DNA from: Paramacrobiotus metropolitanus
Lineage: Eukaryota > Tardigrada > Eutardigrada > Parachela > Macrobiotidae
NCBI RefSeq assembly: GCF_019649055.1
Contig: NW_026570226.1
Location: 2,914,001 to 2,978,000, forward strand
Length of the DNA: 64,000 nucleotides
Direction of reading: 5' to 3'
The notes under the pieces are model-generated. The model saw only the letters and a list, made by a program, of their open reading frames with translations. It had not been told where the DNA came from and ran no database searches. How positions within the stretch are numbered: position 1 is the stretch's first letter; each line of letters begins with the position of its first letter. A program made the position numbers and the translations under genes. Positions 1 through 64,000 of the stretch are shown here, in pieces.

Positions 1-1189
1 ACACATCTAAAATACCGCCTTTCTAAAGGTCAAGACCCTTCAAACAATCTTTGATCCCTCAAAATCATTCACAAATACTGAAAATTCTTCTTGGAGGCTT
101 TACTAATTATCCTTAAACAATACTTTTTAAAGCAAATACTGAATGATATTAGGGCTTTATACTGCTCATATAGCGAGGTAAAGGACTAATAATATTTATG
201 TCAGAATTGTGCTTTCAGAACGATCATCCAGCTTTGAATAAACGAATAAGGTAAGTAAGGATCAGACCAACCCACTCCACTGGTCCAGATATCAATCGGT
301 AAAATGCTCACTTTGCAGGAACCGTATTCACACCTCGTCGGCAGAGGAGCTACGAGAATTCCTAGTAGCATGAAACAGCGCTGACTGTTATGCGCCATGG
401 TAGTGGTCAATGAGAAGCGATTTTTAGAATATTTATTCAGCTGTGTTCGTTTGCATCAGAACAAAATCAGCAACTAAATATGTTTCATGCGTTACGTCCG
501 TGTTGTTGCGTAACTACTGCTTCCGTACGTATAACTGCTGCATCCCTTCTGTCGTTTCTCGCGTTGCTTTCCCGGAATGATAGCTTCAAAAAGAACGAGG
601 TAGACTGCGTGCGACCCGCATGCGACCGTCAGCAGGATGACAAACACGTACGGCAGCGTTTCGGTTTCGTCAATCACACATGAGAAGAGCGCCAACCACA
701 TGCTCAACCAGACACATCCCATCAGGCCAGTGTTTATGATAACACCGTGAAGCCTTCGTTTAACAGGATTCTCTATGACACCGTTAAGCTTGTCCAGAGC
801 TGCCAGGTCCTTTTGAAGCCTACGATTTGCTATAAACAAAAATATTAATGAGACTACAGATATGCTTTCAACTGTGCATTTTTCAGTGAATATTGTAGTT
901 AAAAAAAACTTACAGATAAAGTATATAAGCACAGCCGAGATGTTAAGTAAGGCTACAAGCAATACAGGCACCATAAAGGTCACCCATGGTATCCAGATAT
1001 TATCGTTGCCTAACCAGCACCTGTAAAAAAACAGCTCTCTTGCAATATCTGCCATTCACTGCAGAAAAAATTGGCGTTTCCTGGTTACCATTTTTCATGA
1101 CTGGCGTAACCATAGCCACTGTTAGGAGCGTGGCTCTGTTCGTTAGGTTGCCGGCTGTACGGAGAATATCTTACGATATTCTGCTGTAC

Positions 1190-1268
1190 GCCGATAGCCT
1201 AGTGGTGCCTCTCTCGGCTTTAAAGTATAGAGGACGCGGGTTCGATTCCCGCAGTCGGCAGATTTTTT
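1190..1268 (+). other. tRNA-like element with A box, B box and T-run
   Basis: A perfect A-box match (TAGCCTAGTGG, 1195-1205) and B-box match (GGTTCGATTCC, 1239-1249) are followed by a six-T run at 1263-1268, the layout of a Pol III unit. The T arm (GCGGG/CCCGC around TTCGATT) is perfect and the acceptor ends pair GCCGA with TCGGC. I cannot fold normal D and anticodon arms: the only good middle stem, CCTCT/AGAGG, leaves a 16-base loop. A tRNA-derived SINE head or degraded tRNA is therefore likelier than a working tRNA. It lies inside a TM exon of gene A, on the opposite strand. Confidence 0.45.
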
Positions 1269-3301
1269 GCGAGTTATGTAGTCAGCAGCGGCCAGTCTGG
1301 CACCACCTAGAAGTTGCGCCAAACTTTCGGAGAATTCCGGCACTGAGGCCAAAAGAGGAAATAAACAGGGGATAACTAAAACCACACGAGGAATGTGCTA
1401 CTAGCTTTGAATGCATTTACGGGAATTCAAAAAAAAGTAAAGGCGTTCAAGTTTCCCGGTAATGGAGCGCTGCAACACTAACTTGTCGCTGCCAACCAGT
1501 TTTTTATTCTGAATTCATGATAACTGTCGTTAGGGAGAGACCGCATTCTCTCATACGCTTCTGGACGCCGCAGAACCATGACGATGCGCACTGTTTGAAC
1601 AGCTGTCCAAGCAACACTCATTAACGCGAACCAGTGCACAAGAATGGCGTTGGCCAAACAAAACTTTTGTCCGCACATTCCAGGGAAATAAACCATCAGC
1701 TGCGAGGATATTATAAAGCAGTACATGCCGAACAGGGCGATCCACAAACCTATCCGAAGGAAATTCTTTTCGTCGTACACAATTCTTCCCCGCCATGCTT
1801 TCGCGCTGGAAAAAATTAAGGAATCAGCAATTTTTTTCAGAGCCAAACTACTTTATTTCAATGCTTGATATAGTCAATATATACATATAAGATCGATGGA
1901 ATTGGAGCCTTTTATCCATGCATACACGACGTTTACTAGACAGGCTGCAATGGCACTCCCTGCAATCGCATTTACCAAGACAGTGCTAATTCTTGAGCTA
2001 CTCGAAAATATCGGCTTTGCTGTTTTTAGACGTTTGATTCATCAACGGTCAGGTTCTTACATTATGATAATTAAGGCAATGAGGCAACAGACTGTGGAGA
2101 TAATCGTCGTTGTTGTGGTCACAATGGCCAAATCCAGAGTGAGGGGTTTATCCTTGGAAACAAACGAATTCGGCAAGCTGCCACACAGCGTCAGTAAAAG
2201 AGAGAACGGCGTCAAATGGTCACACGTGCACTCCACAACCGTATCGTTCCATTTGGGATATTTAGCTGATACTCTGCATCCATCTCCCGACCATTGTTTG
2301 GTAGTATAATTCAGAAATATGTGCTGCCTTCTCGCGCCGAATGGATACTGAAAAGCAGAATTTTTTTTAATATATTCAAGACTAAATTGTGGAAACCATT
2401 CCGACCTTACATTAAACAGCTGATCCACGTTATGCCGAATGGTAATTATATCTTTCCCCTTCAAGCTTTGCCCCACGGATGCCAGTAATACTAAAGGACT
2501 TGGCCTTTCCCGTACTTCGCTAACCGGAATGTATCTGGCGAATATGAATGACGGCATCGCGGAAAGAGAAAACGTGAACTTCGCGCCCGTCTCATTAAAG
2601 CTTACTGTTTTTTCTGCAGAGTTAAACAAGTTGAATTTTATAAAAGGTATGGAATAGAGGTTCTTTCCATGAACCCACTCAGTTCCTCAAACGCTTCCCG
2701 CAGTACATTGTCCTTAAATGCAATTGTGGCCACAGAGGTGGTGCTTTCGTTTGTCCGAGCAATAGTTATTGCTCCACGGTTGAAGCCGGCAATATCCATT
2801 CGGGTTTTGAACAATAACTCGTCGAACCGCGAAGACGCGTTAATTTGAATGGCATGCGCATATGCAGCTGAGGATGTGTCGTTAAACACGTAAGGTTCCT
2901 CTGATGGCGGTAGAGTATTGTACATATTTTCCAGAGCCTGGTAAATAGTGGATGCGGCATCCTGTCCGTCCTTCTCCGCCGTTGCTGCTGCGACTTTTCC
3001 AGATTCCTCCGCAAGGACGATTTGATCGGCGATTTGCAACATTGTGTTGATGGCGTCTTTCTGAGCGCCCTCTGGCAAATCAGGGGGAATTTCTGTCTGT
3101 CCTGCGATTCTTGAAAGAAATTTGCGGTCGTCAAAATGTCGTTGAAAGTGAGTTCTATGCTTTCGTTCTTAACACCGCTCTGAATCGCGTTCAGGACGTT
3201 ATGCGTCGACTCCGTATAATAAGACGTTTTGTTAGGATATGCTGCATTGTTGGTAACATACTGCAACTCCACAGTGACAGGGGATGGCGTTGTAGCAGTT
3301 T

Positions 3302-4366
3302 CTGCAACATGATCGAACTGATTCTGAATACAGGCGCACTGAAACGAAACGTGACGAGAAGAGCGCAGTTGGCGTCAAGACAAAGGGAATAACCGTAATT
3401 ACCGAATTTGTATCCCTGGGTGCAAAGACTGTAGTTCGAAGGTCATGGCGGCGGGGGACTTATTTCGGAGAGGAGCGCAATTTCGGGAGGTGGAAATGTT
3501 TTTCAAACGGTTTATTTTGGAAGTGGATAAATTATTGTTTCAATCAATTGGGAAACTTGTTCTAGTGAAACTGAACGCAATAGTTATCGGTATATTGTAG
3601 CGATAGTATTTTGTACGCCCAGTTATGATGAATCATTCCATCGCGTTATGAATTTGTCCACTTTACCGGCTAGTTTCCTTTCTCATGAACTTCTAGAATT
3701 CAGTCTTGTGCTCAGCTTGCTACAGCTTGCATCTACTTGTGTTTCTCTTGCCGAAACCCTTGCTTACAACCTTGCTGTGTTCTTGATTCCCTTGTCATTA
3801 AACATGCCTTGAGTTACGTTGTTGCGTTTGACCGCTTGCGATGAACTAGCGTCATCCCAATCGGTGCCACCTGTGTAATTGTGTACATCAGTAAGAGCGT
3901 CCTCGGCCAGCATCGTTGCCGGCCGTGCCACCTTTCACACCAACAGCCGTTTAATCGTGGTAAAGGCTGATCGCCATCCCACTAGAACAGTAGCCAGATA
4001 GGCCACTGTTACAATATGCAACTGCACAACCTTGCGAGCGACATTCTGAAGGGTATGCCCTCCTGTACAGCCGTATGCCAACGAACACCACATCATGTTG
4101 GTCTCCCTTTACTGTTTCCCATAAAATCACAACAGCTGTTATGAAACAATTTCGGTACACCTATCATTTTGCAGCGTTGACATTTAATAACGGCCCCCTT
4201 GGGGCAAAATTTCGGGGGATGGGCTAATTTTTAAACCTGGCTCGGTGAGGGCGCTTTTTACAAGGGGGCTCTTATTGCGGGGGGAACCACAAATTTGATG
4301 ATTATGGTAATGTTTTTCCACGCAACCCAATTTGACCTTGCAGATATGAATACATTTCGAGTTTAC
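3302..4366 (-). other. Long intron of gene A, no gene seen
   Basis: About 1.07 kb between the second Thr-rich linker exon and the GAIN exon, far longer than the usual 60-130 base introns of this family. Reading frames inside are short and unlike any other protein in the window. GC-rich short inverted runs lie near 4190-4290. If genes A and its MAM-like half are really two genes, the boundary is here. Confidence 0.4.
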
Positions 4367-7300
4367 CGGTTGTCATCGTAGTCGGCATCGGTGCTGTGCT
4401 CGTACGAGGAAACGTCGTGGGTTTCAGTGAAGTAGGCGGTGTCACTGTAGTTGGTTGCGATTGCGCTGACGTGGAAGTATTTCCTTGTGGCGTTGTAGTT
4501 AAATTCGAGAGCACCGTCGGTAAAGTTGGGCATATTCCGGCGGCCGGGCTCGCTGATGTGGCTACAATCAGAAGCAAAGCTATTGATCTTAAAATGCGTA
4601 AGCACTACTGCTACTACAAGGGACTTTGCTTAATTTTCTTTGCTTTTTCCATTAAATCGATTAAAACAAAATCCACTAGATTTGGTTCGTGACCGTGCTA
4701 AACTGGCCGTACCTAGAGTAGTAAGCAAAATACAATTAAAGGTTAAGCACGAACACGCCTTCCAGGAGGGCAGACGTGTACTGACCATATTGAATCCTAA
4801 TGGTATCCACAGCGATCTCCTTACGGTCAACTTCACAATTGTCATTGTGATAAGCGAACCAGTATACCGCATACGGCTGGCTTTCGTTACGATGAAAAAC
4901 TCCTTCGCCAGAGTACCAAACATTGGGCCGGAAACTGTCATAATCCTCTTCTCTTCCCCAGATCAGCTCGGTGGGAAATGTTTCTTCGTTATTCTCGACA
5001 AACACTTTGAGATGGAACTGGTTTTGTGGATTGACAGAATCGAAGACCGGGTAATCAGATAGGCGATACCAAAATGTTAAACGCCACACAATACAAGCTG
5101 CCGGACCGATATTGGGGCTCCGGAGAACGGCCACGGCATCTTCGCTGTCGGGCGCAGCGCCAAAAGGTCTCCGGGTGCAACGCGACAAAGCTATCACGTC
5201 AACTATCATAAATCCAGAAGCAAACATTAGCAAAAAACTGACCACTTTGCCGCAGTACAATTAGAAAATCTTCGTAAATGTCGCTAACCAATTTTGTCAT
5301 CAGAGGTCTGGTCGTTTTCCACCAAATCGAACTGATACGGAAAGTATCTGTACCCTCGGAACCAACTCGGACAGGCAGCAATGCCTGTGGCAGTGTTGTC
5401 TGGCTGGATCTCTGTTCCCAGAACACAATTCCCTCCCTTCAAATTTGCCCATCTGTAACATGGTGCTGGTAGAGGGCAGATCACTCCAGTCGTCGGTTTG
5501 GCTGTCGTTACAACTGATGACGATTCCGTAGCGGTACCGGTGCTTGTGGAGAACGTCGAAGTCATCGTTGTTGATGTAAATATTGTTGACGTAATAGCCG
5601 GTGTGGGTTTTGTTGTGGCGAAAGTTGTCGGGCAAGAGTCGGCTGTAAGAAACAATACTGCTATACTGAGTTATTTAAAGTTGCTTGAAATCAAGGCTAT
5701 ATTTAATGCAAGTCATCGGTGGCCTCATTAGCTTTCCCTACTGACCGTCAGCGTTATCAATGGCGATCTTGTCCAGTGTGATGCTTTTAACGTTGATTTG
5801 GCAGTCATCGTTATGGTATACCAACCAGTTTATCGTAAACTGTGCGCCACTGGACCTCACAAAAGATACCTCCGCAAAATTCCATTGTCTGAGGAGAAGG
5901 CCGACATAATCAGTTTCTCTTCCCCAGATTAAATCAGAGGGAAACGGCTGACCGTTATCTTCAATTAACACTTTCAAATGGAACTCATTTTGCTGATTTC
6001 CGGGAACGAATACTGGAGGATCCGAAAGGCGGTACCAGAAAGTAACGCGAAAAATTTTACAGTCAGGGGGTACGAGTATCGGCCCTCGGAAAATGGCTAC
6101 GGGTTCATTCCTGTCGGGAGACTGACCGAAAGTCCTTCTCATGCAGCGTGACACAGCGATAATACCACCTGTGAATAAACCTTTTGGGCAGCTATTACGG
6201 CTACCGTAGTGATCAAACAGAACTCCTCCTTCGATTGTACACGAGCTAGAATAATTACAAATGTGAAACTAGCCTGAATGTTTATCTGACCTGGCTCGTT
6301 TTCAGCATCTTCATTATCTTCGACAAGATCAAACTGATATGGAAGATACCTGTAGCCGCGGTACCATGTAATAAAAGGCGGATTGGAACACGCCATGACA
6401 CCAGTGCCGTTGGCTACCTGGCTAGTATTTCCCATATCGCAGGACCGTAACGACACCCATTCGATTCGTTCGTTGTGCTCAGCACTTACACGAAAGCGCC
6501 TCGGTAAAGTTGTTCCTGCAAAATAAAAGGTCTTGAAAAATTTGTTATGTGCTACTTTTGCTTCTATACAAAAACTCCGATTTAAGTTGCCCAGTAAAAA
6601 CGATGAAGGATGAACGATAGTGCTAACCGCTTTATACGAAGATAAGCTTAGTACGAAATAAAGGTGTTTCGCGAGAAGGCTGCATCGACGACAAAGTAAC
6701 GTAAACGATAATAGACTAGGATGTGATAATAATTATATTATGAGCATGAACATGTACGAGCGAGGCATTCACAAACATGTGAACAGCCGCTAATCCATGT
6801 AAACAATAGTCCATGTTTTGCTTTGTTTCATATTAGTTTTTTGCAGTTGTTCAGTAGGAACCGTTGATCGTGATGAATTCACCACTTGGCTTGACACTAG
6901 AACAGAATTTCATCTTTTATCATTTATTTTGAGATATTATTAAATCATCTTAAGCCTACCAATAACAAAAAATCAGATCAACAATGTCGAAATCAAATGT
7001 CATGCTGTGCAGACGCACATGCTCCACTTCAGACCATTAACTGCAAATTGAAATCAAAAACCGAGGAAAGAAAATTTCCAATTTTTCTGGCCACATTTAA
7101 AGTTTTCTAAAAAAAATCTGCCAACAGCGCGCAACCGCAAGCAGAATAAACCCGGGTCTGCATGCAACGGCTTTATCGGGTAATAACTTTTCAAATTATA
7201 TCCACAAAAGTTATCTTGACATGCACTGTACAACCGGCAGCTGTGCGGGTTAAAAACGAAATCTATCGGTGTAGATACATCGCGAGCAGCTCAAAATTCG

Positions 7301-8894
7301 TTGAAATACTTAAAATTAGCGCAACCTTATTCAGACACTCGACTGTGGAAGATGTCGTACCAAGTAATAAGACCGTTACCAGTATCCTGGGAACGTTATA
7401 TGTTACGAAATCCATCCGGTAGTGCAATAATTATAATCACTTCAATGAACAGATAAATTTTTTTCTGACACAAATTTCGCAACACTAGGTCTTTATCGTG
7501 GCTGGACAGATTCTCGGCAGCACTACCAATCTCGGTAAGGTACTCGTCATTTCACTTGTAATAGACTTGACACTTGACAGGCTGTGAAAGAACTTTAAAA
7601 TTGATTAGAAAATGATTACGGTATTCACGTCCACAGTTGAATCATGAGTCAGGTTTCACTGATAAGTGGCTCTTCTGTTACATTTAAAGTGATACTACTA
7701 CGCTTTGGCTGCTTCTGTTTAATGCTGTTTAATTACGTATCGTGCGTAGCTACTACCTTTTTGACTGCGTCGCTGTTACCAGTTTTATCTCCATTCCACT
7801 ACACCAAAGAACAAACCACCTTCTAATACGTACAATAGTTCCAGTGTATACATACCGCTGACACGTCAAGTATCACTGCTAGTCTCATCGTGCACTAAAA
7901 CATACCAGGCTTCAAATCTAATAGCAAAAATACAAATTCATGGATTCTACTAATCATGGCACATATGCAAGCTCCACACTTACAGGAAATCTCATCTCCT
8001 ATAGAAAGTTAGAATGCCGTTGTGAGTAATAATGCCGATGAGAGTAATAATTGCCGTATCAACTATCACCCATAAAAAATTTTTGCTTACAAAGGTTACG
8101 AGGGCGTGATCAAACAAGAATTAAATGCCAACCTAACACTACAATCATGATATTGCAATTCATTTATGCTAATTGCATTTTAGTTTAGTTTATTCGTTGA
8201 GCAGACGAGCCCTTGAGTCGCTCACAAGTCTGGTCAGCACAATGCTAAGATAAGACAAAAATACACAAGTACTACAAAAATTTTTAGATAAAACAAAAAT
8301 TTTTAAATTTTAACAGGGACAGTTGAATTTTAACAGAACCACAGGCAAAAATTCGTTTCTGCTTCTTTTTACTTTGTTAAACAAATCCTTCAGCGTAAAG
8401 CTACGGTGTTTTCCCAATTCGTAGTTCTGCCGCAGGCACATTCGAACGTACTTTCCGACGAAATCGTACCTCGTGCTAATGTCCTTGAGTCTTGAATGGA
8501 AAAAGGTCAGACACATATGCCGGTACATGGCCGCCGCCATACACAGATATGTACATAAATATAAACTGTAGTGGTTGAGACGCTGGGAGTTTTTGGCCCT
8601 CCTCTAACCAGGGCACGGTCAGAGGTTCCCCTCTCCGAAAAATTTGATTTTTTTTCTGGAGTGAGATTTGGCCCAGGGTATATTTTAAAAAATATTTTCA
8701 TAGGCAATGGTCCAGTGGGCGTGGCCAAACACGAATTTCATTGTTGACGGTATTGCATGTGTTGTCCCTGCCGTACTACTGCACTATTACTGATTACGAT
8801 AAATTTCATTTTCCAGGTTCTGTGGTACCCGTTATCATTCTGGGTTTTTATTTCTTAATTTTATTTTCGAAAGCACTTTTTCAAAAATTTAAAA

Positions 8895-8985
8895 TTTTTT
8901 AGTGAATCGCCACTTATCGACTGTGTTGAACCGTCCGTGTGGTGCAGATAACTTAGAGCTCAATAAGTGGCGAGATTCTCTAAAA
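8895..8985. repeat. Imperfect inverted repeat
   Basis: The left arm around 8895-8920 (gaatcgccacttatcga) pairs with the right arm around 8959-8985 (tcaataagtggcgagattc), with one extra base, around a loop of about 40 bases. It could be a small foldback element; no clear target duplication is visible. Confidence 0.45.
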
Positions 8986-9552
8986 ATGTTAAATTGTCAA
9001 AGCTGTGATTTAGGAAATAAAATCAAATGAAGCAGCAAAGACTATACATTTAGGCTGATTTAGCACAAAAATCCGAAAATAAAATTTGTGTCACTATAAT
9101 TGGTAACACCTAGAACGGCTTATTATGGCAATGATATGCAGTACATGCAGGCCCGTCTTGAAGGGGGGGGTGCACCCCCTTCCGAAGCGAATAAACGGGA
9201 AAAAATTGCGCCGGAAACTGGCGCGCCGGTGCAACATTTTTTTGCCAAGACCGGGCGCGTCTGGCGCAGAATAACGGAGTGAACTGGCGCACTTGGCACG
9301 CGTATTATTCCCTAAGTTCTGCATTTTTTATGAAAATTAGTGAAATACTGCACGTAACTTTTCCGAAAATTTAGGGATTCCATAAGTGCTATAATTACTA
9401 AAATCCAGGCGTTCGTATTTGTTTGCCGTTAAATTGCAAGCTCGCCTTGTATTAGTGCACGATGAGCAGTAGATTTGCCAAATTTGTATTATTTCAATAG
9501 GGAATAAAAAAATTAAATTCATTCGTGTCTGTCCACTACACGTCCACTGTCC

Positions 9553-9672
9553 ATGTTCCTGTCCATCCAGTGTCCATCCTCCGTTTTGTCCTCGTCCCCC
9601 TCCATCCAGTGTCCGTCCCCCTCCATCCAGTGTCCGTCCCGTCCATCCGTCCGTCCGTCCACGTCCGTCCAT
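9553..9672. repeat. Minisatellite, CCATCCAGTGTCCGTCC-type unit
   Basis: Roughly 20-bp units of the form tccatccagtgtccgtcccc repeat several times and decay into a CCGT run. Open frames on both strands here are by-products of the repeat. Confidence 0.75.
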
Positions 9673-11137
9673 GCCCGCGAATTAGTAATACCCTTGTCGG
9701 GTAGTGTCACATGTGTGTGTGGGTGGGTTACATAATCCGCTCGCATTCACTTACACACGTACGTGTCTGTGCTCGTACTAGCTGTACAGGCCGGTTTTCG
9801 CTGTCTTCGCTAAATGCATACCATCATCCGTAGCTTCCTTTCTTGCTCGCATTGTACTTAATAAGAGCTTAGCAACGTTGTGGTAATCTCTGAGTTTATT
9901 ATATGAATACTAAACATCTCTTGCAGGTGTTTGGCCTCTCCTGTTAGACCGCGGTAATCTCCGCTTCTACTCATCCAATTTGCGTACTTTAAAATGTTTT
10001 GAAAACCTCTCAGTCTTGCGGGTGATCTAAGGCCAGTCTTGTCTTACTATCATCAAATGATTAAGGCCAGTGGTCACTGAAAGGCTTGTTACCATGGATG
10101 CCATAGAGCTAACATGGCTGGCCGGTTACCACGGGCACATTATATACAAAGGACTACACTCAAACAATAAGAAAAGCTTCGGCCTCTGCGTTTCTTCTGT
10201 TCACGGACTGAGTGAACAAATCATTTCGGCCGCTGCATCTGCTAGAGTAGCTTAATAATTTGGCAATTTTGAGTAGAATGAACAGAAACCTAGCACGCGA
10301 GAAAAAAACAAAACAAGCTCCAGGGTTAAAGGTCAACAACGCAGTACGCTCGTCGCGGACAACCATCCTGAGCAGTTGTCTGGCTTTGCCATTCTGACTT
10401 TTCGAGAAACTAATTACATGCTAAACAATATACTGCAAAGAAAATAAAAAGTTTTTAAAATCGTCGTAAGCCAATATTCATCCGTGCTCAGCTGGTTTAC
10501 TTACATGTTTTCTACTCGTATGTTCTACAATGTTCACATAATTATTTAGTCTATCACCAGCCGACCTGGCGTACAGATTTAATAAAATTTTTAATACTTA
10601 TCAGATACTTCACACATACGCTTGACCAATCGAGGATGTTGTTGACTCAAACAGATGCATCCATTGCAAAGTTCATCTTGGCTCTGCAAAGTTCAGATAG
10701 CAAACCAAATGTCAATAAAACATCTAAAATGCCGTCTTTTTAACGGTAGGTCCATGGACTTTCATTGATTGATTCAGCAGTAGAATAATCATTCATATCA
10801 TTGTGAAATTTGTTAAACATGACCTTATCAAACCATTGTGTTGAACTTTGATTAAAGCTAACATGAAAGCGTACTTCGTAGTATATAGTATCAAGGCTCT
10901 GTGACATGCTTATCAGATAGGACTGGCAAGAACAATTTTAATATCACTGCCGTGTGCGCTCAGAGATTATTCTTTCCACATTGCAGAAAATATGACTGTA
11001 TAGAACATAAAAAAAACTTTTCTAAATTGCTTTCAAAATTTTCTTAGTAGCGTTTGAACTCACTCCACTCATAAGTTTTGTGCAGCCAACTTGGCTATTC
11101 CGTGACCGTGTTAATGCGTAAAGGTTGAAAATTTGGA

Positions 11138-14100
11138 ATGCTGTTTTACCGATTAGTGGCACCGTTCGCACTATTTCCATTTCTTGCTATAGGTAAGATG
11201 ATAATGTCAGGAAATGATTTGGTGAAGTTTCTGAATTGCAGAGGGACATAAAACATCCAATGCAGTATGAATTTCATTTACCATTATCAGAATCGAGAAT
11301 GCACAAGGGGCAACAAGTAACGATTTTGTTGGTGTAGTTTTCACCTTTACGTGTATAAGTGTATCTAGGTACATCGTCCACTTTGTAAAAGTGAGTACAG
11401 GCTAATGCAGGTTCGAACACCCGGGTAGCTTACGATAAAACAGAAAACTGACGATGCGCTCATGACAAGCTGGTCGGAATGGGCAGTCAAAATTTGGGTT
11501 AACCAGAAAAACAGTACTACATATTTTGGCTGAAATCATTAGTGACACTGATAATAAGCATGGTATGTTGTATGACAGGTATATTATACGATCGTCTGCC
11601 GCCTGTCCAGTTAAATTATCTCAAGCAGAACAGGAATGGCTGCAACTATCCCCACTCCGAAGGATTTTACACTTGGTTTGCTCTATCTCGCGGCAATGCT
11701 TTTTCCTGCGATATGGATGGCGCCCAGCAGAGCAGCGTCGGCGATCGGCTAGATGCCTGCCCGGACTGGTTACGAGCGTTCTCGCTCTATCCTATGCAAT
11801 TTCAGACGCTTCCACACAATTCCGATTCCGATAAAACCGTCATTTCCCAATATGCGCAATCAAGATGCTATATGAAAGCTGACTTGTTAGGAACTTATTA
11901 CAGCGAACGTAACACCGCTCCCATGGCATCAGCAAGATTCGTACCAAGTGGTTGCACAAAATTGCAGACTTCATTTTGGTACCGAATGTCATCTCAGCCG
12001 ATTATTACCAGAAACCGTAGCAGAAACTATTTTCTCGAATTGATATTATCTAAACAATACCCTGCCAATCTCATCGGGGAATCCTTACAGACTTTCCAGA
12101 TTTGGGGCAGCACAATCGATTTTCAGGGATTTCCCGGCGCCAATGTGTGGACGAATGCAGCGGTCGAGTATTCAGTGGACACCGCCACCGGTGTTTTCCT
12201 TAACTTTTTTGCGCATCATGGTGATACGTGCAACACCATGTCCATTGATTTGGATACTGTCGAGACGCGACTGGCAGGTGAGGCTTACAGTATTTTTCGA
12301 GTGAATGTATTTTCAGCCTGATGCGTTTCATACCGAAAGCAGTATCCTTCAATCTGACTCAACACAGCTCGGCGATGACTGACGCCATGTTTAATGAGGC
12401 TTATCGCGATGTGTTGTTCTAGTCCCAAAAAGGAACTGCAATGCCACCACAACGACTTCAGGCCCGCTTGTGTCTGAATTAACTAAAACGACCACAAGAA
12501 TGCCACTGTCACGTTCACCAAACCCAGTGTCACTATCAACATTTACTACGAGTGATACTCAGCTGCCAGTTGCGCTGTCGACAATTCGTGCAGCAACGGC
12601 TGTTCCGGCACAAATCGGTATGTAAATTGCGATGTTTAATTAGTATAACACCTTTCAGAATTTTGCAGTGCCTTGCCGAAGTGTATGTATGATTTCGATA
12701 ATACGAGATTTTCAGAAACCACCACTACAATGATATTATCACCCATCAGTGTGCAACTTCAGCAAGTAATCAACAAAGAAAATTACCCAAACACGACGGC
12801 CTACTATACTCAGTCGGCACATAACGTTTTGGAAACGCTGGAAAACGGTATCAAAAACGAGAGCTTAGAAACTGGCTTCGGAGACATTATGACGATAGCC
12901 CAATTCTTCCAAGAATTCGCGGAGATGCCTCCCCCGTTAGGTTTACTAGTGCCAGAAGGAGCGCAAGAGAACGCTGTTAACACTCTACTCCAGATTACGG
13001 ATGCAACCGCCAGCGCAGAGGAATCTGGTACAGTCACGGCAGACGATAGTCAACACGGACAATATGCCGCAGCCACCATTTATCAATCACTGGAAAAGAT
13101 GTATAACAATCTGCCGTTAGCAAAGGAACCCTATATATTCACGTCCACATACTCCTTGGCTTATGCTCATGTATTTCACATCAACGTTACGTCAATATTC
13201 GATCAGCCGAAAATGTATACAAAGCTGATAGTGTCTAGCTTCAGCTGGGAAAGAGGAATTACGAGTTCTACAAACGAGAGCATGGCTTCTGTAGCGGTGA
13301 TTAATCTTAACGTTAAAGCATTGCGGGAAGCCTACGAGGAACTAAGTAAGCTGTAGAAGTCCTGATCCAAATAATTCGTATACTAGTAGTTCGATTCTCA
13401 AATAAATCATTCATATTTTAGAAAATGGGGCCAATACAACAAGGTCTGTGTTTGCATTTTCGCTGTCCGCAATGCCTGAGTTCAGGTTTGCCAGATATAC
13501 CGGCACTAACGAAGCGCAAGTACGGTCAAGTCCAATAATGCTGCTGGCATCCGTGGATCACACGCTTAGTCGTAGAGATATTATCACCATTCGTCACAAT
13601 GTCGATCGATTGTTTCATGTAAGACAATCGACGGAATTTCAGACCGATTAGTTCGAAAGTGATCATTGATTATTGTAGAATCCGTCTGGCGTCAAAAGGC
13701 GTCACCAGTGCATCTTCCTGGATTACACTTTACAGCAGTGGTCGGAAGACGGGTGTAGGCTTACAGCCAAATATCCACAATGGGGCAACACCACCGTGGA
13801 ATGCACGTGTGATCATCTGACGCCGTTCTCGCTTCTGTTAACGCTGTGTGGCAGTCTGTCCAACTCTTTTGCTTCCAGAAAAGAACCTTTTACCTTTGAT
13901 CTGGCTGTTGTAACAACAGCCACCACCACGGTATCAGCCGTGTGCTGCCTGGTGTCCTTTGTTATCATAATGTAAAGTCTTGCTTGCAACATCTAATAAT
14001 TTTAGGATTTAATATTTAGCTTGACTAGCTTATATTCATTGGTTTTCAGCGTCAAAGTGTCACGGAAAACCGTCGTGTTTGACGAAGTGACATTTACCCG

Positions 14101-15273
14101 CACCGGTTTATGGATAGTGCTGTTCGGCATGTATTTCTTCATCTTGCTCTCCCAGCTGATGGTCTATACTCCGGAAATCTGTGAACAACGGTTTTGTTTG
14201 GTCAATGCCATTCTTCTTCACTGGTTTGCGCTAATGAGTATTGCATGGACAACTGTGCAAACAGTACGAGTCATTCAGATAATACGCTTTCCACAAACTT
14301 ATGGGAGAACAAAATACCTTCCTGGAGACACGTACCATAGGTTCAGAATGAAGACCTGGTTTGCTGCAACTGGTAAGCACATTGTTCGAAATTTTCTTCG
14401 GTTCGACGGACAAGTTCACTTGACAACTTTGAGCGTCCTAAGTCGTAGTACAAAAAGTGTTCCAGATACTTTAAGTACAATAATTTCCGTGAAAAAAAAC
14501 TATAAAATCTTTGCAGTGGCGGAATGCAGATATTTGATAATTTTTTGTACAGTTATGGCCATGCTAAAAATTAAGGGCTGCTGGCAGAATTTATTTCGAA
14601 ATATTCTAGAGGCTGACAACTGTTTACAGTTATTCCCGGCGTTTTCCCTTTTCTTGCCTCGGTTAGCCATTTCTCCGAAAGTTCAAGGGAATTTCTTGGA
14701 GGATACGGTTACGCAAGTCAGGAAAAATGGTGCGACTGCAGCTGTCTAAACATGACCAGGTTGCAAAAATATGTAAATTTGTTGGTTGCTTTACGTAGGT
14801 GCTGGTTGGACGGCGATCACCTTTGGATACCCTGGGTGACGTTTATCGCGCCTATGTCCATCGCAGCTCTCCTCAACGTAGCAGCTGTCGTTATTTATAT
14901 CAAGAGTAAGTATTGCTCAGCGGTTTTCTGACTAAATGCATGCAGCGAAAATAAACTTACGTTGTCTCCTTCGATAGCAACAAAAGGTCGCCGAAAGAAA
15001 CTGGCGGCCTTGGACAAACAGGCCGGCATTCAGGCGGACACGGTTAAAAGCCGGCTCTATGGAGTAATTATCACGACTGGTTTAATGGGATTCACGTGGT
15101 TGAGCGTATGGTTAGCGCTCTTTTCCTGTCTTATTGATGAAACTCTGCAGTATGTCTGCGTAATACTGCTGACCGTTGCGTGCGGCTCGCAGGCTGTTTA
15201 CATTATCATTTTCCAAGCTGTAATTCCGGAGAAACAATTGAGAAAAGGGGAAATATCGGATAAAAATTATTAG
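11138..15273 (+). CDS. Gene C: adhesion GPCR, MAM-like / Thr stalk / GAIN / GPS / 7TM
   Basis: Ten exons: 11138-11192, 11579-12277, 12423-12617, 12716-13345, 13422-13618, 13679-13971, 14050-14372, 14630-14729, 14799-14905, 14978-15273; 2,895 nt in one frame, 964 residues. Exon 1 is a signal peptide (MLFYRLVAPFALFPFLAI). Residues 19-251 are a type I MAM-like domain (FWYRM, QIWGS, AHHGDTC), 252-316 a short Thr-rich stalk, 317-640 GAIN with a GPS ending ECTCDHL|T, where family knowledge predicts self-cleavage after HL and exposure of a tethered agonist, TPFSLLLTLCG. Seven helices follow (for example FCLVNAILLHWFALMS and GLMGFTWLSVWLALF) with a short Lys-rich tail. Surface receptor by architecture; ligand and G protein unknown. 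This is the cleanest 7TM member. Confidence 0.88.
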
Positions 15274-17238
15274 AATTACAGCAGTATTTGCGTTTTAAAT
15301 TAGCTAAGCAGAGTGACGGTCGCAGATCTATGTTATACCGTATACTGAGCTGACGTTAACAACCAATCGACAACAGCAAGTTGAATGCCAGATAGCTTTA
15401 TTAAAAATTTTTTGTATAATAAAGCGAAGCTTTTCAGATTGAAGACAGACGCATCAATCGCGCAAGCACTACTTCTCTAACAGTCACATTATGATATTGG
15501 TGATAGTGACCGGCGGCAACCTTGGCCAATAAATTACTATTATTACATCAGGAGCAGACAACCCGCTAAACGGGACTTCAACGTCAGGTTGGCGCAAAAA
15601 CTAAACAAAAACACAATTTCTAAGACAGATCAACAGTTCGGAGAGCAAATTTGAAAAATCCCACACCATCCACACTGAGTAGATGCAAGTTAACTTTTTG
15701 TATGCGCTCAAAGATATTCTTTAGTCGCATGGCCAGCGTGCCTTCTCCGATTTTCTTCTTCGTTCTGGCAGCCATTCTCGCTGGGTTCCGCAGGGTCAAT
15801 ATACGAGTCATTACTCAACAGCCGAACAGCGGCATTTAACACGATTTCCCAGTACATGCTACAGTGTAGTCCGTTGCATTGTGCTGTTGTAGTGTAACGT
15901 TCTAAATTAGTCAGAATTTGCGAAATCCCGATAAAAGCTGATAACGGCCGAGGACGCATGCGGTGAATCACCGTACAAAGTCGCCTTGTAACCAGCACTG
16001 GGGAATGCAGATGGAAGTAAAGGTGACAGGCGCACCTTCACGATGAGCCGTAAATCAAAAGCTGTCGACAAGGCTGCAGCAGAGCACTATCGCTTACGAC
16101 GTAGAGATATCAGCCAAATTGGACACAAGAACCTGAATTGCAGATGCGCTGACCTATTTTTTCCTGTGCAAGCTGTAAATATATTGGAAGTGTTGCTTTG
16201 TTTCTGCCGCATTGCAGCATACTTGTTCAAGGAAAGCGATGAATCATGCGGATTCATGCCGATATTTTGCGATTGCAAAAGTACCATAATCGCCGGTATG
16301 GTTTGGATTAATTACCTTACAATTTGCGACAACATATGGTTGAACATCCGTGCTTGTTTGGCGCAGTAGATAATCGTTCAGATTTAGAAAACCACAAACC
16401 TATTTTGAAAATTTTGTTCATATTAACCGATTGAGAAGGCACGAATGCGCTGGATGGATTTTATGTCCCATGTTTTGCAGATAATGCTGCTTTCTATGCT
16501 TGGTAAGAACTAAGAAGTCTTTCGTACTCTGTAACAAGCCGTGCAACACCGCACAGTTGTGCTCGTGTTTTTTAAAAACCTTCCCAAAATTTTGCTGAAT
16601 TTTGGTTAACATGCAATGCAGTCTGTAAAACGAATCCATATTCCATTTTTCCATGGTACTTAATAAAAATAAAACAGAGATCGCTAAACATATTTGGGGA
16701 TAGCAAGTATTTTATGGAAAAGCGATCCAGTTTTGAAAGCAGCGTTTTACTGTTGCGTTGGTTAGTTGGCACGTTGTGGCGATTGTTTTATACACTTTGC
16801 CGCGGCTTATAAAGTCCGATGGCTTGAAGCGCAATATTAGTTGTTAACTTTTTTATGCTAATCTAATGCAGTAGCATTTTGTTTGCTGGTTCACTCGTAA
16901 AATTTAAATTGATAAGACAGCTCAAGGATATCTCTCGGCTATCGCGCACACTGAGGGTCAACGGGACCATGCGCGCTGTATTACTGGCTTACTGCCATGT
17001 CTCGCGAGTCGGTGCTAAATGTAGCAAAGCAAATTTTAATGGACCAACACGCACTGTTACCAATACGCCGGCTGGCTAAAACAGAAGTAACAAAAGTATT
17101 GCAAGATATCAACACATTAAAAAAATGGCAGGAACCGTAGCATGTCGGACCGACTTCGCAATGTCACCAGTTTTACACCGTCCTTTGTTGAACGACCGTA
17201 TGTACTGATTACATTCAAATAGGGATTGTTCCTTGTAG
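15274..17238. other. Spacer before the GPI gene; two weak short ORFs
   Basis: Nothing here is recognisable. Two short frames look slightly coding: 15620-15774 on the minus strand (starting MAARTKKKIGEGTLAMRLKN) and 16043 onward on the plus strand (MSRKSKAVDKAAAEHYRLRR). Both could be first exons of unknown genes or chance. The signal exon of the GPI gene is expected in the right part. Confidence 0.25.
16997..17140 (+). CDS. Possible 47-residue small ORF
   Basis: ATG to TAG in one frame, 47 residues, beginning MSRESVLNVAKQ and ending NTLKKWQEP. The composition is amphipathic and helical, rich in Leu, Lys and Gln, with no signal peptide or Cys. I do not recognise it. It could be a small cytosolic or mitochondrial protein, the last exon of an unseen gene, or chance. 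Confidence 0.2.
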   Translation: MSRESVLNVAKQILMDQHALLPIRRLAKTEVTKVLQDINTLKKWQEP

Positions 17239-18927
17239 GGGTAAATTCGGTCGGGCGATTATACGTTCTCTGTGACGTAGCTGAGCGAGCGGTATGCCCT
17301 CTGCCGGCGCCGTGTTACCGGTGGGCAACGTTGAGCCAGTGTGATTTCGGAACGGAGATCCAGCCGGACGATACGCCCTCAGCCATTAGCGCATGCCACT
17401 ACTGGTTCCGTGGCTACAAGTATTACGCATACCAATTCGATTTGGTACAAAACGACCACCAGAGCTTAGAGGACACAAATCGTAAGTCAGTTGCATCTGT
17501 ACTATGCCTGCGAGTATTATGCCTGGTTGCACTCGAAATGGTGATTTTATAACATGCGCTGATACTTTCTGTTTTACCTTCCATTTTTTCTGATACTGCT
17601 TTGTTTTGTTTCTGATACTTTCTACTCCACTCTTTATTAAAGTTGACGTGATTGCTTGGTCGCGTTGCACCAAACGATCCTTCGGCGTTGCACCTGAAAA
17701 TTCGGATGCCGTGGCCGTTCTGCGGAGTCCCATTATCCGTCCAACATCTTGTACTGTGTGGCGTGTGACATTTTGGTATCGCTTGTCCGATTACCCGGTT
17801 ATCGATTCTGCCAACCCACAAAACCAGTTCCATCTCAAAGTATTTGTCGAGAATCATGGGCAATCATTCCCCACTGAGATGATTTGGGGCAGGGAAGAGG
17901 ATTATGATAGTTTCCTTCCCAATACTTGGTATCTGGGCGAAGCAGTTTTTCACCGCGACCACAGCGAGCCGTTCGTCTTATACTGGTTTGCCTATCACAA
18001 CGACAACTGCGAAGTTGATTTGAAACCGATCGCGGTAGACACCATAAGGATTCAATATGGTTAGTTAACGTCTGCGCGTTTTGAAGTCGCCGCGGCTTAC
18101 ATAATAAACTGTTTTACGTGGGCATATGTATTGAGTATTTCCTTTAGCAAAACTGAGAAAAAATAGATGTCCAAAGAAAACCTTCAATAATGATGCATTT
18201 TTTAAATTCGTACCTCTGATTCGCTTGCTCATTTGTGCCGCCCACGCACCGATTATAAAAACAGCTACTTATTTATGCAAACACACTGGTATTCAAGTTT
18301 CGCTAAGTTAAATTACACAGCAATTTAAGCTACACTTTCGTTGTTCCTCAAGGCTTTAGTGTGGTAATAGTTTAGTTTAGTGTTTGAATTAAGCTATGCA
18401 GATCGTGCTTTTTCGTAGCTATCCCTGCTGTCGAGGGATCCGGCGTCTGTCCAGTCGTAACCATATCGCCCATCGCCGTAGTGACAACACCAGCCACGAC
18501 GACCACAACCACATCAAGCGCCATAACGACAACCGGATCTGCTGCTACCGTAACCACCAACCAACCCCCATCGACGACTACTGAATCGTCTACATCTACG
18601 ACGCCGTTGAACATCAGCACAACGACCAACACAACCACTGCCACGCGTAACCCCAATACGGAGGTTGATTCAACCTCGACCACAACTCCAAGGACATCAG
18701 CCACTACTCTTCGCACCACAGCTGCGATAATAACAACCAGCCGCACCACGACTGTCTTTCCAAGCCCAAACTCAACAACGACGACGACAACAAACTTTTT
18801 TACTTCCGCTGAAACCTCCACGGAGACCAGCGATGTGAATAGCGGCAGCGTTTATCCGCATAGTGTTAGTCGTGCACATTACCTTCCTGTATTATTTTTA
18901 CTGTTTGCAATAATACTGCAGGCGTAG
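17239..18927 (+). CDS. MAM-like / Thr-rich protein with predicted GPI anchor
   Basis: Exons 17239-17481, 17643-18059 and 18419-18927 join in phase and give 389 residues without the signal exon. The first two encode a type II MAM-like domain (CPLPAPCYRW, then FWYRLSDYP, IWGREEDYD, AYHNDNC) close to that of the 20 kb gene. The third is a Thr/Ser-rich stalk that reads directly into SGSVYPHSVSRAHY and the terminal hydrophobic run LPVLFLLFAIIL, ending LQA and a stop. Small residues, a spacer and a hydrophobic end form a typical GPI-attachment signal; there is no EGF, SEA, GAIN or cytoplasmic tail. A very short single-pass anchor is the alternative. No signal exon was found; ATGCGCGCTGTATTACTG at 16968 is a weak candidate. 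Confidence 0.72.
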
Positions 18928-20032
18928 TAATACGTGCAGCAAACAATCTTTTGTGATCCATATAGACGAACGTCTGTGCTGGGTGTGGTCCCGTCCCAGG
19001 CGGCAGCGGTAGTGATGTCGAAAACCTATTTGGTTGTGATGCCCTTAGATGAGTACGAGTACGCTTTTGTGCCCCTCTGCTCATAGGAAACCAAAGGGAT
19101 TGCGCAGTATTGCAAAAACCTTTTGCCTGCAGTTAAATGTACGGTGTCTATTCAGGTTTTAAAGCCCGATTAGAAAACTGCTAAATCACAAACGTTAGTT
19201 ACAGCCAGTTATCACCTACTTACAAGTGTGTTTGCAAGTTTTCTTTGCCCTGAAAGCTGCAGTTGTCTTTGCTGCTAGACAAATCTAGACTGCTAAGCAA
19301 ACAAACCTAGACAAATCATTCTTTTAGTGAGTTGGTGTAAATAAACACTTGCACTTGCGGGTAACTATTAAATTTTCTGCTATACAAAGTATAAATCTGA
19401 TGGAGATGTACCACATTTACGTATTTACAATTTTACCATGAAGAATGTTACCGGGTAAAACTGACCAACGGAAACTTGGGTCGCTTAACGACCGCATTCC
19501 ACCTGATTAATTTTTCAAATGCTCCTAGTACTGTAGTCCTTTTGCATTCTTCTATAGTGATGTAACTTTTTTCAGGTACAATGCATTAGTCAGGTTTTGC
19601 GTAACTTCTGATAAAAAGAAAGTAATGCCGATAACGAGCAAACGCGCTAACGGTAAAGTACACAGCTGGCGCATTGTTCTCGGCATTAAGGAAGACCAGT
19701 GGAATCAAAGATAAGAACAGTGCAGCTAAGCGCGGACAAACACTCTCGCGTACTCGTAGCAAGCGTGTAGGACTATCGCCTACAGCGTAGCGGTTATCAG
19801 CTAATTTGACATAACGTTGTGATTGGAGATGTGTTATTCACATGCACGCTATAGCGTACAGGCAAATCTTTCTATTTTTCCGCTGGTTGTCATAACAGTC
19901 ATAATTCTGGAAGGAAAGCGACGTACATTACAGATTTCAGATTACCACACACGGTGGTACTTGCAATAGTGCAGAAGTAGAAAGCCATTCTCATCAACCG
20001 ATTTGAAAATTGCCACAGCGAAGGATTCGTCG
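18928..20032. other. Intergenic spacer, nothing recognised
   Basis: About 1.1 kb between the GPI gene and the next MAM gene. It should hold the 3' UTR of the first and the promoter of the second; no motif or frame stands out. Confidence 0.4.
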
Positions 20033-23000
20033 ATGGCTATTATTTCGAAGATTTATATTGTGTTACGGATGATATTAACGGTTTTACTGTTTGGTAAGTT
20101 GTCTTTTGCATGTAGCGGCATTGTCGCACGCAAGTACCGGGAACGAAGATTTTTTCCTTCCTTTGAATTTTCTTACTTAATATATTCATAAATCATGAAG
20201 AGTAACCCCAGGTCAAATTATATCAAATTCTTATTGCGGAATTCTTTAGCCTCACGTGCGCAGCCGACTTCACCAAACTTCTTGTTAATTATACAACGAA
20301 ACTGGTCCTAATTGCATTGTTATGAGGCTTTTTATGTCAGAGCATTCTCTGTTCCTTGCAGGCGAAAGCTCAGTAAAACGCCTATACGTGTCATGTGAGG
20401 AGAGTGAGCGAGCGGTATGCCCTCTCCCGACGCCGTGTTACAGGTGGGTAAATTTGAACGGAGGGAGTTGTGATCTGGGAACGGAGATCCAGCCGGACAA
20501 CACAGCCACTGGCATTGACGCCTGTCCGAGCTGGTTCCGTGGCTTCAGATACTACCCGTATCAGTTCGATTTGTTGGAAAATGTGCTACAGAGTTCTGAT
20601 GGCAAAATTCGTAGGTGACATTTATGAATTTTTCATAATTGTTGTACTATCGGCAGCCATGTTATCACTACCTTCTGCATTTATGACAGTTGACGTTATT
20701 GCTTTGTCGCGTTGCACCCGACGACCTTTTGGCGCTGCACCCGAAAGACAAGATGCCGTGGCCGTTCTGCGAGGCCCCAACATTGGTCCGGCAGCCTGTA
20801 CTGTGTGGCGTGTAACATTTTGGTACCGATTGTCCGATTACCCGGTTTTCGATTCTGCCAATCCACAGAACCAGTTTTATCTCAAAGTGTTCGTCGAGAA
20901 TAACGGAGAAACGTTTCCATCTGAACTGATCTGGGGAAGAGAAGAGGATTATGACGAATTCCGGCCCAATGTTTGGTATTCTGGCGAAGGAGTTTTTCAT
21001 CGTGACCAAAGCGAGCCTTTTGCACTATACTGGTTCGCTTATCACAATGACAACTGCGATGTAGATCTTAAAGAGATAGCCGTGGACAGCATGAGAATCC
21101 AATATGGTCAGTAAGTATATAGGTGTCCGCCAACAGACAAGTTGCCACAGGTGATCGCCGGTCACGTGAAAAAAACAGAAGAAGAGGAAGTGATTTCGCC
21201 CGTAAACTTCAACGCTAGGAGGCGGCCTATATTCGCATTCACTGCTCGCCATTAAAGTCGAGTTTATACAAGCTTTCTGTGCCAAAAGAGTCAAAATACA
21301 GGGTTAATCTGCATAAAGGGAACGTAGAAACCTGAATTTCTGCATCAAACAAGTTATGGTTATAAGCAATTTCCCTATTAATCCATGCATGCCGCGCATT
21401 TTTGGTTGAAAATACCTATATTTGCTGCCGTTTATTATTTCTGTTGGCGCTTCGGATAAATTCGCTGTCGGTTTTGCCATGGTTCGGCTTTTTTGAGGGT
21501 TCGTGATGTCACGAGCTCTGTGGCAACTCGTCTATTGATGAAAATATAATATTCGAATATAATCTAATATAACCCTTTCAGTTTGATACGTAAGATGGTA
21601 TTAAGCCACCTCTGACGAGAAGGTCTCGTGTTATAGCCACATCTGCTACCCCCGCGTCCGGTATCTGTCCAACTACAACCGTTGCTCCACCTCAAACCAC
21701 GCCACCATCAACGCCGACACCAGTCATACCCGACACAACACCGACCACAACTCCGTCAACCACAACTACGGAATCTCCGACGACGACCAGGGAATCGCCA
21801 ACTCCGACAGAGATTGTGGATTCCACCACAACGCCCGACACAACCACCGTCTCTCCTGAACCAGATCCTGACACACCCTCAATTGACACCACAGAATCCA
21901 CACCAACCCCATCCACAGCGACCCCGAGCACTGTAACTGATGCCCCAGTATCGGAGACAACGCCCAGTACTGCAACGGCCATTCTCGATGCTAACACAAC
22001 AGCACCAGCGATGACAACAGCGACTGTCTCGATCGAGCCAGGCACAGAGATGAACACAACCTCGATAACTGCAACTGCCTCGATTGAGACAAACACAACC
22101 TCGACGCCAACCGAATCCACCAATTCAACGGTCCCCATCACAAGCCTAGAGACTGCGCCACCTGGCAACATAACCGCTACCACGCCGTCGATTGCAACGC
22201 CTATCACAACTACCACAAACGGCACGAGCCCGAGCTCCCAACAACCACACCGTTGATGCCGGTTGATCTCTGCAAAGAAGTAGACTGCGGCTTTGGGCAA
22301 TGTAGCATAGACGGCGCTTCGTATGCGTGTGAATGCCGCCACGGTTTCGTGCAGGACCATCCGCGGGCGGTGTGCCGGTGCCCAGCCACGACGTACCACG
22401 CGAACGTTACTTCCGGCTGTGTAGACGGTAAGCAATCTATTCATTTCGAGTGACTGCCTGAAAATATTCTGTCTTCGCGTTGTAGCGCCACTAATAATTC
22501 AGTCAACGTACCAATTGGAAGCCGAATTTCCCAGTGACCTTTCGAATAATAATTCCGAAATCTACATGAAGTGGTCCTCCGAAATTGAGCGGAAAGTGTG
22601 TATTCAACGATCTGCATTAACGCAGTGTCTAGTTTTTATCAGCAACTAAACGTTATCGTAGATAATACCGAAATTTTATTTGCAGGTTCGAGATGAGATC
22701 GCAGTAAATTTCACGCTAGGAACGGATTTCACGCATCTCTTCGTCAGAGTTCTGTCATTCCGCAATGGCTCTGTAGTCACCGATGTCCTAGTGACAGTTG
22801 CCGGTTACCAAATTATCCGCGAGACAGAAATCCGAACAGCAATCGAAAACATTCGGCCATCGTTCGAAATTGACGGAACCTCCTTGATGATTGTCGAACC
22901 CATAATCTCCGGATATTTCAATCGCTGCATAGAAGTGGAAGAGAATTCCGCCTGTGGAGCAGCTCACCGCTGTAATTTCGCGGAAAGCACCGGGAAAGCG

Positions 23001-23742
23001 ACGTGCCACTGTAACCCGGGTTACGAATTTGATGCTACAAGGAAACTGTGTAATCGCATTCAGATAGTGGCGCCAACGAGCACTCCCAGTCCAACAGGCA
23101 ACACAGACCGTAAGAGCTGGTGTTCAGGCTTCCCACACCAACACAACGCTTTACGTTAACGCTATAATATTGCAGCTCTGTATATCGCCTTGTACACCAT
23201 TGCGGCAGTAACTGGAACGGTGGTCATCGTATTTGCTGGGTTGTTTGCAAGAAGAAGATATGTCGCGAGGTCAGGCTCCACTGATTTTACTTGCAAATTT
23301 TAAAGAATGTAGCGAACCGTTTTTTTTTATACATATTCTGACGGTTCTAGGCGGCGACGACCTCTACCGCCGGTTCCGCCGATCTACCAAGCTCGCACTA
23401 ATCGCACGTATTTGTCTCGCCAGCAGCAGCAAGATGCGGTATACGCTTCTATCGCTGATTATGGGGGGATCAACTCCAGACGGCAACAGCCGGCATCCAT
23501 CCGCAGCACGGTAAGGATGGTTGACATCAATATAGCTCCTACGACTGCGAGAAATAATTGCCTGTATGTGTTTTTGGCAGACAAGCAGTATGCCAGATTA
23601 TGATTTGGACGTGGATGAACTGGAGCGGCGCCGTTCTAGCGGCTACTCCGGATCCATGCGCAGCCTCTCTTCCTTTCATCCGTCGGAGCAGTCATACGAG
23701 CTGTATGGTGTGGTGTCGCCACGGAGTCAAAGACAACATTAA
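20033..23742 (+). CDS. MAM-like / mucin stalk / EGF-SEA-EGF / single-pass receptor, one apparent frameshift
   Basis: Nine exons: 20033-20093 (signal peptide, ending ILTVLLFG), 20362-20610 and 20690-21106 (type II MAM-like), 21637-22427 (Thr/Pro stalk plus EGF), 22486-22595 and 22686-23109 (SEA then EGF), 23176-23269 (helix IAAVTGTVVIVFAGLF), 23351-23510 and 23581-23742 (tail). The SEA domain carries RNGSVVTD, matching the known SEA self-cleavage motif G|SVVV. The tail has a PPIY (PPxY) motif, YASI and YELYGV. The stalk reads in one frame to a stop at 22254, whereas the EGF (VDLCKEVDCGFG) lies in the -1 frame; exon 4 is 791 nt where a length divisible by three is expected. The cause is a one-base deletion, a sequencing error or real -1 frameshifting. 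Otherwise the paralogue of the 24 kb gene. Confidence 0.82.
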
Positions 23743-24681
23743 CCAGCCATATCTGCCCTATATTTGTTCTGATTGTAAAGTGTGTTAAAAAGCGAAGATT
23801 AAGTCGCTACAGTTTTGAAGTTTTTTGCATGCTTTGTTTAAAAACGTAGTTAGGATTTTAGTCACTTTGTAATCTCTGCAAGTATGTGATTTTTTAGGTG
23901 TTGCTAATATTTGCTTTATTGTCCCTTTGAAAGGTCTATTCTGAATTCTTGGATTTTTTAAAGGTTGAATGTTCAGTCTTGGGCAGCAGATAGTTTAGGC
24001 GAAGGTAGATCAGGTTTTGCCACGAATTTATAATATTACTTTCTACACTTGTGTACACCTTGTACTTGTGTAGGTTTTTTTACCTTTTTTACCTTGCGTG
24101 GAGTAATGTGACGTCTAAATCGATTGTGCCGACAGCGTATGAGATATCGTTAAACTGTACTAATGAACTTTTTCGGATTTCTTTTTTTTGCTGTCCCTCT
24201 TTTTGTACGGGCATTGTGTGATGAATTTGCGTAACTAACCGATAAGACAACACGAGCGCTAATAGAACACAGTGAATCACCGGATAAAGGCACATTGTGT
24301 CCGGTATTGTGGAATGTAGATAACCATGGTCCATGGAAAGCGTGATAATCGCAGCCGTAGGTAAATGGCTAATCAAACATTCTTGTATAGACTCAGTATA
24401 GGAAAGATATCAGCGGAACTGTAAGCATTATCACAAGGCTTGACACACGATGCTCCGGTTGTGGACATATCGTACCCGCAAACTCTTTATTCGTCAAACG
24501 TGCTCTTTGCCTTTTCTCTTTCTTACATCGTACTTACAATTATCAAGCCATATCAGACAGGTAACACAGTAATAAAATTGTGCTGCATATGTAGCTGCAG
24601 AGAAGCACAACAAAAACATTTTTCCCTTTCCTACGTGTATTGTCCATAGGCAGGCCTATAGTGGACAGATTGTGTGAGCGG
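23743..24681. other. Intergenic spacer, nothing recognised
   Basis: About 0.9 kb between the two tandem single-pass genes. T-rich runs near 24070-24100 and 24180; no coding signal. Confidence 0.4.
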
Positions 24682-27600
24682 ATGGATTTCGCTGGAAACA
24701 ATGCTTTGTGGACGGTATTAACGCTTCTGCTTTTTGGTAGGCTATCATACATTTCTGTTACATATACGTGATTTTATTCCGGAACAACAGTTATAAATGT
24801 GATCATTTGTTCGTTTCTTTCGGTTACCAGATAATTGCTATTTAAAATGAAATAGTTGTGACACTTGCTAACTAACTCCCATTGAAAATCGTACATTCAG
24901 TTATTCGGGCGAGTAATTCTGCAGGCGCTACTTCACTCCAGCGCTCTCGTGTGTGCGGTGATCATAATGATCGTATCGATTGTCCGCTGCCAGCGCCATG
25001 TTTCAACTGGGAACCGTTACGTTCCTGTAATATGGGTCACTCCATCCAGGTGGCCGGCAATGGCACTGGCATCTTTGCGTGCTCAAATCCGCCAGATGAG
25101 ACATGGTACCGTGGCTACAGATATCTTCCCTATCAGTTTGATCTCATCGAAGACGGTGACGATGCTGACTCCGAACCAGGTCGGTTTAACGCATTGTATC
25201 TGTACTGTATTTATGAACGCGGTGGGTAACTTGGTATCCTCCGTTGTAATCTTGGTAGTTTTGTGATCTTTTCTACAGTCAGTGTCCATAGATGCGTAAA
25301 ATATCGAAGTTTATTTGTTGATTACAAAGTTAAATACCGTTGGATATGAAACTGGTTGGCTGAATAATTTATTGATTGACAGTGACTGTTGAAGCACGTT
25401 GTTAACAGGTGGCATAATAGCTGTGTCACGCTGCATCAGAAGGACTTTTGGGCTGACTCCCGATAGAACCGAATCCATGGCAATCTTTCGGGGACCTATA
25501 ATAGTTCCCACTGAGTGTCTAGTTTTCCGCGTCACTTTCTGGTATCGCCTTTCCGACCCTCCAGTATTTGACCCGGCAAACCCGCTAAACGAATTCCATT
25601 TCAAAGTGCTAATTGAAGATAACGGACAAAGTTTTCCGGTTGATTTGATTTGGGGACACGAAAGCGATTATGCCACCGCACTTCTTAATCAATGGAATTT
25701 TGCGGAAGCGTCTTTTGGAAGAGACACAGGCGCCCGGTTTACTATTAACTGGTTGGCATACCATAACGATAACTGCCTGACCAACGTTAAAAGCATCACG
25801 CTGGACATGATTACCATCGATAACGGTCGGTAGGCAATTAACTGAAACCGCAAGCCTTTTTTTAACAAATACCGCAACCTTTTTTCAACTTTATCTCGTT
25901 TTAATAGCTGTCGGTTGTCCGACAACTGTCACCACTACAACGCCCACAACAACCACAACAACAACAACCACAACTACGTCCACCACGACCACAACAGCAA
26001 CAACGGCTACTACACCGTCTCCGCCTACACCACCCACGAGCACAACTACAAGCACGACCTCAACTACGCCCACGACACCCACAACGCCTGCAACCACAAC
26101 AACATCTCCAACCACAACTACCGTGCCGCTCGTACCCGATCCGGTCTCAAGCACCCCGACCACCACGCAATCCACTCCGACATCAACACCCACGACGCCA
26201 CCGACTACGCCGTCGACTGCAACACCAGTGATCACTATCAGTACCAACACAACGACGTCAGATATTCCGGACACTTCTACGACAACACCAACAACACCAA
26301 CGACGAACGCGACGGCCCCCACCCCGCCGGTCACCGAGACCAACGCAACTTCGACGAACACAACCGTTTCACCTGTTACGAATACAACATCGGCGCCCAC
26401 GGGATTCTCGAATTCCACGGATTCTTCTCCAAGCGTCGATACAGAGCCGACATCGAACGTTACCGGAACCACGCCGACACCAGGATCGTCTCCCATCCCG
26501 ACAGCCAACGGCACCACCTCCAGTTCGCCTACATCCGCGTCGCCGCAGCCACCGAACGTCTGTAACGGAGTAAACTGCGGCTTCGGTGAATGTACGGCAA
26601 ATGCAGCTTCTTATGAATGTCGGTGCCGGCAGGGTTTCGTGCAGGACCATCCGCGAGCGATATGTCGTTGCCCGGCCACAATGTTCTCTCCGAATGCAAC
26701 TTCTGGTTGTCTGGACGGTACGACTTCTATTGCTAAATGTTTTACCGGCTGAACTTTAGGTGCAATGATTTTTTAGCACCGTTGTCACTGGAGACAACGT
26801 ACCAGTTTTCTGGCGATTTCCAGAGTGACCTTTCCGACAACAGTTCTGCAATGTACTTAAAGTGGTCATCGGAGATTGAGGAAACCGTACGCATTCAACG
26901 ACCCACTGTAACGCAATAGTTTAGTGTGTCAAATATGCATGTTTATTCCAGTTGCGAGACGAAATAACCAAAGATTTGACACTCGGAACGGATATCGCGT
27001 ACCTCCTCGTTAAGGTCCGGTCGTTCCGCAACGGTTCCATAATCACCGACATCTTGATCACCGTGGGTGGTTATGAAGCAGGTCGCGAGGCGGTAATAAA
27101 AGCGACGATCCTGGAAGCTGTGCCTGCATTCGTCATTGACGGATCTAGCTTGATGGTTATCCAATCGCCCGTTTCCGGCTACTTCAATCGCTGCGTGGCA
27201 GTGGAAGGGAATTCGGCATGTGGATCAGCCCATCGTTGTAATTTCGACAACAGCACCGGAAAGGCGGCGTGCCTCTGTAATCCTGGGTACGAATTTGATG
27301 CTAACAGGAAAACGTGCATTCAACTTCAGATCGTGGCACCCACGAGTACTCCGCAAGGAGACACAGACGGTAAACCGTAAATCTGTCATCTGTCATCGCT
27401 TAATGATACAGACTTGTTACAGCTTTGTACATCGCATTGTACGCTATTTCGGGTGTCGTTGGCGCGGCCATCATCATATTTGCTGGACTGTTTGCCCGAA
27501 AGAGATATATCAATGCAAAGTACGTCTGCATGGTTCTTAATCCCTATTTTCCGAAGCAAACATTAATTTTATCAAATAGCAAAAATTATATACTTCAGGA

Positions 27601-28397
27601 TATAATTATACTGTACGCTTGCAATACGCATTTCATGAGAGTATTCGTTAAAAATGCCGCAAAAAACCTTGTCCCGTTGTTCCTATCGTAAAAATATTTA
27701 GCGCGAAAGTTGCGCTATGAACGATTGTCACTATATTACGTGCAATGACAAATTTCCTTTTTTCAATATTTAGGTAATTAAGAAGAGAAAAGTTATTATT
27801 GACAACTTATATCGATAGTTTATAATTTAGATCAATATTTGCGTCAGCTGTGTCAAATGCAATTCGAGCGCAAATACTGTATAGCGTGACGCGCCATATT
27901 AGGGAGTTCGGTGAAAACCGTAAATTTGTACTTATTTTGCTGTGTTAATACGATAGAAACTTGTACAAGCTTGTACTTGTATATGTATAAATGTTTTGCC
28001 GATTAGAAAGCGACGACCTTTACCAGAGCCGCCAGTGTATCAAGCCCGTACCAATCAGTCGCGCCAGCAGCGACACGACGCTATCTACGCGTCCATCGAT
28101 GGTGATTACGGTGGGGCCCACTCCAGGCGGGAATACCTATCGGGTGCGGTGCGGACACCGTCCATTCGCAGCACGGTAACTGGGACTAATAAAACCTCTA
28201 TTGAACAAGCCAGTAGCAGCATATGTACCTCATTGCAGACCAGCAGTATGCCGGATTACGATCTGGACATGGATGAGCTGCAACGGCGATCTAGCGGCTA
28301 CGCAGGATCTCTGCGCAGCACTTCGTCTTTTCATCCGTCGGAGCAGTCATACGAACTGTACGGTGTGCTTCCGGCGCGGAAGCAAAGACAATATTAA
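24682..28397 (+). CDS. MAM-like / mucin stalk / EGF-SEA-EGF / single-pass receptor, intact
   Basis: Nine exons: 24682-24736, 24925-25179, 25409-25825, 25908-26717, 26777-26886, 26952-27369, 27423-27519, 28007-28175, 28239-28397; 2,490 nt in one frame, 829 residues. Signal peptide MDFAGNNALWTVLTLLLFG; type II MAM-like domain to residue 242; a stalk of about 200 residues dominated by Thr, Pro and Asn-X-Thr sites; EGF (VNCGFGEC); SEA with RNGSIITD, predicted cut near residue 577; EGF (CLCNPGYEF); one helix (ISGVVGAAIIIFAGLF) followed by ARKRYINAKKRR, a normal stop-transfer; a tail of about 115 residues with PPVY, YASI and YELYGVL. It acts at the plasma membrane as a mucin-like, probably self-cleaved surface protein. 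Closest relative is the tandem neighbour at 20 kb. Confidence 0.9.
27690..27965. repeat. Dispersed repeat copy 1, in an intron
   Basis: About 270 bases starting gcgaaagttgcgctatgaac and ending near gctgtgttaatac align collinearly, with much divergence, to 59365-59635. It lies in the 27520-28006 intron of the 24 kb gene. No protein frame; probably an old non-autonomous element. Confidence 0.6.
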
Positions 28398-28913
28398 GGC
28401 GTGTTGTGTAATCTTTCACAATATGGAGAAGAGAGTATGCTTGGGTAAGCAGATTTATGGTGATTTAGGATAGATTACTGAGACGTCTAACGCTATTTAT
28501 AATTTTCGCTTTTAATGCAATGACTGAATGCACTTGAATATTTGAGTCAGTTTAAAATCTCCGAATTCTCACAATTTATCATTTCAATTAGTGTGTACCA
28601 GCGCTGGCTTTTTATTCTAAGAAGTGGCCGTTGCCGATTAAAGAATAAAATTCAATGACGATCATGACGCTGAAATGTTGCACACAGAAATATTGCACAC
28701 GGCATTTACATTTCGAAAGAATGCATATGCTCAGATAAGGAAGAACCAATTTGTAATAAAAACAAACGGCATCTTTAAGAAAACGCTGCATATGTACGGT
28801 AAAAGATAAACCGTTACCATTCATCGTCAACAGTATAATAATGAGCACGTAGAAACCAGTTGCATACTTTTGTCTGATATAAGTCCTGGATGACACTCTA
28901 AACTTGTGGTAGT

Positions 28914-29453
28914 TTAATTTTGAATACTGGTGTATCCGCTGAAATCGATGGGATCATTCCAGTTCGTCGGGAACATGCCGCCACTGAGGCGGACCTTGCC
29001 GTCCAGCGACTCAAATATCCGCAGATGCGCCACGTACTTCTGGTTCTGTGTGTCTTCCAAGTACACTTTCATGTAGTAATTCGTCCCGGCCACCACTTGT
29101 ACGCGGTACGAATTCACCTTGTACGTCGTGAAGGTCTTACCCAAAACCCGCTGCAGTTGACCTTTTACCTACAAGTCCACGTGCACATAGCTTCATATAC
29201 GTCAAACAGTACGGGTAACTTTCCTGGTTAAAATACCAACAATGTTTTGCACCGCAAAGGCATTATTCTGTACATCGTACAGTGCAATAAATACGTCATG
29301 TACAGTGCAAAACTAATATAGTTGCTGGCTTACTTTATCGGCAATGGCCTGGGCATTAGCATCACCAGTACGTGTGGCTCCTAATCCCCCAGCGTTCATG
29401 GGAGTAATAGGACGCGGTGGAGGTCGCATCGTTACGGTGATTTGTGCATCCAT
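28914..29453 (-). CDS. Stefin-like cystatin (cysteine protease inhibitor)
   Basis: Two exons on the minus strand, 29453-29334 and 29168-28914, 375 nt, 124 residues, joined in phase 0. Cystatins block papain-like cysteine proteases by wedging an N-terminal Gly region and two loops into the active site. Visible here are the N-terminal Gly pair (MNAGGLGATR), the helix AQAIADKVKGQLQ, and the first loop QVVAG followed by TNYYMKVYLE and YVAHLRIFESL, the order seen in stefins. There is no signal peptide or disulphide, so it should be intracellular. An N-terminal extension of about 15 residues and a C-terminal one (ending GYTSIQN) make it longer than the usual 98-103. It lies just downstream of, and converges with, the 24 kb gene. 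Confidence 0.9.
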
Positions 29454-31338
29454 CTCACCGCATAATAACAACCTGAAATTATAGCGGCCCAGTATTAATT
29501 CATATACTGTACAGATAAAGATTTATCATTATCATTGTTAGTTCTAGTATACAAGCATTTACAAGTTATCTCAAGTAATTTAAAGCAACCAACGAAGGGA
29601 AATAATTTGGTTTTTATGAATAAGTTTACTAGCAATCTAATAATAAGTAAAACTCTGCAGTAATTAACTTTATTCACTTACACACCGATAACCGATAAAA
29701 CCCGAAGAGACAACATTTTTCCTATCCTGTCCAATAAATTTTTGTTGAGATATAAAATATATCCTTATAAAACGAAAGCAAACTGTCTTTAAGATTTCTG
29801 TATATACTGTATTGATGTCCGTTTTTGTGGGATATTTATACGTTTTACATGGTAAGCATCGTCTAGCACAGTCTTGGCAGCGAATGCGTAACGCATGGGA
29901 GTTGATCGGAGAGATTATCCCAGTGTTCAGATCCGGTATTACTGCCGACTATTGGCGGGAAAGTCAGGGATATTCAGCAAAAATTGTTTTATCACCGGTA
30001 TGAAATACACGTTAAGCTGTATGTACACACGCGTATTGAATTTCACAACCGGAAGTGCACTTGGCATATCTGCGACATAGAATGATCTTGAATTACATGT
30101 GCATGCATGTACATCTACATTTGTGTACATGTTCGTTTTTTTCCAATAAAATACTTGCAAGTTACATACATACGCAGAATTATGCGATGAATTAAGTTAA
30201 AATGAATTTACCATGCATGTATGAATGTGAATAATGTGTTTCGCGTATAACGTAAATATACACTGTTACAACGTACATAATATTAATATAACGTATATCG
30301 CTTAAGTGTATAGTGTATCATAGCGCAAGTGTATAAGCATTCCTTTATTTTAATTAGTACACATTTTTACTGTTTCTATACAGAAAGTTTTATGAAAACA
30401 GCTGTTTTGCAGCAACCCAAAATCAAACTGCTTTTATACTGGTGCTGATGTGTAATTTTAATATTTCTGTCTTGTTCTTGAACCAATCTTGCATTTGTAC
30501 TTGTGGAATTACAAATAATTATTCCGGGATAAAAGTAATGTCATAGTTTATTTTTAAGTACACCAAACAAAAATAAGTACACGTACTGTTTCTATGTATA
30601 GTCGTTAAATGCATTAAGTAAGCAAAACGCTAAATCGGCACTTAATGCACTTAACGGTTTCCGTACGAGATTGTGCCGAACCGGTCCGTGCATAGCAAAA
30701 GCGCATACGCGGCACGAAAAGATCGTTAGGCCGATTCACGGTAAACAAACATGTACAATCAACAAGATAGGAAAGTTCCGTCGATCAATACTCCAAGATA
30801 TGGCATAACGTGGTACTGTACATGAAAATACAGAGCAACATGTAAAATCCATTTGGGTTATGACACAGCAGACAGCCGGCACGAACACTCTAACTACGGC
30901 AGGTACAATTGACAGTTGCAATGCATAACGATCGATTTGCACAGAAACGTAATATGAGCTCGAAATACAGGTGTTGTTGAAGTACCTTTTACACGTGGTT
31001 ATGACTGGATATTACTGTGTTTCTTCGATACTTGATATTTGCAGCACGAGCAACGCATCGAGTGCTTTGAATTGCGGCTTAGCCGTCGAATTGAGCGATG
31101 TATTTTCGCTTTCTAGAACGTGTTACTTTGTGTGCGTTGTGTTTTCGATTAGAAAGTAGCGTCTGATTCTGACAGCATTTGACTTGAGGCATGTCTCGCC
31201 GTTTTTTCTGCAAACGTGTGTAGAAATCGTCTGACGATACTGTGGAAATCGGGGAAATCCTTCCCTCTTATATCGGATGTATCTCAGCAAAATTATAGTG
31301 TTTTGTTGGTGTACTTTGCGATTATAACGTACATTATC
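29454..31338. other. Intergenic, promoter space between two genes
   Basis: No coding signal. The region is AT-rich with many short gtacat/atgtac palindromes (30000-30300) and separates the leftward cystatin from the rightward gene at 31339, so it should contain both promoters. Confidence 0.4.
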
Positions 31339-32805
31339 ATGGAAATTAACTTTAGCGATTTCCATAATTATCCTTCGCCACAACAAGAACGAATATTTGA
31401 GCGACAGGGATTTAATCCCATGGCTATGGAGCCGCGAGACGATCGGCGTTTTATGCTGTCATGTCCAAAGCGTACATTTGATCAGCAGCCCAATGAACCT
31501 TATAACATACCGGAAATGCATTTTATTGAAAGTCAGCGTTTTATTCTGGAACGCAGTTATCCTCGTTTTCTGCCTGCGTACATTCCGTCTCACCCAAGAA
31601 TACCGTATACCGAACCTATCAGGGAAGAATTTATCGTGGAGGACAACCCTTCGAGACGGATTTATCCCGTTATGATTTCTGCACGTGAGTTTTCACACGC
31701 ACGGATGGAGCTAACCAGTAGAGAACATTCACCACCGGAATTTGACTATGAGAAAACAGCATCGCGCATACGAGACCGAGAACTTCCACTTCGCAGGGAA
31801 ATGGATGAGCTGAATTTCCACTTCCAAGAGCCTTTTGAGGAGCGACGTCCTTCCCGACATCCGTCTCTACGACAACCACGGCGATATAACTTCACTGTGG
31901 AGAGATCCCAGCCGATAGTGATGGTTGTGCACCATCAGAAAACCGACCGGCCATTCTTCCGATCTGACGGGCCTTCGGAACGTCAGCGCTTGGATTATCC
32001 CGAAGAACGTGATATACGAAGACCGACATTCCGAAGATCACGTTCTATGGAGGACGTTCCGGATGCAGTGCTCCGGCATGAAATTTCATCGCTCCTTGTT
32101 GGTCTGCAGAATCTCGGCAAAGACTTGCAACGATTAAGCACTACGGCTTGGGAAAGCGCGGAAGACGCAAAGAACGGCAAAGAAATTAAGAACGTTGTCA
32201 CAATTCAAGAGATTTTTTGCGAAAACATCAAGCAACAGCATACATCCGTAGAGCACTTCGACGTGCGCAGTGCCGTAACGGAAGACCAAATATCCCTTGA
32301 GACCAGCGCAAAGAAGAGTGAAAAAGCCACACCTACTTCGTTTTGGGACCATAAGGGAAGCGATACCGATACCACGGCAGCCATAGAGGATCTTCTAAAA
32401 CATCCGCTCGTTGCGGCAGCTTCCGCACCCGAGGAATCTGACGTCTTCTCTGCAGCTTTTCGTAAACGACTGAACACGGCTCCGTCCGGGCCGGTCCTCC
32501 GCAAAACCGTCGTCCACACTCAGACAGTCGTCACGCGGGTGACTAAGCGGCGCCGCGCCACCCTTGGGGCGAAAGATCTCTCGCGCGGGGATCCAATTAT
32601 TCTCAAAGTCCCGGTGGAAACCTCGGAGGACACGCCCACGAAAAAGGTCAGCTTGATCCCTGCGGATTTTGATAGGCCGTTGCAGTCGGAGACGTACCGG
32701 AAGCGCTTGGCTAGTTTCTTAAGGAGGAATCCGCATGTTGATCACGAGGATTTCCCGGTGTTCTTGGTGCATAAGGTGTTTTCAGGGTTGAAAAATAGCA
32801 ATTGA
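31339..32805 (+). CDS. Unknown single-exon disordered protein, 488 residues
   Basis: One uninterrupted frame from ATG at 31339. I chose this ATG because the frame further upstream has no ATG and resembles spacer. I do not recognise the protein. Residues 1-240 are rich in Arg, Pro, Glu and Phe/Tyr (repeated RRPSRHPSLRQPRRY-like stretches) and look disordered; a short helical segment follows (HEISSLLVGLQNLGKDLQRL); next comes an acidic and Ser-rich stretch, then a basic one (VTKRRRATLGAKD) that could be a nuclear signal; the end (YRKRLASFLRRNPHV ... FPVFLVHKVFSGL) looks structured. No signal peptide or helix anchor. It is the only intronless gene in the window, so an old retrocopy is possible. 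Cytosolic or nuclear location is inference. Confidence 0.75.
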   Translation: MEINFSDFHNYPSPQQERIFERQGFNPMAMEPRDDRRFMLSCPKRTFDQQPNEPYNIPEMHFIESQRFILERSYPRFLPAYIPSHPRIPYTEPIREEFIVEDNPSRRIYPVMISAREFSHARMELTSREHSPPEFDYEKTASRIRDRELPLRREMDELNFHFQEPFEERRPSRHPSLRQPRRYNFTVERSQPIVMVVHHQKTDRPFFRSDGPSERQRLDYPEERDIRRPTFRRSRSMEDVPDAVLRHEISSLLVGLQNLGKDLQRLSTTAWESAEDAKNGKEIKNVVTIQEIFCENIKQQHTSVEHFDVRSAVTEDQISLETSAKKSEKATPTSFWDHKGSDTDTTAAIEDLLKHPLVAAASAPEESDVFSAAFRKRLNTAPSGPVLRKTVVHTQTVVTRVTKRRRATLGAKDLSRGDPIILKVPVETSEDTPTKKVSLIPADFDRPLQSETYRKRLASFLRRNPHVDHEDFPVFLVHKVFSGLKNSN

Positions 32806-33556
32806 GTAGGAATGATTGCTGCTTATATAAATGGTGATGGTTAAAACGTGGTGCGCAATGTTCGAGAGGCACAATTTATTTAATTTACAAGAGTGAAGGA
32901 TGATCTGTTCTCTGTCTTTAATCCTTTAAAGCAAGATTTGTATGCTAATACTATCGACTCAACAATGATTCAGTCGTCCTGCGGCATGACATTATTAAAA
33001 TTTAATCAACTTCCGGTTCACAAAAACTCTGTGTACCAGCATTATTATTACGACAATAATTTTGGTTTAACTAACGAAGACACTTGTGCCATGAATCACG
33101 ATTGCTGCTTGAGAAAGCACTAAGGCAAATAAGTGCAACGAACCGATGGATACGCAGTCCAAGAAATCAACTGACACTTTCTGTAAGTATAATCTGTGCA
33201 AATTTAATTAAAGTAGGTCATCCAAGCGGTATTGTTTTGTCTGCATGTCTTATCGGCACGGGTAAGTCAAGTGGGTCGTGAATCGCAAATATGCACTTCT
33301 GCTGTGCCAACGTGCTATTCTGTACAAAGGACAGAGATTTGTTAAATCTTAATTTGCCCATGTCTAGCACTAAATTTTACACATGACTTTCCTCTGGATT
33401 TGTTAAACACGGAGCGTTTGTGATAATCACCAACGGGTCTACGACTTCACTTTTAGAGTTTATCGCAATCGTCATAATATGCGAATAAGCTTGCCGCGTT
33501 TTTCCGTGCTTTTCTAGCTTTATGATTGCTCGATGTTAATCAGCTTCATTTACAGA
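32806..33556. other. Intergenic, nothing recognised
   Basis: 3' flank of the disordered-protein gene and 5' flank of gene D. The short frame at 32893-33123 shows no domain or composition worth calling. Confidence 0.4.
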
Positions 33557-35459
33557 ATGAAACTATTGGCTCTGCAGCTTCTGCTACTTTCAATCTTTGT
33601 TACTGGTAAGTTAAGCGTTATAATTAACGGTAGATCTGCATACGGTATTCTTCCTTCGTCGGAAACAACATGTTTTAACAACACTAAACCTTTTCGCCTT
33701 TAAAACGGCCTGCTCAATACCGACACCTATTTAACTTTACTGTTCCCTTTACTTGACTTTACGTGTGACTTTCAAAATTTTTCGATTAGCTGAATGCTTG
33801 AAAAGATCAGGTGATTTCAGCCACAAAGAAACTTACCTGTAGCGCACTAGTATGGCAGTGACAAAATTGTTCCAAACTGTAGAAGCATTCGACAACAACG
33901 GCGCTTCGACACAACCGGCTGTTAAAAGACCTCTAAGACCTACCTGTGATTACCTCGAAACATGTTACGAATGGAAGCCCGACTACGACATACTGAGCTG
34001 TGATTTAGACAGCTTCCAGCAGACTAGCCCTAACGCAATTCTGGATCCCTGTCCCGGTTGGCTGCGAGCCTTCTCACTGTATCCATTCCGGTTCCAGATC
34101 ATTATTCCAGTCGAAACAGGTGCTGAATCCGATGGAAAGATTTATTCTCAGTATGCGCAGTCCAAATGTTACATCAAAGCTGCACCCGATTCCTTTTACC
34201 CGAACAGGAAATCGGCCACCATAAGAACCGATGCCTTTCGACCAAACGGTTGCGTGAAACTGCAGACCTCGTTCTGGTACCGGATGTCCGCTGCGCCGAT
34301 CCTCACGGGTGACCGCAATAAAGACTACTTTTTGGAGTTGGTAGTGCACCATTCCGCGGATAACGCACCTGGTTTCATTCCTGACTGGCAGATCTGGGGC
34401 AGCACCAGCGATTACGCCGCCTTTCCAGGTCCGAATGTGTGGACACGGGTCCAAACGGAATACGCTGCGGATGACCAGTTTACTCTCAATTTCTACGCGC
34501 ATCACGGCGACACTTGCAACACCACATCCATCGATTTGGATGGCATCGACACAAAAACAGCAGGTATACTCTATTACCTTCAATATTCCCCTAATAAACA
34601 ATATTATACTAGCTGGCATTACCAGACTTGCTCTAGCGAACCACCCGGAACTCATGAAACAATCAACTGTTACTGTTACTTGTGTATCACGAATGGTTCC
34701 TTCACCGCTGCAGAGAAAGGTTCACTGCAAATTAACTAACTGTTTACAATTCGGTCCCCAGGATTACTTATTATTCTATTTGTGTTCCGGTACTGTATTT
34801 CAACATTGTAGCATCTAGTCAGTAAAGACCAGTTAAGTCACAGAACAAGCCAATGAAGCTTCGCCGCTGAGCGTGTTTTAAAATATATATTCTGATATTT
34901 AAAAGGCGTTTAACGGTGAATAAAATAGCGATTTTTGAAGGTTTGAGATTTTCCTCCTGGTTCCGTACATCTTTAGAAGACAAGGTTTAAGCAGCAGGAA
35001 GCGACAACCATTAGCATTACGGCAAAACTAACACCGGTAGGATCGAAAGTAAAAACACAGGAGCTGTGCAGTGCAGCCATAAAAATTTTGAAAAGACATC
35101 CGAAACGTGCAACTCACCTCCTAATTTCAGAATTTAACATCGGTTTGCAAACCAATCTAGAGAGCGAAAATTGCTTGTGTTACTGTTGTGTAACTTACAA
35201 CAGCTGTATCCAGATAACCACCTACTATACTTTCAGCAACGTCAAACTGCACGCGTGGGGCATCAGAAATACCTTCATTCGAACCAGCATCCGAACAACC
35301 CATATTCACCGCTACAAACGACCGCACCGAAACCCTGCCCATCACAGAACGTATGTCATCCACAACAACCCAAGCGCCTGTTACCACAACCGAACGCACT
35401 TCGTTCACCGACACAAACAACCATTCAAAAACTGAATACACCAATGCAACATCTACTAC

Positions 35460-37260
35460 AACATCCGAACAGCCGTCTAATGTCACTGAGAAGTCTTGGC
35501 CCAACACCACGTACTATGATATTGAAACTGATACCTCCACCGGTACAACATCTACTACGACATCCGAAAAGCCGTCTATTGTCATTGAGGAGTCTTGGCC
35601 CAACACCACGTACTATGATATTAAAACTGATACCTCCACCGGTACAAAATCTACTACAACGTCCGAACAGCCGTCCAATGGTACTGAGGAGTCTTGGTCC
35701 AACACCATGTACTATGATATTGAAACTGATACCTCCACCGGTACAACATCTACTACGACATCCGAACAGCCGTCTATTGTCATTGATGAGTCTTGGCCCA
35801 ACACCACGTACTATGATATTAAAACTGATACCTCCACCGGTACAAAATCTACTACAACGTCCGAACAGCCGTCCAATGGTACTGAGGAGTCTTGGTCCAA
35901 CACCACGTACTATGATATTGAAACTGATACCTCCACCGGTACAACATCTACTACGACATCCGAACAGCCGTCTATTGTCATTGATGAGTCTTGGCCCAAC
36001 ACCACGTACTATGATATTAAAACTGATACCTCCACCGGTACAAAATCTACTACAACGTCCGAACAGCCGTCCAATGGTACTGAGGAGTCTTGGTCCAACA
36101 CCACGTACTATGATATTGAAACTGATACCTCCACCGGTACAACATCTACTACGACATCCGAACAGCCGTCTATAGTTACTGAGGACTCAGTGAGGAGTCG
36201 TGGCCTAACACCACGTACTATGATATTGAAGCTGATACCTCCACCGGTACAACATCTACTACGACATCCGAACAGCCGCCTATTGTCACTGAGGAGTCTT
36301 GGCCCAACACCACGTACTATGATATTGAAACTGATACCTGCACCGGTACAACATCTACTACGACATCCGAACAGCCGTCTATTGTCATTGAGGAGTCTTG
36401 GCCCAACACCACGTACTATGATATTGAAACTGATACCTCCACCGGTACAACATCTACTACGACATCCGAACAGCCGTCTATTGTCATTGATGAGTCTTGG
36501 CCCAACACCACGTACTATGATATTGAAACTGATACCTCCACCGGTACAACATCTACTACGACATCCGAACAGCCGTCTATTGTCATTGAGGAGTCTTGGC
36601 CCAACACCACGTACTATGATATTGAAACTGATACCTCCACCGGTACAACATCTACTACGACATCCGAACAGCCGTCTATTGTCATTGATGAGTCTTGGCC
36701 CAACACCACGTACTATGATATTAAAACTGATACCTCCACCGGTATAAAATCTACTACAACGTCCGAACAGCCGTCCAGTGGTACTGAGGAGTCTTGGTCC
36801 AAAACCACGTACTATGATATTGAAACTGATACCTCCACCGGTACAACATCTACTACGACATCCGAACAGCCGTCTATTGTCATTGATGAGTCTTGGCCCA
36901 ACACCACGTACTATGATATTAAAACTGATACCTCCACCGGTATAAAATCTACTACAACGTCCGAACAGCCGTCCAGTGGTACTGAGGAGTCTTGGTCCAA
37001 CACCACGTACTATGATATTGAAACTGATACCTCCACCGGTACAACATCTACTACGACATCCGAACAGCCGTCTATTGTTACTGAGGAGTCGTGGCCCAAC
37101 ACCACGTACTATGATATTGAAGCTGATACCTCCACCGGTACAACATCTACTACGACATCCGAACAGCCGCCTATTGTCATTGATGAGTCTTGGCCCAACA
37201 CCACGTACTATGATATTGAAACTGATACCTGCACCGGTACAACATCTACTACAACATTTG
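35460..37260 (+). repeat. Tandem array, 18 units of 99 bp, in the gene D stalk
   Basis: The motif accggtacaa recurs exactly every 99 bases from 35542 to 37236, except one 110-base step (36136 to 36246) that carries the 11-base insertion. Each unit encodes 33 residues of the type ESWPNTTYYDIETDTSTG, with an Asn-glycosylation site and many Thr. Two unit types alternate in much of the array (IKTD..GTK..NGTE and IETD..GTT..IVID), so the working period there is 198 bases. Neighbouring units are nearly identical, pointing to recent unequal exchange. Confidence 0.95.
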
Positions 37261-38002
37261 AGCAGTCTTCCCTTGTAACAGAGCAGTTTTGGTCAAACAG
37301 CACGTACAATCACACTGAAACGGAAACTACCAATAAAAGCACACCTTCTACAACAACCGAGCATCCTACCGTTTCAGTTTACTACGCGACATTGGTTAAC
37401 GTGGCTCAAGGTGACAACATTTGGCTGATATTTCTAGAAAAACGATATATGAACTGGACACATGTTTTCATATTAGAGTGTCCTTGCGTGCGCAGTGGGG
37501 TTGCCGCTCTCTTTCTTGTACCTACCATTAGTATCAGCAGAATATATAAGTAAGAACAAGCACTTATTGTTCACAGGGACCATTGCCACTACCATATCGC
37601 CTCTGGCTGCAGAGCTTGAGAATGCTTCTAGCTTGGCTTCCTACCCAGACAATACCGCTTATTATATTCACTCGACAGGCAATGTTTTAAATGCATTTGC
37701 GAGTGGTGTTACCAATAAAAGCACAGATTTTAACTTTGACGCTATTATAACAACATCAAAGTACTTTCGAGATTTCGCCGGAACCGAAATTCCTACCGAT
37801 TTACCGGAGGGCGCTCAGCAGGAAGCCATAAACACACTGCTTCAGATTACGGATCAAATCATTTCTGCCCAAGAATCTGGTAAAGTAGCCGCGCCAGTTG
37901 CAAGAAGCGATGGACAAGACGCCGCAGCTGGGATTTATGAGGCGCTGGAAAACATGTACAATAATCTGCCGCCTGCCGAAGAGCCATATGTGTTTAATGA
38001 TA

Positions 38003-38162
38003 CGAGGACATTTGGGTGCTGTGAACATACCCTGCACGATTAGGCTGCGATGAACAGCCGGCTAAATTTATAGCCGTTTGCATTCAGACCGAGCTACGGC
38101 TAGCCAGCTGTTCATCGCAGCCTAATCGTGCAGGGTATGTTCACAGCACCCAAATGTCCTCG
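38003..38162. mobile_element. 160-bp palindromic element (TA target duplication) in the GAIN exon
   Basis: Perfect 56-bp inverted arms at 38003-38058 and 38107-38162, starting CGAGGACATTTGGGTGCTG, surround about 48 bases. TA stands on both sides (38001-38002 and 38163-38164); removing the element and one TA restores the paralogous reading (aatgatacg|tcttctgtg). Inverted ends plus TA duplication suit a non-autonomous Tc1/mariner-type element; the superfamily is inference. Confidence 0.9.
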
Positions 38163-40234
38163 TACGTCTTCTGTGACATATGCCAATGTCGTTCTGATTA
38201 ATGCATCTTCACAATTCGACGATCTAAATATTCGAACCACCATGGAAATTTCCAGTTATGATCGTGGAGAACTGACTTTGGACACCTCGAACAAGAGCTC
38301 TGAACCGGCAGCGACTATCGCTTTCAAGGATGGCGTGCTGCGGGAAGCTTTCGAGGAACTCAGTAAGCTTGGGGTTGTTTTCACTGTAAGTGCTATATTA
38401 TAATTTTTTAAATTTACTGTAGAACGAACGGCCAACGAAACAGGCGTGAAATTCGCATTCTCCTTGTCTGCGATGCCAGCGTTTAAGTTCGCCCGATCTA
38501 TTCCAGTGAACGAAGTACGGGAAAAGTCAGGTCCATTGGTTCTATTGGCGTCTGTAGGGCATAGCTTGAAGCGAAAAGACATCATCACCATCCGGCACAA
38601 CGTCGACCAGTTGTTTAATGTAAAGTCATAAGCCACTCACTCACTGATCGGCCAATCTAACCAGTTACGTTTTTAGTATCCATCAGGAGCCAGAAGGAAC
38701 CATGAATGCATTTTCCTGGACTACACGTCCAAAACTTGGGTGCAGAAAAGGATGGGTGCAGAATGTCAGCTAAATATCCAAAATGGGATAGCACGATTGT
38801 GGAATGCACCTGTGATCATCTGACGCCATTCTCGCTGCTATTGACGTTGTGTGGCAGTTTGTCGACTTCTTTCGCTCCCACCGATGAATCCTTCACTCCA
38901 GACTTGGCCATCGTGACCATAGCGACAACCATCGTCTCCGCCGTGTGCTGCGTGACAGCTGTGGCTATCATAATGTACGTGGTCTTGGCAATTTACAGCA
39001 TGCATTTCCTGTTGTACATCAGGTTTGTTCTTAGAGTGAAAGCTTGGCGAAGGAAGGTCATCTTTGACGAGATGACCTTCACGCAGACCGGTTTATGGGT
39101 CGTATTGTTCGGCATGTACTTCTTCATCATATCCTCCCAGATGATGGTCCTGATCCCAGAAATGTGTGGACAGCGGTTCTGTTTGGCCAACGCCATTCTT
39201 GTACACTGGTTTGCGCTTATGAGTGTGGCGTGGACAGTGGTGCAGACAGTACGAATCGTGCAGCTAACACGCTACCCTGAAGAATACGGCAGGCGGGAGC
39301 CCATTCCTGGTGACACGTATGGCGGCTTCCGGATCCGAGCTTGGCTGGCAGCCACAGGTAATTTTTTCGCATAAGTTTGCATTGATTACAGGACTCCTAA
39401 GGGATTGTTTTTTAGTTCTTCCCTGTCTGTTTCCATTTCTCGCTTCCATGCCGCATTTTTCTGATACTCTCGCAACAATCGTTGGTGGTTATGGTTACGG
39501 AAATCATGAGAAATGGTAAGCAAACAGTAAACTGCAACGGAAAACAGCCAACAGTCATTTTCTGTGTAGGTGCTGGTTAGACGGCGATCATTCGTGGATT
39601 CCATGGGTGACCTTTATTACACCCCTATCTATCGCAGGGGTACTAAACATATCCGCTGTATTATTTTACGCTTTTAGTGAGTGGCAGTTCTACGTACTTT
39701 CAGGACCATCAAACAGCTTTCTGAAATTTTATACGTTTTGATTCATTCATTTTCATTGTTATAGCCTCCAAGAAGCGTCAGAAAAAACTGTCAATCCCAT
39801 ATACACGCGCCGCCGCGCAACCGGATACTGTTAAACAAAAAGTCCATGGGATCATCATAACCACGGGACTAATGGGATTGATCTGGTTGGGCTTGTGGTT
39901 GGCGCTTTTATCCTGCTACGTCGATGAAATTCTTCAGTATGTCTTTGTTCTACTGCTGACGGTGGCCTGCGGATCGCAGGCCGTTTATATCATTATCTTC
40001 CAAGCAATTATTCCGGAAAAGCGAAAGAAACGTTCAGTGCGCTCTTTCTCGAGTCTGAGCGGCACTATATCAGCGCAGCTGCACGACACCAGTAAAAGGT
40101 CATCAGATCTACCCCAGCACTATAGCGCCAGAATTGTGACTACAATTCAGTTATTTATGTACGTTAAACGGAAAAAAGACGATTCTGGCTTCTCCATCCG
40201 GTTTGCACCAAAAATTAATCATTCGAATTGTTAA

Positions 40235-41797
40235 GAATACGCATCTTTATAGAGATCCTTCTTCGTTTTGTTTTTGTTACCAATGAGATACTGGAAGTCG
40301 GGAAGGCTGTTTAACGATTAACGCGTTCTCTGTTCTGATTTCTTGATGAAGTTATTGAATTAAAAGAATTCTCTGACGCTTAAAAAGCAACTTCATTTTT
40401 TTTCACACCGCATGGTAAAATACAATCTATGTTAAAGCAAAGAAAATTATTGGTCCGCTATTCTTGCTGTTAATCGTAAATCGTAATTAATGTGGTAAAT
40501 CGTAATCTGGGAACGGGTTTTGGTTGGGAGTACGGGGAAATTCTATCCTTATTAAACCCTTAAAATGTTTTTTTTTAAATTTTTTTCATGCCGAGTTTTG
40601 GGTTGGGGTGTTGCGGCGGAAACACAGCGCCTAATGATTATCAAATGAAGTTAGGTCAGTACAAACGGGCTAAATGTGGTCAGGAAACGGTGCCAAAAGC
40701 AGGGGCGTTGGATACGGTGGCTCTATTCTCCTATACCAACGGTCACCACATTGGTTTTACACCTTTACGGGCTTGATCCGGGAAACGGCAACATTCGAAC
40801 CGAAGATGATGGGAGGTCATCTGAAGGCTGGATTCGAGGCACATAACATCATACCATTCCCTCCTAGTGATGACAGAAGCCTGAACACATAGACATTAAT
40901 TTTTCTGACTATATACGTCGATTTTAGGATCCGGCATACCACAAAATACGACTCAAAAACGCCGAAAAAGGTTGAATAAAGTATGAAAAGGCTATAAAAT
41001 TATCTTACAGGAAATTACCACTCTGCAGACATTATTACTGTTACACTGTAGAAAGTAAAATCAAAAAATTTTCATTGAATACTCAAATGTAAATGTAAGA
41101 ATCCGTGCACGCAGCCAAAACGCGTGCGGACTCGAGAAGGTCACCCGTGCACGCTACCAACGCTCGTGTTAACCGTTGTTCAAAACGTTTTTATATGAGT
41201 ACGTATTCATCGGGCAAAATGATTGAACTGCTCACGGCCAGCCGCAACGCGCATCGGCTTTCACTGGTCTTTAGCGGTTACGAAGTCGATAAATCATCCT
41301 ATTTTGGTGCTGACTTCCAGTCTGTTTCGGAGCGATCCCAGTGATCGGGTAATTAATGCATGAAATAGATTTATTTTTGTCGTTATTGCTTTGTCGGTTG
41401 GTGTGCCGTTGCGCCCGCTGATACATGCATACTTCTAGTTCTAGTTGATGTCAAAGTGACTTACGCAAAAGCGGCCTCCCAGTTCCCACAACACTCGTCC
41501 ACCAATTAAAACTCGTCACTGGTGACCCACTTATAGCACCTCTCTCTCTCTTATCGGCACCATTGAATACAAATGGGTCGGCAATCAAAAGTATGCGCTT
41601 ATCAGCCTCAGCGTAGCAAATAACGGACGAAGACCAATAAAACTTTTGTGTTAGTCGGAACCTGTTAATTTTCCGTGCCAGTCAGTGAGTGCTCTGTGCA
41701 TGTTTCTTTAGACTGGTTAGGTAAAAATTTTTCGGCAGTCCACACAGGTCAAGGCTTTAGGTTTCTATGTTTTTTTACATTCATTTGACATTTCATT
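40235..41797. other. Spacer between genes D and E
   Basis: No convincing gene. Short frames at 40588-40892 and 41105-41344 lack homology I can see. T-rich run near 40568-40590. Confidence 0.4.
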
Positions 41798-44700
41798 ATG
41801 TCAGGAAGGCGTGCCAACGACGCAGCAGTATTGACTACCCTACTTTTTTCCTTTATTATCACTGGTAAGATGACAACCAATTAGATGACAATAACATTTG
41901 GAATTGATATACAGTTATACATTTCTTGTTAAGGTTTTCATCACTTTTTTTTTAAGCAAACGTCAGGCTCAGTCATGACAGAAAGGGATAACGCAAATGG
42001 GTGGCACGGATGTGTCAGATCCCGGCGTAATCATGAAGTATTTAAATTAATGAAGTATTAAGTGAAGTATTAAGAATTAAGTATGAAGAATTAATGAAGT
42101 ATTAATGAAGTATTAAAGATAAATGAAGTATTAATAAAGCAAAGTATACAAGTCAAGTACTTTAAAGTTTAATAAGCTAAAATGCAGAAAAAAAAACTTT
42201 CTCGTGTAACCCAGCTGCATAAAACGAAAAGGATATATGTGTACAAGACTGCAAACAGGAAGTTTAGCGCCATCAGCCAGCTTTCTCATAGACGGACGCT
42301 CTAGGCCATAGGTGGTATCTCTACTTTGTTAAAAATTCAGTTTGTTACTGTACCCGCGCGAGTTTAAGGGACAGAAAATTCCCCCGGAGCGCCCGCACTA
42401 GATGTCGGCAGCTTTGACATCAGGGAAACCGACGCCTAGCGCGGGCGGTCTGGGGGAATTTTCTGTCCCGTAAACTCGCGCGGGTACAGTACTTGCCAGT
42501 CATTAGTTTTTGAACCTTTCCGTTTATTGAACATTATTCTAAACTGAAGGGCATTCTAGACTGTACACCTCTTTTCCTGAGTTATAATATGTTCTCTGAG
42601 TTACTGATTCATTTATGAAGCAAGAGCATACAACTCGATTGCGGGACTCCAATGTCTACGAGTAGTTGGTTTCTTAAATTGTGCTGCTGTATCGATATTA
42701 TATTTTTATATGTACTGCCAAACAGAAAAACGGTTTTCCAGCTGTTGCATGTGCTGACTGATTCTGTCGTATCACATACAGCTCAGCTGGTTCACGATTC
42801 CACGGAATCTGACGTATGCGAAAATATATACGAATAAAATTTAAAACTATACTATGGAATAATAAAGGATGATACGCCAGATGCCAGATGGTAAGCGCAA
42901 TGAATGAATTTAACTGTAGGTAAAGGTGACTGACAGAAAAAAAAGTGAATCAAAAGGCACTGTACCAAGAATGACCACTTCACATTTAATGTTAAGTTGT
43001 GCAGAGAGTGGTAAGTTGTAACCGTCTACCAATTAACCTTAAGAAACGCCCTGTGGCCATTTGTTTAAGCGATTCAGATTTAATTACTTTCAAATTCAAA
43101 CCATTTTTTTAAATTTCTAAAATCATTTTGATAAGCTATGCTTCTCATCGTTCGTTTTTTTATAAATCGTGTAACTTTCTAGAAAGTTCCAACGTGACTT
43201 ACGCATCGATAAACCCGGGTTCCGCAAAAAACCAAACTCGCATGTGTATTTACCACGAAGAATGTTATATATATCCTCCTCAATCTCCCATAGGTCAGCT
43301 GACCTGCGAATTTGACAAAATTATGCATGGCAATGTAACGGTATTCCCAAATACATGCTCAAGCTGGTCTTTTACGCATTCGTTATATCCGTATCAGTTT
43401 CGAATTCTTCCAAGCACGGAAGTTGTAGGACGGGATCAAGATTCTGATTTCCAGTTTGCTCAGTCAAAATGCTATGTCAAAGACGATCCGCTATCCGCGT
43501 ATCCAGAAAGGAAATCTGCTATTCTGCGATCGCAGATCTTTCCTCCAAACGACTGTATGAAATTCCAAACCTCATTCTGGTACCGAATGTCAGCTGCGCC
43601 GATTCTCATTGGGCGTCCTGACAAAGATTATTTTCTGGAGTTATTAGTTCACCATTATCGCGATGACTCTCCCGATTTCATCCCAAAATGGCAGATTTGG
43701 GGTAGCAAGAGAGATTACGCGGGGTTTCTTGGTTCAAACCTATGGATCTATGTGGTCGCGGAATACGCTACTGATTCTCAATTTGCACTGACATTCCAAG
43801 CGCATCATGGCGATACCTGCAACCGCACATCCATCGATCTCGACAATATAGTCACAGAGGCTGCAGGTAGGCCTTAATAAATACGAGCCTTGTAAAAAAC
43901 CAATTTCTGAACTAAACGTTAAATTATGCCACAGTAAACCATATGAAGAAACAAAATGCACGGAATCTGGTATCCCAAAAATAAAATGCTGTTATCCGTA
44001 GTTCCGGCTGCTTGCCCATTCGATGAATCGGAAATTTTTATCGTAACTTCCACCGCTGCCGTTGTTGACAACGCAACAGAAGAAATTCCTGCATCTACTA
44101 TTCCACCAACGTCCATTACCATTGGTCCCATCACATCATCCAGCACCATTACCGAGGATACCACGACAACTACTCCTGACCTCACCACATCATCCAGCAC
44201 CATTACCGAGGATACCACGACAACTACTCCTGACCTCACCACATCATCCAGCATCATTACCGAGGATACCACGACAACTACTCCTGACCTCACCACATCA
44301 TCCAGCATCATTACCGAGGATACCACGACAACTACTCCTGACCTCACCACAACATCCAGCACCATTACCGAGGATGCCACAACATTTACTCCTGTTCCCA
44401 CCACAACACCCACCACCGTTACCGAAGATCCAGCCACCTCACCCGGCCCTTTCTTGGATGGTATTACGCAGTTGTGCATGCTACTCCCTCATCTACTGGT
44501 TGATGGTGTGTTTGAATAATTACAGGAGCAAGTGGCGTAATACAATCAGTACTCAGCGCTGAACTAAAAAATGTTACCAACAAAGAAAGCTACGCGAATG
44601 AAACCGAGTACTACGTTCATTCGGCTGACAATGTTTTAAATACCCTCAAAAGCGGTGTTAGTAATGGAAGCAGAAAACTCAGTTTCGAAGACATCGTTGC

Positions 44701-46983
44701 AACGTCCAAGTTTTTTGAGGAATTAGCGGGAACAAATGTAACTGCTGATCTACCAGAGGGGGCTCAGAAGGATGCCATAAAAACTCTCCTCCAGATTACA
44801 GATGAAATTGTAAGTGCTGAAGAATCTGGTAAGTTAGCCACATCAGTGGTAGGCGACGGGGGTCAGGATGCTGCAGCGGCTATCTACGAAGCACTAGAGG
44901 ACATGTACAATAGCTTACCTCCTGCGGAGGAACCCTACGTGTTTAATGATACTACTTGCGTGGCTTTTGTGAATGTGGTGGAAATCAACGGTTCTTCGCG
45001 GTTCGACGATCTGAAGTTTCGCACCACCATGGATATCACCGGTTTTGGTCAAGGAACATTGACTTTGGGTGACGATAACGAGAATGCCACTTCCGTGGCA
45101 ACGATTGCGTTCAAAGAAGACGTGCTAAGAGAAGCCTTTGAAGAACTGAGTGCGCTAAATTCAGTAAATTGCTTATGGTTCAAGGTCAACACTAAGAAAA
45201 ATACAAATTTTCCGTTATTGTAGAACAAACGGCCAATGAAACAAGCGCGAAATTCGCATTCTCATTGTCAGCTATGCCGGCATTTAAGTTCGCCCGCTCT
45301 ATTCCGTTGAACGAAGTTCGGGAGAGGTCAAGCCCTTTAGTCCTTTTGGCATCTGTAGGGATTAGTCTTAAGCGAAAAGACGTTATCACCATTCGGCACA
45401 ATATCGACCAGTTGTTTAATGTAAATCCAAGTTCAGTAATCATTCGTCCGTCGAACTAATAAATATCGTTTCTTAGTATCCATCAGGGGCCAAAAGACAT
45501 CACGAATGCATTTTCCTGGACTATACGTCTAAAAAATGGGAGAAAGACGGATGCAGATTGTCAGCTAAATACCCGAAGTGGGATAGCACGATTGTGGAAT
45601 GCACGTGTGACCATTTAACGCCCTTCTCCTTGTTATTGACTTTATGCGGCAGTCTGTCGAATTCTTTTGCACCAAACGACGAGTCGTTCACCTTTGATTT
45701 GGTTGTTGTGACCCTAGGGACGACGATTGTCTCGGCTGTCTGCTGCCTGATTGCTTTGATTACCATAATGTAAGTGACCATTACGGTTTAACGTAGAGCC
45801 CTTCGTTGTGACCAGCTCCGCTTTTTAGAATGAAAGCTTGGCGAAGAAAAGTCATCTTTGACGAAATGACCTTCACGCAGACCGGTCTATGGATTGTTCT
45901 GTTTGGAATGTATTTCTTCATCATCTCCTCCCAAATGATGGTTTTGATCCCAGAAATGTGTGGACAGAAATTCTGTTTAGCTAACGCCATTCTTGTACAC
46001 TGGTTCGCACTGATGAGTGTCGCGTGGACTGTAGTGCAGACAGTGCGTATCCTGCGGCTGACGCGCTACCCGGAAGAATATGGCCGGGAATACATTCCTG
46101 GGAGCAGTTACCGTATTTTCCGAATCAAGGCCTGGTTGATAGCGACAGGTTAAATTTTTGCGTAACGTAGACCTCTGCAGTAATTACAATTACAAGTGGA
46201 ATCTGTATTTAGCTATTCCCTGCGTGTTTCCTTTTCTGGCCTCCTTGCCGCATTTGTCTGAGAACTTCGCACTATTCGTTGGTGGTTACGGTTACGCAAA
46301 CCACGAAAAATGGTAAGCAAGCGACCAATTAAAAGGGAAAGCAGTTGACAGCGTCCTGTTTCTGTAGGTGCTGGCTGGACGGCGATCACTCGTGGATTCC
46401 ATGGGTGACCTTTATCGCGCCACTATCTACTGCAGGGATACTCAACGTATCGGCCGTGGTGTTCTACGTTTTTAGTGAGCAATCTTCTTTCGTAGTCATT
46501 GAGCATTATCAAACAGCTTTTTCGGTACTATAACTATTTGGTTGCAATTATTTTCACCCATTTTTGTTGGTAGCCACAAAAAAGCGCCAGAAAGAACTGT
46601 CAATACCTTATAAGCGCGCCATCACGCATGCGGATCCTGTCAGGCGGAAAGTGCATGGGATAATCATAACTACCGGCTTGATGGGATTGATCTGGTTGTG
46701 TTTGTGGCTGGCGCTGTTGTCCTGCTACGTTCATGAAACTGTGCAGTACGTTTTTGTTCTACTGCTGACCGTGGCCTGTGGATCGCAGGCCGTTTACATC
46801 ATCATTTTCCAAGCCATTATTCCGGAGAGGCGACCGAAACGATCATTACGTTCATTCTCCAGTTTGAGCGGTACACTATCAGGCATCAGCACAGTACCCC
46901 AAAGTGACCATGCGCCGGTCGAACACGTGGAACGCGGACTTTGTGACCTGTGGGTTCTTTGCTGCTGTTTTCGTTGCACCTAA
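41798..46983 (+). CDS. Gene E: adhesion GPCR, MAM-like / Thr stalk / GAIN / GPS / 7TM
   Basis: Ten exons: 41798-41864, 43183-43866, 44002-44460, 44526-45149, 45224-45420, 45477-45769, 45829-46148, 46213-46312, 46368-46474, 46574-46983; 3,261 nt in one frame, 1,086 residues. Signal peptide ending LTTLLFSFIITG; type I MAM-like domain (FWYRMSAAP, QIWGSKRDY, AHHGDTC); Thr stalk with a 60-bp repeat (SSSTITEDTTTTTPDLTT); GAIN with Asn sites; GPS with HL|T near residue 725 and agonist TPFSLLLTLCG; seven helices (HWFALMSVAWTVVQTVRI, GLMGLIWLCLWLALLS, YVFVLLLTVACGSQAVY). The tail ends in a Cys cluster (LWVLCCCFRCT) that could be lipidated. The 1.3-kb first intron holds an AT minisatellite and a palindromic element. 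Linking the distant signal exon is inference from phase and content. Confidence 0.87.
42045..42145. repeat. AT-rich minisatellite, aatgaagtatta unit
   Basis: Repeats of about 12 bases (aatgaagtatta and variants) in the first intron of gene E. Confidence 0.75.
42348..42489. mobile_element. 142-bp inverted-repeat element with TA duplication
   Basis: Ends CTGTACCCGCGCGAGTTTA and its complement, with arms continuing with small mismatches through agaaaattccccc, about 50 bases each. TA flanks both sides (42346-42347 and 42490-42491). It lies in the first intron of gene E. Its ends differ from those of the element at 38003, so it is another family with the same target preference. Confidence 0.8.
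44140..44400 (+). repeat. 60-bp tandem repeat in the gene E stalk
   Basis: Four near-identical 60-base units (agcaccattaccgaggatac...) encode SSSTITEDTTTTTPDLTT-type repeats. Units differ by one or two bases and extend the stalk in frame. Confidence 0.85.
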
Positions 46984-47927
46984 GATACAGCTGTGTAGCC
47001 GGTCGGGTGGGGAGAAAAGGTCAGCACGCCTTCTAGCGTCGTAACTAATATTTCTTATGTTAACAAAAAAATGTTTCGTGATTCGTTGCTAAAAGTACTT
47101 TTTTTTTATAAAAATGTGTGTTCAGATTCCATATTTTTGTTATACTGACTTGGATTACTAAAGAAATGTGGGAAAGTTACTTAAAGCGCGGTATACTTTC
47201 GATTATTGATACCACGTGGGTTTACGATACTAACGAGATAACAGCTGTCCGAAGGAAAAATTGCCTTCACATCAACGAGCACATTAGTCATCAAAATATT
47301 TTTCGTGACCACCTGAAACTCTTTGAAATTATCGCGAAAAATTTGTTCGTATTTTTGTGTCCGCCGTGCAAAGTATTGTACTTAATAAATAAATAATTAT
47401 TAGACACTTGTTCGGTTGCTTCAGAGTATAAAAAATACACATGCCCTCAAACAATTACAGTTATGTTAATTTTGTGTACCAACGATTTTACGAGCTGCGG
47501 ATGCTAACGGTCGATCAATATCATTTCCTTTACCAAATAAATAAAGTTTTTACTGTTAAGTGCAATAGGTGGATGAACCGATTGACCGTTACACAACAAA
47601 ATGTTCCCGGTGTCTTCCATCCAGGCTACCCCAATTCACGCAAAGTCAACCGGAAATTTCTTCGGTACACAAAGTTCACTGCACACTGATGGTGTCCCGG
47701 GTATCGCCGTGCTTGTTAAATTTACCTGTTTCATTACGCCACAATAGCATTAGCCGCGCGCAACTTTATACCGCAGCGCCAGCGCGGAAAGCCGCCATAC
47801 GGCGCCACAATAGCGCTCCCACACGGCGCTATTGTGCGGCAGGCAGCCTGAGTGACAGGGCCGCTTATTAGCGCAATTACACGACAGCACAGTACCGGGC
47901 ACACATACAACCATGCTCACTTGTTGT
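46984..47927. other. Spacer between gene E and the globin, promoter region on the right
   Basis: No gene seen. The right part holds three copies of the core gccacaatagc or its complement: 47738-47749, 47804-47816 and 47827-47840, the last two forming a hairpin. Confidence 0.45.
47804..47840. promoter_or_regulatory. Hairpin of ACAATAGCGC sites upstream of the globin
   Basis: gccacaatagcgc and gcgctattgtgcggc pair with one bulged base around an 11-base loop, about 90-125 bases upstream of the TATA box. A further copy of the core in direct orientation stands at 47738. Could be a paired transcription-factor site; function unknown. Confidence 0.3.
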
Positions 47928-47936
47928 TATATAAAA
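47928..47936 (+). promoter_or_regulatory. TATA box of the globin gene
   Basis: TATATAAAA lies 69 bases before the globin ATG at 48005, which would give a 5' UTR of about 40-45 bases. Confidence 0.6.
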
Positions 47937-48004
47937 CACCGCGGTACACACTCAACCACAGTCAAGCAGTCACCGGGGCGATAAGCAGCGACGATTAGCA
48001 GACG

Positions 48005-50188
48005 ATGGTGGTGAGAGATTACACGCGGTTAGTTGCTACTGTCTTGATTGCGGTCGTCTACACTTGTTGGCGTGCTGGTGTGGTGTTGGCGCAGAGTGGT
48101 GTTAATAAGAATAATATTATAACCATTATGGAGGCTGTGACGAATTTGGAGCGCAGCACGGATCCGGCGTTGGATGTCAAGAGCAACATCACCGAACTGA
48201 CCAAACGCGAGACGCTGGCCGTGCAGCAAACCTGGGAGGAAGTGCTGAAGCTCGGCACGCCCACCGTCGGGGTGGCGCTCTTTGACCTGTAAGTCTGCAT
48301 ACTTGCACCTTCAATTTTTAATTGATTTACCGTTGTATTATTTTTTGTTAAACTTTTTTGGCTTGATTATAAATAAAAATGGCAAGTTTTAGGATATTTT
48401 GCAATACATACTCTGTATGTGCATGTATCAGAAAAATGTGTAAATAACCCAGAGCACGAAACGAACCCAAGGAATACTGCAATAAATTGTGAATTTATGA
48501 CAAATTAATGCAGTCAACGTGCTGCCTAATTGCTGTGTATGGCCTTGCTAATTGCCGAATATAACGGTAAACCAGCGAAAATTACGCGCTCATAAATAAG
48601 ATCCTGCAGAGAAAAACCGGTTTTCGGTGTTTTACGGCCATTAATTTACCCGTATAAACTAGCTTAACTATAATGTCGTAAATAAACATATAGTAGTTAA
48701 ACACAAAATTATAGTTACTTCTTAGTTATCAAAAATCGTACTTACTTCAAATCGTTAAAATTGGTATATTAGCTTTACTGATTACGGCCACAGCCTGATT
48801 TATTTGCAATGCAAATTCCGCTGTGCTGCGGTGTGAAATTTAGCGTCTGCTATCTTAACACCGGTTTAAGCGCTTATCACAACAAACGAGCGCTGTCAAA
48901 ACATAAGATTAAAAAAGACCGTTTTCTGCGAGACCACTTGACAAACGGTGCGTTATTTCAACTGTACTGCAACATTTACCGGAAGTGCCGGAAATGCTAG
49001 TGTAAATTGTATTAACTGGCAAACATATCGTTGAAAAATCAGAACTTACATAAAACTAGCGATTTTTGTTACTTCCATAATTATAGCAATTATTAACAGT
49101 AAAATAAATTTAAATTTACCTAATTGCGCCTCGTTTTTGAATCTTATGTGACTAGCCTCAATATGAATTATGATCGTTGTTAAAATACGGTTGTGTTGGT
49201 TGTGATGACAGGTTTTTCTCGCGCAATCCAAACTACGTCCAGTTCTTCAAAGCACTGCGTGACGTGCCAGCTGGCCAACTGAAGACACATCCACGATTGA
49301 AAGCCCACGGAACGACGGTGGTGCAGTTGAGTACTTGATATCTAATGACTAATATTTTATAATAATTCATCGTGTCGCATTCCACCTCGGCTGTCAGATT
49401 ACGGCCGACTAATTGGGCCCGGCTTGACATTGGCCGTCGGGCCGGATTAATGTATTCAAGCGCTCTTTGACAGCCCGCGATTGACAGTGTTGCTTTGTAT
49501 AGAGTACCAAGCAGAATCTAATACCGGTGTCATGTTCGAGTTAAATTATACAATCAGATGCCAAACAGCCACATCTGAACAAACTCAACGCTTAACATAG
49601 CAAATAAAGTCAAATTAAGACGTCTTTTGGCATGACTTTAGAAGCATGTTTACGGATTTTAACGAGAGTATTTTTTGTTTTCTTACAGGACACTTTCTGG
49701 AATTATACGTAAGTCTCACAATTAAACTAAATATTTCGCTCGATACAGTTTAAACGAATACTGAATTGACGTCAAAACTGCGTTTGTTTTTCCAGAAACT
49801 CTGGACGATCCCGGTAAAAGCAAAGGTCACAATCATCCTTGCTTCAGTCAGCTGACTAATCGCTTGTTTCAGAGACAACCGTGCTGATTCTGCAGAAGAC
49901 CGGCCGCGATCATGTGCGCCGTAAGATCCACGCGGAACAGTTTCAAGTAAATCAAGGCACTATTGAAAAATGTGACGCGAAATTAACAGAAGAAAAATGG
50001 TGCATTCTATGGGTAATTGTTTGCAGGAGCTGCACCGAACCGTGTTTGTTTTATTGGAGCAAGTATTGGGTCCATTGTGGACGCCGTTGGTGCGCGAGAG
50101 CTGGGATAAAGCATTGAGCGTGGTGATGAAGGTGGTCCTGGATTCCCTGGAAGATGAAGAAGCCAAGCAGCGGAATAATGCGGTGTGA
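48005..50188 (+). CDS. Secreted globin
   Basis: Six exons: 48005-48288, 49212-49325, 49689-49708, 49796-49813, 49873-49946, 50027-50188; 672 nt, 223 residues. An N-terminal hydrophobic segment (LVATVLIAVVY, then AGVVLAQS) looks like a signal peptide, so the heme protein should be extracellular or vesicular. The globin fold runs from about residue 68: the A helix TKRETLAVQQTWEEV, then FFSRNPNYVQFF, then HPRLKAHGTTVV with the distal His (E7) in AHG, then TGRDHVRRKIHAEQF with the proximal His (F8) in RDH, then a long H helix (LVRESWDKALSVVMKVV). Heme O2 binding is expected from the family; storage, transport or redox use is not decided by sequence. Exons 3 and 4 are only 20 and 18 bases; without them the frame breaks and the E-F region is lost. 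A TATA box lies 69 bases upstream. Confidence 0.92.
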
Positions 50189-50771
50189 ACCAACCCAGCG
50201 GTGCGGAAACCGTGCTTGTTATTTAATCATTCCCGGTGATTGCGCAGTACAAGCTATTCAATGCCCATTTAAAGGTTAATTTAAAGTTTTAAACATGCCT
50301 AGTAGTTATTCATTACATTTGGCCATTATTGCATGCAAAATGCTAAAGCGAAAGTGCATTCTTTGCCTGGTACAACAGTAAAAGTACGTGCTTGTTTCTG
50401 AGGATTTAGCGGGAGAATCATTGTGACGACATTTTAATATTTATTTGTCTGCGGCGTTTTCACGTCACATCGTTATTCTGTACAACTTTTTCGGCGTACA
50501 TGCGCATACATTAAACCTGTTTTAACCACACAAAACCAACAAACTTGAGCAACAATAGTAGTCGTACAATATTAATAGGCCAAAAGGAACTGCAAATTGA
50601 AATAACCCTCCATCCACCCATGTATTCAACCCTCGAATTCGCCTCTACCAATCACAGTCTGTTTTATCAGGAAAACAAAAATCAGCTTAAGTATTTCTTC
50701 AACCGTGTATTTTACCTACACAAGTACGAAGAAATAGTTTTGACTCTGTTGCAAGATCGATAGCCGAAGGA
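50189..50771. other. Space between two convergent genes
   Basis: 3' flanks of the globin (plus) and gene F (minus). A short frame at 50545-50763 has no support. Confidence 0.4.
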
Positions 50772-53700
50772 TCAGCCGTATCTGTCGTCTTCCTCGTACT
50801 CGTAATCTAAGTAGGACGCCTTGTCGGTGTCCACACTGGATAGGGATAGCGCATCAACTGAAGACGTCGGTTTGGCTTTGGCATCGTAGATCAGATCGAA
50901 CCGCATCCCGGGGTTCGGCCGCGGTACCGTCTATGTAAACAGCGAGTTATATTGCGCGTTAGAGGAAGATGCTGCTTGAACGCATAATCTCTTCGTTGCG
51001 CTTCAAAAAAATATTTAAGAAAAGGGAATAATTATTGTTCTAAATTGTACATGCACAATTTTGTTACTTGCTTGCGCGCTTACCGTCTCGTTAATGGCTT
51101 CAACGACTGATTTAATCTCATCGTCACTAAGGATCGTCGACATGACGAGGTCATCTGGGGGCATGGCAATCTCTTCGGCATCCATGGAGGCCAGTGTTAT
51201 GTTCGTCTTGAATTCTTTTTGTGCTGTACTGTTCTTTGGTCTACAAAGATTACTGTGCATCAATATTCTACACGCACAATTATTTATGGCGCTAAACGGA
51301 TGTGACTCACTCTCTTCGAGACAGATAACAAAATAAAACGGTCAGACAGACAATTAGCGCTCCACCAATACCGATTACGGTGTAGATCAAGATCATAGGA
51401 GCTGTAGAAGGAAAAATGGTCAATAACCACAGGAGCAATGCTAACGTTATTCTGCCCAAAAATTAAAGGATAATCCGTTTGTTATTTGTGGCACCAAGGA
51501 TACAGTTTACTCACCGTCTGAATCCTCTGCAAATAAAAAACAACAGTATTAACAAGTGCCGCAGAACAAACAGAGTCAGGAGCATTTTTACCAGTGCAGT
51601 CGGCGTTAAAAGCTGATTGTAGCGGCCTTGAGAATCCTTGGCGACACGGACACTCAAATCCGCGTGCTACAACCCGATCGTTCAGGACACACACAGCGTT
51701 TTCACCGCACGGATCTTGCCGACAGGGATCGAACGTGCAGGATTTGCCAGTGTCCGACAAAAAATAAGGACCATCATTACATCGACACAATGTTTCCCCG
51801 GTGGTGGTGTTGAGCGCACAACCGGCTGTATTCTGGCCACAGTACCGAACGCCTTCGACGTCGCAGCGGTCAAAGAACTGTGCGGTGTTGGAGGAGACTG
51901 TCACTGGGGTTTGGTTGATGGTTGTGGTGAAAGCTATGACAGCAGCCGCCTGAAGGATTTCGGGCTCGCTCACCGTACTGTTAGTGTCGACAATTTGCAG
52001 TACGGTGTCGGCGAGCACGGAGCCTCGTCGGAATCCTTTCATTACGGCTCGGCAAGATCGGGAAGCTAACGTAAGATTGGCACACAATGCAGTTTGAATC
52101 TGAAAAGGAATCATTTCGGTGTCGATGTATGGCATGATGCAAGCAGTTCGATGTTTCTCGCATTCCGAACAACTGGCTGCTTTGGCAGACGCTTTAGAGC
52201 GCCAGTTATTTAATTTATCAGACACACAACGAACATAGATTAAGCTGGCGGTTGCATTAATACTGTAACTGTCTTTACATGTGAGTTCTGAAAACCACAA
52301 CTGATGCTTTTCCAGTATAACCCTACATCTGCTGATGCAGCAAGTTGTCCGGCACACGAAAGCAAAAAAGCATTACTGAAGTATGGCTCTTCCATACTGA
52401 CCTGTGGCACTATTTGGCTGACCAGTTCCTGAGATAGAATACTTGACATGTCTGCCAATTCCTCTTGGAACTCAAAGTCATTCAATCGGAAAGTAGCTTC
52501 CACAACGGCCTCAGCTATAGAACAATTTATTAGCTGCTGCAAAAACGCAGAACCAAACAAAAATATTATAACGATTCTTACGATCGCGGCAAAAGCCAGA
52601 TTCTTCATCCTTGTACTGACTAAATGCGCAGCGACAACTCATCAGAACCGAGTCCATGACGGAGCCATTCACGCACGGCATAATTGTTGTTTCTTCCGGA
52701 ACAGGTGTACTTTCCTCCGAAACAGGCGACGGTTCCTCCGGTAGCGATGTAGTTTCGCCCGGTTCCGGGGTGGTCTCATCTGTTACTTGTGCGGTTTCCT
52801 GCGTCTCTAATGTTGTCTCATCTGATTCGGGTGTGGTTTCCTCAGGTACTGGCGTCGTTTCTCCGGTCTCGGGCGTTTCAGCAGGGGTCGTTTCACCCGG
52901 CTCAGGTGTTGTCTCTTCTGAGACAAGTGTGGTTTCGTTAGACACAGGTGTGGTTTCTTCAGGAACCGGTGTTGTCTCCTCTGGTTCAGGTGTTTCTTCC
53001 GATACCGGTGTAGTCTCCACTGGTTCAGATGTGGTTTCCTCTAGATCGGGTGTCGTTCCTTCAGGATCAGGAGTTGTTTCACCTGGAACCGGTGTAGTTT
53101 CCTCAGGGTCAGGAGTTGTTTCCTCAGGTTCAGGGGTTGTTTCTCCTGGAACCGGTGTCGTCTCCTCAGGGTCAGGAGTTGCTTCCTCAGGATCTGTTGT
53201 CGTTTCTACGGGTTCCGGTGTGGTTTCCTCTAGATCGGGTGTCGTTCCTTCAGGATCAGAAGTTGTTTCACCTGGAACTGGTGTAGTTTCCTCCGGTTCA
53301 GGAGTTGTTTGCTCCGGAACCGGTGTTGTCTCATCAGGTTTAGTTGTTTCCTCTGGATCTGGGGTCGTTTCTACCGGTTCCGGTGTTGTTTCCCCTGGAA
53401 CGGGAGTGGTCTCTTCTGGTTCAGGAGTTGTTTCTTCCGGGACCGGTGTAGTTTCCACTGGGTTCTGTGTGGTTTCCTCCGGATCGGGTGTCGTCCCTTC
53501 AGGATCAGCAGTTGTTTCACCTGGAACCGGTGTAGTTTCCTCCGGTTCAGGTGTTGTTCCCTCTGGCACTGGTGTTGTTTGCTCGGGTTCAGGAGTTGTT
53601 TCTCCTGGAACCGGTGTCGTCTCTTCAGGTTCAGGGGTTGTATCCTCCGGAACCGGGGTCGTTTCTGCGGGTTCCGGTGTGGTTTCTCCTGGAACGAGAG

Positions 53701-56560
53701 TCGTCTCTTCTGGTTCACGGGTTGTTTCCTGTGGAGTAGATGTAGTTTCCTCTGGTTCAGGCGTTGTTTCCTCTTGAACTGGAGTCGTCTCCTCAGGTTC
53801 AGTTGTTTCTTCCGGGACCAGCGTAGTTTCCACTGGTTCTGGAGTGGTTTCCTCTGGAACGGGAGTCGTCTCTTCAGGTCCAGGAGTTGTATCCTCCAGA
53901 ACCGGTGTCGTTCCTGCGGGTTCCGGTGTGGTTTCCTCTGGAGTTGGTGTAGTTTCCACTGGTTCAGGAGTTGTTTCCTCTGGAGTAGATGTAGTTTCCT
54001 CTGGTTCAGGCGTTGTTTCCTCTGGAACGGGGGTCGTCTCTTCAGGTCCAGGAGTTGTATCCTCCGGAACCGGTGTCGTTTCTGCGGGTTCCGGTGTGGT
54101 TTCCTCTGGAGTTGGTGTAGTTTCCACTGGTTCCGGTGTGGTTTCTTCTGGAGTTGGTGTAGTTTCCACTGGTTCCGGTGTGGTTTCCTCTGGAGTTGGT
54201 GTAGTTTCCACTGGTTCCGGTGTGGTTTCCTCTGGAGTTGGTGTAGTTTCCACTGGTTCCGGTGTGGTTTCCTCTGGATCGGGTGTCGTCTCTTCTGGTT
54301 CAGGAGTTGTTTCCTCTGGAGTAGATGTAGTTTCCTCTGGTTCAGGCGTTGTTTCCTCTGGAACGGGGGTCGTCTCTTCAGGTCCAGGAGTTGTATCCTC
54401 CGGAACCGGTGTCGTTTCTGCGGGTTCCGGTGTGGTTTCCTCTGGAGTTGGTGTAGTTTCCACTGGTTCCGGTGTGGTTTCCTCTGGAGTTGGTGTAGTT
54501 TCCACTGGTTCCGGTGTGGTTTCCTCTGGAGTTGGTGTAGTTTCCACTGGTTCCGGTGTGGTTTCCTCTGGATCGGGTGTCGTCTCTTCTGGTTCAGGAG
54601 TTGTTTCCTCTGGAGTAGATGTAGTTTCCTCTGGTTCAGGCGTTGTTTCCTCTGGAACGGTGGTCGTCTCTTCAGGTCCAGGAGTTGTATCCTCCGGAAC
54701 CGGTGTCGTTTCTGCGGGTTCCGGTGTGGTTTCCTCTGGAGCAGGTGTAGTTTCCACTGGTTCGGGAGTGGTTTCCTCTGGAGTAGAGGATGTTTCCACT
54801 GGCTCAGTAGTGGTTGCCTCTGGAACAAGTGTAGTTTCCTCTGGGACAGTAGTATTTTCCTGAGTTGTAATGGGGGTGGTGTCTTCTGGCACAGCAGGCT
54901 CGAGTGTTGTGGTATCGCAACCAGGTAATGGCACTGAAAATGGACAACTCGCTTAAATAATTGACGCTGGTTTCAGTAAATGTGGGAATTATTATTTTGT
55001 GTTTTAGTACTATAAACGTTTTTTCTTGTTGCCACAAAGGCTTGTCAAAAAGCCATAGATTTGGTAAGCAAAAAGCGCGCCACATTTTATCAGCACACGA
55101 GAAGTATTTTATAAGCCCGAGCACTCTAACGGGTGATGCATTGTTGCGGTATGTGGGTGTATGTCGGCGATGGTGCTTTACTTGATTAAAACGAATTTGT
55201 GAGATAACAGCTTATGCTACTCGCAGTACTAGTACGGTGTGTTGCGCTTAATAAAACCTGTCGGGCTGATCTTCTGGCTATGGTGCCGGAACATCAATGA
55301 TCAGATATTTCCCTGTTAAATAACAGTCTACCGGGTGCCGAGACTTTCTTGCTCTCTTGGGTCCACACCGTAGTGTGGTTATCGGCAGTGAGTAAACGTG
55401 GCACTGGCAGGTGCCCCTGTCGTAATTATCCGAGTGAAATGCGACAACTGGACGATGCAAGTACGTAGTACTGGTCAGCAAGGTCTGACTAATGAACTGC
55501 ACGTTTAATAGTTCCATCGTGATGCATGATTGCCCACATTGCCTGAGTCCAGTTAACACAAGTCATCAGACCACGCATGTCGAGCAACCATAAGCTGCTG
55601 GTGTCCATCCGGGGTTTACAGATTACTGTACAGCAAACATTTATCCACTTTGCTGAATCGCGGGACCGACATTAGTGAATGTCAAGGTATCGACATTTAG
55701 AAGCATCAAGCTCCCGATGGGGAAAAGTTAATTTCTGTGCTTTTTTCGCCGACGATTAGCATATGAGGCTGTGTGATACTAGTGAAATTATGATTGTATC
55801 ATTATCGTTGTTCCAGTAGTAAACCGAAATGAACGAGAGGGCTTAATCCTGTTCTGATGTCGTGTTTTACCTGCTATTCTGGTGTCGATGCCATCTAGAT
55901 CGATGGATGTCGTGTTGCAAGTGTCGCCGTGATGCGCGTAGAAATTGAGAGTGAACTGGTCGTCCGCAGCGTATTCCGTTTGGACCCGTGTCCACACATT
56001 CGGACCGGGAAAAGTTGCGTAATCGCTGGTGCTGCCCCAGATCTGCCAGTTCGGGATGAAGCCAGGTGCGTTATCCGCGGAATGATGCACTACTAACTCC
56101 AGAAAGTAATCTTTGTCGCGGTCACCAGTGATTATCGGAGCAGCAGACATCCGGTACCAGAAGGTTGTTTGCAGTTTGACGCAGCCGTTTGGTCGAAAGG
56201 CAGCTGATCGCATGGTGGCTGATCTTCTGTTGGGGTATGCAGAATTGGGAGCAAATTTGACGTAGCATTTCGACTGCGCAAACTGGGAATAAATCTTCCC
56301 TGCAGCTTCTCCACCTATTTCAATGGGTAGGATCTGGAACCGGTAGGGATAGAGCGAAAATGCCCGGAACCAGCCGGGACAAGGATCCAGAACTGCATTG
56401 GGACTGGTCTGCTGGACGCTGTCCAGATCACAGTTCAACGTAGTGTCGGACAGAGAAGTCCATGAGTAACAATGCTCCGGATACGGATAGTCGCAGTTGC
56501 TTCTAACTTGTTTTGAGATATCATGTTCCGACCAGATTGGGATGCTCCTGCAGAAAGTCT
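50772..56560 (-). CDS. Gene F: MAM-like / long Pro-Thr-Glu mucin / SEA-EGF / single-pass receptor
   Basis: Minus-strand exons 56560-55871 (type I MAM-like, CDYPYPEHCYSW ... FWYRMSAAP ... AHHGDTC), 54933-52582 (mucin of about 780 residues, opening VPLPGC and ending in a Cys motif CVNGSV...CRC), 52514-52402 and 52099-51592 (SEA with FRRGSVLAD, then two EGF modules, CGQNTAGC and CRQDPCGENAVC), 51526-51515 (12-base microexon), 51401-51311 (helix MILIYTVIGIGGALIVCLTV), 51240-51084 and 50930-50772 (acidic tail ending EYEEDDRYG). All phases agree, giving 1,360 residues after the missing signal exon. The 0.94-kb intron joining MAM and mucin rests on phase and on the shared VPxxC start of linker exons. 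A membrane mucin, probably cleaved in the SEA domain. The tail is unlike those of the 20 and 24 kb genes. Confidence 0.8.
52700..54850 (-). repeat. 42-bp mucin repeat with larger duplicated blocks
   Basis: The coding strand repeats TPTPEETTPEPVET (14 residues, 42 bases). Larger blocks recur: the plus-strand string gtatcctccggaaccggtg starts near 54057, 54393 and 54687, spacings of 336 and 294 bases, exactly 8 and 7 units. The right half is the most homogeneous and the left half the most diverged. Confidence 0.93.
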
Positions 56561-58800
56561 CTGCAAAAACACGAAAAATGCTTCCTGTTTGCGTGCAATT
56601 AATATCCTACATATGATACAGTCCCAACTGTATCAAGGAAAACTGACGGTGTGGAGCGCTGCTTCCCTTTAATGCATCAGTAAATAGAATCAACGATGGA
56701 AAGCACAAGCGGTGATATTTCAAAGAAGCTTTCAAAGTCTACACCGTCTCTATTTCTCTTTTCGTGCTAACTGTAGGTAAGTACGCTAATGCAGGTAGAA
56801 TTTAAAACTATTCTCTGTGCGATTTTGCTAGTGGTTGCGTATTGCAGTTAACCTTTGGCATAATTATTGTACTATGTAGTTATGACATAGTGCATACGCG
56901 TGTGCTGATACGCGCAATTCAAAGTTCAGCTTCCGCTTTGTATAGTTCGTTGCTTCGTTTGTTTGTTTGTTTGTATCGACTTCAAACTGCCGGTTTTTAT
57001 CATGGCCGGCGGATGTACATTTACACTCTTTCTGATGTCTTTTATTGACTATATGAAACGAATTGTTCAAAATTCTACCGGGTACTTAAACAAGAGAAAA
57101 TGGAAGGACAGCGGGGTACAGAGCAATATCTACAAAAGGAGGCGATCGACTAACAGAAAAATTTCGCCTAAACTCGCCACCGGTGTTGCCAATTTAAAGT
57201 TATTTTGTAAAGAATTCTAGTATAGATATGACTCGAATTAAAAGGTACATAATTATACTTAATGGTTTAAGCTCTCAACCGTTTTAAAAATTTGCTACTA
57301 CGATACCGATAAGCCCAGAAATCATCATGTCATTTAACACTATATATGTATCTGTACATAATCGATTTAGGATTTTACACTGGCACTGTTCTATGGTACC
57401 GGTGTATTGTACTCGCACGTACTTTCGTCGCAATCTAAAGTTGTTAATAAATTGTTGTTAGGTGTTAATAAACTTATTTGTACAGTAGTTATAAAATTCA
57501 AAAATGTATAAATCTACTAAGGAGCATTTGCGCGGTTCGTACAGCAGAGACGTATCTGAGATAATCTCCAGCTGCCCACTTACCGGCTACCAGGAGCGAG
57601 CTGGCTATTATAATTCTCCATAATCCGTATGTATCCATGGCAGGTTGGCTTTCACGGTCAAAAAGCGTAAACAGGTCAAACCGAAGGCAACGTTCTTAAA
57701 GGCTTTAAAATGCACAAACCTCGTGCACAGAGTGTAGCTATTAACCGAGGAAAGGGAAATCGGTAAACCGTGCATTCTTCGACAATAACGCACTTCCGTT
57801 TCGTCCGATAAGATACATGGCGAAGAAGCTGCATTGCTGCTGTAAGGTGTCATCACTGATAGCCTGATAAACAACAAAAGCAGTGATAACGAAAGAATAC
57901 GCTGCTACGCTCGCTGGGGCTCCGTTCATACGGCCGTGAAAAGACCGGTATACTGGTTTACGTAATATGTTAGTTTAGGCTAAATGAGATTTTGCAGTAT
58001 CTGTACAGGTAATTTTCGCCTACGTATTTCGACAATCCACTGAAGAATCGTGATTTATAGCTATGCAGAAATGGCAGATGACAGCTACCTCATTCAGTTG
58101 GTGGGTGATAAGTGAAGGAAAATAATAACACTCGTTAAAATTGTAATCAGGGTTGCGAAATGTCCCACGGTTAGTTATGTACAGATACAGATACATACCG
58201 GTATCAATAATATAGAGAGTTCAACTGGCAGTTTCGCATTTGCTATTACAACAATTTAAATATGTTAACGAATGAAATAAGTACAAATGGATATTAATAC
58301 TATTAATTGTATTTTTCGGGTCTCCGGCTTTTAGAATGACACAAACGCGTCAGCGTCACTCCCTAATGCTATCCTATCATGAATTAATTAGAATTATCGG
58401 CGCTTTCGCTGGTATGGATTGTATTTGGAGCAACGTGTCAGGAATAAGGTCAGGAGCGGAGTCTCTGCCGATTAGCAGGAATTTCTAATTTTATCGCAAG
58501 TTGTAATTACTCGGGTATTATTTTCCCGGAAGGCAGCATACTGTTCGACATTCGCCGGTTGCCGCTCGTTTTAACGTTAGAAAATTAAAACGAACGACGA
58601 AAGGCTTGGGTAATACAGAATCATAAGATCAAAACTTTGACTATTTAGTTTTATTCATAATGTAAAGAATTATACTAAAATTTTACTCGATATCGTGTAA
58701 TCTCAACCATAACTTTTCAGCGTCGTTTAACGTTTGGTCCCATAACGCTTTCAACAGAAGTTGTATGCGCATATCTATATACAGATACGAGGTACATGTA

Positions 58801-59294
58801 CAAGCCCATCCAACAATTCTTTGACCGCTGTAAGCGGGAATTTAAAGAAACGTGGGCTTGAGCCATTTAATGTGCTTCGACACGTCACGCCACATGGGTC
58901 TGCGTATTCAGCGTAAATAAGCAACAAATCTGCATGTGTTGCAGTTACTGTATCTGTGATATACAACGTAATATGTTTAGCATTATTTATTGCCATCATA
59001 ATTTATATTAATTTTATGCTTTTGTATCAGTATTATCTTTGCTTTGCAATACAATATCGCGGTGGTACTTAATATCCATATTACTTTCAAATTACTGATT
59101 GCAACATGCCCGGGCTAAAGATGATTGATTCCACGTTGGTCTAATAATGGTCGATTAATTGTGATCTAATATATTATTATTGGTTGAATATTTATAAATA
59201 TATCTGCCACTACACTACGATGCGTATTTGCATTACTGTGCGCGATTTATATGCGCTGCGCTTACAGCGGTCAAAGAATTGTTGGATGGGCTTG
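58801..59294. mobile_element. 494-bp element with 36-bp terminal inverted repeats
   Basis: 58801-58836 (starting CAAGCCCATCCAACAATTC) is repeated exactly and inverted at 59259-59294. TA flanks both ends (58799-58800, 59295-59296). The interior has no transposase frame, so it is non-autonomous. The flanking gtacat palindrome makes the exact boundary uncertain by a few bases. Confidence 0.8.
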
Positions 59295-59364
59295 TACATA
59301 CATGGCTGAAAGCCTGTACCGTCATTTCTAACTTAAAGGTTCAAATACCGCAGCATGTATTTGG

Positions 59365-59635
59365 CGCAACGTTTGCGCTATGAACGAGTGCCGCTACAAT
59401 ACTACTACAACGACAAATTTACTCATCTCAATATTTAGGGTAATTACTAATTATCAAGGAGAAATGTTATATTTCATAATTCATGTTGAGCTTATAATTT
59501 GGAATTCGGATCGAAATTTGCCATGAACGAGCCATGCCAAAGCATGTAGAGCGAAAATATTGTGGCGTGGCGCGCCGTAGTACGGAGTTTGGCGTAACCC
59601 GTGAATTTGTATTTGTCGCTGTGTTAATGTGTCAG
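59365..59635. repeat. Dispersed repeat copy 2
   Basis: Collinear with 27690-27965: both share tgcgctatgaacga, acgacaaattt/atgacaaattt, caatatttag, gtaatta, gcgcgcc/acgcgcc, ggagttcggtg/ggagtttggcg and gctgtgttaat in the same order. Confidence 0.6.
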
Positions 59636-60296
59636 AAATAATTACGGGACAAGCTTGTACAGAAAATCAAACATTGTAAGAGTATTTGAATATTAAGCTA
59701 ACTCGTATGCAGTCATGTTATTTTGGTGTAAACCTGCGCTCGCGTTTTTGATATAGAAGCTATGTAGTACTGTACGTGGTACTCTTCCGTATATTAAGCA
59801 AAGTAAGTTCAGCATAAATTATTCGCATTAAAATTAATAATACACCATGTACACGTTGTCGTTAATTAAACGATTGTGCAAACATTTCATTATCCACTTA
59901 ACCAACAGCTGATAATCCAGTTTTCCAATGTTCTACTAGATTTTCTCAGTAAACAACGTTCGCGACCAGCAGACGATTTTTTTGTCTTTTCCCACCGTGC
60001 CAATTAACAAGTGACCGAACCGCATTTTTTTTGCAGCGAAGACATTCAAGACAATGGATTTGCACGATAAACTGACGCGATTATGCAACCGTGGCCAGCT
60101 GGAGTGCGTTTCCCGGGGCGTCCTAGCGGGCTTGTTTTATGTACCCGGCCTTACTTCCTGGTCGCCCGTGTATAGCGGCTCCACACAATAAAACGCGCGG
60201 TATCAACGGAACGTCGGTCTTTTATTTGGCGGGTGTTTGTTTCAGTTTTATTAAGATTATCACCAAAAAACGGTAATCCTATTATCCGGCTTGACA

Positions 60297-61362
60297 ATGA
60301 ATTATTCCACGCTGGTATTATTCCTGGCCGTCGGTGTCCTGGTTATGATATCCGTCAATGACCGTAAGTTAACTACTGTATCTTGTAGCGAACGTACTAC
60401 GCTTTATTATAACTGCATTTACGAATTCACCGTTACGCTGCGCAAGCAACGCACTGAATCAGTTAATATTCAATTTAAATTTTTTTTTATATAAACAAAT
60501 ACTAAGCGTAATTTTCGTAAATTTATTTTTGTGTGTCGTCGGACTTAAGGACAATTCCACGATTCAATACTCCATATATTTTAAATTGTAATATTACAAC
60601 GCCAGTTTCGTACGATATCGTACTCGTAATACGGTGATTTTGAAAATATGTGTGGTACCAGGTACAGAATACGGTACAATGTATTGTACATGTACAATAC
60701 ACTGTATGTACAGTTCAAATACAAAGTTGTGCATACGAATTATTAGTTTAATTTCTCTAACGTTTTTCTTCGTTTTCTATCGTTTTCTTTATCGTTTTGT
60801 GTGGAAATAAATATAGGCTTATTAGAGTGGAAATTTACGTTAATGCAAATTTTCCATAAAACATTATAAATTATAGTGACCGCGTTGCTGTATTTTAAAC
60901 ATAGGTTGTTTCGCTGTTTTCGCTAAGTTGCTAAGTTGTTTTAATAATTATTTGTGTGCTTACATACATTATCCATTGCGATACTTCTGATGGCCAACTG
61001 ACATTTTGAATTATTTTGTAATAGACGGCGTCGATGCGTTCATTGGTGGATTCAGCGGTGGCGGTATGGGATACGGTGGCGGTTTCGGTGGGGGATTGGG
61101 CGGATTTGGGGGAGGATTCGGGCGCCGGAACCGTCGGCGTTGCCGTGGCCGACGAAACTGCCGGCGTGGTGGACGAGGGCGCTTCGGCGGCCGTGTGGGA
61201 TACGGTGGGCGTGGTGGATTCAGCAGGTTTGGCGGCGGCCTCGGCGGGGGATTCAACAGTTTCGGCGGCGGGTTTAACAGCTTCGGCGGCGGATTGGGCG
61301 GATTCGGGGGTGGCGGGTTCAGCAGCTTTAGCGGCGGTGGTTTTGGTGGCATCGGCAAATAA
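60297..61362 (+). CDS. Secreted Gly-rich protein with Arg-rich core
   Basis: Two exons, 60297-60363 and 61025-61362, 405 nt, 134 residues, joined in phase 1. Exon 1 is a signal peptide (STLVLFLAVGVLVMISVND). The mature part is Gly-rich in blocks such as GGGFGGGLGGFGG and FNSFGGG with Phe, Ser and Tyr, interrupted near residues 55-80 by a basic core (GRRNRRRCRGRRNCRR) holding the only two Cys residues. Such proteins occur in cuticles, glue or silk-like secretions and among antimicrobial peptides; sequence alone does not choose. Frames on the other strand and in the shifted frame are by-products of the repeat. The 661-base intron is long for this window. Confidence 0.85.
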
Positions 61363-62290
61363 ACCCTTTACTGAACAGAATTATGACGTGAAGGACGCCC
61401 ATGTTTTGTCCTAGTATTTGTGTCATTGCTCAATGTGTCGAAGAGGAACATAAATATGTACAGAAATCATCGGAAAAAAAGAACCGTCATGATTTTGCCG
61501 GTTCAGTTTTTGGAAAAAAATTTACAAATTAGAAAATCTGAAAAATATAGACTGCACGTTGAACTCGCGGGCTGCTTACGCTGGATTATTAAATTAGTGA
61601 CAAATGTATTTCTTGAAAATTAAATAGTGGTCTGTAGGAAAGTGATAACTGACTACCGTACTAACTGTACTAACGAACCAACTCAGATACATTCGCAGTT
61701 GTTCATTCAGTGATGTCCACAAGATGTTCATAGATGTTCTGTACAACACTCGCTTATATAGCACAGTTGGTAACATAACAGTCATACATTAGTCAGCACT
61801 TCTCCCAGAAGTCTGATCATCATTAGGGATAGGTGTACTGAGTGGACGTTACACTCACTGATCAGCTATGAAGATTGTACACTCATAGATCAGCTACTGA
61901 TTACGCACACGTAATACATTTCCAATCCTAACAGTATTACAAATTGACCTTAAAAATTTGTATATTTGTTAGACAAACAATATAGGCGTCTAATCGAAAG
62001 CATATTATTATTATACAAATATTATCGGCTTATGCAGGAATAAAACCATTTAATTGATCTTTACCGTTACTACATGTTTATTAGACAAAAATAGTTGAAA
62101 TTAAAAAGATATAAACTGCACAGAAAAAATCGTTCAGTTAAATAGAACACGTTTTAGGGTGAACGACTCGTTACGGCATATTGCATAAGAATAATGCCGG
62201 CACACTTTATCCAGTTCACGGTTTTGAGATATTTACTAGAAAAAGTTAAAAAAAAAACAGAAAAAATATCCTAAAAAATTGGCAGTCGGT
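61363..62290. other. Intergenic, 3' flanks of two convergent genes
   Basis: No gene. A near-duplicated tcagct block (cactcactgatcagctatg / cactcatagatcagctactg) lies at 61853-61905. Confidence 0.4.
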
Positions 62291-63892
62291 TTAGTATGAA
62301 CTGGAGCGCACCGGACAGTTCCCAGCCTGATCCCACAATTCACTCCCGACACACTGATTACACACCAAAAATCCACTGGGATCCATACTTTTCTTAATCC
62401 CCAGTAACCTATTATAATTCTCCCCCCAAAACGCTTGCTGCCAATTCGGCTCCTGGATGAACGCCTCATTAGCGTACGCTCCCGAATCCGGGTAGGCGTC
62501 CCTCAGCACCTGGATCCCGGAGTTAATCCCGGCGGTGGCGCCGGCGATGATATCATCCGTGGAGTTAAACAGCCAGCCGCTGTATAAAACGATGTGCCAG
62601 GCGGACTTCCGCCAGGCCGGGGTCACGGAGGTACTGTTGGCCTGGGGGTTGTTGCGCACCCCGGTGCCGGAGACCAGGTGCCCGAGGAGGCCGAAGGGGA
62701 AGCCGTTCTTGTTCATGGCGGCGAGGAGGGTTTGGGCGACGGCGCGGGAGTTGCTGAGGGCCGACTGGGGGATCAGGCGCGAGCCGGGGAGGAGCCGGCT
62801 GCCCGAGTTGTAGATGCCGGTCACCAGGGTGGAGTCCAGCCAGTTGCGCCAATCCTATTAAATATATTTTTTAGAATGACTTTTTGTTATTAAAATAATT
62901 TTCAGCTTCCATGACAATCTTTTGCATAATTGTAATTAATTTTGGGTCATTTTTAGGCATTTTCAGAAAATTATTAAACTAAGATACATGTAGACAGATT
63001 TTAGGCATCTCTAGGCTATGCTAAAAAACTTACCTACCGTGAAAAATAATTTTTTAAAAAAACATTTTGGTTAATTTTAAATAAATTCAATTTCGATTTT
63101 TCTGGTAACTTATTAAATAATTTTCTCCAAATAATTTCATTATGTTTTTAAGTATTTTCAAATGTTCATAAAAATAAAATCACTCAATACTTTGTGAAGT
63201 ATAAATCACCACAGATTTAACATTTAGTCACGATTGAATATGCAATTTAGCCAGTCAACTGAATATATGAAAAACGATAAAAAGCCTCGTACCTGAAATT
63301 TGGTGTAGTTCTGGGCGAAAGTCGTATTGGGAAACGGATTAATGACCACGCCCCACTGGCTTCCCATACTAGCGATCTCATTCTTAATCCCATCCATGGC
63401 CGGCAGCGCATTCGCTCGATCAGCCGGAATCAGAAAGGTCAAACTGATCCCGAACGCCGGCTGGAAATAAAAGTAACCGCCCCACCCGACGGCGTCCAGA
63501 TCCGCCGTCCTCCGCGCCATGACCTCCAGGATATTTTCCACCTGCGTTGCATTTAATGACCCTGACCCGTCTGTGTTGGTGATCAAGCCGGAGTATGCCG
63601 TATAACCTGCGTTGATTTTGTGCAGTTTGTATGTCACGGAGATTAAAACGCCGAAGGTCCCGCCACCGCCCCCGCGCAGCGCCCAGAAGAGGTCCTTGTT
63701 CTGGCAGGCATTGGCGGTGAGCAGCACCCCGTCGATGGTGACGATCTGGAATTCCAAGGCGTTGTCGACGGCCAGGCCGAATGAGGGTGAGAGGATGCTG
63801 TGGCCGCCGCCGAGAACGTAGCCGCCGGCCGCGCCCACGGTGGTGCAGTGACCGGCGACTAAGATGTAGCCGCTGTTGAAATCATCCTCCAC
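62291..63892 (-). CDS. BBE-like FAD-linked oxidoreductase, 3' part (runs off the window)
   Basis: Two minus-strand exons, 63892-63293 and 62854-62291, in phase 0; 388 residues, with the start beyond the right edge. Visible parts: the FAD-binding PCMH fold (GAAGGYVLGGGHSILSPSFG, then NKDLFWALRGGGGGTFGVL), a substrate domain, and the C-terminal BBE motif (ENYNRLLGIKKSMDPSGF). Enzymes of this family (berberine bridge enzyme, oligosaccharide oxidases, 6-hydroxynicotine oxidase) oxidise a substrate and reduce O2 to H2O2 with covalently bound FAD; the His anchor would be in the missing part. GGGHS with ALRGGGGGTFG is especially common in fungal secondary-metabolism oxidases. The last exon is very GC-rich (many CTC, GCC, CGC codons), unlike its neighbours. 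The 437-base intron shows it is a host gene, not contamination. Confidence 0.85.
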
Positions 63893-64000
63893 CTGCCGAA
63901 AAAAATTCATGTATTTTAAATTGCTGCGTCAGCTTCAGAAATTGGTAAAAACGGAAAACAAACATAATTAAAGGAATTAAAGCCGCTAAAATAAAATTAG

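Follow-up and report, generated by a model that had tools for sequence, protein, structure and literature searches.

Related MAM-like heads on GAIN-type 7TM, SEA-mucin and GPI-like modules within one tardigrade gene cluster

We analyzed a 64,000-nucleotide stretch of the genome of the tardigrade Paramacrobiotus metropolitanus (contig NW_026570226.1, positions 2,914,001 to 2,978,000; hereafter the window). It contains eight clustered genes (g1-g8, Table 1), each starting with a signal-peptide exon (a tentative assignment for g7), followed by a head that is homologous among the genes and by a stalk rich in T (22-47% in the counted stalk pieces). The exon anatomy and the head homology bear out the original prediction of eight adjacent genes with a signal peptide, a MAM-like head and a stalk. 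After the stalk, g1, g2, g6 and g7 code for a predicted GAIN domain, a GPS and seven helices (7TM), while g4, g5 and g8 code for a SEA-type domain and one helix. These counts, four and three, are as predicted, but the eighth gene, g3, turned out to end in a hydrophobic C-terminus, which is probably a GPI signal, and the gene product is probably GPI-anchored (no EGF, SEA or 7TM was found in the g3 frame). The cluster had been placed at 492..56560; it is real within the window, but its right edge is at 57638 and it extends about 130 kb leftward beyond the window, giving about 190 kb in all.

Table 1. Positions of exons and domains of the eight genes within the window
Gene	Feature	Position	Strand	Remark
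g1	whole gene, 7TM	492..7415	-	two heads, two stalks
g1	signal exon	7361-7415	-	
g1	head 1, type B	6291-6515 + 5746-6168	-	
g1	stalk 1 and first half of head 2	5289-5642	-	
g1	head 2, second half	4786-5202	-	
g1	stalk 2	4337-4561	-	
g1	GAIN	2679-3301	-	contains frame break
g1	GAIN end, GPS, TM1	2061-2613	-	
g1	TM2-7	1483-1805, from 1375, 914-1048, 492-829	-	
g2	whole gene, 7TM	11138..15273	+	
g2	signal	11138-11192	+	
g2	head, type A	11579-12277	+	
g2	stalk	12423-12617	+	
g2	GAIN	12716-13345 and 13422-13618	+	
g2	GPS, TM1	13679-13971	+	
g2	TM2-7	14050-14372, 14630-14905, 14978-15273	+	part of 14630-14905 spliced out in NCBI model
g3	whole gene	16454..18927	+	
g3	signal	16454-16502	+	
g3	head, type B	17239-17481 + 17643-18059	+	
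g3	T/S-rich stalk, C-terminal hydrophobic stretch	18419-18927	+	
g4	whole gene	20033..23742	+	
g4	signal	20033-20093	+	
g4	head, type B	20362-20610 + 20690-21106	+	
g4	stalk, EGF-like part	from 21637; EGF-like part to 22427	+	frame break near 22223-22253
g4	SEA-type	22486-22595 + 22686 on	+	FRNGSVV; EGF-like part after
g4	TM	about 23175-23269	+	
g4	tail	23351-23510 + 23581-23742	+	PPIY, YASI
g5	whole gene	24682..28397	+	
g5	signal	24682-24736	+	
g5	head, type B	24925-25179 + 25409-25825	+	
g5	stalk, EGF-like	25908-26717	+	
g5	SEA-type with EGF-like part	26777-26886 + 26952-27369	+	FRNGSII
g5	TM	27423-27519	+	
g5	tail	28007-28397	+	PPVY, YASI
g6	whole gene, 7TM	33557..40234	+	broken as assembled
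g6	signal	33557-33605	+	
g6	head, type A	33883-34563	+	
g6	repeat stalk	from 35237 to 37410	+	99-bp repeats 35447-37257; frame break near 36160
g6	GAIN	from 37577, interrupted 38001-38164, resumes to 38362; then 38423 on	+	
g6	foldback (MITE-like) insert in GAIN exon	38001..38164		164 bp; 64-nt arms, 98% complementary
g6	GPS exon		+	frame break near 38740; split over two frames
g6	7TM exons	to 40234	+	
g7	whole gene, 7TM	41798..46983	+	uninterrupted
g7	signal, tentative	41798-41864	+	
g7	head, type A	43183-43866	+	
g7	stalk	44002-44460	+	
g7	GAIN	44526-45149 + 45224-45420	+	
g7	GPS, TM1	45477-45769	+	
g7	TM2-7	45829-46148, 46213-46312, 46368-46474, 46574-46983	+	
g8	whole gene	50772..57638	-	
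g8	signal	57584-57638	-	
g8	head, type A	55871-56560	-	
g8	T/P/E repeat stalk, Cys-rich piece	52582-54933	-	S scarce
g8	SEA-type	52402-52514 + first part of 51592-52300	-	FRRGSVL
g8	two EGF-like parts	in 51592-52300	-	
g8	TM	51311-51401	-	
g8	tail	51084-51240 + 50772-50930	-	

The exon chains of g2 and g5 were fixed before they were compared with NCBI proteins, and they equal P0007 and P0014 (the latter named 'mucin-13-like'), respectively, but for one intron each. Residues 401-1080 of the g7 model are covered 100% by NCBI P0004. In g4, phase-2 signal-head joints suggested by a scan with a longer fixed core were poor and were discarded, as the phase-1 joint from a freer scan was far better. 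Among acceptors for the g4 head-stalk intron, 21595 scored highest; 21637, second by 0.2, was preferred because it resembles that of g3, and either one is phase 1.

All four predicted GAIN/GPS-7TM genes are present, and the motif CTCDHLTPF occurs in four copies in the window sequence. However, only g2 and g7 are uninterrupted as assembled, and the expectation of one head per gene fails for g1. Sequences resembling the insert in the g6 GAIN exon recur at other places in the genome, several with 98-100% identity. The genome was published as a Canu assembly and nanopore reads are available (PMC11191345); the frame breaks of g1 and g4 may be errors of the assembly. The g7 GPS exon (30.7 bits) and P0007, corresponding to g2 (31.0 bits), exceed the Pfam GPS cut-off of 22.5 bits. 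A genome-wide GPS search listed g1, g2 and g7; g6, with its GPS exon split across two frames, was absent from it. When the profile of the 7TM family was compared with PDB, ADGRF1 was the best GPS match, profile positions 731-865 matched ADGRL2 (E 6.7e-6) and ADGRL3 (E 9e-4), and ADGRG6 and ADGRG2 were matched over longer ranges. A match to integrin alpha-X (0.0011) was discarded as probably due to chance. No Pfam 7tm_2 match was listed in the scan of the NCBI proteins. HLTPFSL is identical in all nine aligned family proteins and HLTPFSLLL in eight of them. The structure model of a GAIN-7TM protein is poor (mean pLDDT of 43), and its fold matches therefore count as weak support. Overall, the sequence data support assigning the GPS and 7TM parts to adhesion GPCRs, including a sequence that looks like a tethered agonist.

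The prediction of three SEA genes with G|S and one helix agrees with the presence of FR(N/R)GS in the SEA exons of g4, g5 and g8. All three segments match Pfam SEA, though at scores (16.4, 22.9 and 13.6 bits) below the cut-off of 26.4. The genome-wide Pfam SEA search returned two places, one on contig C33 and one on C44, but nothing inside the window, probably because the window copies are divergent and split by introns. A profile of the g4 and g5 SEA regions matched the SEA domain of ADGRF1 in PDB (E 0.0018); P0014 alone retrieved only cystatin (E 0.9). The P0014 model has a helix (535-557), two strands (566-575 and 579-588) and another helix (592-608), with FRNGS at 574-578. SEA chains are absent from the fold-search matches listed for P0014, which are filled by the head domain. 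In g8, a Cys-rich insert lies between helix 1 and strand 2 of SEA. In g4 and g5, the EGF-like parts match Pfam EGF models only below the cut-offs. The SEA genes have the SEA-mucin layout of a long S/T/P-rich stalk, a single helix and a tail. For the g4/g5 SEA exons, dN/dS is 0.24. The single-pass genes are supported as carriers of a putative SEA-type joint. Tails with PPxY and YxxI motifs, also predicted, are found in g4 and g5, but the modelled g8 tail has neither motif, which rules out PPxY as a feature of all SEA genes. Two further candidate SEA genes (C6:2827 and C14:1789) were rejected, as both encode EGF-EGF-TM, begin with a signal-like segment of their own and contain no recognized SEA.

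The heads of the 7TM and the single-pass genes had been predicted to be common to both. Type A heads were retrieved with a type B query at E values down to about 3e-12, and the two sets of heads are therefore related; unrelated heads, the outcome that was to refute the prediction, did not appear. An intermediate exon (C37:752804-753148) passes Pfam MAM (35.1 bits against a cut-off of 26.4) and aligns with the other heads at a hhalign E of 3.9e-21; heads of each type match it (E 4.2e-10 and 4e-5). The modelled head has the MAM-type jelly roll: LAST-MAM is at the top of the Foldseek results, and the VIA list is led by meprin chains, which contain MAM. Judging by this model and the intermediate exon, the heads are divergent MAM domains, in line with the original prediction. 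It is improbable that they represent a non-MAM jelly roll (e.g. Eph-LBD-like or CBM-like), with MAM as a loose analogy, because the C37 exon and the leading fold matches argue for MAM, even though Pfam/NCBIfam MAM gave no match in the scanned window heads or in P0001, P0007 and P0014, CBM4 modules occupy Foldseek ranks 2, 4 and 5, Eph ligand-binding domains score level with most MAM chains in the head fold searches, and the C37 exon by itself scores only 15% when compared with three of the genome's canonical MAM domains. The comparison of the head-alignment profile with PDB produced three chance matches, to SarA alone.

The heads do not follow the anchors. On a tree of 27 heads, 15 anchor-label changes are needed compared to a mean of 14.2 for shuffled labels (the four heads with an unknown anchor were counted as a label of their own). 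Even if only the well-supported branches (5 of the 24 inner ones) are considered, the three SEA heads require three changes. The tree leaves out heads represented by the first half only (C6:2781630, 2806941 and C37:757035), partial heads (C6:2821716/2822309, C14:1784221, 1785158-1785564) and the heads from C42 and C58, as well as most of those on C14 and the remaining ones on C37. The AU test rejects monophyly of the SEA heads (p 1.6e-7), of g4+g5 (2e-6) and of the 7TM heads (6e-72); since the likelihood differences are very large, we rely on the direction of these results and not on the exact p values. The modules of g6 and g7 are 86% identical (over part of the GPS exon, with g6 represented by its second piece only, and the TM2-3 exon) and their heads 54%, whereas the head of g6 is 79% identical to that of the SEA gene g8. 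Likewise, head 2 of g1 is 86% identical to the g4 head and head 1 of g1 is 75% identical to the g5 head, but g4 and g5 heads share just 53%. Among the matches listed, DNA similarity between g4 and g5 covers only the stalk end, EGF, SEA, TM and tail. DNA similarity ends 7 bases past the 3' end of the head exon in g1/g4 and 3 bases past it in g6/g8; as introns diverge faster than exons, a breakpoint can be argued only weakly from such a loss. For the three cross-module head pairs, dN/dS is 0.12-0.15, and no diversifying selection on the heads was seen in pairwise counts, in which several dS values are near 1 and thus close to saturation. Each of the nine heads in the eight genes is joined to its stalk across a phase 1 intron, and the best-scoring signal-head junction of every gene is likewise phase 1.

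Across the mapped 198 kb there are 13 GPS exons, which makes 7TM the common form of the head family. Secreted-looking head genes are also present in the cluster, outside the eight window genes. Type A heads are combined with all three of the 7TM, SEA and secreted modules, and so are those of type B. In genome-wide head and SEA searches, head-plus-SEA genes were found only in the window, where there are three; C33 and C44, where Pfam SEA was detected, are contigs without any listed head-search match. Protein searches requiring shared 5-residue words (one of which scored the 8000 top candidates) returned no relatives outside P. metropolitanus by the names shown. The original prediction of a system with two joints holds in that both anchors bear related heads, but the system is not two-way, since GPI-like and secreted forms carry heads too.

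On balance, we favor the view that a family of divergent MAM heads on mucin-like stalks spread by exon shuffling over several membrane modules and came to resemble paired receptors. The phase-1 introns flanking the head would have allowed head exons to be shuffled among the common GAIN/GPS-7TM module, the SEA mucin with one helix (three genes), the probable GPI tail and secreted forms. Related heads would be expected to bind related ligands. In the GPCR module, GAIN may cut itself at HL|T; once the head is pulled off, the tethered agonist TPFSLLL would be exposed and the receptor turned on. The SEA module, if cut at G|S, would provide a joint at which the head comes off together with its stalk when loaded, no GPCR being involved. 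The SEA, GPI and secreted forms might then serve as a barrier, a decoy or a separate sensor. By analogy to paired receptors, a single recognition repertoire would have several outputs. The data establish the anatomy, the homology of the heads, their low dN/dS and a history of the heads that is separate from that of the modules; cleavage, ligands, force sensing and signalling are inferred. A stronger version, in which heads are shuffled among GAIN-GPCR, SEA-mucin, GPI and secreted outputs, the same chemical or mechanical cue is read, buffered and decoyed within a single cluster, and the GAIN and SEA joints can functionally replace each other in carrying a head, is only tentatively proposed.

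Alternatively, the module combinations might be old, with head exons recurrently converted between neighbors and the proteins working alike. We regard this as possible, though not probable: gene conversion of heads between older genes would produce the same trees, exons in the tandem cluster are similar, either head type is found on 7TM, SEA and secreted modules, and the g6/g8 and g1/g4 similarity is limited to the head among the matches listed. However, gene conversion by itself creates no new combinations, and the SEA module was found in just three genes, all in the window, as opposed to the common 7TM module, so at least the joining of SEA looks recent or rare. It might also be argued that the genes form a surface coat or barrier specific to the lineage, with head and stalk as the parts that matter, interchangeable anchors and little GPCR signalling. 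Consistent with such a family are the T-rich stalks in all eight genes, the existence of secreted-looking and GPI-like forms, and the fact that two of the four window 7TM genes are interrupted in the assembly, g6 at three points, which also counts against the favored view. Nevertheless, the low dN/dS of the TM2-3 and TM6-7 exons in g6/g7 (0.07-0.11) and the near invariance of GPS and tethered-agonist residues over nine paralogues make the surface-coat explanation rather unlikely.

The favored view, exon shuffling over several modules, has partial parallels among known systems. KIR, SIRP and CEACAM/PSG paired receptors present close ectodomains on signalling, GPI or secreted forms within one cluster; unlike the genes described here, they have immunoglobulin or lectin heads and ITIM/ITAM signalling, and we know of no GPCR or SEA output among them. 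EGF-TM7 receptors (CD97, EMR2) are clustered adhesion GPCRs in which, as here, extracellular domains have been exchanged between paralogues, but to our knowledge only between 7TM genes. In polycystin-1 and REJ proteins, heads and membrane parts differ from those of the cluster. Polycystin-1 and the sea urchin REJ proteins are described as having GAIN domains outside adhesion GPCRs (PMC13197933). SEA and GAIN are, to the knowledge of the authors of one study, the sole domains that are cleaved yet stay associated, and SEA cleavage is given there as a feature common to several SEA-bearing adhesion GPCRs (PMC6954182). Like the cluster, where GAIN and SEA are putative, ADGRF1/GPR110, ADGRF5/GPR116 and ADGRG6/GPR126 combine GAIN/GPS and seven helices with SEA, and ADGRF1 is the best PDB match to both the putative SEA of the cluster and the GPS of its 7TM family. 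However, these receptors have SEA and GAIN in one protein, whereas in the cluster the two are alternatives on separate genes sharing heads. Among the literature matches listed, none reported MAM heads on receptors of this type. MUC3, MUC12, MUC13 and MUC17 resemble the SEA genes in having a mucin stalk, a SEA joint (putative in the cluster), one helix, a tail and a tandem cluster, but the cluster genes add an N-terminal MAM-like head and, in g4 and g5, PPxY tails.

The cluster places SEA-type mucin architecture in a tardigrade and brings together homologous heads on putative GAIN and, separately, SEA-type joints, as well as on GPI-like and secreted-looking forms. The phase-1 introns point to a route by which adhesion GPCRs may recruit their heads. 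The cluster is apparently a natural experiment in which one sensor is linked to different outputs. Provided that both joints function in the way predicted from sequence, it would offer matched natural constructs for comparing the force threshold, shedding and signalling of each joint.

The exon chains of g1-g8, the eight clustered genes of the window (C6:2914001-2978000 of the source genome, G000), were assembled on the basis of open frames, GT-AG splice sites and intron phase. The genome is that of the tardigrade Paramacrobiotus metropolitanus, the name carried by all three proteins found. Two of the chains, both fixed before the NCBI proteins had been seen, agree with annotated proteins in all but one intron each: g2 with P0007 and g5 with P0014 ('mucin-13-like'). 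A further annotated protein, P0004 ('adhesion G protein-coupled receptor L3-like'), begins with TM2-7 of g6 and contains g7. It seems to be an annotation error beside the breaks of g6, in which the final g6 helices were falsely fused to g7.

All eight genes have the originally predicted series of short signal exon, head and T-rich stalk, and the proposed division of the anchors into four GAIN/GPS-7TM and three SEA modules likewise holds. The GPS of g1, g2 and g7 exceeds the Pfam cut-off; the SEA matches of all three SEA genes and those of the EGF-like parts stay below the cut-offs of their models. The predicted tail with PPxY and YxxI motifs does not extend to g8, whose tail has neither. The heads are of two types, encoded by one exon (type A) or two exons (type B). 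Since each type occurs in 7TM as well as in SEA genes, both self-cleaving modules are found with each head type. The T/P/E-repeat stalk of g8 also scores over the cut-off of the Pfam herpesvirus Gp350 model, most likely through composition alone.

Features of the window
Feature	Position	Strand	Head	Anchor or content
g1	492-7415	-	type B; two heads	GAIN/GPS-7TM
g2	11138-15273	+	type A	GAIN/GPS-7TM
g3	16454-18927	+	type B	stalk ending in hydrophobic stretch, GPI type (judged by eye)
g4	20033-23742	+	type B	EGF-SEA-EGF-TM-tail
g5	24682-28397	+	type B	EGF-SEA-EGF-TM-tail
g6	33557-40234	+	type A	GAIN/GPS-7TM
g7	41798-46983	+	type A	GAIN/GPS-7TM
g8	50772-57638	-	type A	Cys-rich piece, SEA, two EGF-like parts, TM, tail
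P0004	39000-46983			apparent g6-g7 fusion
Foldback element in g6	38001-38164	+		arms 38001-38064 and 38101-38164
Cys-rich insert in g8 SEA	about 52100-52300	-		67 residues
g8 stalk	52514-54952	-		T/P/E repeats
Oxidase exons	62294-63928	-		Berberine-bridge-enzyme-like FAD oxidase; Pfam BBE 45.1 bits

The histories of heads and anchors are separate. When the anchor labels are placed on a 27-head tree, they require 15 changes, which is no better than for shuffled labels (mean 14.2); a count as low was reached in 179 of 200 shuffles. AU tests rejected a single clade for the SEA heads, for the g4 and g5 heads and for the 7TM heads. The g6 and g7 modules, compared over the TM2-3 exon and a portion of the GPS exon, are 86% identical and their heads 54%, whereas the head of g6 (7TM) is 79% identical to that of g8 (SEA). 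At the DNA level, an 82% match between g1 and g4 covers most of head 2 and ends 7 bases beyond the 3' end of the exon; an 84% match between g6 and g8 covers most of the head exon and ends 3 bases beyond its 3' end. Matches between g4 and g5 are confined to the region from the stalk end to the TM, and to the tail. The head-stalk intron is in phase 1 for 9/9 heads and the best-scoring signal-head intron for 8/8 genes; the head is therefore a symmetric 1-1 module. For head pairs across modules dN/dS is 0.12-0.15, and constraint thus seems to act on SEA-mounted and 7TM-mounted heads alike.

Searched against PDB, a profile of nine family proteins matched ADGRF1 (GPS; 8.4e-7) and ADGRL2 (7TM; 6.7e-6) as well as ADGRL3, ADGRG6, ADGRG2, ADGRD1 and ADGRG3; a further match, to integrin alpha-X (0.0011), is probably due to chance. 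HLTPFSL is unchanged in all nine proteins and HLTPFSLLL in eight, and this near-invariance indicates that the start of the tethered agonist is kept. The pattern of this start fits known agonists. The predicted GAIN-7TM structure is poor (mean pLDDT 43), and the GAIN and 7TM structures that its fold matched are supportive at most.

For SEA, the Pfam scores (cut-off 26.4 bits) are 16.4 for g5, 22.9 for g4 and 13.6 for unshortened g8. A profile of g4 and g5 reaches the ADGRF1 SEA with an E-value of 0.0018, or 1.7e-4 once a shortened g8 row is added. The Cys-rich insert of g8 lies between helix 1 and strand 2; in contrast, the SEA of g4 and g5 is without it. In the P0014 model, FRNGS lies at the turn joining two strands of a helix-strand-strand-helix unit, the expected place of a SEA cleavage loop. 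The SEA domains of ADGRF1 and ADGRF5 carry GSVVV or GSIVA, and SEA and GAIN are described, to those authors' knowledge, as the only domains that are cleaved yet still associated (PMC6954182).

Several reading frames are interrupted, which, like the g8 tail and the poor GAIN-7TM model, counts against the proposed reading. The GAIN exon of g6 is broken by a 164-bp foldback (MITE-like) element with many dispersed relatives in the genome (a search that scored 40 of 202 candidates gave at least 80 matches, often with one place counted on both strands). Several of these are 98-100% identical, so transposition looks recent. Frame breaks also occur in the stalk and GPS exon of g6, in the GAIN exon of g1 and in the stalk of g4. 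The small breaks may be assembly errors, because the published assembly was made by Canu and nanopore reads exist (PMC11191345); the g6 insert is not of this kind. The breaks in g1 and g6 leave two of the four 7TM genes doubtful.

Across the genome, a type B head query matched 49 stretches and a type A query 52, many places being common to both, on contigs C6, C14, C37, C42 and C58. The GPS exon query gave 26 matching stretches, part of them fragments of single exons, and the g5 SEA exon only three, all inside the window (the third, g8, is weak). Within C6:2.780-2.978 Mb, a same-strand head lies at the expected place for 12 of 13 GPS exons, and all seven copies of the P0001 C-terminal module have an upstream head within 4 kb. 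P0001-P0003 combine a type A head with a C-terminal domain some 125 residues long (for example, head L006 9149-9823 with L007 111-485); this domain gave no Pfam match when P0001 was scanned. We call these proteins the secreted form because no membrane helix was seen by eye. The main form is thus 7TM; a secreted form is common, and SEA is a local addition.

Relatives of the C-terminal EGF-TM part of g8 lie inside the extended cluster at C6:2827 and C14:1789 kb (L009 about 7220-8190; L019 about 6180-7180). They are EGF-EGF-TM-tail frames, each opening with a signal-like stretch, in which neither head nor SEA was recognised. Head and GPS matches follow one another similarly on C6:2.78-2.84 Mb and C14:1.73-1.80 Mb, and some have equal scores; the two stretches may stem from duplication of a block or be two haplotypes that were assembled separately. 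On the minus strand of L020, a frame of 555 residues, made of repeats rich in N-glycosylation sites (DPLDNSTAFFNTT...), runs into the apparent first half of a head; heads of this family would thus also occur with another kind of stalk.

Literature searches, judged by title, for adhesion GPCRs with MAM, SEA and GAIN domains, for adhesion GPCRs with a MAM domain, for tardigrade adhesion GPCRs and for paired receptors with adhesion GPCRs returned no description of such a family among the papers covered, nor did one for tardigrade mucins with MAM domains. Extensive domain shuffling has been suggested for adhesion GPCRs generally, in an article whose main text does not mention MAM (PMC12716839). 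The g1-g8 family is a new variation on adhesion GPCRs and SEA mucins, both of them known, and not a separate kind. It most likely works as a paired-receptor-like family with putative cleavage, binding, force sensing and signalling, in which a signalling GPCR, a shedding mucin, a GPI-like anchor and a soluble protein would each present related heads.
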